From contig NC_089437.1 of the NCBI RefSeq assembly GCF_026210795.1, positions 682,001 to 746,000 on the forward strand: 64,000 nucleotides of DNA. The letters are read 5' to 3'. Under the pieces are notes generated by a model. It saw only the letters and a list, made by a program, of their open reading frames with translations. It searched no databases and was not told the DNA's origin. Positions within the stretch are counted from its first letter, which is position 1, and each line of letters starts with the position of its first letter. Positions 1 to 64,000 of the stretch are shown one piece after another. A program made the translations under genes and the position numbers. Source of the DNA: Rhizophagus irregularis. Its lineage: Eukaryota; Glomeromycota; Glomeromycetes; Glomerales; Glomeraceae.

Positions 1-1576
1 TTTTGTAATGGAATCATATCAAAAATTGCTGGTCGAATATAGCCTTGATAAAATGTATGATCTATACGAATTTGATCCATAGTTTTACTAATTGTCCACT
101 CATATGAAAAATCACCTTGCTGCTCTTTAGATACCTCACACCATGGGCAGAAATACTTGCTATTTGCCGCATTCATCCCTAAGCAAATTGCAAGAAACTT
201 CCAATCTGACGAAAAATAAAGTTCAATCTTCCATTTAATGCCCTGATCATCTTTTAACCCTTCTTCTTTTAGCTTTCTCAATTCAACAATTAATGGCTCT
301 AACACAATATGTAAAGTTTCATATTTTTCGATACCAGGATATAGAATTGTGGTATGATGACTTTCTGGCCGATGGAAATTATCAATATCATCAATAATTG
401 AACAAGTAATCATCACTTGTTTAACCTTTCTTCCAACATTCCTCCCATCACCAGAAATTCGCAAATGTATTTCAGGATTTGTTGTGTCTAACACCTTTTT
501 TTTAACTAGATCTGGTATTAAGTATTTTAATATGTTAATAATATTTCGTCGTCCTCCTTTTCCAATTGATTGTTGCATATTATCAATGATTTCAGCATCA
601 TTAATATGCACTTCAGAATTTAAAGAATTGTCAGATAGTGGTGGTGCTATATTTACAAGTGAAATTGGTATAATTTCATTCATTTCGTATGTAATTTCTT
701 TTCTTTCTGCAGAAACTTTCCATTCACGTGGTAAATCATGACTGATCGAAGCTAAATTTCTATAACCTTCACGTGTTATTTGACCTTTATCACACGCTTG
801 AACAGCAGCTCTTGCCTTATGCTTTAATTCCTCAGTATTTTCCTTACCAACACTAAAATGAAATGATTTTTTTTTAATATTGAACTCAATTGATTTTAAA
901 CTGGGATCATCTTCTGAATGACAACTTTCTGTTGTTGTTTGATCAAATATTGCATATACAGATTTTGCAATTTTTTTTGCTCGATTATTTTGTCCAGTTG
1001 AAGTCAAATTATCAAATGATTTTAAGATTGTTACTTGTCGGTGAGCATCTCTTGCTTGCTGAAGTACTTCCAAATGAAGACCAAAGAAATGTGGTCCTGA
1101 ATAACGTGTCTTAGTTTCTGGATCTAAGACCTATCTTAAATATTACTTTTTGTATTAATCAATTTATAATAAATTTAATAAATAACTATATATACCTTAG
1201 CATATAAACCTGCCGCATCTGAACTTGATTTTTCTGACTTTACATGATATTGAAATGCTTTTCCAAAATACACCCAGTAAACCGGATTTTTTTCTACATA
1301 TTTAATTATACACCTAACTGATTGCCTTTTCTTAGGCTTTCCCCAACTAGATTCAATCTCATAATTATCAGGAATTCGAAAATTTTGACCTTTTGTATAT
1401 TTGAGATAATTAGCAGGCGGGTAATATCCTTCTTCAATAACGTTATAGGTATAACTTCGTCCAAGTTCAAAATATTGAATGATATTTTCTTTAGGATAGT
1501 TATGAATTTCAACAGGATTCTTTCTCTTAGTTTGTTGATTTATTTGAGGCGGTAAAGGAGTTTCATTAGTTTCCAT
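1..1576 (-). CDS. Unknown two-exon gene, 3' end beyond window; possible transposase-like fold
   Basis: Exon 1 is 1576-1196 (127 codons, starting METNETPLPP) and exon 2 runs from 1130 through position 1 without a stop (at least 376 more codons). The intron 1195-1131 (GTATAT..AG, 65 nt) is in phase 0. An ATG farther upstream at 1714 opens the same frame, but the leader there is low complexity, so 1576 is preferred. The second half has a G-D-G motif (RISGDGRNVG), an S-S-D-W-K motif (YFSSDWKFLA) and a C-P-W-C pair (YFCPWCEV). Acidic residues followed by a CxxC knuckle recall RNase H-fold transposases of the Transib/RAG1 type, but this is only a resemblance and no family is assigned. The gene is intact as far as visible. 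Confidence 0.7.
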
Positions 1577-1714
1577 CTTTTTTCTGATAAAATAATTCTT
1601 TTTTAATAAAAAAAAATTTTTTTTTACGTGTAATATATTATATCGCAAATAGCAGTTACACCATCTGCAATATGATAATCTTTTATTAATTTGAAAATGT
1701 AAAATCATAACCAA

Positions 1715-2649
1715 TCAAACGCGTAAATAGAATTCTATTTATAGTAAATTTTAATTAAATCCCCAAAAAAATTGGGGGACTTTTCCAATCAGCCGATATG
1801 AGCAAATTGAATTTTTTTTTTTTTTTGACTAATAACATTATTAAATTTTACGTAGTATAATTATTAAACTTATTTAAAATATTAATAAAAATTTAATTTT
1901 TAAATAAAAACCATTAATGTTTTCGAAATATTTTAAAAAACATATTATGTAATAGTTATTTCATGAATATCAGTGATTTTCGTGAAAATCATGAACTCTT
2001 TTATCTCATGGAGACTAACGTCCAATGATGGGAAAGGTATAAATAAACTATAAAAGACACGTGAGCATAAAAATATCTGGAGACCAAGGACCCCATAGTT
2101 GTCACATCCGATTATGTTTTAAACTTAATATATTATTTTTTTAATATTATGAAATAATATAGATAAAAATGTTTCTTTTAAAGAAAGAAACTTTTGATAC
2201 CAAAATTATGCAAACTTACTGATTAAAATTAGAGATAAAGTTGTGTAACAAGGCAAAATTTGGCAAAAAAATATACACTTTTTCACTATCAGTATACATA
2301 GAAGATGGCAATAATAAATTTTTAAAATTCTTAACATAGGGATATGACCTTGATTATAATTGCCCGGGTCCTGGCGACCAATGTTATCTTTTTTTTTAAA
2401 TTTTTTTTAGACGCAATAATTTTGACATTTTGTTATATTTTGTAATGAATAAGTGCCAGGATAATGAGTGTCAGGATCTTGAACTTTCGGGATTATGATT
2501 TGTCAGGATTGTGAGCGACGGGCTTGTGATATAACAGGATTCTGATCGTTGGGATCTGATGTCCAGCATATTGCTTGTTACATATTTATGCAATCCTAAA
2601 CAATAAAACTATAAAATGACGTTAATGAGCTATTTTCTTTCCTCTAAAA
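1715..2649. other. Intergenic, AT-rich, with a short degenerate repeat
   Basis: No gene is seen. A short hairpin lies near 1764-1781 (TCCCC..GGGGA). At about 2454-2570 there are six or seven degenerate copies of a ~17-bp motif of the form CAGGATTnTGATnnT. The rest is AT-rich sequence without a coding signal. Confidence 0.5.
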
Positions 2650-3600
2650 ATGTTTGAACTCAATCAAGACGTTATTTATTTGATATTTAAAGAATTAGAA
2701 GATGTAACAAATCTCTTTATTCATGTCTTTTTACTAGCAGAACATGGTGTAAAATAACGGTACCAATTAATTTAATGGAATGACCCTGTTAGACGATTCC
2801 ATTCAACAATGTGCTGTATGTAATAATTTATTTAATGTAATGATTTTACATCTATCAGAAGAAATAATTTGAAGAATAAAGGAATTAATCTTGCTATAGA
2901 AACATATCAGCAACCTTTATTTAATTGTATTAGTTTTTAGAAACATTTGAATTTATCATTTTTGCAATATATGATGATGAAAGTAAATTACCTTACGCTA
3001 TAATGATAATGAACTAAATATTATTTAATATGAATACAAAATTTGTTTCTCTTTTCCAAAGGCTATCATATTTTCATATTGCAGGGAATGAACATTGCTT
3101 TTCAGTATTTAAATATTTTTATTGTGATGATGAAAGCAAGACACTTGAAGAATCTTTAATTAAATGTGCCGATACTATACAGTATTTGAGAATATTTTGG
3201 GAACCTCTCACAAAATCTCTTTTATATCTAGTAAATTTAGAAATAAAATCCCATAGTGACACAAATTGGAAATATTTATTAATTAATTTTTAATTTTAAT
3301 GGGATTAGAAATTATCGGAGCATATGATTATAAATGAATTTAATTGGAATAAATTATTCAAAATATTGACAAGATCTGTACCAATTAGCTTGTTAAATCA
3401 GTAATAAAGGTTTGTTCTTAGTTCTAATAATAGTAATACAACTGATAATTGAAGGGATAGACATCCTATGTTATTATATTTAATAGCATGGGAGCAAGAA
3501 TCGCATCAACATTTTATAGATCTATTACAAATATATAAATCAAAAGGAATAGTCAAAGAATATATCAGAAAATTTTGAATGGGTTCAAACAAAATTTATA
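2650..3600 (+). pseudogene. Decayed F-box-like protein gene
   Basis: The ATG at 2650 opens MFELNQDVIYLIFKELED, the usual start of the large Glomeromycotina F-box family. It then shifts frame into a segment reading SRTWCKITVPINLME (the family's NRTWC..VPI motif) followed by a stop. Later fragments in changing frames are readable: NLKN/KGINLAIETYQQPLF near 2880-2940, KHLNLSFLQYMMM near 2945, and a longer open piece at 3030-3293 with FQRLSYFHIAGNEHCFSVFK and CADTIQYLRIFWEPLTKSL. The order matches one ancestral F-box protein, and at least four frameshifts or stops break it. Recognition rests on remembered family style, not on a search. Confidence 0.6.
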
Positions 3601-3871
3601 CACCATTTTATGATTTTTAAATTAATATTGAAATTTTCAAATACAAATGAAAAAATTTGTATTTATAATATTCTTAATAGTATTTTACATGATTTTTGAG
3701 TTTATAATTTTACTATGTAGACTAAGGCAAATCATGTGAAATTTAATAAGGTATTTGAAATTTATTTTTTTTCGTACTTAAAGTATCGGATATCTAAAAT
3801 CATTAAAATTTATAATAACTTATCTGCATGGTAAATATCATATAATAATTTACAGTTCATAACTTCGTATA

Positions 3872-4136
3872 CCCTGTAAAAAAAAAATGTCCGGAAATTG
3901 TAGCTAAAAACATCCGGAAAATGTCCGTGTGTCCGGAAAACGTCCAGAAAATTGCAATATTCCGGACACTTTCTGGACGCTGGGTCTGAACCCTCCTAGA
4001 CATTTTCTGGACATTTTCCGGAAAATGGAAATTTTCCAACGTCCGGAATATTGCAATATTCCGGACATATTCCAGACAAATAAACATTTTCCGGACGTTT
4101 TCAGCTACAATTTCCGGACATTCTTTTTTTATAGGG
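3872..4136. mobile_element. Foldback MITE, CCCTATAAAAAAAG family, copy 1
   Basis: This 265-bp segment is almost entirely one inverted repeat. It starts CCCTGTAAAAAAAAAATGTCC and ends with the reverse of CCCTATAAAAAAAGAATGTC, and inside are many TCCGGAA/TTCCGGA motifs. It is flanked by ATA on both sides (3869-3871 and 4137-4139). ORFs on both strands across it are by-products of the palindrome. A second copy with the same ends and motifs lies at 63034-63328, so this is a mobile family rather than a local hairpin. No transposase is encoded. Confidence 0.75.
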
Positions 4137-4566
4137 ATATATTTAGTAACAGCGAATAATACGATTTAGCATAAAGTGACATTATCGAAATATTGCTCAA
4201 TTTGGAATAATAGCACATACATTACGACACCAATAATTATTAAGACATATTTTAAAATAAATTTCCATTTGCACAATCTTACAAGAGAAATAAATATCCT
4301 AAATAATTAATACATTTATTGACTTCTAAAATTCCTTTATAGAATTACTCAATATCCTGATAATCATTTAAAGCAGATTACCATTTTTAAAATTTATAAA
4401 TTTTAACAGAAGAAATGTTTAAACAATTTTTTAAGTCAATACATTGAAATGTTAGGAGATGACGAACTCCATTTTTATGACGAACTGACGAACTGTACTG
4501 ACTTTTCATACCAATAAAGAGCTTTTTCAGAATTCTTTTCTGTCCCTTTCCATTCTCATAACATGG
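4137..4566. other. Intergenic plus decayed last Sel1 unit of the next gene
   Basis: From 4137 to about 4470 no gene is seen. From about 4500 to 4566, on the minus strand just past the Sel1 gene's stop, a further unit is readable in another frame (CYENGKG then a shift to EKNSEKALYWYEK). The open frame therefore ends inside what was once a longer repeat array. Confidence 0.55.
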
Positions 4567-6015
4567 CTATTGCTTAATACCATTTTCTGCTGCTTTTTGA
4601 TACCAATAAGTGGCATTTTCCGAATTCTTTTCTGTTCCTTCTCCCTTTTTATAACATACGGCTAAATTAAACATTGCTTCTTTTATACCATTTTCTGCCG
4701 CTTTTTGATACCAATAAAAGGCTTTTTCTAAATTCTTTTCTGTTCCTTCTCCATTTTCATAATATCTAGCTGAATTAAACATTGCTTCTTTAATATCATC
4801 TTCTGCTGCTTTTTGATACCAATGAAAGGCTTTTTCTGAATTCTTTTCTGTTCCTTTTCCATTTTCATAACATAAGGCTAAATTAAACATTGCTTCTTTA
4901 ATACCATTTTCTGTTGCTTTTTGATACCAATGAAAGGCTTTTTCTAAATTCTTTTCTGTTCCTTTTCCATTTTCATAACATATGGCTAATTTAAACATTG
5001 CTTTAGCATGGTTATTTTCTGCTGCTTTTTGATACCAATGAAAGGCTTTTTCTAAATTTTTTTCTGTTCCTTCTCCATTTTCATAACATAATGCTAAATT
5101 AAACATTGCTTTAATATAATCTTTTTCTGCTGATTTTTGAAACCAATGAAAGGCTTTTTCTAAATTCTCTTCTGTCCCTTTTCCATTTTCATAACATATG
5201 GCTAAATTAAACATTGCTTTAGCATGGTTATTTTCTGCTGCTTTTTGATACCAATGAAAGGCTTTTTCTAAATTTTTTTCTGTTCCTTCTCCATTTCCAT
5301 AACATAATGCTAAATTAAACATTGCTTTAATATAATCTTTTTCTGCTGCTTTTTGATACCAATGAAAGGAATTTTCTAAATTCTTTTCTGTTCCTTCTCC
5401 ATTTTCATAACATATTGCTAAATTATTCATTGATTTAACATGATCATTTTCTGCTGCTTTTTGATACCAATAAAAGGCTTTTTCTGAATCCTTTTCTGTT
5501 CCTTTTCCATTTTCATAAGATCTAGCTGAATTAAACATTGCATCTTTAATACCATTTTCTGCTGCTTCTTGATACCAATGAAAGGCATTTTCTAAATTCT
5601 TTTCTGTTCCTTCTCCATTCCTATAACAACTAGCTAAATTAAACATTGCTTTAGCATGACTATTTTCTGCTGCTTTTTGATACCAATAAAAGGCTTTTTC
5701 TGAATTCTTTTCTGTTCCTTTTCCATTTTCATAAGATCTAGCTGAATTAAACATCGCATCTTTAATACCATTTTCTGCTGCTTTTTGATACCAATAAAAG
5801 GCTTTTTCTAAATTCTTTTCTGTTTTTTCTGTATTTTTATAACTATTGGCTAAATTAAACATTGCTTTTTCATCACCATTTTCTGCTAATTTTTCTAAAG
5901 AATTAATACATTCTTTACACCATAATTCTTCATTAAAAGATCTATTGCAATATGAACAATTTTTGGTATTAACTGAATTAGAGTCTTTATCTGAGATATT
6001 TGATTTAGTTTCCAT
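4567..6015 (-). CDS. Sel1-like repeat protein, 482 residues
   Basis: Single-exon gene starting METKSNISDKDSNSVNTKNC. Residues ~20-35 hold a zinc-ribbon-like pair (CSYC..WCKEC), as found at the start of kinases and Sel1 proteins in these fungi. From residue ~45 to the end there are about 12 Sel1 units of 36 residues with consensus KAFHWYQKAAENGIKEAMFN followed by LALCYENGKGTEKNLE. Sel1 (TPR-like) units form helical scaffolds for protein-protein contacts, and no enzymatic residues are visible. The last unit stops at NGIKQ, and its continuation is readable downstream in another frame, so the C-terminus looks truncated. The high unit-to-unit DNA identity suggests recent amplification or gene conversion. 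Confidence 0.85.
   Translation of the reverse strand: METKSNISDKDSNSVNTKNCSYCNRSFNEELWCKECINSLEKLAENGDEKAMFNLANSYKNTEKTEKNLEKAFYWYQKAAENGIKDAMFNSARSYENGKGTEKNSEKAFYWYQKAAENSHAKAMFNLASCYRNGEGTEKNLENAFHWYQEAAENGIKDAMFNSARSYENGKGTEKDSEKAFYWYQKAAENDHVKSMNNLAICYENGEGTEKNLENSFHWYQKAAEKDYIKAMFNLALCYGNGEGTEKNLEKAFHWYQKAAENNHAKAMFNLAICYENGKGTEENLEKAFHWFQKSAEKDYIKAMFNLALCYENGEGTEKNLEKAFHWYQKAAENNHAKAMFKLAICYENGKGTEKNLEKAFHWYQKATENGIKEAMFNLALCYENGKGTEKNSEKAFHWYQKAAEDDIKEAMFNSARYYENGEGTEKNLEKAFYWYQKAAENGIKEAMFNLAVCYKKGEGTEKNSENATYWYQKAAENGIKQ
4600..5850 (-). repeat. 108-bp coding tandem repeat (Sel1 units)
   Basis: The Sel1 units repeat at DNA level with a 108-bp period (36 codons). Blocks such as the one encoding NGEGTEKNLEKAFHWYQKAA recur almost unchanged. 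Alternating subtypes (NNHAKAMFNLAICYENGKG and KDYIKAMFNLALCYENGEG) suggest that pairs of units were duplicated together. Confidence 0.8.
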
Positions 6016-7446
6016 TATGATTATTTTAGAAATTTATTTTACTGAAAACGAATTTTTTTTTAAACAATTTTTTTTTTTATTTAGTGTATTAATGAATAAG
6101 GAATATTTTAACCAAAATTAGAAATAATTCATTTTTTCGGGCCATATTTTTCCCGATGCACTAATCTGCATCAAGAAATATCTCGGAAAAATATAGCAAT
6201 AATTAATCAACGGAATTTCTAATTTTTAGATTCATTTTACTTTTTTTAATAGATTTGAGTAGCGGGTTACAAAATTTCGAAGGTAAGATGCCTTTCGAAA
6301 GAATTTTTTTTCGAAACTACACATCTCTTTAGGGTCAGAATTACGTAATTCTGCTTTGAATTATCTAAAAGGGAGGGATCTACACATTATTTCGAGTGGG
6401 TCCCGTAAGATTTGTAAATTTAGTATATATATTGACATTTTTTTAAAAAATTTTTGAATAATATCCCATCAGGAGTTAGAAACTAAAAAGTTACAAATAA
6501 ATAAATTACTCTTTAGCTGAAATAGATTATTAAAATAATTTTAAGAAATATCACTATTAACTTAAAATCAAAGTTTTCTAAAAAATTGCAAGTACGATTT
6601 CGTGATTAAATGATGATCAAAGAAATTATACAAATATTCGCAATTCATTTATATTTATTTATTTAATTGACATACTTATCTTTAGCAATTACAATTACAA
6701 ATAGTATATATAAAAAATAAAGCAGATTTTGGGTGTTCATGTCAAAGCAGATTTAATCTATCGTTAGCATATGGTTTAACATTTTATATGGGTACTAAAT
6801 TTATTTAATATAATCTATTGATTTAACATCATAACATGAAGATTCTGACTTGCAAAGTTGCTAATATTATGGCATAAATCCTAATAGATGTTAGATAATT
6901 TTTATATTACAGAGTTTCTTTCATTATATCACGAATGCAATATTTTTTTTTTGATTTTTAATCTAAAAATAAAATAAAGATTTAGTTTCTTTATAAAATT
7001 ATTTTATTTATACGGAAAATAATTTAATTTAAATACTTAATAAAATTGTGATTAGACTATATTGTAACACTTGTATTTTTCAATAATTTACAAAGAAAAT
7101 TTTATAGTACAGTATAAACAATATCAAAATGAATTTCATTAAATACGCCAAAGCGTAAGTATATATGGAACCTCACGGTAAAGTCATTCATCCAGTATTT
7201 TTTTTTTTCATTTACGTATCACACTTTATAATAGCTCACATGTCAGTTTATGTAAAGTAAAAAGATATACAAAGAAACCTCCTTAGGATATTACATATAC
7301 AGTAACGGATAAGCATGACTTAGGAGTTATGACCTTATCACACGTTTGATAATAAATTCAAAATAACTTTATTAAATAATGTTTCAAATATATTAAATAT
7401 ATTAAAAAAGTTATTCAAATAAAACAATTACACATTATATATATAA
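6016..7446. other. Intergenic, promoter side of the Sel1 gene; two palindromes
   Basis: No gene is seen. An imperfect hairpin at about 6143-6203 pairs CCATATTTTTCCCG with CGGAAAAATATAG, about 130 bp upstream of the Sel1 start. A perfect 18-bp palindrome CAGAATTACGTAATTCTG lies at 6336-6353. The remainder is AT-rich. Confidence 0.5.
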
Positions 7447-8962
7447 TTAATCGTTTTTCCTTATAATTTGAAATACTTCATAATCTTCCATTGAAAACAC
7501 CCCTTCAATATCTCTTATCTTTTTTTCATAACTTCGTTGTTTACATCCAAAATAATCATATTCTTTATCATTACCCTCATTTGCATACATATCAAAATCA
7601 TCATTACCAAATGTAGGTCCAAATCTATTATGGTAAAATAACGCATTGCTTGCATCATCTACATGGCTTAAAATTGAATCTTTAAAATTATCCTTATTTT
7701 TAAAAGAAAATATAAAACTATCTTTTGTTTCACCCCATTCAACATCATCATCATGTGGTGTCTTCCATTTCAAAGGATTATATCCTCCAATAATTTCTTC
7801 TGATCCTTTTATTTTAATGAATGTCACAGTACTAAGAATATTATCACATAATTCATGAAACTTTTTAGGAGTGAATCCATCTCTAGTACCTCTTAACAAT
7901 AGTTTAAATTCATATGGTAAATATAAATCTCTTATAGAAGTTAACATCATTATCAATCCATCTCGAAATTAAAGAGATGATATTTAAATTAATGATTGTT
8001 GAATCAATAATTCCATCATTACTTCTATACCTAGGTGGTAAAATATTGTCACTTGGTACACTATTAGGATTTAAATAAGACTCTAATAATTCTTCATAAA
8101 GTTGATGCTTTAAAAGTTTTTTATAAGGGCGTACTTTTTTAAAGAAATCCTCGGATGAAATACTGAAAAATCTAACCAAAGGTAAACAATGTTGTAAAGT
8201 ATTTTCCATCGTTTTGAAATCATCGTCTGACCAAGTTGTAGGATCTGGAAGAAGTGTAGAATTTTTTTCAAGACCCCATTTTAATACGTATTCCCAAACT
8301 TCTATTTCTTTCATTTGTAAATCATCTCTTTTAATGAGTGAAATTAAAGATTTTTCAGAAAGTAAAGTAAAATCAAATGATTTGAATATTTTTTGTGGAG
8401 ATTTAGTCATACAATTTGTACAAAAATTTTGAATTTCTAATAAAGAATTAGATTGAAAACCTATTTGATAAACAAGTCCAAAATGTTGTTCCATCCATTC
8501 AAACTCATTATTAATTAAATATTCTTGTAAATAATCAACTATTTCTTGAAGACAAAGTTGATCAGCAGTGGTTAATACTCTTAAAATCTCCGAAGGTTCT
8601 TTCTCATTTAATGAAATTATACCACCATAAACATACCTATATTATTAAATATAAATAATATTAAATATTTAATATTTTAAATAATTATTAAATTACTGTA
8701 TAACTTACTTTAAAATAATCTGAAAAATTTCTGGTGAAATATTTGGGAACTTAATATGAACCAAGGTACCATCATTATTCATTTTTTTGGAAGCTAAAAT
8801 TCGTCGTAAAAATGGAGAACGATAACAAAGAATAATCATATGTGCACGAAATATTTTTACATTTGGATCTTCACCAACTTCAATAGTAATATCATAATAC
8901 TCATTATCTTCTAAAACTTCAATATAATTTTGACTTAATTTTGAAAAAAATTGTTTGGACAT
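7447..8962 (-). pseudogene. BTB-BACK-TLDc protein gene with a one-base frameshift
   Basis: Exon 1 is 8962-8709 (BTB domain: YYDITIEVGED, FRAHMIILCYRSPFLRRIL). The intron is 8708-8637 (GTAAGT..ATAG, phase 2). Exon 2 starts at 8636 with YVYGGIISL, passes through a BACK-like helical region (ILRVLTTADQLCLQEIVDYL, KRDDLQMKEIEVWEYVLKWG) and reaches RWIDND. Near 7935-7945 the frame slips by one base: the BTB frame ends at 7910, while the TLDc domain (YEFKLLLRGTRDGF, GGYNPLKW, DSFIFSF, YEVFQIIRK) continues in the neighbouring frame to 7447. These are typically substrate-adaptor-like proteins; TLDc domains are linked to oxidation resistance and V-ATPase binding. The break could be real decay or a sequence error. 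The intact paralogue at 10539-12060 shows the expected layout. Confidence 0.8.
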
Positions 8963-10538
8963 TTTTATTCTTAAGTTTTGCGAAATACGAAGGTAAAGCG
9001 AAGAAAAAAAAATTGTTTGTTACGAATGGTGAATGTTATACAAATAAAAAGCTGTCCATTTTAAGAACTTAGGCTAACCATAACCGTATTAATACTTTAT
9101 CTGATCAACGAATGATCACATAAACAAAGGTCTTATTATTGTTAAAACATTTACAAAGTTATTGATACTCTACAAAAATTTTAATATGAAAAATTCTTAT
9201 CATACGAAAAAAGTAGTATGAAATTCAGCTTACTCCATTTTAATTTATATAAAAATTTTTGTAATGTATACGATAAATTTTGCGGATACTAATAAAGATT
9301 CATAAACTACAAATATACTATTACATATTATGGTCGCTCATACAATTTTTATTGAAATTAAAATGGGACATCTAACTAAAATATTATAATGTGAGAAATT
9401 TCGGCGTAGCAAAATTGATATAATCTGATCTTTCGTTAAGTAAATTTTACGTTAATGTTGATGATTATTAAAATGTATTAATTATTATGAACTATTGTTT
9501 GCAATACTTTTTTTTTACGCCGATTATGATCACGATTAAGCTGACTCACTGCGGTTGATCTGAATGAACCGAAATTTCTTTCTTTATTTTATTTACTTTT
9601 CGATCTTTCGAACAGAAATATTTTTTTTAGTTTATTTTCTTATTTTTTTTTTCAGTTTTTTGAACCAAAAATTTTTTTTAATTTTTTTTTTTTGTATGTT
9701 TCTTATTAAACCGAAATTTTTAAGACAAAGTAAATTTATAAGATATTTGTAAAAAAAAGTTTTTTTTTTTTGACGAAAATAGATTACAAGACTATGATTA
9801 ATTACTATTAATAAATCTTTATAATAATTATATTAATTGAAACATATTGAACTTATTGATTTTTTATAAATAAAAAATTAATTTTTTAACGTAGTACGAA
9901 CATTTATTAATTATCAAATAATTGAAATAATTTATGCCGCAAAATCCGATGATCTGGAGCAAAACTTCAAATAGACAATCCCGTTTCAAACCAAAACTAG
10001 TCAGCCAACCACAAAAAAATCGAAGAAAAGATATAAAAAAAGAGTGAAAAATGTGAAATTTTCAGATAATAGTAACTATCAACGCGCATGAAAGAAAATG
10101 GGTTAAACGAAAAATGCCGCATACGGCCAAAAAGTGACAAGTAAGATCATATTTCAAACATAAGATGAATTTGTTAACGTTTTGTCTGACAATTTTTTGA
10201 ATATAAATTCTTCATCATTTCTGTTAAATTATTTAATTGCGAAAAAAGGAAAATTTTGAGAGGAATCACATGTATTACAGTTAATACTTTTTATTATTTT
10301 TTTTTTCATTTTAATTACATACATTTATTTAGATTTTATTACCATTTGTTATGATAGGAAATAATTTTCTTATGTAAACGAATTTTTTTTTAAAAAATAA
10401 AAAATTCTAATAGTATTGTAAAAATCAAAATTAAGTAGTCACTCTCTTCTGATAATCACCACTGTAGAAAAATTTTCAACATAAATAATTGAATTTTATT
10501 TTGTAAAGATTACAAAAAAATGGAGATGTATTTAGTAA
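8963..10538. other. Intergenic, AT-rich, no gene seen
   Basis: No supported gene. The open frame near 9564-9752 is phenylalanine-rich, from long T-runs with interspersed ACCGAAATTT-like motifs, and is judged low complexity. The region upstream of the BTB genes shows no clear TATA element beyond AT-richness. Confidence 0.5.
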
Positions 10539-12060
10539 TTATTTTTTAATTACTTGAAATACTTCATATTTTTCCACCTTAAAACTTTCTGGAATTCCTA
10601 TTTTAGGATAAGCAAAAATAACATCATTAATAGAATTATGAAATGTCCAATTGTTGGTACCGTTACAATAGAAATTACCCATGTGTGGGCCATGATCACT
10701 ACTGCAATAAATAGCATAATTTGCATTGTTATTATTAACATAACCTAATTTTGCAGTAAAAGCATTTTTTTCATCTGCAATATGAAATAAAAAACTATCC
10801 GTGGTGTATTTCCAAACATTATTTCCCTTCCAATCAAGTGGATTATATCCTCCAATTAATTGTGTTGTACCTTGAATTTTTGCTATCCAAATAGTAGCTC
10901 CTTTATTGTCACAATTTCTATGAAATGATGCAGCATCAAATCCATCTCTACTTGAACAATATAATAACTTAAATTCATAAGGAATATCATTTTTTTTATA
11001 AGAATCTTTTCTATCAATCCATGAAGCAAACAATGTGATATGATTTGATTCAATTAGGGTTGAATCAAGTTTAAATTTTAAGTTTGGCTTTCTTGAAGGT
11101 ACTACATTAGTTTTGGGTTTCATATTAGGGACTATATGAAATTCCAAAAGATTATGAATTAAATCTTGAGGCAATATTTCTTTATAACAATAAACTTTAT
11201 AAAAAAAATCTGCAGGGTTAATATCATAGAATCTAATTAAAGGAATAAATCTGTGTAATGATCTCTCAATTTTTATAGCATCATCTTTACTCCATTTTGT
11301 TGGATCATTTATCATGTTTTGTTGAGCAAAACACCATTTTAATAAACCTTCCCAAATCTCAATTTCTTCCATATTTAAATCATCTCGTTTAATCAACATT
11401 TTCAATAATGGAGCCTTTAAATCAATAAATTTATCTGAATTAAATAAAATTTTAGGTTCTTCACAAATTTTTTCAAGACAAAAATTCCATAAATCAGTAA
11501 ATGTTTCATATTGATAAATAGTTTCAAGAATACCAGTTGGATTTTGATGCAAAAATTCGGTTTGATGTTCAATTAAATATTCTTGAATATAAGAAATCAA
11601 TTGTTGAATATTAAGTTCATCCACTGCTATCAAAAGTTTCAATATTTCAGGGCCTTGTAAATTTTTCAATTCAATATTTCCACAATAAATAAATCTAATA
11701 AATTATTATTAATAAAATATATAATATTAATTAAATACAAATAAAATTTTCAAATTTAAAATTATTTGTTTGTTTGCAATCATTGTTAATATTTATATAT
11801 TACCTGAGAATGATATTAAATAAGCGAGGAGAAATATTTGGCTTTCTTAAAATAAATTTTCCATCTTTTTTCTCAGACCATTCATTAGAAAATGCAGAAC
11901 GAAAATATTGAGACCTGATACACAAAATATTTGAATGAGCATGAATTTCTTTAACGTTTGACTCTTCTCCAGCATAAATGATAACATCATATCCTAATTC
12001 TGTTTCAAAAAGTTTTTCATAATCACTTGATAATTCTGCTAAAAATTTTGAAGACATCAT
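10539..12060 (-). CDS. BTB-BACK-TLDc protein, 470 residues, intact
   Basis: Exon 1 is 12060-11804 and exon 2 is 11694-10539, with intron 11803-11695 (GTAATA..TTAG, 109 nt, phase 2). Together they give 471 codons including the stop. Residues ~20-85 are the BTB fold (LGYDVIIYAGEE, IHAHSNILCIRSQYFRSAFS). Residues ~105-215 are BACK-like (LLIAVDELNIQQLISYIQEY, KRDDLNMEEIEIWEGLLKWC). Residues ~315-470 are TLDc (PYEFKLLYCSSRDGFDAASF, QLIGGYNPLDWKG, TDSFLFHI, YEVFQVIKK). It is a tandem paralogue of the broken gene at 7447-8962 in the same orientation. BTB proteins of this type usually dimerise and can bind cullin-3; that role is inferred from the family. Confidence 0.9.
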
Positions 12061-14176
12061 TTTAAAATGTTTAAAATTAAGAAAAAAAAAAATATTTAAT
12101 TAAACTGAATTTATACTAGTTATGCATATTGTCGATCTATAATCAAAACTAATCCCCTTAAAAATCCCCATCATATTATATCATCTTTGATAAATGTAAG
12201 GATGATCACTTATTGAATTTTTGAAAATTTTCTTTATTAGAATTTTAAATTTCTGTTCAAAATAATCAGATTAACTAAATCAAACTTACTTATTAGATCA
12301 AATCAACTAATACATGTTTCTTTATTAGATATTTATAAAAATATAAAATATAATTATAAACAATCCTATGCGTATATCAATTTTGGATTTTACAGTATTT
12401 TAAATTTTTTTTTAATTTTCTAAAATTTTCTATATTATCCTAACTATTTATCAAAAAAAAAAAGTTCACAAATCCATAATTATGTATGTACAGTATGTAT
12501 TGTATTTATAAGATAAAAGTAGACAAGCGTATGAAATATTAAAAATAAAGAATTTTTATGATCAAAAGTTTCAAATTGTTATACTTATTATACTTAATAA
12601 TTGCTTGAATGTAAAACTTAATGTATATTAATCTAAAAACTGCTAATACACTTGATATATTTGATCTTTTTATACGTATATAAAAGAGACTATACAAATT
12701 ATGATAGACAAATGTTGAACTTGTATAAAAATTTAAATAATTTCTTTCTCCATAAATTATAATCATAATTGATTGTAACTCATCATTCAAATTTATATTT
12801 TGAAAAAGTAATGATCTTTTATCGAATAATGTTACCTATGTCTCTAAGACCTATAAAAAATCCAAAATCACTTATATACTAGGAATTATGATATTTAATA
12901 TAAAATATTTCCTGTGTAAAATCTCGATGAATTTGCATTACTATCATGAATTCTATAAAGTGACTCAATTATGTCATAAGCTATAGTTTTATGCTTAATA
13001 TGAGTTAATAGAAATGTAATTTTGTAAATAAGCTTAAAACATGCACCTATCAAACCAACTGAATTTTTATTAGCATTCTCAACATTCTCCAACTTCTGAG
13101 CATTATATTCATTCAGCGTGAAGTATTTGACATTTTTTGCATTAATTTTGAAAAATTCTCTATAAAATACAATATTCAAAATATTCATGAAACCTGTAGT
13201 CCGTTAGATTGCCCTTTTTAAAAACATTTATTAATATTTTTATCGTAGAAATGGATTTGTTAACAAGTGTTATTTACTACTTGACCATAATTTTCACACT
13301 TTATTCATTCTCAATTTTTATACGCCTCATCAAAGATTAGTAAGATTAGTGCAAAGGTAATATGGAAAATAAGATCTCAGTTCAAAAATATATCTCTTGA
13401 TATTCTTAATACATAATTAAATAAATATCATTTAAAAGATAAATATATTTTTTTTTGTTTTAAATTTACACAATTTAAAACTGCATAATAAATTATTATT
13501 GATTTACGTATATACAATAAAATTTTCGATCCTTCAATGTTTGATTATCTTCATAATATTAACTTCTCCATACGGATAATAGTATGAAATACCTTACATT
13601 TCTTTCATTTACCATATTTACTAGACAAGGTTCATTTAACCAATCATACAATATTATTATTTATCTTCCTAGCGTAATGACATAAAAAGCTTACCGTATG
13701 TGCAAACTATAATCCGTATACACCTTGATTTTCGCTAATTAAAAATATATTAATTAAATTTTTATTCCAAACTAATTTATTTTTGGTATATAATTTAAAA
13801 ATGATTTTTCTATTATAGGTTTATTGCTATTTATCTTTTGAAAAAAAAACCGAAATAATTTTACTTCGCATTTTTCATTTTAACCATTTCGGGTTAGATT
13901 TATTTTTTATGATGATCAGCTGCTGCTTACGAATTTTCTTTGTTACAAAAATAGTAATTTGTATACAATAGTAGAACAAATAGTAATACAAATAAGTAAT
14001 ACAAATGTGCACAATTTATATAAAAAAAAAAAAAAAAAAATGTGCGCAATTTATTGAACTTCGTTCAATTCATAATTTTTTCTTTTACCCATAATAATTT
14101 TGAAATTTATTTTGAGTAACGTAGTTATTTATTTATATTAACTAAAATTAAAATTATAATCCACAACTCAATTAAT
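12061..14176. other. Intergenic, AT-rich; one unassigned small ORF
   Basis: No convincing gene. A 97-codon open frame on the minus strand at 13188-12895 (starting MNILNIVFYREFFKINAKNV) has fairly normal amino-acid composition but no recognised domain and no visible splice partner, so it may be noise or a fossil. A poly-A run (18 A) lies near 14023-14040. Confidence 0.4.
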
Positions 14177-16074
14177 ATGGATGAAACCCCAAAAAATTTA
14201 TGGAAATATTATATGGATAGATCTAAATATCAGGTAATAGCAATTTAATATTTTATAATTATAATTATTTTATTGAATTTTTGTAGTTAAAAATATTAAT
14301 AGTTTTTTGTCTATTAAAGGACCATATTACAATTCCTACTATTGATTCAACTATTGAATCAGAAAATGTAAATGAAGAAGTAGTTTATATAGGAGATTTA
14401 GAAAAAAGAAAACAAGCGTATGGAATATGTGGAGAATGTAAAGAACCTGGCACAGGATGGAAATGGTGTCAATCTTGTAATGCTAAAAGACTTAAAGATA
14501 ACTTTAAAAATTGGACTAGTGGAAATAAAGATATTGATGAATTTATACAGCAATCACAACTTAATGCTGTATATTATAAAAAATATCTTGAATGGATACC
14601 TTTTGAAAAATTTCAAAATATCACTTATATTGCGGAAGGTGGTTTTGGTAAGATTTATTCAGCCGAATGGCCTGAAGGATATATTTATTATTGGGATATT
14701 GAAAATCAAAAATGGTTTAGATGGCAAAATAATAAATATGCATTGAAAAGTTTGAATGATTCTTCTGATATATGTTCAGATTTTTTAAATGAGGTAATTA
14801 AATTTACTTTGTCTTATATATAAAGATTGTTATTTGCTTTTATTTATTAATAAAATTTTTCCTTTTTGATGATAATTAGATTAAATCTCATCTTCAGATT
14901 TATCATCTTGATATTGTTCAATGTTTTGGAATTACTCAAGATCCAAATAATAAAGAGTATATGATGGTTATAGAATATTGTGAATATGGAAATTTGAGAA
15001 ATTATTTAAATAAATCTGAAAATTATATCAATTATAAGTCAAAAATTGAAAATTTACTAAAAATTGCAAGAGGACTTTTAGATATTCATAATGCTGAAAA
15101 AGTTCACAAAGATTTTCATTCAGGTAATATATTACTTAATAAAATAGGTAGTCCATATATAAGTGATTTAGGAATGTGCCAACCAGCAAATATAAAGCAA
15201 ACAGTTAAAGAAGGAATTTATGGAGTATTACCATATATGGCACCAGAAGTTTTACGTGGACAACAATATACAAAAGCAGCAGATATTTACTCATTTGGAA
15301 TAATAATGAACGAATTACTTTCTGAAGAAATTCCTTTTAATGATATTTCTCATGATGAAATTTTAGTTATTAAAATATGTAAAGGACTTAGACCAACAAT
15401 TCCTAAAGACATACCAAAGTTAATTGCAGATTTGATAATAAAATGTTGGGATGCTGAAATAAAAAATAGACCAACCGCTAAAGAATTGTATCAACTATTA
15501 AAGAAATGGTATGATGATATGTATACAGCAAAATATAATAGTGAAGCTGAAATTTATATTCAAACAAATGAATGTGATAAAATTAGAGAGGAAAAATTCA
15601 AAAACAGATCAAATGAAGAAAAATCCAAAAGCTTCAAAACGCATCCACAAGCAATTTATACTAGTAGACTTTTAAATTTCAAAAATCTTCCAAAACCAGT
15701 AAATTCTTCAGATTTAACATCTTTTCAATTCAGTTCAGGTAATTAAATTTAATTTTGTTTTATCATATAATCCATTTTACATTATTAATGTTATTTTTTT
15801 TTTTTTAATAGACACTAGTTATACTGCTCAAACAACATCAGCAAATCCAAGTAAGTATTCCCTTTATTATTATAATTATTTTATTTAAATTTATTAACAT
15901 TTTAATACTATAACATAATACATAATATACAGTTTCAGAATGTTTAGATGTTCAATTAAGTGAATTAGGTAAAGTAATTATTATTTGTAATTTTATTAAT
16001 ATTCTATAACTAATTTATTATTTTTTATAGAACTAAATGAAATTTGTCAAGATGTTGAAGATAATATTGAATGA
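14177..16074 (+). CDS. Protein kinase (TKL-like) with N-terminal zinc ribbon, 502 residues, six exons
   Basis: Exons are 14177-14233, 14320-14793, 14880-15738, 15812-15850, 15933-15968 and 16031-16074, all with GT..AG introns, giving 503 codons with the stop. Residues ~52-67 form a CGECKEP..WCQSC ribbon typical of the expanded kinase family of these fungi. The kinase domain follows: a glycine loop (IAEGGFGKIYSAEW), the lysine in YALKSL, a catalytic loop HKDFHSGNILL (H-K-D-F instead of H-R-D-L), DLG in place of DFG, an intact APE (YMAPEVLRG), and a C-lobe motif IIKCWDAEIKNRPTA. The last three exons are tiny (39, 36 and 44 nt) and encode an acidic tail. The catalytic D, the DLG D and the lysine are present, so activity is likely. 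The family probably signals in the cytoplasm, but its substrates are unknown. Confidence 0.9.
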
Positions 16075-17027
16075 AGTTTCTTTTTATGTGAAAGTTGAAG
16101 TCAGATAGTTTATGTATTGAAGTTATTGAAGTTCTATTTTTCTTTCATTTATTTGTTATACTTTATAAATTTTTTATCTTAGTTTTTATATTTACAGTAC
16201 ATATTGATTTATTGGATTTTATATTTAAGAATATTCTATACAAATTATATAAATAAAGATTTTAATATTTGATTATATCATTTTATGCGTAATAAATAGT
16301 TTTGGTCTAAAGGGTTTAAATAATTAATGACCTTAATAGATTTAAAAGGATAAAAAAGCAATTTTATACTAAATGTCTAAATGTGATTCTCTGACAACTG
16401 GAAATTTTGATGCAATATTACACACATTATAGTTTAATGGATTCAAATATTCGTAATTAATTATTAGATATATAACTATTAAGTCTAATATTTTAATCAA
16501 ATAACCGTAGTACATTTTCTAAGGAATAATAATCAAAAACTATAGCCTATTATTTAGGAACTTAAAGTAGTTAGATCAAGTTAATCACATGATATTCTAT
16601 TAAATTATATAAGCGTTAATAAGCAAATATGTTATTTTTTTTCTTCGCTTTTTGATTCAGCAATTACCTAATTGATTTATATTACGATCCTAATCTTTTA
16701 CAATAAATTAAATGATTATTAAATATCAATTATCTCCATTCAAATCATTCCACCATATTTTGCTTTTACATTAAACATAATTAACTTTATTTTATTCATC
16801 CTCCTAAAAAAAAAAATTTTTTTTTTGAGCAGAGATAGCCCCTTAGAAAATGGGTATTTTTTAATCTGTAAATAAATAACAAATAATACTATTTATAGTA
16901 TTAATACATAATCATCATTATTAATGAATAATTCTTTATCAGAGGAAAAGTATTATATATGTACAGTATATATATACGTATATATATATAACAAGATAGG
17001 TTTGCTAAATTCAGGTATTAAGTAAAG
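16075..17027. other. Kinase 3' flank and AT-rich intergenic
   Basis: An AATAAA-type signal (ATAAATAAAGAT) lies near 16247-16259, about 180 bp after the kinase stop, and is a plausible polyadenylation site. The rest holds no gene. A short TA/TATACG microsatellite sits at about 16957-16990. Confidence 0.5.
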
Positions 17028-17687
17028 TAGTACTGTACGGTAATACAAATTTGGACGGACTTTAATCCTTTTTGTTTGTACGTACGTTTCTAACAGATAA
17101 AGTTTTTTATACTAGTACGTACGAATGTTTTTAAAATTTTCATACGACTTTGAATTTTCGTACAATTTTGAATTTCGTATATGTTTTGTTTTTTTAATAA
17201 AATACTTTATGTTAAAAAATATAAATATATCAATTAAACTCTTTGAAAATAAGCTTATAAATTTCTATTTCTTTAATAATATTCAGCTCTATAATAATAA
17301 ATTGACTCATAAAGTCATAATAATTATATAAATCTGTTCAAATTCAGAATTTACCAATTCAATTGGAAAGTTCTTCAACATCGGATATATTATTAATATT
17401 CATATTTACAATTATTTTTCTTCTTCGAAGCAGTAAGATTAAAAAGAAGTATTTATGACAAATATATAATAAACAAAACGTTAAAATCATTACACTACAA
17501 ATATATAAATTAATCAGATTTATTATATTATGTAATTGTAATATTTAAAGTTCTATCACATGATGCTACGATGTAAAATTATTAGTACGGAAAATCAAAA
17601 TTTATTTTTGATAGTCCTTCTGAGTACGGAAAAATTAAAAAGATTTTTTCGAACGTCTGTCCAAATTTGTAGTACCGTACAGTACTA
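17028..17687. mobile_element. Putative ~660-bp non-autonomous element with ~33-bp terminal inverted repeats
   Basis: The left end TAGTACTGTACGGTAATACA (17028 onward, continuing AATTTGGACGGAC) is inverted at the right end (17655-17687, reading GTCTGTCCAAATTTGTAGTA and so on), with two mismatches over 33 bp. The interior is AT-rich with more loosely matching inverted segments (TACGTACGAA, GTACGGAAAA) and no coding capacity. The superfamily is not determined and a target duplication is not clear. Confidence 0.55.
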
Positions 17688-18547
17688 TCGTATTTTACTA
17701 TATATTCGCTAAATTCGGTGGATAGTGTCATAGTGTACCGTACATGATAGTGATAGGAATTTTTGATATTATTAAACATTATATTAAAATAATCATTTTG
17801 GTTATCTTCAAGATTTTGTTCATACAATCACACTCATATTTAATAGTAAGTGATCTTTTTTTTTAACATTTGTATTCATATAATAATTGTGTTATTTGAC
17901 GCATTCTTCAAGTTATAATATAGCAGAAAGTGGATGAAATTAATTTAATATTTTTTAAGTAAAAACAATAGTATTTCAAAGAAAACATAATTTTTTAATT
18001 CAATCAATTGATCAATCAATGTTAGTAAATTTAGAATATCAACCTAATGCTGGCCGAAATTAATCATAATGCGGGCAAAGTTTACTACTCGTAATACAAA
18101 TTTTCTCGAATCCTATGATTAAGAACACGATCAATTATGTGATAATTAATATTTTTTGGTCAATTAAATTAATTCACTGGTCAATATTGAGAATTATAGT
18201 GTCAATATCAATATCAATATCAATAGGCAAAAATATCAATAGAATCAAAAATTGAACTTTTTGTTAATATCACCAATATTAACATTATTTTCATTCACAT
18301 GAATGATTGGATATTATGTAAATATAAATGATTTATTTATATTTTAGACGAAGCAAGATCAATTCATAGAACACGATCCTTTATACTTTGATTTATAATT
18401 ATTTATTATATGGCGAAATAAAATGATCCCCGGATTTAAGTCATTAACTAAACGTCCTGTATCCCTGAAAAACTTTATAAAAATTAACCAATTTCAACTG
18501 CTGTAAATTAAAAGGTTAAAAAATAATCTACCGCAGACATCGGAAAA
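17688..18547. other. Intergenic, no gene seen; ATATCA microsatellite
   Basis: AT-rich sequence with a short (ATATCA)n run at about 18200-18225 and no supported coding feature. The 81-codon open frame at 17827-17582 overlaps the inverted-repeat element and is rejected. Confidence 0.45.
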
Positions 18548-18775
18548 TCAACTAGCCCAGTCGCACCGGCAATTTTTGCACAGTCACGTGATCGCTTTTT
18601 ATTCATCACACGTCCGAGTTTCACTGTTTATATTTATCTGAGACTTAGTTTTTTTCGAGTAGGCAAAACCTTATTCATCACCTTTATTCGTCACTGTTTA
18701 TTTTCACGTGTTAGTGCATAACGACGTAATGCGGCCCTGTGTGCAAAATTTTGCCGGTGCGGCTGGGGTAGTTGA
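18548..18775. mobile_element. ~228-bp MITE, sharing its core with the element at 60350-60588
   Basis: The terminal inverted repeats are ~35 bp: TCAACTAGCCCAGTCGCACC on the left, and on the right the inverse of TCAACTACCCCAGCCGCACC, both continuing into GGCAA..TTTGCACA. The interior contains TCACGTGAT, then TATCTGAGACTTAG, then TTTTTTTCGAGTAGGCAAAA with CTTATTCATCAC. This core matches the element at 60350-60588 over most of its length even though the terminal repeats differ. No clear target duplication is seen. Confidence 0.65.
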
Positions 18776-19937
18776 AAAATCCTTGCCTTCTCAAAATTGG
18801 CGCAGTAGCATATCATGATATCTGATTTGTGGTCTGGGCATGTGATTTAACTACGCCTGTAATAGTTTTTGAGGATTTATTAACAAAAAATTTTCCGGAA
18901 AGTTCTAGCAGATTTGCGCGGATTAAACCGATGCCCTCTTTTTATATATGGGATGGCGTTAAATTTTTTTATTATTGAATTAAGGAGAGGCTGTTGATCA
19001 GATTTTCGTGATGCGATCATATTAACATAATTTCCCCTCAAAAGCGTGTAACAAAATCAATCCTGTGAATTATATAAAAAGGTGTCCACCTAGTTGGTGA
19101 ATCTTTTATCCGCCTTGTGCAAATAAAAAAAAAGAAAAAACAAAATATTCAAACTTACCATAATTTACATCATCGATATTAACAATCAAATGAACTCTTA
19201 TATTCCGCAAAGCAATAATAAGGTATATTGATTTTGTGCTCGGCTAGCTTCTTGAAACATGTCATCATGATGTTAATCAATTTTCCTGCCTCTATAGGTG
19301 TTCCAAAATAAACTGGACATATTACTCTTCTTGTTATTATATCAGCATTTTGATCTTTACCGAGAAAATCTTTGACGTGTTTGACCATCATCACGCGTAC
19401 AATCACGCAGTATCAAAAAATAAATCTTTATTGTACCAGTGATAAAAAATCGAAAAAACTTTAATAACGCACTAAGCAATAACTTTCTTGTAATACTAAT
19501 TCTAATTTTTTTTTCTATTTCAAATTAATTTCAAAATGTAATTTCATCATTTTGGTCAAATAAATCATCTTTTGTTATTTATATGGAAAGCTACTTAAAT
19601 ATTAATTTAGAAGAAATTTAAAATTTTACAATTTGGTTTTTTATAAAATAATGTATAATAAATTTATTGGCATTTTTTATTTTTTTTATTATTATTATAA
19701 AATAGAATATAATACAAAATAAAATTTTTTTTAAATTATGCATAAATAAGAAAATACAAATTGGTTTTTTAAAATTAATACTAAAAAATTACTAGTAGTA
19801 AATACAGGTATTCTATTATATTTTGTATGATTAGAACTTTATACCAACTGAATATGTAATTTTTTAAAATTTACAAATTACATATTTATCATTTTTTACT
19901 ATTTATTAGTTCTTCAATTATTCATAGAATAAGAACT
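18776..19937. other. Intergenic with one unassigned 75-codon ORF
   Basis: The minus-strand open frame 19406-19179 (VKHVKDFLGKDQNADIITRR, then VICPVYFGTPIEAGKLINIM) has a protein-like composition and may be an exon or fossil of an unrecognised gene; no partner exon was identified. The rest (19430-19937) is AT-rich and shows nothing. Confidence 0.4.
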
Positions 19938-20290
19938 ATCATGATCCTCCAATAATGTGAGGACAATGATGTCCTCCATAGTGTGGTCCTCCAATAATGT
20001 GAGGACAATAATGTCCTCCATAGTGAGGACCATCATGGTCCTCCAATAATGCTCGGACAATAATGTCCTTAGTGAGGACCATCATGGTCCTCCAATAATG
20101 CGCGGACGATAATGTCCTCCATAGTGAGGAACCATCATGGTCCTCCAATAATACGCGGACAATAATGTCCTCCATAGTGAGGACCACCATAGTCCTCCAA
20201 TAATGTGCGGACAATAATTGTCCTCCATGGTGAGGACCATCATGGTCCTACAAAGTGAGGACAATAATGTCCTTTATTATGGACAATAAT
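19938..20290. repeat. Minisatellite of ~55-60 bp units rich in GGAC/GTCC
   Basis: About six degenerate tandem units built from GTCCTCCAATAATG, a GGACAATAATGTCC palindrome and TCCATAGTGAGGACCATCA. Each unit contains short inverted pairs (GGAC..GTCC), so single strands could fold repeatedly. Open frames across it encode repetitive LLEDHDG/MVLTMED peptides and are judged by-products of the repeat. Confidence 0.8.
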
Positions 20291-20340
20291 ATCCTTACTT
20301 TTAGACCAATCAGAACCCGTGGGCTGTATATGCCCATGGG

Positions 20341-20388
20341 TAGTTTATAAGCTAGGATCTGGTGCGCAAAACTCCAGCTTATAAACTA
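20341..20388. other. 13-bp-stem hairpin next to the minisatellite
   Basis: TAGTTTATAAGCT (20341-20353) is exactly inverted as AGCTTATAAACTA (20376-20388) around a 22-base loop. Just upstream, CCCGTGGGCTG and CCCATGGG add short GC-richer palindromic sequence, unusual for this region. It may be a terminus of an unidentified element or a regulatory hairpin. Confidence 0.5.
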
Positions 20389-20577
20389 TGTCGATCATTT
20401 TGCTGGGGTGAATTTTGGCCGAATATAGGCCTTTAGTACAATATAAAATAAAAAAAAAACTAAAAATAAAAAACTAAAAAGAGGAAACCATACACGATTT
20501 AAAAAAAAAATTAATAGAAATGGAAGAATTAGCTATCAAAAAAATAAGGAGAAAAATTTAAACCTATTAGACGAGAA

Positions 20578-21660
20578 ATGAAGATAAATCTAATAAGTCA
20601 GGTAGTAAGACCAAACGCCACAATCGTCATCGACATAAGAAATAAAAAAAGGGAAGAAACAACTTCTGATGATGATTATTTGGAAAAACACTTTGCCGAA
20701 CAATCACGTGATTTAAAATTTTACGATTTCCCAGCTTACTGGAAAGATAATGAAATATATGAAACGTTAAAACAAGTTGGTTATGTAGAGAAGCTTGAAG
20801 TCAGATGGAATTATAAGTACAGGACTGTTCGAGCTAAAATCCGCCTAACAAAAACAATGGAAGATTTATATTTAAAAGGCAGATCTAATATACTGTAGCC
20901 GTACAAAGAAACGAATGTTCTTACTTCTTCAGGATGTTTGATACAAAGCTGGACGCAGGGCAAATTAAAAAAAGATACTCTTGGCAAGCATATAAAAAAT
21001 TAGATGAAAAAGACAAGAAGAGAACAGAATATGAAGTAGTTAAAAAATTTGTAAAAACATACGGTGGTCATTTTGCCAAAGTTATCAAAATTAACAAATT
21101 AAATATATTTTGATATACTTCAACAATGAAAGAGATAATTTAGAGGCAATTTATAGATCCACCATGGACGAAGACATGGGAAATGGTTTGCAAATGAAAA
21201 ACCAAGAGGAGTTGATCGGATCAAATGGGGTATATAAAAAAAAGTACTGGAAAAAACAGATTTAGAGTACCTACAGCAACAACATCGAAAGGTGACACAT
21301 TTGTAGATGCTCAATCAAGTCCTCTTTCTACGATACCAAGAAGTAAGGAAGAGCACGAAGAATTGGATAATTGAATAATAATTTTACCTCCCGCCTAGAA
21401 AGGCACCTGTTAAAACAATTGATTTGGAGACAATGGAAAAAGATGATGTTAATAAAAACAAAAAACGAGTAGTGACAACACAAAGACGTAGGGACGATTC
21501 TGACAGCAAATGAACAAATACGTCCAACAAATTATACAAATCACGAATTGAAATCTCAAGATTTACGCTTGGAATTGTGTGAAGATTATACGCAGATGAA
21601 AATTTAGATTATCTTTCGGCTAAGTTGGATACTATTCCATCAAGAGCTTAGATTTGGGAT
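20578..21660 (+). pseudogene. Decayed RRM-like ORF, probably from a retroelement
   Basis: The open frame 20578-20898 contains SRDLKFYDFPAYWKDNEIYE and VEKLEVRWNYKYRTVRAKIR, an RRM-like alternation of strands and helices. After a frameshift near 20890 the protein continues (NECSYFFRMFDTKLDAGQIK, YSWQAYKKLDEKDKKRTEYE, FVKTYGGHFAKV) to a stop near 21112. A further in-order fragment (FRVPTATTSKGDTFVDAQSS, STIPRSKEEHEELDN) is readable near 21262-21375, and a last piece (ENLDYLSAKLDTIPSRA) near 21600-21650. Stops and frameshifts separate the pieces. The layout resembles nucleic-acid-binding first ORFs of fungal retroelements, which is an inference from style. Confidence 0.55.
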
Positions 21661-23296
21661 TTTAATTTTTTAATGTAATAATTATTTGTTCTTTCATTTT
21701 TTTATCTTTTCAATTTATTTTGTTTTAACTACAATTTATGTTTTTATTTTGAGATAATTTAGCATTGTATGGTTTTGTTATTAGAAAACTTAGAAAATTA
21801 CAAAAATATTTAAAAATTTAGAATAGTAACATGTTAATACATAATATATAGATTTTAGACTAACAAAGATAGTTCAATTTCTATTTTTTTTTCTTTAGAC
21901 TAGACTAAACTCAGTTATAGAGGGAAGCATGATTTTGTATCTGCTTTTTTCTAGGTGTTATATTATATTATGTAACTTTTCGATCGCTAGATCTAGTTCA
22001 TGAATAATAAACGCGTTACTGTTTTAAAAAAAAAAACTAAATATGTTATTTAAAATTTGTATTCTGGTATGCATTTTATTAAACTTTATTAATAAATAGT
22101 AAAATTGCATATATAGTTTTATAAAAAGGTCTTTACATTATTTTTTACTGTAATTTTATTATTAAAATTATTTTAGCGTTAATATCAAAACAATAGTACA
22201 AAGTAATACTATGTTAGCTTTAAAAGTAATGCTATAAATGTGTAATTTACAACCTTTTTTGAACAACTTTGCTTAACCCCAAAACTTTTTTTTTTAAAAA
22301 AAAAACATGATTTCCAGAATGATATCAATATATCTGATATATTAAATCTCTTCAAAAAGAAAAAGAAAATAAAACATTTAGTATTATCATAAAAATACAA
22401 TAAATACAGTAATAATTAAAATATACAAACTGAAATGAAATATGAAATACTAAGTACTAAAATACCACAAAAAGGAATAGAGAAAGAGTGAGAGATAGGA
22501 AGAGCGAGAGATAAAATAAATTATGCGGAGTTAATAAAAGTACCGATTAGCCAATCAAAAGTTGACTGGTCCAGAATAAGCATCTGGACCGGTGGATCGG
22601 GCTAAGGATGGCCTCACTTAGCCGCATAGTAACAAATCATGGGTTTCTGGAATGAAGTATAGGATTGATGTTGAGTTTTTATTTTATAACTGAGAGTCTG
22701 AGACAATGATTGTTGTAATATTTTTGGCCACTATATAAACTTTGAAGGGATTCTTTTCTTGTTTTTATAAATAACTATGTAGTTAATTATCCTGATTATC
22801 AAAATGACATTGAATATCTTCATATTTATAATAAATTTCATTTTTCGTTAACCTTTCGATTTGGTCAAATGTCACGATTGTCACGTGCTAATTTAAAAGC
22901 GTGGATTTCCATGGATTGTTAATCATTCTATTTTTAGTTTAAATTTTTAAAAGTGTGGAAATGATGATCATTTTAAACTTCGAGGTAATCAAATTTTCCA
23001 TCCCTTCAAATGTGATGTTTGAAATTATTGAAACTTAATAACTAAAATAAATTGTAAAATAATTTTTTAAATAAAGAATTCAATAAACAACTTATAACTT
23101 ACTATCTAAATTACCAAATAATTTTTTAAATAAAAAATTTAATTAGTTTAAATTATACTAGTATGAAGCTTTTTTAAATATAATTGATATAATTCATATT
23201 CTAAAGAATAACAGATAATGTATTTGTGTGCATAAAATTAAAAATTGGGTTATCAAAACTTTTATCATAATAAAAAGAAAATTAAAATCAAACTTA
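21661..23296. other. Intergenic, no gene seen; one strong short hairpin
   Basis: AT-rich non-coding sequence. Near 22570-22600 a hairpin pairs ACTGGTCCAGA with TCTGGACCGGT around a 7-base loop, followed by GGCTAAG..CTTAGCC. It does not fold as a tRNA. The 63-71-codon open frames here are low complexity. Confidence 0.45.
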
Positions 23297-23324
23297 CTAG
23301 CTGTCACCAGTTGCTTCGCACTGG
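23297..23324 (-). mobile_element. Helitron-like 3' terminus (hairpin plus CTAG)
   Basis: On the minus strand the sequence CCAGTGCGAAGCAACTGG (23324-23307) forms a short stem-loop, is followed by TGACAG and then ends CTAG before T. That layout is the classic Helitron 3' end (hairpin, a few bases, CTRR, host T). The matching 5' TC end was not located, so only the terminus is annotated. The same motif occurs on the plus strand ending at 24042. Confidence 0.45.
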
Positions 23325-23480
23325 GACCAATGAGTTTTTTTAAATAGAAAGATTTAGTATTATAATGTACTAATACTAAGTAAATTAAAGAAGTTTTTTG
23401 TTTATACATAATTAGGAATTTAATATGGTAATAATTACGTAATAAAAAATATGTATTAAATTATATTTATAATATTAGAA

Positions 23481-24042
23481 TCTATATAATTAAAAAAATT
23501 GTGTTTGTGTTGACTAACGTTTAGATTAGCCTATATAAATAATCTTTGAATTGTCCAATGTGTTATTCATCCGCGCCTCTACACTTGATCTATTACGTTT
23601 TCTTATAAACATATTAATTACTACTAATGTTGTGTAACATTTAATATGATCTATTGATTTGTTTGCGCCTGATCTATGCAAGACCACTTGATCGGCAAAT
23701 TCATTCTAATTACTAATGTGCAGGAAAATGAAATTTGTATAATTCTGGCCGGAATTATACCTTTGCAACTTTCTCCCAAAATTAAAATGACCACTCACGT
23801 TATAAATTAAAAATTTTAACTGCGTCAAATTATATATTAATTGCCAAGACTTCCAGAAATTATTTAAATTTTACATTTTACATTTAAAGTTATAACTGAT
23901 ATATCACATACTGTAACCCTTTTTTCCATCAAAATTAATTTAGTCACTTTCTTTAGCAAAGATCTAAATTTGATAAACGTGTGACGATCAATCAATTTAT
24001 ACAACCTGATGCGAACGATGCGAAGCAACGGGCTACTGCTAG
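23481..24042 (+). mobile_element. Putative non-autonomous Helitron, ~562 bp
   Basis: It begins TCTATATAATTAAAAAAATT after an A (5' TC end) and ends with the stem CGATGC-GAA-GCAACG (24016-24030), GGCTACTG and CTAG (24039-24042) before T, as expected for insertion between A and T. No target duplication is expected for this class. Inside, near 23746-23767, is the near-palindrome TATAATTCTGGCCGGAATTA, a motif also found inside the MITE at 58069-58351. No coding capacity. The 5' boundary is the less certain end. Confidence 0.5.
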
Positions 24043-26433
24043 TGATATAAATAATAAATTATTAATGATTTGATGTTTGAGTGTAGAGTGAAATTCGGAT
24101 TAATTAGGAATTGTGAAAAAATAATTATCAATAAAAATTGATTTATTTTTTAGAAGTATTTTTGAAAAAACTTTAATATTATAAAAATACTACAAATATT
24201 TTTATTAATTAATTAATTATTTCTTATTATTTTATATTACGTCAATTTTAAACTTATAATCAACTTAGGAAAAATATTTGAACAATTAAATGTATTAGAA
24301 ATCTGTTCATTTCTTATTATTCTTTTGATACTCATTTTATTCGATAAATTATCAATTTAACTAAACCATTTGAATTAGAATTTTTATTCAAAATCTGGTG
24401 ATTATTTAGAGAATTTCGGATATGGATTTGGTTATAATAGTCTATTATTAAATCAACAATTTCTTTAATTAATTGAAAATCTTAATCATCTTTCTACATG
24501 TTATTATTGATTTTTTTAAAAAAATTGAAAGAAAAAAAAAATTAAAAATAAATTTGGGGAAAGAAATCGGTTCAAAAAAAGAGAAATTAAGGAATCTGAA
24601 AAAAATAAGTATCGAAAAAAATTTTACAATAATTCGGAAAAAAAAAATATTTTTCAGTTTGGGAAAAAAAATTAAACCTAAACGGGAAAAGAATGAGAAA
24701 AAACAAATTTTTCGATTTGAAAAAAAACTAAACCGAAAGAAGAAAGGGAGAAAATTTTTTTTCAGTTTGAAAAAATTTAAAAATTAAAATGAAATTGTAT
24801 TAGTTGGAATGTACACGGATAAATAGATCAGGTGGAGGTATGTCACGGGTTTTAATTATATGGCATGGATTTCAAGTTACACAATTCAAATTATTATGCA
24901 GAGACTAATCCAAACGTCAGACAAATTTTTTTGGTTATATAGTTTTTTAGTTATATAGATTTATCAAAAAATTTATTGATTTAATTACAATAATTAAAAA
25001 CAATTTCACAAAAAAAATTCGTTAATATCAAAAAAAAATTTCTCACTAAAAAAAAATTTTCACACGAATTTATTTGTTAGAAACAATATCATTGACTAAA
25101 AAAAATCTCACAAAAAGCCGTAGGACATAGTTCTATAGTCTTGACCTATTTCTTATTGGATTTTTTTTTAGAGGATTTTTTTTTAATCAAAATTTATTAA
25201 AATTTTGGATTTTTTTTTAACCAAAAAATATTTTATTCTTTTTTTTGTTTGAAAAAATTTTGGTTAACCAAAAGAAACAATAATGATAAAAAGAGGGATA
25301 AAAAAATTAAGACTAAAAAGGTAGTTTCAGTTTTTTGGTAAAAACTGAAAAAAATTATTATTATAGAAATGGTTCGTGGTAACTGGTAACTAAGAGAGCG
25401 GAAATAACCACAAATAAATGCATAAGAGAAATTATACTTTTTTTTGTTAGTATTAATCCATCAGAATAAAAAAAAATCCAGTTAAAATTAATTAACTGTA
25501 AAAATGTATTAGTTTAAAGATTTGGCACACTTTCAATGTTACACAATTAAATATGACAAAATTTTTTTAATTAGATAGATGTGAATATTACAAAAATATA
25601 ATAGAATTAAATAAAGTACCATCTAAATAAATTACCAAATAATTTTTAAACAAAAAATTTAGTTATTTTAAATTATATGTAATATATAAATATGCAATAA
25701 CTGATATCATTTCACATCTGAATTACAGGTAGTAATCACGGGTACTAGTTTTCGGGTACTAGTTTTGATTTCAGGAACCTGAACGTCATAATCACGAGTG
25801 CAAGCGAAAACTTGAACGCCAAAATCACAAGTATTAGCAGAAACCTGAACGCCAAAATCAAAGGTGCTAGTTTTAATTGAGCATTAAAATCACAGGTTTT
25901 AACAAGCTCACTTGATTATAATATTTTCACATAAAGAATATGATTCTAAAGAATATATAAAAGGTTCATGTGTTTCGAATTATGCAACGGTTACGTGTGA
26001 TTACATATATTTAATAGTAATTTGGAGCCTTAATTTAGGTTCAATTACAAAGGTATGCCATGTGCGTGTAGCATCGCTACAGACTGGTTCATCGGTGGGT
26101 GGCTGCTGCCTGAAAGACCCAAGGATATTGATAATCTCAATATCGGAATAATTTAGATTGATAACAGATAACTGGTTACTCAAATATTTGAGGCATTTTC
26201 GCTATTCAAACAGATTTGAAGATATTTTTACCGATTACTAAGGATTTTTTGCTGCAAAGATCAAACATTTCGGAAAAAAAAATTATTTCAAACAATCGAA
26301 AAACAATATAAATATACCCTTTTCGTCTCTCAAAATCTAAGTTTTTTACATACAGTATAACTGAAACATTGAAAATAAGAATTTAAACAATCAAACCTTT
26401 CTAAATACTTCTATCTAAAAAAAAATTATCAAA
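24043..26433. other. Gene-poor AT-rich stretch upstream of the cysteine-rich peptide gene
   Basis: Contains A/T homopolymer tracts (a lysine-rich open frame at 24473-24787 is low complexity), a tandem repeat at 25735-25893 and a 79-codon open frame at 25912-26151 with no recognised domain. In the latter, TGTAGCATCGCTACA (near 26068-26082) is a perfect short hairpin. A TATA-like TATAAATATA at 26307-26316 lies ~120 bp before the peptide start codon. Confidence 0.45.
25735..25893. repeat. Degenerate ~40-bp tandem repeat
   Basis: Three to four units based on CCTGAACGCCAAAATCAC followed by AAGTnTTAGCAGAAA, with decayed variants such as GGTACTAGTTTTCGGGTACTA at the left edge. No coding role is visible. 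Confidence 0.55.
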
Positions 26434-26591
26434 ATGACTGACAATGACTCTTGCCTAATCTGCTCTAACCCGTAAATATTTTTTTTTTATTGTGTGTCGT
26501 TTATAAAAAAAAAATATATTTAATTGTTTTTGTAAATTAATATAGCAAATGCTTCTGCAAGAGTTGCAAACATGGATGCACATGTGTTTAG
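26434..26591 (+). CDS. Cysteine-rich 27-residue peptide, metallothionein-like, two exons
   Basis: Exon 1 is 26434-26471 (ATG in the context TATCAAAATGACTG, encoding MTDNDSCLICSN plus two bases). The intron is 26472-26545 (GTAAATATTT..AATATAG, 74 nt). Exon 2 is 26546-26591, ending TAG. The spliced peptide has 27 residues with seven cysteines at 7, 10, 15, 17, 20, 24 and 26; the core reads CLICSNPKCFCKSCKHGC. It has no aromatic residue except one Phe and no signal peptide. Short fungal metallothioneins of 25-30 residues with seven Cys in CxC/CxxC spacing bind Cu(I) or Zn and buffer metals in the cytosol, so this is the best-fitting role. A TATA-like element (26307-26316) and an A at -3 of the ATG support a gene. 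Without transcript evidence a chance ORF cannot be excluded. Confidence 0.55.
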
Positions 26592-27666
26592 TAAACCGCG
26601 AACAAAAATGCTAATACCTTCGGCTCCGGATCTTTTTTTTTTTAAAGAAATAATGTTTTAAATGTTCTATTTTATATATAGTTCTGAAATATATTTTTAT
26701 GAGTACGAAATTATATAAATAAAATTTTATTTTTGTTAACATTTTTACTTGAATGAATGAATGTGTATATTACAATAAATCTATTCAATGATGATATTAG
26801 CGGCCTATTTTCATGAGAAATGAATAATTATACGATAAATATACGAGATAAAATATCTTTTTAGTTCAAAAATAAAGAACGTTCCTTTCTTTTCTAATTG
26901 TTTAATTGGAGATTTCCACCTAACTGTAACTTTCATTTAATAATGACAATAAAATTTTAATCATCATTCATTTAATAAAATTAATACATTTTCACTTTAC
27001 AAATAATTATTATTATCAGATAAGCCCATCTTTTGCCCAGTACTATATTTAAAGTTTAAAAATATTTTTATTTCTTTATAGGCTCAGGACATCGGGTCTC
27101 GGACGTTATATTAAGATACGTTATGTTAAATTTGAATAATTTTGTTAGTTGGCTTGGTCTTATGGCTAGCACAAATTTTTTCTAAACAAAAAAAATTCTT
27201 TACCCAATTTTGCTAGTGGTAGATGTTGATGTGCTTATCAAGTTTTTACAAGTTATAAACTTGCTTGACAAGGATTCCCATTTGAAAGAGACTGTCAATA
27301 ATAAACAATACAGTTTTTTTTTAATATTGTTGTTCTATTTGTTTTTTATGGACGTTCTGCAGTAAGTATTTATTCTGTGCATAGTGATTGATAAAAGATA
27401 TTTATTATTTTTTTTTAGAACCAATTTTGTATTTTATTGTTGATCCATAAAAAGCATGATAATCTCTTTTTGATTCTAACTTACATTTTTGTTATAGTCT
27501 GTTGATCTACAATTGCGTCATACAAATAAATTTAGTAATTTTCTTTATGACAGACATAGTTTGCTGATTTTCAGCTGCAGCATATGACATACATAGTATC
27601 AGATTAGTTAAATTTAGTAATCCTAAATGAATTCAAAAAGTTACATAAATTACTTGGCTATAAATT
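26592..27666. other. 3' flank of the peptide gene and LINE target site
   Basis: AATAAA-type signals occur near 26715-26722. No gene is seen from 26600 to 27656. The left copy of the LINE target duplication, GCTATAAATT, is at 27657-27666. Confidence 0.55.
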
Positions 27667-27844
27667 TTATTTTTATTTTTATTTTTAAAATATAGACTCG
27701 ACTGGAGTCGAACGCTAAATAAGAATAAACATGATCTAAAAGAACAATAAATTCTAAGCTAATGATAAACCCAACCTCTTGGGAGGAGCCCGAAGGGGTC
27801 ATCTTGCCTCTTATTCAATAGAACAATCGGGCATAACCGGGAGT

Positions 27845-30020
27845 CTAGAAAGTACTATCGAACGAAAAAGAAGAACAAAAAAAATTAAATTTAAAATTAC
27901 ATGAAGAAGAAAAATTATCTATATCTAACTCGGAACTACTAGGATGCCGGACAGAAGACAACCATCCACCAGAATGTAAAAAATTACATGTACACAAAAT
28001 CAACCACATCGGTAGATGCGGAAGGTGAAGAGGATGAGTAGATGGCGCCGTAGAGGTCCATGGGTGAAACGAACGGCTAGAAATACCATCTGAGGGTGAG
28101 GAATTCATCCTGGTCCTGGGATGAGAAAGATTATGTAATCCGTGATGAGAAGAAGAGGCAACTCTAGGTTGAGCAGTAGGTTGAATTAATTGTTGATCAC
28201 GAGATTTCTTTGGTTTTTTCCTTCGAAAATCACGTTTACATTTGGGTGTAATTCCATTGTGTTGTTCCCATAATTTCAATAAAGAACAGTGTTTAGGCCA
28301 TATTTCTTGATAGATGTGTTCATGAAATGATATTAAAAATTCCCATATAATTAAACGGGTAAGTTTATCATTAAATATAAAAGACCGGACAAAGTTATAA
28401 AGATCTTGTGAAATGAGTTGATGTATAATTAAATATATAGGATGATTATAAGAGTTCGAATCCGAGATTGGTGTTAGGAGTTCGAAATGATCGATGGATT
28501 GTGATATGAGGATGGGATTATATGAAGTGTTCTCCTCAAGGAGGCGTTGTAATATCCGTTTGTGTTCTACTAAAACTTTGTTAATGACAGGTAAAAGGTT
28601 TGAACATATTCCCAGATGTTCATTAGTATCTTGGTGATTGTTACAGACCGGACAAGGTATGTAATTATCAGGGTAAAGGTCAGGGTAATGTTTAGTAAGA
28701 ACGTCACCGCAAGGGAGAATATGATTAAGTGCTTTGATTTTAAAAGCGTTGTGCGATGATTTGGTAGAGCTACAAACGTCGGGCGTGGAATTAAATTGTA
28801 ACCACGCTCGGGTAAGAGGCCAATGTATTGAAGGTAAGGGAAATCTATCAAAGATAGGTGAAAGTGAAGGGTTACCCAAGAATCGATCAAAAGTATAAAC
28901 ATCTGTTAAATTATGACAAAATTTTCTAATGTCACGATCGATTGGTGCTATAGAAGCCCAGATAGGGGTCATTAGTGAGTCCGGTAAATTTGTAGGGTTG
29001 ATTTCATAGGGTGCGAGTTGGCGTGCTGCGTTAGCTAAACCATCTGCCATGTCGTTCCAATGGTCATTGGAGTGAGCTTTGACTTTGTGTAATCTTACAA
29101 TCAAGGATTTTTTCGTAATTAAGATATCAATCAAGCGCCACGCTAAATGGTTATTACATTTCAAAATTCTTCTTATAGAAGTTAATTTCTTCGTAACTAC
29201 GTGAAAAGTATGGATAACATTGAGCGAATCCGTGAAAACATCCAGTTCACTATAATCAGGTACTGCAATAATTGCCGTAAGTAAAGCATAAACTTCCGCT
29301 TTGGTAGAAGATGGATTAAAAGATAAAGCGCCTTTGTATGATGGCGGAGGAGGGCCTGAATTAGGAGTAGCATCAGAAGTTTCTATTCAGGCAAAACCCA
29401 TTTGAGTTTGAGTAGAAAAATTAACATCGAAACTAGTAAAAGAACCGTCAGTATAAAAAGTAAAATTTTTTCGTAACAGAAATTGTTTGGCTATATCTAA
29501 AAGTTGAATAATCAAGTCTCTATTTCCTATAAATATGTTATTAATGAAAAGAGAAGAAAAAATATTTAAATTTAAATTAATCGAATTATTAAATATTTCC
29601 GAGTTCACATTTAAGTATGAATCTAATGTGGATAAAATAAGAACCGTTGAGGGTAAAACATTGGGTGTAACTAATCTATGTTTACTAAATGTAAACGCTT
29701 GAGTACGAAGTGTATGTAAAGGTGTGACTGGAAAAATAAAAGTTTTTTCCAATTTTAAAAATTGTTTGTTGGGTATAAATTTTTTTGCATGAACATTAAA
29801 AAGAATCAAATGTGATATTAGGGAAACAATAATACATTTTGGACGTAGATCGCCACTGGTCAGAATAGTCCATTTCGGCAAAATTTTAAATTGCCGAATG
29901 TTGGACGAAATTTGGTCTGACCTTAGCCGATCAGTACCAAAAAAATCGGCAACTAATTTTATAGGCGATTTGCACCGTAACGCCTGCCACTCGCAATTAG
30001 AAATTGGCAAAGTTTCGGAA
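27845..30020 (-). pseudogene. LINE ORF2, 3' part: RNase H and C-terminal zinc knuckle
   Basis: The frame is open from the insertion boundary to 27845 except for one TGA at 29389-29387, inside MGFA(stop)IETS, where a Trp would fit (TGG to TGA). RNase H residues are visible: D in FYTDGSF, E in STKAEVYALL, D in VFTDSLNVIHT and D in HWNDMADGLANAA, preceded by LHKVKAHSND. About 150 residues later comes a zf-RVT-like knuckle CPVCNNHQDTNEHLGIC. The extreme C-terminus is Pro/Ser-rich. The ATG-less start is explained by the upstream insertion: the frame continues from 44247 on the far side of the Plavaka-like element. Confidence 0.85.
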
Positions 30021-30247
30021 TTAGTTAAAAAAATCGGCTGTACATATCAATAAAATTCGAACCTGCCATGCAAATGAAATTCGTCATAAACAATCGACTA
30101 TTCGTCTAAAAATCGATATTGATTTAAATTGCCGATTTGCAAAAATAAATAAAATCGACCATAATAATTTTGACGAAATTTAGCAAATTTAAGTTTTAAA
30201 ACAGCGATTTTATTTCGATTGATTTACCAATTATTTTAATTAAATCG

Positions 30248-30480
30248 CAAAAATTTCCTACAAAAATAGTAAAAATTTCCTACGAAAATAATACGAAAAT
30301 AATACTAAAATAATAAAAATTTCCTACGAAAATAATACGAAAATAATACTAAAATAATAAAAATTTCCTACGAAAATAATATGAAAATAATACTAAAATA
30401 ATAAAATTTCCTACGAAAATAATATGAAAATAATACGAAAATAATAAAAATTTCCTACGAAAATAATACGAAAATGATAA
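30248..30480. repeat. 44-bp tandem repeat, five copies
   Basis: Units of the form AAAAATTTCCTACGAAAATA followed by ATACGAAAATAATACTAAAATAAT, near the left end of the Plavaka-like element. Probably subterminal sequence of the element, without coding content. Confidence 0.75.
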
Positions 30481-32109
30481 AAAAATCCAATCCACAATTC
30501 CACAAAAAAACCCATAATTTTCAAAAAAAAAATCCAAAAAAAAACTGACGAATCAATCTAAAATTCGAAAAAAAGTTAGTATAACAAAAACTCAAAACAA
30601 AAATTAAAGTACAAATTTATACCATTTTTCTGTTTCATCTTCTGTTTCCGGCGATTCTTCCACTCCAATTGGTTCCGATTCTTCCACTCCAATTGGTTCC
30701 GATTCTTCCATTCCCGTTGGTTCCGAATCTTCTATTACCTCTATTTCGTTCATCTCCGCCAACACTTCCGCATCTTCCGCCATTATTAGATTATCCATCG
30801 TTTGAATCGGCGTCTCCGGCTCAGAAAAGTCAGTATCGGCCGGCGTATTCTGCTCCACATAGGTCCAATTTGGAGTACCTCGTGGATGACGAGAGATGAT
30901 ATTATATATCTCATCATCATAATTTCGCGTTCGTATCAGTTGTGCAGATTGAAGAGAGAAAGCGTGTTGGTCCAAGATATTTCGTAATAAATCTATTAAC
31001 TATTATTAGAAAAAAATCAATCCTATTACGAAAAAAATAAAACAAATAAAAAATAAAAAATAAAAATACGACAAATAAGTTATCGAACCTCTTCAGATCT
31101 CCAAGACGGATTATAAACATTGATATGTCTTTTACCATCTGGTTGCTCCTCATCCGATTCAGAATACTCTGGAGAGTGATATCGGTTGTCGCTTAAAACA
31201 TTCAAAAGTTCTTTTCGATCATAATTCTCCAGTTTTTCGTCATTTTTGTCGAAAAGCGATTTTGCGCCTTTAACTCGTCGTGCTTTTTTCTATATTTAAA
31301 GTTTTGACGAATGATGAGATTTTTTTTTTTTGAAATAATAAAGAAATTATTTACCTCATTTAACCGATTGTTTCGATGTAGACGACGATTATCTTTGTCT
31401 AAAGTGCCGCGTTGTTTATATAACAAACGCACTCTGCGATGTTTATGTAAAGCGGCAAGCCAAAACTTGACTTGCCTGTATCGTGGAGTATACCTTGGCT
31501 TCATCGCTTCAATTAATCGAGGTATAATCTGTCGAAGAATTTCATCATTTGACTCACTGCTAAACTTTTCATCGTATATTAATTCTAGTTCAATCGGAAA
31601 AGTTTTTAGAATCGTCTTCATCTCAGCCTAAATTGAACAAAATATCGGTTTAGCGAGCGTTAAAAGCATACATTGAAAGAGGAATTTTGGACGAACCCTA
31701 GCTTCTTCTTCATCTACTTCCATTTCATCTTCAGAATCGCGCACAAGATTTTTTCCTTTCCTACGCTTTGTTGGTCATTGATCCTCTTCAAATTCGATAT
31801 CTTGAAGGTCAGATGAATGTCGGTGATGCAAGCCGTCGTTTTCCTAACTAAGTATATTGTTATACGATTGTAATTGGCCAACATCTAGCCGTAGGTCTAT
31901 AGATGTCATCGGAATTCCCTAATTATGACATTTCGGAGTTACGACATATGTCGTAAATCATGCCGTAACCGTAATAAAATGCCGTAAATCGTAAATGCCG
32001 TAATTCCGTAATTTAATTTGATGCCGTAATGCCGTATTTTAATCTAGCGCCGTAATGCCGCAAATATATATGCCGTAAATATTTTTTTTAAAAAAAATGT
32101 TTACAGCGC

Positions 32110-32900
32110 ACCTTTTTTTTTAGGGACAGTTCTTTCTGAAATATCATTAACTTCTTTTTTTTATTTTTAGAAGTATTTTCTTATATTTCCCAGACTTCCT
32201 GTAGGTAAAGGTTTTTTTTTATTTACTTTTAGCAAATGATATTAACTAACTTCATTTCTTTTTCTTTGTATTTAGGAACAGTTCTTGTGGACTTCTTGTA
32301 CCTCCTAGTAAGTAGTAAAGGATTTTTTTTTTTTTGACATTTACTTTAGGAAACAACATTAACTTCGCTTTCTTTTTTCTTTTTTAGAAGCAGTTCTTGC
32401 AGGATTTCTTGGATTTTCTGGTAAGTGGAAAGAGGTTGTTTTTGATATTTACTGTCAAAAACAACAACTAAATTTATTTCTTTTTTTCAGAACAATTTTT
32501 GTGGACTTCTTGGACGACTTCATGGTTAAGTGGAGAGGATTTTTCTTAACATTTATATAATAATGTATGCAAAAAAAAACATGTCTAATAAAAAGTAACC
32601 CAACAATAGTACGTATATAAAAATGTGCTTATTTTTATATAATAATGTATGCAAAAAACACGTCTAATAAAAAGTAATCCAACAATAGAATGTATATAAA
32701 ATGTTTTTATTTTTATTTTTATTAAGACGTTAATTTGTACAAAATACAAAGAACTAAATAAGATACATGAAGAACTTTGTAGGTAGGGAATGGTTCAACC
32801 ATTGACGAATCTATGGTAAGCAGAGGAAAGTTTCTTGCATTTACTTTTAAGAAATATTATTAACTTTCATTCCTTCATTCTTTAGGAACATTATCTAGTT
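32110..32900. repeat. Degenerate ~110-bp tandem repeats in the hAT 5' region, plus an 80-bp duplication
   Basis: Recurring blocks of AGGAACAGTTCTTGTGGACT followed by TCTTGGAC..GTAAGTGG and T-rich spacers. A second duplication covers about 32555-32720 (AATGTATGCAAAAAA, then GTCTAATAAAAAGTAA, twice). They lie between the left terminal repeat and the transposase start, possibly in its promoter or 5' UTR. Confidence 0.6.
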
Positions 32901-33151
32901 ACCTGTTGGAATTGAACTAGCTTGGACAAATGTCTAAACCATTGATAAATAAAATTGAAACAAATCAAACAACTTAGAAATTTTTGAAATTTTTTATTAT
33001 TACGAAATAAAAAATATTTTGTGTTACATAGACTTCTAATCAGTTGATGTGTAACATGAATCACGATTTTGATAATCTTTTTTTTAACTTAAATAATCTT
33101 ACAAATTGTGTATTACGTTTTTGCTTTTACATAATCTTTGTGACTGTAAAA

Positions 33152-35532
33152 ATGGATTCAACAGATTTATTTGATAATCAAAATATTAGAGAAGTTAGAA
33201 GGGGTCGTAAAGAATCACATGTCTGGGATCATTATTTTAAAGAACCATTGGGTAGTGGGCATTACACAGCTAGATGTCATTACTGTAATCAAAACTGGTC
33301 TAGAGGAAAACCAGAAATTTTGAAGTCACATTTAGCATTGTATTGTAAAGATGTTCCACTATATATTAAAACAGAATATATGGAAATGCTGGCTGTTGGA
33401 ACTACATCTACTATGAATAGAAAACAAAAAACAGATTCTGATTCATCAGCTGAGCTTACTGCGGATAGAAAAGATAAAATCGATCAAGCACTTATACGAT
33501 TTTTTATTTGCTGTGGAATACCATTCTCAACCGTTGGTCATCCTTATTTTATTGATTTTGTTCAAAGTCTCTGTTTTGCTTATGGTCCTCCTAAAAGAAC
33601 AACCCTATCAACAACTTTCTTAAATCATGAAACTGCTATAATTTTAAATAAAATCAAAGAAGAACTCAAATATGAAAAAAATTTAACATTAGGTAATTTA
33701 TTTAATTACTGTATATCAAATTAATTAATATTTTTACATACATATTAATATTTTTAATTTTGTTATAGCGGTTGATGGATGGTGTGATCCTTTAGGAAGA
33801 TCTATTTATGCATTTATAATAATTACCCCAAGTAAAAGGCAATATATTCATACTTTGAAAGATACATCAATGGATTCTCATACTGGAACTTTTAATGCTA
33901 CTGAAATTGAAAAAGTTTTGACTTCAATTGGCCCAGAAAAATTTGCAGCTGTAGTATCAGATGCTGAATCAGCAATGCAAATGGCGAGAAGACTAATTAC
34001 TGAAAAGTACACCCATATTTTATCTATACGATGCATGGCACACCATTTGAATTTAGTTTCAAGTGATATTATTAAATTGGATTTTGCAAAAAACACATTA
34101 AAAAAATGCCAATCTATTATAACTTTTTTTAAAACATCATATCGTGCAGGTGCAAATCTCCAAAAAGATATTATTCAAACTTTAACAGAAGGAGGTGGCC
34201 TTAAGACATCAGTAAAAACAAGGTGGTCTACTGCATGGACTTGTTGTGACTCAATTATCCGTTTGGAAAATAATCTCAAAAATGTAAGTTAACAAATAAT
34301 AACATATTTAATAATAAACTAAAATTAATAATATTTATTTTTGGATTATAATTTAGGTTCTTGAAACTCAAACTGAAATTTTTATTAATGCAATAGCAAT
34401 AAAAAATCTTCTTCGAAATCGCCAGTTTTTTCAAGATGTTGAACAACTTCATACAATTCTTGCACCTGCTAAAAAAGCAATTCAAGCTGTTGAAGCTAAT
34501 TCGAGTAATATGGCATCAATTTTTTTGCAATTAATTCAGATGGCAGTTGAAATTAAAAAGATTTCAAATTATTTTGATCCAAATTTCAAAAAGAATTGTA
34601 TTAACATATTTAATAAACGTTGGGCACAGTTTGATACTGATACATATCTTGTTGCCTTTTTCCTCCATCCAAGATATAGAGGTAAAGTTGATTATTTTTC
34701 TAACTTATTTGTTAAATATAATGTATTTATTGTTCCTACTTTTCATATTAGACAAGAAATTTCAAGACAGTACATTTCGTCAAATGGCATTAACTGCTAT
34801 GAAAATTTGGTCAAAATTTGGTAGTAATAAAAGAAGTTGCAAAATTTTGCTATCACAACTTCGATCATATGGTGATAATGAACCACCTTATGATATGGAA
34901 TATACTGATGAATATGATACGCCTGAACTTTGGTGGTCAACATGTCGACAGCCAAATAATTATATTCAAAAATTAGCTTTAAAGTTATTTGCTATTACTC
35001 CTCATCAAGCTGCATGTGAACGAGCCTTTTCAGTATTAAATTGGATGATAGGAAAGCGGAGAACAAGGTATTTGTTTAATTTTAATAACAGTAATAATAT
35101 AATATTAATTTATTAATAATTTTTTTTTTTTTTAGGTTAGATATTGATCGCCTCCAATCCATGGCTCAAATGCACTCCTACTATATTACAAATGCAAAAT
35201 CAGAGTTAAAATTTTCTAGTAGTGATTTAAGTGAAAATGAGCTTGAAACTGCATTACAAGAAATTACTACAGCTATGATTAATAATGATGATATTTTCAT
35301 TGATGATGATGATATTGTTTTGGATGATGAAAGTATTGATTTGAATGATGATGATGCTAATACTAATGATTTGATTATGGAAAATATCATGAATTTAGAT
35401 AGTTTTAACGAACAAAATGATGATAATTCGAATTCAAATATTTCGGACCAACAACCTGATGAATCTATAAATTATGAGGATTCAAATATTGATTTTGAAG
35501 CAATATTTGATGAAGAATCGGAAACAGATTAG
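33152..35532 (+). CDS. hAT-family transposase, intact, 697 residues, five exons
   Basis: Exons are 33152-33692, 33769-34283, 34357-34681, 34752-35067 and 35136-35532, summing to 698 codons with the stop. The start MDSTDLFDNQ is preferred over an upstream ATG at 33044 because the region before it is low complexity. Residues ~25-70 form a BED-type zinc finger (WDHYFKEPLGSGHYTARCHY, ..HLALYC). The catalytic region shows a first D in AVDGWCDPLG, a second D in AAVVSDAESAM, and C..H in CMAHHLNLV. The hATC dimerisation region is TPHQAACERAFSVLNWMIGK near residue 560. The tail is Asp/Asn-rich. It should cut and paste the element by binding the terminal and subterminal repeats in the nucleus. Intact gene and exact ends suggest recent or current activity. 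Confidence 0.92.
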
Positions 35533-36179
35533 TAAACAATGTAAATGAAATTACATTATAATTAGTATTAAATAACATTATAAAACATGATAATTAGTAA
35601 ATAAACATTATAATTATTAGTGAATAAAATTAATTATATAAATAAACATTATATTTAGTTGATTACATTTAGTAAATAAAAAAAAAGAATAAGAAACGAA
35701 GTTAAATGTCATTTCTTAAAGTAAATTTCAAAGAAAATCCTTTTCCACTTAGTGATATCGTTCCTAAAAAAAAGAGAGAATTTGAAGTTTCTTAAAAATA
35801 AATGTAAATGAATTATTTTTTAATTATCTATTTACGCCATGTAAATTTACGACATTACGGCACCAAATTAAATTATGGCATTACGGCATCAAATTAAATT
35901 ACGGCATTACGGCATTTACGATTTGCGGCTTTTTTTTACGGTGATATGGCACATGCCGTAACCGTAAAAATAATTCCGACGGCATCTATACGTAGGTCAC
36001 GCAACTCGCCATTTGCATTATCGAGTTGCCGATGAGATCCCCCAATTCCCCCTGTCATCAATTTACAGAGTTGCCACATCGAACGGGCATTCTCATGGTC
36101 GAACGAACGAATAAACGAACAAATAAACAAATAAACGAACAAGCAATTAATCAACAACATAATTAACAAACAACAAATT

Positions 36180-37100
36180 TAACGAACAACATACAACAAC
36201 ATTCTTGGTTCACAAAATAAATAGCGTTAGTAATATAAAACGTTGAACGATATAAAATAAAATTAACTTCTCTAAATTTTCCTCAAATTATATCCACTTT
36301 TACCTTTAATTTCAAACTTCGATAGCTTTCGCTACGAATTATTACTTTTCAAAAAACATATATTTAATTCATCTTAAAATTTTCACTTGTTTAATTAAAA
36401 TTAATTAAGCGAACATTAATTAAAGTTTAGGGCGAACCTATTACCTTTAATTAATATTAAACTTCATTAACAAATAATTAAATGAAACTTATATTTTTAT
36501 TGAGTTCTGTGGATGAGAACTGTGGAATTACTTTGAATTCCGCTCTCTATTTATACAATTTTTATGCTACTTTCTATTTTATCTATATACTATCTTTGAT
36601 ATTCTTTTTACATATTATCTTTGAACTATCTTTCTAATATACTATCTATAGTTTAAATACGCTATCTTTTAATATGCTATCTTTTATATATATATATTAT
36701 CTTTTATAATATCTTTGTATTATCTTTTTATATTATCTTTTATATTATCTTATGTTCTTTAATCTTTCTGACATTATTTTATATGTTCTTTCAATCCGCT
36801 TTATGTGTTTTGCTTATAATCTATCTTTTGTGGCTTATAATTATTCTTTCTAATCGTTCTTATTGTTGTTAAAGATTGCTAAGCCGCAATTGATCGACTC
36901 TATTTATCCTATTGGTTCTTTGTCAATCATTCAACAAATATTACATCATGTAGATCATTACTCTTCCTAAATGTTTATCCTTTTCAGCTAATTATTTATC
37001 CATCTATGCCAATTCATAATTAATTTGTTCGTTCTTAACATTTGGCAATTACATTTGGTAGTTGAATTTTATCATCTTTTCATGCTTGATATTCGACCGT
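36180..37100. other. Unresolved stretch within the companion gene; TATCTTT-rich
   Basis: Expected to hold introns and missing exons of the minus-strand companion gene, but no reliable exon was found. About 36540-36770 is a degenerate (TATCTTTTATAT)-type repeat that may have expanded in an intron. Confidence 0.45.
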
Positions 37101-38421
37101 TTACACCGATTTAATTCGTCGATTCTTCTCCGTAAGTAGGCATTTTCTTCTCGGAGATCATACGTTTCTAAAAAAATGTTAAAGTCGACCAGAACTCTAA
37201 AATGAATACAAAAGTCAATTGTAGCTCACCATTTACATCTCTAGTCCAATTACTACTATAAGGTTCACGTATAATTGGCGTTGATTCTCTCCTATATGGT
37301 TCGGCGATGCGTACATTGCTCCTATACGGTTCGGCAGTGCGTACATTGCTCCTATACGGTTCAGTGGTATGTGTAATGGGCGTTAATTCCCTATGTATAT
37401 TGCTCCTATACGGTTCGCCTGTGCGTGTAATGGGCGTTAATTCCCTATGTACATTGCTCCTATATGGTTCGGCTGTGCGTGTAATGGGCATTAATTCCCT
37501 ATGTACGGTTACATTACGAATCGGTGGTACCATCCTGCTTTGTTGTGAGTACAAGCTGGATGGTACCACTAAGCGAAATGGCCCATTATCTTCCGAAGCT
37601 TCTGGTATCGACGTTTGTTTTTGAGTTTTGGTAGAACCGGAACCGGAAGCTGCAGATTCCTGTATCGACGTTTGTTTTTGAGTTTTGGTAGAACTGGAAC
37701 TGGAAGCTGCGGATTCCTGTATCGACGTTTGTTTTTAAGTTTTGGTAGTACCGGAACCGGAAGCTGCGGATTGTTGTTTCGACGCTTGTTTTTGAGTTTT
37801 GGTAGTACTGGAACCGGAAGCTGCGGATTCCTGTTTTGACGCTTGTTTTTGAGTTTTGGTAGAACTGGAACCGGAAGCTGCGGATTCCTGTATCGATGTT
37901 TGTTTTTGAGTTTTGGTAGAAATGGAACCGGAAGCTGCGGATTGTTGTTTCAACGCTTGTTTTTGAGTTTTGGTAGAACTGGAACCGGAAGCTGCAGATT
38001 GTTGTTTCGATATCGACGTTTGTTTGGGAGAATCGGAACTTACAAATTCCTGTGAAGAAGTTTGTTTGTGAGACTCTTGACGACTTTTTTTGACACTTTT
38101 TTTTCCAGATCGTTTCATTCTTTATAGAGATTTTAATAAACAGAAGAATAGTAAAATTAGTAAATAACATAGTACTTTCTTTCAAAATGACGAAAAATAT
38201 TGTTCGATTTATATAAAAGTTGATCAATATAAAAATGTATTGCAGATTTTATAAAAATTACGAGAATTGTTTATCGAAAAAATAAAATTATTTTTGCGAA
38301 AAAAATTCGATTGATGGAGCTTTATAAATTCAAAATAAGCTTTCCTGGGAAAAAGTTTATTTGATAAAAATAAAACCGAAATTTGATTTATAAGTTAATT
38401 AATCATTAAAAAAAGTCTAAT

Positions 38422-38935
38422 CGAAATTAAACTTTTATTAAATCAATTGCTAACGGATCAATTTAACCGAAATTTTCAAATTAAAAAAATTTCTCATGAT
38501 TGAAAATTTAATTAAATCGACTAAATCAAAATCTCGAAATTAAACTTTTATTAAATCAATTGCTAACGGATCAATTTAACTGAAATTTTCAAATTAAAAA
38601 AATTTCTCATGATTGAAAATTTAATTAAATCGACTAAATCAAAATCTCGAAATTAAACTTTTATTAAATCAATTGCTAACGGATCAATTTAACCGAAATT
38701 TTCAAATTAAAAAAATTTCTCATGATTGAAAATTTAATTAAATCGACTAAATCAAAATCTCGAAATTAAACTTTTATTAAATCAATTGCTAACAGATCAA
38801 TTTAACCGAAATTTTCAAATTAAAAAAATTTCTCATGATTGAAAATTTAATTAAATCGACTAAATCAAAATCTCGAAATTAAACTTTTATTAAATCAATT
38901 GCTAACGGATCAATTTAACCGAAATTTTCAAATTA
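38422..38935. repeat. 113-bp tandem repeat (4.5 copies) between the divergent genes
   Basis: Copies start at 38422, 38535, 38648, 38761 and 38874, an exact 113-bp period, with almost no divergence (CGAAATTAAACTTTTATTAA, then ATCAATTGCTAACGGATCAA). The array fills the space between the companion gene start (38118) and the transposase start (39055), so it probably sits in a shared promoter and may hold regulator or transposase sites. Confidence 0.85.
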
Positions 38936-39165
38936 AAAAAAAATTTCATAAAATTTTAATTTTCAAGAGAAAAATTGACTTCATTTGTCAAAATTTCGTT
39001 AAATTTTAAAGTACATATTAATTATAACCGATTCTTTATCAAATTTTATAAAACATGACGAGAAGAAGATCGATTAATCAAATTATGGGTTCGGAAAGGA
39101 TAGCAAACCGACTATCTTCTAGAAGGTTTAGCAAAAAAAGAACCAAAGTCCCTTGTTATTGTGAC

Positions 39166-40598
39166 TAAGGATGGGCCCTCAAATGATTTTTCAAATCCGC
39201 AATATTGCGGATTTTGGAGTCAAATTGCGGTTAGTAATCCGCAATTCCACAATTCTGATTGGCTAATGTTTTTAAATAATAAATTATTTTTTAAACGTTT
39301 ATAACGATAAATAAATAAAAATGTTTTTAAATCAATATAATAAATTTATTTATTTATTTATTTGTTTGTTTATCATTCGTCTTAAGCATAGACCGATATT
39401 TTTCTAAATTGCATAACTGTGCCATTTCTTAGAAAAAATTCTGGACAATTTTGTCCATTTTTAAAATAAGTCTCCCCGCTATATATATTTTCATCCAGCA
39501 ACCCTATAAAAAGAAAAGAAATGTTAGTGACGTTTCTTTTTAAAGAAAATTAGCAACAAACATCTTTTCCTTCGGCTCTCCCTTACCTCAATTTCAAAAT
39601 TCTGGTCGTGTCTTTAATTATTAAAACCCTACGAAAAGAAAAAAAAATAAATTAATTAAATTTATCAAAAAAAAATAACGAAAATTTTCCGGTCCTCCCT
39701 TACCTCAATCCAGAATTCTGGTCATACTTTTCGTCTGGCAACTCTACAAAAACGAAAAAAAAATAAATTAGTGAAAATTATTAAAAAAAAGTAACAAAAT
39801 CCCTTCCCGGTCCTCCCTTACCTCAATTCCAGAAGTTTGGTCGTGCTTTTCGTTTGGCAACTCTACAAAAATGAAAAAAAAATAAATTAGTTTGAAAATA
39901 TTAAAAAAAAAAGCAACAAAAACCCTTCCTGGTCCTTCCTTACCTTAATTTCAAAAGTCCGGTCATGCTTCAACAAAAACAAAAAAAAAATAAATTAGTT
40001 ATTAAAAAAATAACGAAAACCCTTCCCGGTCTTCCCTTATCTTGAGCTTTTCATCTGGCAACACTACAAAAATGAAAAAAAAATAAATTAAAAAAAAAAT
40101 AACAAAAATCCTTCCCGGTCCTTCTCTTACCTCAATTTCAAAAGTCCGGCCATACTTTTCGTCCGGCAACTCTACAAAATCAAAAAAAAAATAAATTTAT
40201 TAAAAAAAACAACTTGCTGTCCGGTTTCTCCTTATCTATATGACTCCATTTTAAAAAGTTCAGTCATAATTTTTGTCCAGAAACTTCAATAAAAAAAAAA
40301 AAGAGATCATCAGATGATTTGTACTACGCAATTCATCTGATAATCTGTGTCGGACTGGCGGACTATAATTGGCAAATCTGCAAATCCGCAAATGTTCCGC
40401 AATTTCGTAAAGTACCGCAATTGTACCGCAATTGAATTGCGGTACTTTAGATCATTTGCGGAATTGCGGAATATTTGCGGAATTGCGAATAATTGCGAAT
40501 TGCAGATTTGCGGATATTTAGACTTCAAAATCCGCAATATTCCGCAATACCGCAAATCGCAATTATTCCGCAATTGCCTATTTGCGGCGTCATCCTTA
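39166..40598. mobile_element. hAT-like non-autonomous element, 1,433 bp, 8-bp target duplication
   Basis: It begins TAAGGATGGGCCCTCAAAT and ends with the inverse of TAAGGATGACGCCGCAAAT. ATTGTGAC flanks it at 39158-39165 and 40599-40606. Subterminal TTGCGG/CCGCAA motifs are dense at both ends (39208-39250 and 40370-40590). The interior is a degenerate tandem repeat and no transposase is encoded. The 8-bp duplication indicates mobilisation by a hAT transposase; its ends differ from the intact hAT at 31898, so a different transposase likely moved it. Confidence 0.9.
39540..40280. repeat. ~90-122-bp degenerate minisatellite inside the hAT-like element
   Basis: Seven copies of a unit with CGGTCCTCCCTTACCTCAAT, then TTCCAGAAGTTTGGTCGTGC, CTTTTCGTCTGGCAACTCTA and an A-rich spacer. 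Copy spacing varies between 89 and 122 bp because of A-run length. Confidence 0.75.
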
Positions 40599-43500
40599 AT
40601 TGTGACAAATGTAATGGAAAACTGGTTGTAACACGAACCAAAATGCTTCACGAAGCGGCGGAAAACACAACTGACTCGAATCTTAATAGTGGTTTGGCTT
40701 CATTGTTACTAATTAATCAAGAAGAGGATTCGACAATAACTTCGTTAGAAGAAAATCCGATAAATGAAGATATTTTGATATCTCCATTAAATGAAGAAAT
40801 TTCGGTAATAACTCCTTTTGAAGAAGATTCGACAACAATTCCATTAAATGAAAAAGATAATTCGACAACTCCAGAATACAACGAAAACGAATATATTTTT
40901 TTACCTCGAAGCCGTACAAGAAGCTACGCAAATCGCCCACAAATTATGCTTGAACATTCAGGAACAGAAGATTTGAGCAATTCTGATTATGAACAACATA
41001 CTGATACTTCTTCTTCTGATGGCAATGAGTCAGATGATGGAACTTTTGCCGATACTTTTGAAAATTATTCACCGCCAGATTTTAAGTCATATCAAGAGGA
41101 AGAAAAAACGACAATAGATGATAAATTTTCATGGATTTTATTGTGGATGATGACCTTTCGAAAAAAGTTCAATCTCCCTGAAACAGCGACCGAATCTCAA
41201 CTAAAATTCATGAAAATAGTGTTAAAAGAAATCGGTGGAGATATTTACGATAGCTTTCCTGACTCTCTATATCTGGCAAGAATTCAACTTGGCCTGAAAG
41301 ATCGTTTCCATAGTTTCGTGCCATGTCCGAAATGTCATAAATTATATAATAAGACAGACATGGACGAAATTCAAAAAAATGACAGTATCAGTATCATAAG
41401 ATGCAGTCACGTCAAATTTCCAAATTCTGCGTCTCGAAGGACGAAATCGTGTCAAACGGTCTTGGCTGAGAGAGAGGTTAAAAAGCCAGAATTAATATAT
41501 CCGTTTGTACCGATTCATCAACAATTGGAAGCTCTATATCGTCGGCCTCACTTTGAACGGTTACTTCGACATTGGTCAAATCATCGACAATTCGATAACA
41601 TACTGACTGATATATATGACGGTCAAATCTGGAAAACATTCAGAGAAACTGACGATGAAAATTCAGCCAAATTTTTCCGACCAGAAGTAGCCGATTCACA
41701 TCTAGGACTAATGATAAACCTTGATTGGTTCCAGCCCTACGATGGTACATTTTATAGTATCGGGGTAATTTACGCGGCTATCTGTAATTTACCCCGTAAC
41801 ATTCGGTTCAAGCGCGAAAATTTGCTGGTTCTCGGTCTACTACCAGGACTGAACGAAGTAAGCTTGCACAAGATTAATCATTATATTGCGCCTATTGTCA
41901 ATGAATTAGAGTTACTATGGAGTGGAATAACTTTAAATCGAACATTTGAGTGCCAAAACGGAAAAATATTCGTGCAGCTTTAGTACTAATTTTGTGCGAT
42001 ATCCCTGCTGCTCGGAAAATATGCGGGCATATTTCAGCTTTGGTTTCTTGCCATCGGTGTATGAAACGAGCAAATTATGAAGACCACCAACATAATTTTG
42101 CAGGTATGGAGGATATGGAGAATTGGTTCATTACTCGCGATTCGACCGAACATCGTCGGAATGCTCTTGCATGGCGAAGTTGCAATTCCACCAATTCAAG
42201 AAAGAATTTCGTTAGTGAAAAAGGGGTTAGATGGTCGGAGTTACTTCGATTGCCGTACTTTGACCCAATTCATTTTATTATTGTAGATCCAATGCACTGC
42301 TTATTCTTAGGAATTGCGAGGTGGATAATGAAGAGGATTTGGATCGACAAGGGTGTTTTAACCCCGAACGATCTAAAGAAGATTCAAGAAAAAATGAATC
42401 AATTCAAAATACCGGCTGATTTGGGATGAATTCCCGGAAATATTGAGCGCGGAGAAGGGTTTTCGAACTATACAGCCGATCAGTGGCGAATTTTCTTTAT
42501 GATCTACGCAACTACCTCATTGTGGGAACATTTACCGTCAAAAGATCGAAAAATCTTGACACATTTCGTTAGAGTTTGTTCTATTTTAGTAAGCCGAATT
42601 TTAGAAATTGAATTAATGGAAGAAGCTCATGAGAGGCTAATTAAAATAATTAAGCTTATTGAAGTACACTATGGAAGAGTAAAAATTACGCCTAATCTTC
42701 ACCTTTCGCTCCATTTGTGCGATTGTTCGAATGATTTTGGTCCATTATATGCATTTTGGTGTTTTTCATTTGAGCGTATGAATGGAATACTCGGTAAGAT
42801 ATTCTTTTTTTTTACTTTTTTTACTTTATTCAGATGTTTACATTGTTAGTCTTATTTTTAATAATTTTTAAGGCTCGTTGCCAACAAGTAATAGACAAAT
42901 TGAACCGGAAATAATGCGTCGGATAATGAATGATAATCGAATTGGAGATATCATTAGTTCTGACATTCAAATGAAAGGTTTAGAATTGCTTGAAGATCGA
43001 CCCACAACTGGTTCAATATCGGCTGCGGACCAATTTTCTTCAGATGAACTAGAGCGGTTTTGGCTAAATGCTAAAAACATACAGGAATCGACTATTACTC
43101 GTTTCCTGGAGAAATGCTGAAGCCTAGTTCCGAAGCAATAATGACCGAATCAATGCTCGAACTGATGGTTGCTTTTTATAATGCTTCTTATGTCGAAATG
43201 TACAAGTTTCGCAAACCAGCAGATGAAATTATCCAAGATTCTATAACAATTCGAGTAAAGATAAATCAATTTGGAAGATGCCGAATTGGTTCTGAAGTAT
43301 TTGGCTCCGCAATGTCAGTTCGACATACAAAAAGCTCGTATGTCCTAGCCAAATTTATAACTAGTGATGGGGAAGTCGACAGTTATCCTGGACAAATTCA
43401 ATACTTCTTCAAACATACAGTCGACTTGCCAAATGGACAAATGGAACATAATTTGGCATATATTCGTTGGTATCGACCAGCTAGTACGAGTGAAAGTCGA

Positions 43501-44246
43501 TATTATTTTCATATTGATGATGAAGATGAGAGCTGTAACGTCGAGTTGTGGAAATCTGAATTTTATGATAAAAGCCGCGATTGTATTATTCCTGTACATA
43601 ATATCCTTTGTCGATTTATACCATCAAAATATTGAATTTCTACTCGGAGTAATGCTATTGAATATTTGGCGATTAATCCAATTAATCGCAAACTCCAAAT
43701 TCGTTAATAATTAAGTGTTTTTAGTAAAAATCAGCCAAATTATTATTATTTTTTTAAAAAAAAAAAAATTTCATAATTACTTGTCGAGAGACACGTTTAT
43801 TAGACGAAATTTCATTTTTACGAAATTTTTACGAAATTTCCAAATAAAGATTCTTTTGTAGTATTTTTATTATAATTTCTTGACGAAAGACGAGTTGAAA
43901 TTCATTTTTACAATTAAAATTTTTCGTTAATGATTATGCACTGAATATAAACAATGTAAACAATTATAAATTCAAATTAAAAAAGAACATATTTTTTTGA
44001 TTTTTTCCATTTGGCAAAAATGTGTCGATTTATATGACCAATCGGCAAAATTTTACTGAACGATCTCAAGTAACCATTTTTCGTATAACAATCAGTATAA
44101 GTCGATTTTTCACCAAAAGACTGAACGAGGTTTCGTTTAACAATCAGTATCAGTCGATTTGTGATTGATTTTACCGATTTTTACCATTGGTCAAAAAATG
44201 TGACGAATCACATGACCAATCAGCAAAATTTATGCCGAAAGCTCTT

Positions 44247-45620
44247 AACGGTCGAAAGTTTTAATTTCGACCAGTGCGCCACTAAAAGGTACACTATGAC
44301 CACATTGTCCAGGACAAGGGCGCAAAATGGGGGTGACTTTTTTGGATGTTAAATTGGATCTAGTGTCAGCGTCTACAACTGGAATATAATGTGTTCGATA
44401 AGTAAGGCTAGTACTGTAAAGGTCATTTTGTTGTTCAATCGTCTTGCCGTATAATTCACATTAGTGTACAAGGTCCCAAGAAATAGTCCATTCATTCTTA
44501 GGGCGGTAATTAGATGTTTTTCGTACAGGAGGAGACATGGAGTCGTATCGGGCTGGTGGGGAAACATTTAAATTTTGTAAAAGGTGGCGTGAATTTTCGG
44601 CCGTAATAATGTTGGATTTTTCAAGTTGTTGAAACCACTTGGGTGTAGGTCCTTTAAAATTTGCCTTAGGGTTTTGTTTTTTGACATCTTTCCAGGTGCT
44701 TAAGTAAGAACCATTGATGGACGTTAACTGGTCCATGAACATTATGCGTTTTTTCCGCAAGCTTTGGAGGTCGCTACTTGATAAAGAGTGTAAAAACTTA
44801 TTTGAATTAAAATATGATACTATAGAATTACCACCACCGGAAACAGATGTATTACAGTGTGGTAAAAAAGTAATATAAAAATTATTAAATAAACGTAATT
44901 GTCTAGTTAAAAGGGATTGGTAATTTGAAGAAATAGGATTAGATAAATCTTTGGACGTCGGAAAATTAGGAATCCAAAAATCATATTGTGTATTTAAAAT
45001 TTTTTGCAAACCAATAGTAGAAAACATAGGGGTATTAAAAATAACATTAACTATTGATATATGTAAATAAAATTGATTATAAAAAAAACTATTGATAGAC
45101 GGAAATAGTTTGTTATGAATAATGTTATTATGTGTAGAAATTGGTAATTTTAAATGTTGTTTAAAAAGTTTTTTAACTGGGGCTAATAAAGAATCACATT
45201 GTGAGCGCGTGAAGATAGTAAATTGGTTAATATACTCTAATTTGGGTAATAATACTTTGTTAATAATGTAAATAAGGTGGTCATGGGTTATTTTCTTGAA
45301 GCGCATTGTATACGCGAAATGATTAACTATTTTTTTAATCTTATTTAACGTTGGCGTATGTGAATTAAATGTGTTGATGTAGATTCCAAGAATTCGATTG
45401 GACGAGGCACGCGGCGCTGTTCTAATCGTAATAAATTTGGAAGGGGTGACCTGGAATTGTAAATCCTTATTACAAAATTTAGGGTTATTAGTAAGGATAG
45501 TGTATTTGTCATGATTAATAGTAATGTTCGCCATATCGTAAAAGGAATTCGCTATTTGGAGATTTGATTCCAATTGTGATTTGGAAGATGCGAACCAACT
45601 GGTGTCGTCAAGGTAACCCA
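44247..45620 (-). pseudogene. LINE ORF2, middle part: reverse transcriptase palm/thumb
   Basis: It starts at the insertion boundary with VGYLDDTSWFASSKSQLESN, whose YLDD is the catalytic Y-x-D-D motif of reverse transcriptase. KLEYINQFTIF and LGIYINTFNSH follow in the thumb and connection region. The frame stops at 44463-44461 (WDLVH(stop)CELYG), where Gln would fit, and continues with PILRPCPGQCGHSVPF to FDR at the next insertion boundary. The protein is the direct continuation of the segment at 49408-52279 and leads into the RNase H part at 30020-27845. Confidence 0.85.
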
Positions 45621-45740
45621 CATCAGGAAATTTTATAGCGTGAAAAATTGCGTAAGTTTACGATTTTGTAAGTTTACGAAAGTTTATGGCATAATATTTC
45701 GAAAAATTTCAAAATATTACGTAAGTTTACAATTTCGTAA

Positions 45741-46290
45741 GATTTATGTGATATTACGGTTAAAATATTACGTGAGTTTTCAATATCGTAAGATTTACGC
45801 AATATTACGGTCAAAATATTCTGCAAATTTACGAAACTGTAAACCTGCGTAATATTACGGTTGAAATATTTCGAAAATTTACGAAACTGTAAACCTGCGT
45901 AATATTACGGTTGAAATATTTCGAAAATTTACGAAACTGTAAACCTGCGTAATATTACGGTTAAAATATTTCGAAAATTTACGAAACTGTAAACCTGCGT
46001 AATATTACGGTTGAAATATTTCGAAAATTTACGAAACTGTAAACCTGCGTAATATTACGGTTGAAATATTTCGAAAATTTACGAAACTGTAAACCTGCGT
46101 AATATTACGGTTAAAATATTTCGAAAATTTACGAAACTGTAAACCTGCGTAATATTACGGTCAAAATATTCTGCAAATTTACGAAACTGTAAACCTGCGT
46201 AATATTACGGTTGAAATATTTCGAAAATTTACGAAACTGTAAACCTGCGTAATATTACGGTTGAAATATTTCGAAAATTTACGAGATTGT
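45741..46290. repeat. 50-bp tandem repeat, about 11 copies
   Basis: Perfect or near-perfect 50-bp units (AACCTGCGTAATATTACGGT, TGAAATATTTCGAAAATTTA, CGAAACTGTA). Each contains AATATT and TTCGAA palindromes. The array lies just inside the left terminal repeat, and diverged versions (ACGAAATATTACG) are scattered inside the right end (48925-49370), which suggests subterminal binding sites. Confidence 0.9.
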
Positions 46291-46667
46291 AAACTGCATA
46301 TGCAGTAGAATGTATACAAGGGGCATGTGATACTATTGAATAATCAAAAATAATATAAACACCTTTTCTTTTATATAAACACCTTTTTTTTAAGTTTGGG
46401 AAAGCAAATTTATTTTTATTTACGAATTTTTTATTATTTACAATTTTTATGTTAAAAATTAAAGTAAATTCTAATTTTTATTATAACTTAATAAAAAAAA
46501 TACACATTTGATACTTGTTCGCTACTATTTTATAAAATAGTACCCAGGCTGTACGGCGTGGACGTCAGTATCAGTCACAGCCCAAAAAAAACGTGAGTCT
46601 CCAGCCGATATTTGGTACGGACTGGGCCTAGCTACTCACTTAATAAATAATAAAAAAATAAAAATAA

Positions 46668-47292
46668 TTATCTTCTTCTACGATACGTAGGTAAGTTTCT
46701 CCTTGCCCTACGATCATCACGCGTGACTAAAATTGATCAAATTTATCAAATTTAAAACATGAACGTAAATATTAATTATAAATTTTATTATAGTATAATT
46801 ACCCGGCCTCTCCCAAAATCTCGTTCTAAATTCGCGATAATATCTTGCGCCGGTACGCGTCCACAGCCGCCGCCCAGGGTTACCATTACGATAAAGGACA
46901 TAGTTCTAAATATCAAAATCAGTTTGAATATTCGGTAAATACATTTAATTTATATGAATGTAATGTTATTTATTTACTTACATGGTAATCCCTGACGAGG
47001 TTCCTCCACTTTTGGCTGCACTGTTGCCCGGAAACCCTCGTTCGAAATATTCTATTTATTCTGATTCAATTAAATGGATTGGTTAATTTGAATTTAAATT
47101 CTTTCTTAAAGAAATTATAGATATTAGTCATATGAACCTATTGGCAACAGAGTCCCAAAAATCTTGGCGGCTTCTACCATTAATATTGTGGTAGGCGCGG
47201 TTTCTGTCTCGGCGTATGTCAACAAGTTCGTCCATCATAGCCCAGTTCCAATGGACGTTATAGTGGGAACGACGACGTGTGTGGCGAGGCAT
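46668..47292 (-). CDS. Myb/SANT-like DNA-binding protein, 128 residues, four exons
   Basis: Found by splicing; no single long ORF marks it. Exons are 47292-47138, 47051-46982, 46905-46803 and 46726-46668; introns are 76-86 nt with GT..AG ends, and the sum is 129 codons with the stop. The N-terminus is basic (MPRHTRRRSHYN). Residues ~14-80 match a trihelix/SANT-like layout with its tryptophans: VHWNWAMMDELVDIRRDRN, then GRSRQDFWDSVANRIF, then GQQCSQKWRNLVRDY. The C-terminus is Arg-rich (RDDRRARRNLPTYRRRR). The coding part is GC-richer than its surroundings. Such proteins accompany transposases in some DNA transposon families and bind element ends, so it probably binds this element's repeats in the nucleus. 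That role is inferred. Confidence 0.78.
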
Positions 47293-47299
47293 TATTAGT

Positions 47300-48920
47300 A
47301 ATTTGATTTTGGGATGAGTAAAAATTTGAAAGAAAGTCGTAAAATGTCACTTTAAATAAAATTTGAACAATACCTCTTTGGTTTGATTTTATTTCTCGTT
47401 TCAATTAAAATTTAATTTATTAGACTTTTCATCATTAAACATATTAATTAAATCTCATGCGGATATGGATTATCTAAATATAAATATCATGATTCTAAAT
47501 ATAAATATAAATCACTTAATTTATTTTAATTTTTTTTTAAAAAAAAAAATCTTAGTTTGATTTCAATTAAAAATAATTAAAAATCATGTACATGATTTCA
47601 ATTAAAAATAATTAAAAATCATGTACATGTTTTCAATTAAAAATAATTAAAAATCATGTACATGTTTTGGTTATTTAAATATAAATATCAATATATTATA
47701 TTTAAAAATAAACCAATTTATTATTAGCACATTCTATTGAATTTTAAAAAAATCAATTTTTTTTTTAAAAAAAAATCATCAATATATCATATTTAAAAAT
47801 AAAACAATTATATTCTGATTAAATATTTTGCGTACATTTCTTAAAAAAATCATAAAAAAAAATCTTGTACGTCATACATGCAATTACTAAATATCATCCC
47901 CTTGTGATAAATAAAAAATTACGCAACACAAATTCAACACAAACTCAACACAAATTTAACAAATTTAACGAAATTTGGCCAAAATTAATAATTTTTTACC
48001 AGAATTATTAACACAAATTGAACACAAATTGAACACAAATTTCAGTCACGATTTATTTATGTCACACCCGCTATACGATGTACATGATTTCTGGCCAATC
48101 AAAATTAGGCTGATTCTTGCATGTGATTTAATCATTTAATCATTTAATCATGCACGCGTTTTTGTCTTATTTATTTTTGTTTCTTATTTCTTTATTCTTT
48201 TGTTCAATATTTTTAAATTTTTTGTCTCTTCTTTCTATTATTTCTTTAATTATATACAATATATTTACATATATTTCATAATTTATTGCTTTGCAGGTAT
48301 AGAAATATTTGTTTATTAATACTAATTATTTTCATTTTTTTTTACCTCTTTGTTATTTTGTATCGTAATACTAACAATAATATCCATGTTTCCTTTATTC
48401 CTTTTTACTTGTACTTTAATACTAACGATACTAACAATACTAACAACATGTTTATTTTTTCCTTTCTCTTTATTTCTTTATTCTTTTGTTCAATTACTTT
48501 GCAGGTATAGAAATATTTATTTATTAATACTAATTATTTTAATATTAACGCGTTTTTTTTTTACCTCTTTGTTACTTTATGTCGTAATACTAACAATACT
48601 ATCTACGTTTCCTTTATTTCTTTTTACTTGTACTTTAATACTAACGATAATATCCATGTTTCTTTTACTCCTTTTACTGTTTCTTTAACTCTTTTTACCT
48701 TAATACTAACAATAATAACAATATTTCTTTTATCTTTATATCTAATACTAACGTTACTATAGCTGTTTCTCTTCTTTTTACGTCTAATAATATTGTTACT
48801 CTACTCTTTCTTTTTTTACTTTTATGTATTCTGTATATATTAATAAATACTTGTAATTTTTTATGGTTTAATAAAATTATATCTAATAAAACATACATTA
48901 TATAAACTTATAGTACAGAA
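47300..48920. other. Non-coding interior of the Myb element, with internal duplications
   Basis: A 37-bp unit (TTTCAATTAAAAATAATTAA, then AAATCATGTACATG) is repeated three times at about 47561-47665. A ~205-bp segment starting TTTGCAGGTATAGAAATATT (48288) is duplicated in tandem (second copy from ~48495). Open frames of 60-112 codons here are Ile/Leu/Phe low complexity. No transposase was found. Confidence 0.6.
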
Positions 48921-49407
48921 AATGAAGTATTATTTATCGAAATATTTTGAAATATTACGAAATATTAAGTTGTGTAAAATCACAGAATATTACGAATCGT
49001 CAAATTATGGAACATTACGCATCATAGAATTTCGAAATATTTTAAAAAGTTGCGAAGTATTACGCAGTAAAATTACGGAATATTACGAATCGTAAAATTA
49101 CGAAGCCTTGCATACAGTAATATTACGAAATATTTTAAAAAGTTACAAAATATTACGCTTACGCAAACTTGCGGCGGGTCTGAAAACTTACGAAATATTA
49201 TGTAAAATTACAAAATATTGCGAACCGCAAAATTACGGAATATTACAAATCGTAAAATTACAAAGCTTTGCATATCGTAATATTTCGAAATATTTTAAAA
49301 AGTTACAAAATATTACGCTTACGCAAACTTGCGGCGGGTCTGGAAGCTTACGAAATATTATGATGTGTAAACTTGCGCAACTTTTCGCACTATATAATTT
49401 CCTGATG

Positions 49408-52279
49408 CACTACTGATGATGAATAATCTATCTGTAGGTCTGTGTCCAGTTGGTATATATTATTAATTTTGTTGATATGGGTAATGTGTAAATTTTCGGT
49501 TAATTGTGATAAGTGTGAGAACATAGGATCATAATAAATAATCCATAAAATCGGACTAATGACTTCGCCTTAGTCTATGCCTTGAATTACATCATAGTCA
49601 GCGGATAAGCCAAAAGGTAAAATAACATTATTTTTCCGATCACTAAATAAAGATATTAAAAGAGTGGTAATTTTATCAGAAAAGTGGAGGCGTTCTAAAG
49701 CTAATTTCAATAAAGATAGATTAACTCTATCATAGGCCTTGCTAAGGTCTTGTGGACCAATCCAGAGCTGTTTTTTGTCCTTGTAAGCAGATTCAATTAT
49801 ATGTTGGATAACTTGTAATGGTTGTAACGTTGATTGTCCCGTCAAATCCGCCCAATTGTTTTCATTAATCAGGTTGTACGTCGTAAGCGTAGTGTTAATT
49901 CTTTGTGTCAAAATTTTAACGAATAATTTTCTGAACGTTTCCAACAAGACTATAGGTCGTGTGTTTTCTATTTTGCAGTCCCAAGCCTTCGGTTTGGGTA
50001 TAGGAAAAGAAATGCATGTAACCAATCCCGTGGGTAAATTTGGACCTGCATAATATAGTTAAAAAATTGTTTAATATATTCTCTGAAATCTTGATGTGTA
50101 TGTTTGATATCTTCGTATGTAATGCCAGAGATGCCAGCGGCTTTATTATTTGGAAGTGATGAAATAACTTGGGATAATTCTTCAATTGAGAAATCCTCTG
50201 ATAATGAATTCATATGTTTACAATTACGATTATTGATGGGTTCATAGGTCGATCTCCAATATAGCGGGAGGTCTTGAATTGACATATATTTTTTAACATC
50301 ATTAATTTCATTAAGGTCTTTTCCTAAACGTTGAAAATGTAAATTAGATTGTTCTGCTATAATATGTGGATTATTAGTAAATTGAAATTGATTAGTTTGT
50401 TGATTGTAGTAATGTAAACGATCTAAGGTTATCTTTTGAGGTTTGCATTCAAGGATACTATTAATCATCCTTTTTTGATCGTGGATTAAATTATTATTCC
50501 TATCGTTGATATATTTATTAATATTATTGATAGTCCATAAATCTTCTTCTTTTTTGTGTAAAACAATAGTTACTCGTAAAAGGCTTTGTAAATCTTTTTT
50601 GACATCGAATATATTATCGATCGTCAAATTAACTGGTAACCAAATAGTACGTTTGGCATTGAAGTGAACATCTATGACCAGAATTTGTTTTCGTAATGTA
50701 CTCCAAGGTTTCCAATAATCTTTCCATTTATCGTGATCACCTCTTATTCTATTAATTTTAATGTTAGAGAATTTTCGTAAAATCGTACGAAGTGTGAGTA
50801 TTTTATTATTATTTTGTCTTAGATAAAGGGGACGATCATGTTTCGTATATTTCTTATGTGTAGAAAAGGGAATACATTTTTCTTTGGTTTGGTTAATAAT
50901 ATCTTTAATATTAGATCAATAGAATTCAATTTGTTGTTCCGGTGTTAAATCCGGTGAGGTCGAATTGTTAATATGTTGTCGATATATAATACCGTTGGTA
51001 AGTTTGTAATTAGACCAGGATTCTGTGGTCATAGAACGGTATTTATAGTGGATTTGAGGATTGGTATTAGGTTTGTACGTAGGTGATTTTTCTAAGCTTT
51101 TCCTAGAGCTATTGAATTTGTTTCTAAAGTAGTCTTGAGTCAAGTAACAACTTAGAGCCTTATGATCTGTAGTAAAAGGTCTTCAGAAACGCTATGAGTA
51201 TAAGCGTAAAAACTATAATGAAGAATGTTGGACGAAGTGAATATATAATCAATACGAGATTGTATATCTAGTCCTTCGTTTCTATTGGAACTATATGTTG
51301 GTGATGGACGTTCGTAAAAGAATTTGAGTAAGTCTTTGAGGCCAAAATTTTTAAAGATTGTTTTAATTTCTCGTCTCCAAATGGGATAATGATTGGATTT
51401 TTTCAATTTGTCAAAGCTAATATTTAAATCTCCTAAAACTATACATTCAAAATGATTATGCATAGCGTTGGTTAAAATATTTTCAATTTCCTTATAACAT
51501 TTAATAATTAATTCTTTGTCATCGATGGCGTTAGCTGGTAAGTAACAACATATAAATTTGATATAATGGTTGCCCTTAAAGCACAGGTCTACCGTTAAGA
51601 TACGACCAAAAAAAGTGTTGGTTTTAATGATATGTTTTTGCAGCTGATCTGTGATTATCATAGAGACTCCACTGCCTTTGGTATATCCTTTGTTATCTGT
51701 ATAAACATGAATATTTTGTTTAGTATTGTCATTATTCAATGACGGGAGTAAGTGTGTTGAGTGTATTGTTTTATTTAAGTCCATGTCTATATTGGTATAT
51801 TGATGGAGACCGGTTTCGGTTAAGATAAGTATATCGTAATTGTTAAGTGTAAAAAAATGGAGGATATCATTTAATTTATTATTAAATCCTCCTTGAATAT
51901 TAATTGTACCAAACTTATGGTAATCAATAAATTGTGTACGTAATTGGGGAGATGATGGTATAGGAGTGTCGTGTAGTTGAGAGGTAGACGCCATCCCTAT
52001 TGTATCATTATCGTCGAGTAGGTTATATTCGATATAATTTAACATGTTTTCATCTTCTTCATTACGAGGTTCACGAATGTAATTTCGTGAATTTGATGTA
52101 TATGTATCATTGTTGTATGGGGTGTGGAAATTTTGATTGATATTTTTGTGATTTTGGGGTTTTTTAAGATTTTTTTGTGTTTTTGTATTATTGTTATATT
52201 TAGAATAAGAATATTGTAAAACGGGTTCAAAAGGCTGATTTTCGAGGTCAGCCGGGGATTTCAAATTGGTGTATTCCAT
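49408..52279 (-). pseudogene. LINE ORF2, 5' part: AP-type endonuclease and reverse transcriptase start
   Basis: ORF2 starts at MEYTNLKSPADLENQPFEPV (52279). The endonuclease domain shows ILILTETGLHQ, YLPANAIDDKE, CIVLGDLNISFD and SRIDYIFTSS, with the final SDH-type motif as FTTDHKALSCY after a one-base frameshift near 51175. The reverse transcriptase begins with LPNNKAAGISGITYEDIKH, then after another shift near 50000 NTRPIVLLETFRKLFVKILT and LWIGPQDLSKAYDRVNLSL. A TAA at 49572-49570 (QGID(stop)GEV) sits where Gln is expected. The sequence runs to IDYSSSVV at the boundary with the Myb element, directly before the YLDD motif found at 45620. Confidence 0.85.
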
Positions 52280-52411
52280 AAAAAAAATTATATAAAAAAG
52301 TATCAATATGTGAATCGAAATATTTAAGCCGTTAAAAACTAAATGGGTAAATCCGAAAAGTATATCCAAAAGAAAGAAAAGGAGGTGAAAGTATTAATGG
52401 TAGACACGTAA

Positions 52412-54651
52412 TCAACGCGTCGCATTAAACTGCGGGAGGAGGTTAAGAGGGTTATAAGATTTAACTGAGAACTTAGTCTCAGTTGGTGTTGTGTTCGATA
52501 GTTCGTCAATGATTCCTTCAAAGACGGCACCGTCTGATATAACGGTATCATTGGGGGCGTCAGTGTCTTCATCAGTTGCTAAGGGCTGTTCACTGTCTTC
52601 CGCTGTGATGTTTCCTTGTTTATTGTTTCTTAGATTATATCTAGTTTTTGCTGCCCTATACGAAGATTGTTCGTATGGTGATGTTCTTTTTGATGATTTG
52701 ATGGAGCGATCTTTAGATTGTGCGATCTTTTCTTGACTAAGCAGGTTAATGTTAGTCGTGAGATGTTGGATAATTGTGTCATACTTGTCGAGTCTGGTTG
52801 TTATATCATGGAGTGATGAACTCATTAAATTATGGTTGTGGTGGATATCGGCGATAGTACTATCGACTTTAGATTTTCCTTCTTGAAGTGTCTTGACACT
52901 ATCTAAAAGTGATTGGACTTGTTGTTCCAATTGGGTAATTCTGTGTTCTGAATTATTGGTGGTTGGCATTTGAGGATTGTCCAAGTGCAGGGCAATATAG
53001 GAATTGTCATATTTATAATTTTTGCTATTATTGCTAGGTTTGTGTGGTTGTATGGTTGTTTGTTTTGACGTGGATATAACAAGCTGCCTGATTGTGGATT
53101 TTTGTTATTGTAATTGCGTGCTAGTGGTTGATTAGACTTATAATTTTGTGACGTCGTGTTCAAACTCTTATTTGCGTTTAGAGTTATGACGTGGTTATAT
53201 CTGGCTCTGTGGTTTTCACTGATTGTAATTTTTTCCTTGTTACGATTAATAAATCATTTTTTGAAGAGTTTGCGGTTAGATTGGTCTGTATCGAAATTTT
53301 TGTCATCACAAACTCTTGTCTCGTGAAGTGGTAATCCACAAGTGTTACACATTTTGAGTGATAGGTGACCCGGTAGGACATGGAGGTTATAATCTTCAAA
53401 TAGTGAAGAAGCGCCATTAATCGCGTCTACTGGGTAATTGTCCGGTGATACGTAAATATAGGCATTTTTCATAGTTGAGTGTTTGGTGGTTTGTGTAAAG
53501 GTACAAGTTCATCCATAGACGTGCTTGATAAGTGGTTCAATATCCTTGGCTGTGGTGTTGAGTGAGAGTCCAGTAATTTTAAAGTAGCAACTGGTACGTT
53601 TTTTATATTCGGGGTCGTCAGGGTTTCCAGGTAAAATCCTTACTACGAAGTTCTCGATTTCGAGGCTCCAATAGTTTTCTTTCATAAAATAATCGTATGC
53701 TGATTGTTTGTCAAATTGGACAATAAGCTATTTGTAAGCTGGTTTTATGAAAATAGGACGTCCGCGATTGTTGCGGTTGGGAATTTTTCTTGGAGGTTTT
53801 TTAATTTCCTTGTGTTCAAGGACGTTACTGCCAGTTTTTACGGCAAGGTGTTTGATAAGCATGGATGTATCGTAGTTGTATGGGATATCCATAATTTTTA
53901 TAACGGCCTGGTCTAAATTGGCGAATTTTCGTTCCATTAATGTGTTGATAGCCTCATTGGTGAGTTCATAAATTTTTACTTGTTTGAGGTTGTCAGGACT
54001 TTTTTCGATATATTGATCGAGTGAGTCACGTGTTCTGAAGTGAATAGTAAAGTATCAATATGTGGATGTTGTATTAACATCAAATCTAAAAGCATTACTG
54101 TCTTTGATAAATGACATCTTTATTAGATTGATAATTTCGTTGTTAGAAAGTTTCGGTGGGAAACTATCTCTAGGAATAAATCCTTTGTGTGCTTTGTTTG
54201 AAGCTTGTGGTGTCTGTTTAAAAATATCATTTAGCACCGTGATTTGTATCGGATTAGGAGTATTTGTTTGTGTGGCTGATTGTGTTTCTGGTAATTTCCC
54301 CTTATCGGGGTTAGGTTCAATAGGATCTTCCTCCATAAAAGTCAAATTTTCAGTGATTGGTGTTTGCGTGTGAATATCATTTTCCTGTGAGTCACGTGAT
54401 GTAAGTTCGATTTCGCTGTGCGAGAGAATATGAGTGGGAGAGGTGGATGATGCCTCTTCTATAGTCGTATCCGTTATAGTATTGTTAACAGTTTGAGTAG
54501 AACCTGCAGGTTGACTGAAAGTCATATTGTTTCGTTTATTGGGAGAAGAGTATGTGAAATATATGTCTTCTTCGTTAGTAACAGGATGATAGGATTTTTC
54601 TAAATTTTTTAAGAATTTTTTCGAAAATTTTTTTCCTATAGCAAAACTCAT
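52412..54651 (-). pseudogene. LINE ORF1: RRM-like, zinc-knuckle and coiled-coil protein
   Basis: Likely start MSFAIGKKFSKKFLKNLEKS (54651). After a Ser/Thr-rich linker there is an RRM-like segment (FRFDVNTTSTY(stop)YFTIHFRTRDS, AVIKIMDIPYNYDTSMLIKH), then a CCHC-like knuckle MCNTCGLPLHETRVCDD, a Gln/Asn-rich region, and a C-terminal coiled coil (HRITQLEQQVQSLLDSVKTL). In-frame stops near 54057, 53731, 53515 and 53255 and a shift near 53000 break it. The stop at 52412 lies ~130 bp before the ORF2 start. ORF1 proteins of this class coat LINE RNA. Confidence 0.8.
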
Positions 54652-54803
54652 ATGATAATGTTTCAGGAAGAACGTAGAGACCAAAATTGGTGAAAAAATT
54701 GACACTTGTCTATAAAGAAATGTGTTTTTTAGTGAAAATTTCTTCTGTGAATTTTTGGTTTTTAACGATCGTCAGGAAGAGTTTTTGGTAAATGGGTTCC
54801 TTA

Positions 54804-55145
54804 GCTATAAATTATTACGGTAATATACTAAAAATCAACTTAAATTTAAAGTCACATGACTAAAATCTCTTCTTTTGATTGGTTAATTTATAATTAACCA
54901 AATTAACGGTTAAGTCTATACAATACATTTAAAATTTTAGAAATAGCAAATAAAAATTTTTTGTGATAAAATTGAGAATAAAAATTTGTGAAACTTCAAT
55001 TCAAAGAGTCATGTTTCAGTAATCTGTTTGTATGCTTTCTCCTGCAGGTACATGCAGAGATTACGAGACATTTGCAATAAATAATGAAATCTTAACGAGT
55101 TTTGCGCTCGGAAAAAATTTTTTTTTTTTTTTCAATAAATAAGAT
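54804..55145. other. Right LINE target duplication and short intergenic region
   Basis: GCTATAAATT at 54804-54813 is the right target duplication. The remainder, upstream of the channel-like gene, is AT-rich, with a T-run at about 55119-55132 just before the start codon region. Confidence 0.6.
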
Positions 55146-58100
55146 ATGGTCGAAACTGAACCAGATACATATGGAGAAAAAATTGATTACGTGGCAATTA
55201 GCCCAGATGGTTCGATAGTGGCAAATTTTAATCCATGTATGTTATAATACTATATTGTCAATTTTTATATTAAAAAGCATAGAGTGAACTTCTCTAAATC
55301 TTAATTTTTAGATAGTTCTTCTATATCAATTACAAAAGTGGTGACAAGCGAAACAATGACAAATGAAGCGGTAACAATTGAAATGAGTAGTGGAATTGAG
55401 AAACACAACAAAACAGAAATAGGCTTTGATAAGAGAATCTTCAAAGACAAGAATTCACTTAATATTATTAGATGGTCTTTAGCAGTTTCGGATGTCATTG
55501 ACAATGATATTGGTTTGATTGCAATTTCTTGTATAACTAGCAAAAACACAAATCAAAAAAATCAAAAAGAAACTATGAAAGTCATCCAAAAAATAATTCA
55601 CATAATTCACATTCTCTTCAAAAAATATCTTCCAACCTTGCATTTCCAACACCTTATGATTTTTATATTTATTTCATATTATTTTTACACCGTTTTTTAT
55701 TACACTAAGGTTTTCATTTACATGTTTTTAATTATCATCCCTATTTATATTCTCTACATTTATGAATATTATTACGCCCGTAAAATTCTAAAAACAGATG
55801 TCAAACAATGTCGATTGTCCTCTACTTCTAGTGAAGGGATGATAAAACTTTTTATGTTTTCATTTAACAATAATGATGATACTGAAGACATTTCTCCAAT
55901 AAATTATTTCAGTGGAATTGTTAACTTTTTAAAACATTCTAAAAATTCTTTGAAGAACAGTGCAACACTTATTTGCACGGATTATATGAAAATACAAAAG
56001 ATTAAAATTAAGTTATTTCCAAAAAGGATTCATTGTGGTCTTCATAAAAATGTTTCTGTTTCAAATGATGGGACTTATTTATTACCTGAAAATTTATTTA
56101 AAAAATTAGAATATGTCAAGGATGAAAAATGTATTTGGGAATATCTTTTAAAATCTATGTATCAGGAATTTTTAATAAGTGTTACATATAATCAACAAAA
56201 AATAAATATTGAAATTTATGATATTAATAATTTACAGTTAGTAAATGTTTTTTATAGTCATTGTAACAAAGAATGTTTAATTTCAAATGATAATAAACCT
56301 GGAATTTTTGCAATATCGATGGATTCGAGATTATTTGCGTATTCTTATGGAGATAATATTATTACAATATACTTAATGGAAAGTGGTCTTGAAGTCGTTA
56401 CAAAAAGATTTAATGATATTTGTGAAATTAAATTCTTAGAATTTATTGAGGATGATAAAAAATTACTCATTATTGAACAAAGTGATGTGAAATTTTATAC
56501 TTGGCTTATATCGGGATGTTTAGATGATTATTTTCCTATCACTGGCAAAACTTTACCAGACAGTGATATTTCCTTATCGAAATATAATACTTTTAAAAAA
56601 GCAAATGGAACAATAGTTTTTCATAATAAAGACGAGGGTCAGTCTAAAGTTGTAAACAAGATAGAAAATATAGATAGAACAACCATTGGAGAAAGCGACG
56701 TTGAAATTGATGAGTATGAATGTAATTCATATGATCTAGAACCATGGAATATTACGAATGTTACAGAAACAGAGACTGTTCGTGGTAGTTTTCTTAAAAA
56801 CGACAAAAGGTTTCTCCTTATAATTGGTCATAACAGTATTCAACTATGGAAATCTAAATACATAAAATTTGCGGATTTTAACGATTTTAACAATTTTGAA
56901 AATTCAGATCTCGTCTATATTTTAATAAGTGATAAAATCAAACCAACGACAAAAGCTAAATTTATAATTGATGATATGGATACTGTTATAACTCATGCAT
57001 GTAAATCACTTGCTTATCTATACAAACGTACAAAAGGGATCAATTATAAAGAAAAACATCAAAAGTTTGAAAAGTTTGTTAATATAATTACAAATATTAT
57101 CGAAGATTTTATTAAAAGATATCCTGATAATTGGAGACTTATGGAGGTTCAATACCCTTTAATGGCATACCTAATTTATTCCCGCTCATTTTCTTTAATC
57201 AAATATATTCTGTTTGGCATTAATGATCAGAGTAACTCTCATACTGAAAAGTTACACAAACCAGCGAATTATAATAATCCGAAATTATCCATTTTGAATG
57301 ATTTACACGAATATTTGGAATTAAAAAATGAAAAAGATAAACCAGCTAATGATTTAGAATTAGCTCTAAAATTAAAAGATGAACCAACTGATGATGAATT
57401 AGCTTTGGAAATTCATCAAGGTTAAATATTTTAAATTTATTTTATATAATGACTATTAATAAATATATTTAAACAAACAATTAATTTTTATTAATAGGTC
57501 GAAATGCTATTATTTTAGCATACTTATTAGAATATTATTTCGAAAATTCTATGACTCATATTGGTTGGATGATTAATGTAACAACAATTCTTCCAGAATT
57601 GTTTAATAATAAATATTATGGTATATTTATTCTTTATAGTATAAATTTTTATTGTGGCTTTTTAATTAAAAATGATTATTATTTATCTTTTGTAGCTGAT
57701 CTTATGAATTTATTACTTTGTAAACCCTGTTTCGGAGAGATGAAGTACAATTTTCCAATTAAAAGATTCCGAGCATTATCAGTTTGTCAAGATACATTAA
57801 AAGTATATGTGCCTCTTACTAATCTTATATCAACAAATTCTTTGGATCCCATTCTATATGATAAAATGAGGTATTTATCATTCAATTTAACTTTTACATT
57901 AGATCTTTAGATCTTTTACTGATGTTACTTTTAATATAGTAAGGATATATTGCCTGATATTCATATGGTTCCATTTATAAATTTTACAACTCATAACGAT
58001 AATATAAAAACTGAAAGAAAATTAATAATTAGAAATTTTTTGAGAGATATATTTTTTCCACCTGGTTAGGCCGCACCAATTCAATTTTTTGTTTAACATA

Positions 58101-59705
58101 ACCCCCTCCCCCCTGTTTTTGGATTTTTTATGTAAAAAAAATACATGTAATTTAGGCCGGAATTATACAAATCTTTAAGTCTTGGCCGGAATTATCATCC
58201 AAAATTTTTGCTCACTCTTTTGGTCAAAATTTTGGCCAATATTAATGGTAATTCTGGTCATGTATTGTATTTTATGTATTATTTTTTGTCCTCCCCCCCC
58301 TAGATTGGGGCCCCTATGTTATGTTAAACAAAGAATTGGCTTGGAGCAGCCTTATAAGGACTTAAAAGAAAATTTTAGTCCATTTCTTCAAATTAAAAAA
58401 ATTAAAAAAGTATATTTTACTATTCCAGCTATAGAAGCATCTATAAATTCAAGATGGTACCAAGCAATGGCATATTGGATAAGACCTTTAGGTTTTTATA
58501 CTATGTTTTTAATTCTGTTTACTACTATTCCTCAGTTTTATCTTATAAATGGAGATAAAATACTTGTTGGAATATTTTATTACTTTGGGTTTTATTTATT
58601 AATAATTGAGATTATGCAAATAAGATAGTATAAAATTAAATATATTACGACATTTAATATATTTGATTTAAGTAGTATTATATTGGGTATAATTTTTTTT
58701 TCTTTATATTTAACAACTGAATATGATGAAGTAGATGAAGTATTTATTTATTTGAATTCAATAACTTTATTTATACTTTGGATTGAAATGGTATGCTTTA
58801 TAACTTTTTGCAAGTTTTATTCTTTAATAGTAATTATACTAATTTATTTTTTACTTTCTAAAGCTCTTATGGCTTCGATTATTTTCAATAGTAGCAATAA
58901 ATATATTTATTTTTGGAAATATTTTCAAAAAGATCATACCATTTTTTGCATTTTTATTTTTTTTAATATTTGCATTTAGTGATACAATGTAATAATTTTA
59001 TTTTTATTTTATTCTTATATTAAACATTTTAAAGAAATTAATTTTTATTTATATTTATAATAGGTATTCTCTTGGAGATTTAGTTAAACAAAAATTAGTA
59101 GATGAAAAGCAAGATAATGATACTTTTAATTTATCATCAATATGGGAATATACTCTTTATATGTACTATCTAAATACAGCTAGTTTTAGTGATTTCAAAG
59201 ATATAGATTCATGGCAAATAAAGTTATTTTTTTTGGTCGCAAATATTATTCTAGTTCTTGTTTTAATGAACATGATTATTGCATTAATGAAGTAAGTTAC
59301 ATATTAAATTTTTGTTTTATTTATAAATATTATTTAATACTTAAATTTTTTAATAAATTATTTAGTGATACATTCAATAAAGCTAAAGAAGATAGTAATC
59401 TTGGAATTTTGATGTATAGAAAAGAACTTATTGATGATTTTGAAAAACTTGATATTCCATATAATAAATTATATGACTCACCATATATTTGCTATCTTCA
59501 AGATCCTCAATTGATGAAAAAATGGATGGAAAAATCTAAAGAACTCGGAAAAATAAAATTATATTCATTGTTTGAAGAAAGTGTTGATAAGGAAAATATA
59601 ACCTATGATAAAGATAACATGGCATCTTGGTATGAACTTATCTTAAGTAACAAAAATCAAAAATCAACTTTATCTACATCTGATCATATGACTCTCTGGT
59701 TCTAG
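55146..59705 (+). pseudogene. WD40/TRP-like ion channel gene, broken by a MITE and a stop codon
   Basis: Exons are 55146-55236, 55312-57420, 57498-57870, 57940-58068 (MITE and duplicate TTA removed), 58355-58790, 58864-58988, 59064-59291 and 59366-59705. With the MITE out they sum to 1,277 codons. The N-terminal half has WD40-like blades (YVAISPDGSIVANFNP, FAISMDSRLFAYSYGDNIIT, RFLLIIGHNSIQLWKSK) and an inserted hydrophobic pair near residues 130-170. The C-terminal third has several membrane helices (GFYTMFLILFTTIPQFYLIN, ..LWIEMLLWLRLFS) and ends its pore region with LVLMNMIIALMNDTFNKAKE, the typical TRP/ion-transport S6-to-tail signature. Defects: the Harbinger-like MITE creating GGT-TAG, and a TAG at 58633-58635 region (QIR(stop)YKIKY, inside 58620-58640). 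The splice sites and the remaining frame are intact, so loss is recent. Confidence 0.75.
58069..58351. mobile_element. PIF/Harbinger-like MITE, 283 bp, TTA target duplication
   Basis: It begins GGCCGCACCAATTC and ends with the inverse of GGCTGCTCCAAGCC. TTA flanks it at 58066-58068 and 58352-58354. Both arms continue with TTTGTTTAACATAAC, so the inverted repeat is ~35 bp with a small indel. Inside are two GGCCGGAATTATA-like motifs. Removing it and one TTA rebuilds FFPPGYKDLKENFS in the channel gene. The 3-bp TTA duplication fits PIF/Harbinger. Confidence 0.85.
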
Positions 59706-60349
59706 TTTTTTTGTTTACTTTTTATTTTGTATTTAGATATATTATTATTTATTGTTACTTTTTTTGATGTACTTTTTTATTTTGATTATTATAATAAAAA
59801 ATTCAGTGAATAAATTACAATTATATTCTGACTACTTACTGGTCAAAATTGATTCTATCAGATATATATCAGGTACAGAAAAGTGTAAAAAGGTAATATT
59901 TAATGCTTATTACTACAGTCTAATGATCGTTAGACTGTGACTTACATATTCACAGAAAAGTGCAACAAGCTAAATTCATCATAAAATTTGTTCTTGAAAA
60001 ATGATAAAATAATCGACTAATTTACCTGATTATTCCAATACTTATTAAACAGAATGTTCAATTTTGATTTATCGATTAATTTTAATTCTAAATTTAAAAA
60101 AAACAAATAAATAATGACTAAATTTTATTAAAAATGACTATAAATAAACAATGAATATGAAAGAATTCAAGGTAAATAATAAATAACAAACATTATTTAA
60201 ATCAGATATCAAATTAATAAGAGTTTAATATTATAGAACCACTTTGCTGAAACTCGTGAAATCGGGGCTATGTAGTAGCCATATCGCCACTATTTATATA
60301 GTAGGCGTATGGCTACTTTATGTTAAATTCGACGCATCCGTATGGATTT
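59706..60349. other. Intergenic with a 22-bp-arm hairpin
   Basis: AGTAGCCATATCGCCACTAT (60274 onward) is inverted as ATAGTAGGCGTATGGCTACT (to 60317), giving a near-perfect hairpin with almost no loop, ~25 bp before the target duplication of the next MITE. No gene is seen. An open frame at 59752-59940 is low complexity. Confidence 0.55.
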
Positions 60350-60588
60350 GACTTTCCCAGCGTAACCTGAAAAAAATGTTACGAAAAATCACGTGACTTT
60401 TTTGTCACAACCATCACTCCTTACCGCGTTTCCATTTTCTATAAGTATCTGAGGGAAAGTTTTTTTCGAGTAGGTAAAGATTTATTCGTCAAACCTTATT
60501 CGTCACTTGTGCGCCACACTTAATTTCAGTCAAGTTGCGTAATGCCGGCCATTTTGTGACATTTTTTTCAGGTTACGCTAGGGAAGTC
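60350..60588. mobile_element. MULE-like MITE, 239 bp, 9-bp target duplication
   Basis: It begins GACTTTCCCAGCGTAACCTG and ends with the inverse of GACTTCCCTAGCGTAACCTG; the arms continue AAAAAAATGT. TATGGATTT flanks it at 60341-60349 and 60589-60597, an exact 9-bp duplication typical of Mutator-like transposition. The core (AAATCACGTGAC, TATCTGAGGGAAAG, TTTTTTTCGAGTAGGTAAAG, TTATTCGTCA) matches the MITE at 18548-18775, whose terminal repeats are different. Confidence 0.88.
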
Positions 60589-60597
60589 TATGGATTT

Positions 60598-61288
60598 AAT
60601 ATAGAAAATATGTGGTAAAATGTAGGCATAATATAGAAATTGTATTGCTAATTCAAAGTAAGTATACTGTATAATTGATAGCAAGAAACTGTATAAATGA
60701 ATTAAAGTAATCGTATGTATGATTTGCATTCCATACAGCGCATACATAAAAAACCATACTATACATGATTGCTATTATCATAACGTTACATAATACAAGA
60801 CAACTCAAAGTTAAAATCTTTTGAATTGGAAATTAACCTGGTCATTTGACCATTTAAAGTATTGCTCATTATTCATAATCGTTTTCATTTATTTTGATTG
60901 GTTGATGTCTTATCACATGATTTAAATCGAAACACAAATATGTATAATGTAGGCCAGAATTATAGCACTGCTGGCAGATATCAACCTCAATTGAAGGTGA
61001 AATGACACGTTATTCATCATTTAAATTACATAAAAACTTTGATACAATCATCATTGATGATGCTTACAGGTGTTCAGTTGATATTATAATTTATTAAGAA
61101 ATAATGATTATAAAAGTATAGATTTGGACAACAAATTATAAATGAAAATAAATAAACAGTAATTCAATAATTTATACTTGTATTCATTCAATAATGTTTA
61201 CTTCATTCTAAAACTGGAAAAGTACACAATATAGTAAATATCTTCTATATAATAACTAAATAACCCAACATAATAAGTAACAGAATTA
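60598..61288. other. Intergenic, no gene seen
   Basis: AT-rich. GTAGGCCAGAATTATAGCAC near 60952 is another copy of the GGCCGGAATTATA-type motif found in the Helitron-like element and the Harbinger-like MITE. The pseudokinase 3' end lies just to the right. Confidence 0.45.
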
Positions 61289-62870
61289 TTAATCTTCAAT
61301 TATACATTCTAAACAGTCAGAATTTTCTTGGACTAAAATTCAGTAAGTTTGTGACTTGTATAATATGCTTGTGGATGAAATTGTATAATTGGAGTATTTG
61401 CTTGTTCTTGTGCTAAAACTTTATCAGCTTTTATAAATTCCATCATATCATTTTTTAATTGTTTACTAATAATATTAGGTACTTCAAAGTTATAATCTAC
61501 ATCCCTGTTTATTCTGTAATATTCACTAATACATCTAATCCATTCAGATATAATATTTTCAAGCATTATTATGGTTGGTCTATTGGAGGGATCTGAATCC
61601 CAACATTTTTTCATTAAATCTATATAATTTTAGGGCGTTTCCCTCCACAAATACTCAAGCTAAGTTGATAATCATGTACTTTAAGATTAAATGGTGGAAT
61701 GCCTGATGTAAATTCCCACATTATCATTGAAAAACTATAAATATCACTTGCTGGGGTATATGGTTTTTTCTTAATATTTCAGGTGCCATATAAGGTAAAT
61801 TTCATTGACTTTACTTACCATCAGAATTTTGCAAATCACTTAGGTTTACATAATCCTAAATCAATAATAAATACCTCATTGTAATTATCTGACATTAAAA
61901 TAGTACCATCATGAAAATCACCGTGAGTTAAATTTGATTCATGAATTACTTTAAGTCCTAATATAATTTTCTTCAATAATTGTAACTTGTATTGCCACTT
62001 AAATTTAACTATATCTGACAAACATTTCTTAAACTTCCCTTTTTTGCATAACTCATTACTATTACATAACTTAAATTATTTGGATCCTGGGTAAATCCAT
62101 ATTATCCCATCGGTACTATGTATACACCGATGGATTTTTTTGTAAATTATTCCACCGGTATAGAAAAAGTATAAAAAAGTATAAAATCCATCAGTGTATA
62201 CGCCATACACAATGAGATAAACCTGTTATTCCATGGGTATCTAATAAATACTCCATATACACCGATGCTCCCTCCCTTCGGGGCCCCCAAGGCATCGGTG
62301 AATATTTCAGTTATTCATTGATACCCATGGAATAATAAGTATGAATTGAATAAATTTTGAAAATGATTTTTCTGACAATTATAATGATATTTTTACTATA
62401 ATTAATAAAAAATAATTAGATTTTAAAAGAAAATAAAATTTGCTATTAACTGAAATAAAAATACCATACCTCATCCAGTAATTTACTATTTAAACTTGAT
62501 GAATTATTAAATGTTTTAAGAATGACCTCATAATCTGTTTGTCTATTCCATTGTTGTTGTCAAAATTCCAACTAAAAATACTAGGTCCATCTGACCAGAT
62601 AGCTTTATAAATTTTACTAAATCCTCCTTTATCATAATAATTCATACTTGATAATTTATTATAAGGTATCCACTCTAAAATTTCATAACTATTTTTGGCA
62701 TTTAGTTGTGCATCTTGTATAAATTTATCAATAAATTCATTTTTTACTAGTCTACTTTGAAAAATATTCTTGTAATCGTTTAGTATTACATTGTTGGCAC
62801 CATTGATCAATATATAGTTGTTCACATTCGTAACATAATTTTACTTCAATATTAAAACTTACTTTGTTAC
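61289..62870 (-). pseudogene. Decayed zinc-ribbon protein kinase with foldback insertions
   Basis: In order on the minus strand: ribbon CYECEQLYIDQWCQQCNTKR (about 62835-62775 and upstream), a frame change to RLVKNEFIDKFIQDAQLNAK, a glycine loop YYDKGGFSKIYKAIWSDGP, after another shift YEVILKTFNNSSSLNSKLLD with a donor GTATGG near 62465, then across the inserted repeats TQDPNNLSYVIVMSYAKKGS, a catalytic loop LTHGDFHDGTILM (H-G-D, not H-R-D), DLG, a partly broken APE/subdomain VIII-IX region near 61790-61640, and KKCWDSDPSNRPTI. The family's C-terminal tail (FHPQAYYTSHKLTE, then shifted ILVQENSDCLECIIED) ends at 61289. It is homologous to the intact kinase at 14177-16074. Multiple frameshifts make it non-functional. 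Confidence 0.75.
62099..62336. mobile_element. Two adjacent related foldback/MITE units inside the kinase pseudogene
   Basis: Unit 2 (62227-62336) is a clear hairpin: TTATTCCATGGGTATC.. to CACCGATGC on the left pairs with GCATCGGTG.. to GATACCCATGGAATAA on the right, around a GC-rich loop (CCCTTCGGGGCCCCC). Unit 1 (about 62099-62221) has weaker arms (ATTATCCCATCGGTA..GTATACACCGATGGATTTT against AAAATCCATCAGTGTATAC..). Both share the ATTATYCCAT and ACACCGATG motifs, so they are probably copies of one family, the first older. Confidence 0.7.
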
Positions 62871-64000
62871 TTTCTTGTTTTTTTTTTGATGCCAATAAAA
62901 AGCTTTTTCTAAATTCTTTTCTGTTCCTTTTCCATTTCTATAACGACTGGCTAAATTAAACATTGCTTTTTTAATACCATTTTCTGCTGCTTTTTGATAC
63001 CAATGAAAAGCTTATCTGAATTCTTTTCTATCTCCCTATAAAAAAAGAAAATTCGGAGTTTGTCCTGAAAAGTATGGAAAATGTCCGGAAATTTTCCGTG
63101 CGTCCGGAAAACATTCGGAAACAGTCACGTTTTGGAACATTTTCCGGACGCACAAATTCCAGACATTTTCTTGACACTCCAGAATTTGTCCGGAATTTGT
63201 CCAGAATCGAGCATCCGGAAAATGTTCCAAAACATGACCGTTTCCGAATGTTTTCCGGACGCACGGAAAATTTCCGGACATTTTCCATACTTTTCAGGAC
63301 AAATTCCGAATTTTCTTTTTTTATAGGGTCTATTCCTTCTCCATTATAGTAACTATTGGCCAAAATAATCATTGCTTCTTTATTATCTTTTATTGCTGCT
63401 TTTTGATACCAATAAAATGCTTTTTCTAAATTTTTTTCCGTTCCTTTTCCATTTCTATAATTATTGGCTAAATTAAACATTGCATTGCCGCTTTTTGATA
63501 CCAATAATTGGCTTTTTCTAAATTCACTTCTGTTCCTTTTCCTTTTATATAACATACAGCTAAATTAAACATTGCATCAGTATAACCACTTTCTGCTGCT
63601 TTTTGATACCAATAAAGGGCTTTTTCCAAATTCTTTTCTGTTCCTTTTCCATTATTATAACATTCATTAGCTAAATGATACATTGCGATAGTACAGCCAT
63701 TTTCTGCTGCTTTTTGACACCAATAAAAGGCTTTTTTCTAAATTCTTTTCTGTTTTCATGACATATAGATAAAGTGAACATTCCACCAGCATAGCCATTT
63801 TCTGCCGCTTTTTTATTCCAATAAAAAGCTTATTCTAAATTCTTTTCTGTTCCTTATCCTGTTACATAACACTCAGCTAAATAAAACATTGCTTTTTCAT
63901 TACTATTTTCTGCTGCTTTTTGATACCAATAAAAGGCTTTTTCTAAATTTTTTTCTGTTCCTTCCCCATTCATGTAATGCCTGGCTAAAATAAACATTAT
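62871..64000 (-). pseudogene. Decayed Sel1-repeat region, running off the window, leading into the kinase pseudogene
   Basis: Sel1 units are readable from 64000 down to ~62885: GMNGEGTEKNLEKAFYWYQK near 63940, CYNNGKGTEKNLEKALYWYQ at 63683-63590, and NYRNGKGTEKNLEKAFYWYQ near 63465. There are several frameshifts (for example near 63735, 63480 and 63010), and a 295-bp foldback element interrupts the unit at 63034-63328. The last unit (NLEKAFYWHQKKKQESNKVS) runs in frame into the zinc ribbon of the downstream kinase remnant. The two may once have been a single Sel1-kinase gene. That link is inferred. Confidence 0.7.
63034..63328. mobile_element. Foldback MITE, CCCTATAAAAAAAG family, copy 2, inside a Sel1 unit
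   Basis: Almost the whole 295 bp is one inverted repeat, starting CCCTATAAAAAAAGAAAATT and ending with its inverse, with many TTCCGGA/TCCGGAA motifs and ACGCACGGAAA arms. TCTAT occurs on both sides (63027-63031 and 63329-63333); joining at that shared 5-mer rebuilds the Sel1 unit as GEGIEKNSD in frame. A 3-bp reading (TCT, as for ATA in copy 1) would also fit the flanks but would not restore the frame. Confidence 0.8.

Follow-up and report, generated by a model that had tools for sequence, protein, structure and literature searches.

Six nested transposable elements in a 27-kb site of the Rhizophagus irregularis genome

The 64,000-nucleotide stretch of Rhizophagus irregularis DNA analysed here (the window) contains, at 27657-54813 (~27 kb), a nested stack of transposable elements, which is real and nearly all of whose joints are backed by copies in the genome. 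Six members make up the stack: a LINE, an EnSpm/CACTA element, a Plavaka derivative, two hAT elements (hAT1 and hAT2) and a solo Ty3/Gypsy LTR. The LINE hosts the EnSpm/CACTA element and the Plavaka derivative, and the EnSpm/CACTA element in turn hosts hAT1, hAT2 and the solo LTR. An earlier note on the same sequence had counted five elements; its nesting order, with a LINE hosting two elements of which one hosts the hATs, holds, but its labels for the two inserts in the LINE do not, and the solo LTR at 36033-37105 had been overlooked. The window is low in GC, and copies of EnSpm and Plavaka are abundant in the genome; according to passages of PMC11075540, strains of this species average 147 Mb and Plavaka is prevalent in several of them. 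The features are as follows (TSD, target-site duplication; TIR, terminal inverted repeat).

27657-27666, no strand: first copy of the LINE TSD, GCTATAAATT
27667-29853, minus strand: LINE 3' segment, with RNase H and A-rich tail
29854-44276, plus strand: EnSpm/CACTA element, 14.4 kb, earlier called "Plavaka-like"; ends CACTGGTC...GACCAGTG; TSD CGC at 29851-29853 and 44277-44279
31898-35990, plus strand: hAT1, with a DUF659 exon; TSD CGTAGGTC at 31890 and 35991; TIR TATAGATG
36033-37105, minus strand (taken from the pol of a full-length relative on C7): solo Ty3/Gypsy LTR, TG...CA; TSD CCGA at 36029-36032 and 37106-37109
39166-40598, no strand: hAT2, non-autonomous; TSD ATTGTGAC at 39158 and 40599; TIR TAAGGATG
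44277-45620, minus strand: LINE middle segment, reverse transcriptase from GYLDD onward
45621-49407, minus strand: non-autonomous Plavaka derivative, earlier called the "Myb element"; ends CATCAGGAAATT...AATTTCCTGATG; TSD CA at 45619-45620 and 49408-49409
46801-47292, minus strand: Myb/SANT gene with introns (PF13837), within the Plavaka derivative
49408-54803, minus strand: LINE 5' segment, with upstream ORF pieces, endonuclease (PF03372) and the N-terminal part of the reverse transcriptase (PF00078)
54804-54813, no strand: second copy of the LINE TSD, GCTATAAATT

The host is a LINE of the APE type, in which a profile search found PF03372 (1.1e-9), PF00078 (2.2e-7) and, for RNase H, PF00075 (7.8e-9). 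Its A-rich repeat tail and its 10-bp TSD, the latter taken from the window copy alone, fit this type. On the 3' side most other copies begin at about 27665. On the 5' side 21 rows of matches reach 54773-54787, and the last 16 bp before the 5' duplication (54787 onward), which have no match in other LINE copies, are perhaps extra or variable 5' bases; this 5' end is the weakest point of the stack reconstruction. Just beyond it lies a short repeat (54836-54913) that is 82-91% identical to 18 further rows.

The chance of matching flank pairs was estimated from 200,000 random position pairs, within the window only. A match of at least 10 bp had a probability of 1.6e-4 and one of 8 bp 3.4e-4, and the values rose to 0.013 for 4 bp, 0.04 for 3 bp and 0.12 for 2 bp. 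Because chance matches of this kind are frequent, the 2-, 3- and 4-bp TSDs say little by themselves, and their case is made by family ends and empty sites. The 10-bp and the two 8-bp duplications reported earlier each occur exactly twice on the plus strand of the window by an exact-string check.

The 14.4-kb insert at 29854-44276 has CAC..GTG ends and a 3-bp duplication, which together form the signature of EnSpm in passages of PMC12730594. The Transposase_21 profile matched the related copy L021 at 9.7e-10, above the cut-off, and the window copy at 5.1e-6, below it. PF18759, the transposase domain found in full-length Plavaka elements, was found neither in three L021 proteins at E 0.05 nor in four pieces of the window copy at 0.001. 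The former Plavaka label is thus ruled out by the Transposase_21 match, the CAC..GTG ends and the missing PF18759, and the insert is an EnSpm/CACTA element, with which it shares ends, 3-bp TSD and transposase and from which it shows no basic difference; hAT2 breaks its transposase, which is split into more pieces than that of L021. Two tandem arrays within the element, of 57-bp units at 37597-38067 and 113-bp units at 38421-38941, are also present in copies L021 and L022.

Genome copies place the ends of this element closely. At the left end, 37 of the 41 non-self rows are element copies that stop at query positions 206-209 (window 29852-29855, query position 207 being window 29854); the remaining four comprise two LINE copies, matching from 203-204 to the end of the query, and two minor second matches. 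The right end at 44276 is reached by L021, whose own TSD is TTT, while the L022 match stops at 43797 and its right end is absent from the fetched stretch. Excision of the element with one CGC rejoins the LINE frame VPFSG-DLRPK, and the site is empty in three LINE copies (L023, L024 and L025), all fetched copies running straight through. An AA junction with a restored FDRSETLP frame, proposed earlier for this joint, gives way to these ends. The SETLP frame (29854-30046, open on the minus strand) was considered as a LINE junction and rejected; it belongs to EnSpm sequence, as the same 37 of 41 rows indicate.

The second insert in the LINE has CATCA..TGATG ends (CATCAGG) and a 2-bp TSD, as expected of Plavaka; PlavakaB elements are described in passages of PMC12730594 with the same ends and duplications of 2 or 3 bp. 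Seven of eight other copies fetched have TSDs as well (CA, AT, AA, TA, TA, TA and AA), and the far end of the eighth (L028) lies outside the fetched stretch. At 45621, all 39 non-self rows (40 scored) stop at or just past the element end (query 280-293), and the right end at 49407 is found in five Plavaka copies. When the insert is excised, the CA duplication is resolved and the LINE frame SSVV-GYLDD is rejoined, so that the insert sits right at the YxDD motif of reverse transcriptase. Of the 21 rows at this site two are self; among the other 19, 11 extend over 282 bp or more of the 300 bp (75-93% identity), four cross with at least 30 bp on each side, two overlap the junction by a few bases and two stop before it. 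The search for LINE copies free of the inserts, as the earlier note had proposed, therefore finds them at both sites. One of the four crossing rows belongs to a LINE copy (L024) in which an unrelated insertion of ~0.9 kb lies 25 bp from the Plavaka point, beside the YLDD codons.

Full-length relatives explain the structure of this insert. Two 9.7-kb Plavakas, 98.5% alike, lie at C1:5544300-5554500 (L034 and L026) and C8:895450-906500 (L031 and L035). The 3.8-kb window copy has both ends in common with them and aligns to 2.4 kb at their start (93-96%) and to 1.3 kb at their end (98%), so that ~6 kb including the transposase is missing. No transposase was seen in the window element itself; among the full-length copies, C1 has a frame with a PF18759 match of 2.2e-24. 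The earlier name "Myb-carrying element" was right as to its gene, since the spliced protein matches PF13837 at 1e-8, and wrong as to the element, which is a deletion derivative of Plavaka. A single-exon Pfam search for Myb gave nothing at 0.05, and the best matches of the protein among solved structures were plant GT-1 (E 0.012 and 0.015). The gene is abundant in the genome: its first exon has at least 108 matching rows among the matches listed, self included, and membership in Plavaka was checked for part of these. In the full-length elements the Myb frame is shifted in C1, and not every exon string was found in C8.

Within the EnSpm/CACTA element, hAT1 and hAT2 share 8-bp TSDs and short TIRs with known hAT elements. 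An exon of hAT1 matches DUF659 (2.1e-18), a domain linked to hAT transposases. Its left end is precise, four rows (93-99%) and two weaker ones beginning exactly at 31898, and 8-bp TSDs flank two of three fetched copies, the third being unmatched by the pattern. For hAT2, 12 non-self rows start at 39159-39166 and stop at 40598-40605, and three of four fetched copies have 8-bp TSDs, with the fourth again unmatched by the pattern. Apart from the EnSpm frame entering from the right, the frames of at least 60 aa in hAT2 measure only 63-129 aa, and the longest of its own has no Pfam match at 0.001. Since hAT2 differs from typical hATs in having no recognisable transposase, it is non-autonomous.

EnSpm copies without the hATs, the other empty sites that the earlier note had suggested looking for, also exist. 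At the hAT1 site, 21 EnSpm rows out of 41 (two self) cross, and another copy is split into two rows. At the hAT2 site, 25 of 29 rows (two self) cross, 24 of them over all 300 bp; of the remaining two, one is the second piece of the partly crossing copy and one falls short of the site. hAT2 interrupts the EnSpm transposase frame in its Cys-rich N-terminal part, and excision of hAT2 rejoins PCYCD-KCNGK, a stretch that L021 reads uninterrupted. At the hAT1 site, removal rejoins no long reading frame.

The solo LTR was detected where EnSpm copies stop near query position 185, at about which point the matches of 16 further rows first begin; both L021 and L022 align without the stretch up to 37106. 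Among 40 scored candidates of 386, 34 non-self rows span all 1068 bp queried (36034-37101), and several same-strand pairs lie 7.5-10.7 kb apart. The six LTRs fetched share the end GACCGTTTACA. Four-base duplications flank three of five other insertions (a C7 pair, ACGT; L047, ACGT; L046, GCGG), and none is visible at L043 and L048, for each of which one LTR was fetched. The C7 element (L049), enclosed by a same-strand LTR pair, has its interior in Gypsy order, with a gag-like frame (PF03732, below cut-off), protease, reverse transcriptase (RVT_1), RNase H (RNaseH) and then integrase (rve). The window LTR accordingly shares with Ty3/Gypsy solo LTRs its TG..CA ends and a family with same-strand LTR pairs; its full-length relatives differ in carrying an additional P-loop domain.

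To order the insertions, the private divergence of the window copies was calculated from Jukes-Cantor triplets, with one triplet each for the LINE and EnSpm and with six LTRs aligned. The hosts gave 0.045 (LINE) and 0.0075 (EnSpm), the Plavaka derivative 0.0007-0.0025 and hAT1 0.0015-0.0020. The values of 0.0063-0.0099 for hAT2 and 0.018-0.036 for the LTR equal or exceed that of the EnSpm host, and both are upper bounds, as nearer relatives may have been lost or not sampled. The natural reading is that the LINE is oldest and that hAT1 and the Plavaka derivative are youngest. hAT2 and the LTR appear no younger than their host, which tells against a simple clock, and strict dating by private divergence was dropped. 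All that nesting proves is that each passenger is younger than the lineage to which its host copy belongs. Of the chronology in the earlier note, the youth of the inserts relative to their host-copy lineages survives; the full order does not, and nesting leaves the order of EnSpm and Plavaka unfixed.

We put the probability of the following overall scenario at about 95%. The joints, the families and the empty sites behind it are shown. A LINE of ~8.9 kb with endonuclease and RNase H inserted on the minus strand, and its RT/RNase-H ORF was later struck by two DNA transposons, the EnSpm/CACTA element and an internally deleted Plavaka. The latter appears to have kept its ends and the Myb gene and lost its transposase; being without one, it would have to rely on transposase from full-length Plavakas for its movement. 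The EnSpm copy received two hATs and one Gypsy retrotransposon, and we infer that recombination between its LTRs later reduced the Gypsy element to a solo LTR.

When the passengers arrived relative to the landing of EnSpm is a separate matter. EnSpm elements are cut-and-paste transposons, and passengers may therefore predate the landing in the LINE. A variant in which EnSpm picked up the hATs and the LTR at another site and entered the LINE already loaded draws on this mode of movement and on the private divergence of the LTR and hAT2, which is no lower than that of the EnSpm copy. We consider it unlikely: no listed EnSpm copy has these inserts, with 21 hAT1 and 25 hAT2 sites empty, and a disrupted 14.4-kb element would presumably require transposase from outside. 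Assemblies tend to fail in repeats, and the stack might on that ground be suspected as an artefact. This is highly improbable, given that the TSD length at every joint of the inserts matches that of other copies of the same family, that excision restores the LINE and EnSpm transposase frames at the very bases that form the ends of unrelated copies too, and that the assembly consists of 32 contigs for 146.7 Mb. The idea that the inserts are regular components of the LINE or EnSpm family has practically no chance of being true, being refuted by the uninterrupted copies of both, and nothing was found in its support.

Successive insertion into the LINE and EnSpm thus remains our reading. As such the stack is an ordinary instance of repeated insertion, nested transposons being commonplace, and no description of it was found in titles, abstracts and some passages of the literature on nesting. 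It illustrates nested insertion in a repeat-rich genome at unusually good resolution, and is useful as an annotation test case that shows how a label can go to the wrong element. Two leads give it wider value: one is a Plavaka family with a Myb/SANT gene, the other Gypsy elements carrying a P-loop domain.

The first lead concerns a Plavaka family that would be the source of copies without transposase. It shares with PlavakaB (passages of PMC12730594) the CATCA..TGATG ends, the 2-bp TSD and, in full-length copies, the Plavaka transposase, and differs in carrying a Myb/SANT gene and, in the window copy, in the missing transposase. That paper uses "Myb" twice, both times for Nuwa/Harbinger, and the Plavaka cargo there is TET/JBP; no published description of a Myb gene in Plavaka was found among titles, abstracts and some passages.

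The second lead comes from the full-length Gypsy relatives of the window LTR.

L049 (C7), 6386-7048: P-loop domain, also in L050, L051 and L052

In L049 this domain of 200 aa follows RNase H in the same 706-aa frame, ahead of the integrase frame. The order RT-RNase H, P-loop domain, integrase recurs in the three other copies; the domain is fused to RNase H in three of the four (L049, L050, L052), whereas L051 has it fused to integrase. Thymidylate_kin matches all four copies (as isolated domain or frame), always below cut-off (0.00043; 5.3e-5, 0.00022 and 9.7e-5), and is outscored by AAA-type models in L050 (2.1e-5) and L051 (5.8e-6); cobW lies narrowly above its own cut-off in L050, and in whole-frame searches Thymidylate_kin falls below 0.001 in L050 only. 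Searches of PDB sequences returned FtsY for the most part, matched over the P-loop alone (0.0011 at best, reached with the profile), and thymidylate kinases scored no better than 0.23. In NCBIfam a dTMP kinase model came first, at 0.00022, its 20.7 bits lying below the cut-off of 193. The Pfam results leave the identity of the domain ambiguous. A nucleotide kinase is the favoured and probable reading because the GVDGxGK and LDKSPY.EY stretches, which we take to resemble kinase motifs, are conserved.

A protein search with the domain gave 151 matches genome-wide, those listed having 53 to 100% identity and mostly no stop. For L049 and L052, the only unsaturated pair, dN was 0.059 and dS 0.73 (dN/dS about 0.08); the other five of the six pairs have dS of at least 1.5 and are saturated. 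The yn00 method returned a value for one pair of the six. The domain thus appears to be under purifying selection. Somewhat short of even odds, in our estimate, is the proposal that one Gypsy group carries a captured, selected and probably (d)NMP-kinase-like P-loop domain, perhaps for dNTP supply, and that a Plavaka lineage has its own Myb/SANT gene. If true, the domain would perhaps provide dNTPs to reverse transcription in settings with low pools, and Gypsy elements with a kinase-like domain would allow a test of how nucleotide supply bears on retrotransposition. Fungal Gypsy elements carry dUTPase at varied places (passages of PMC2864245); the word "kinase" is absent from the main text of that paper and of PMC5408684. 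Titles and abstracts found in our search include no such P-loop domain in a retrotransposon, which leaves its absence from the literature unproven.

Apart from the stack, arrays of a 108-bp (36-codon) repeat occur near both ends of the window, at 4579-5894 and 63392-63998; we take these repeats to be Sel1-like.
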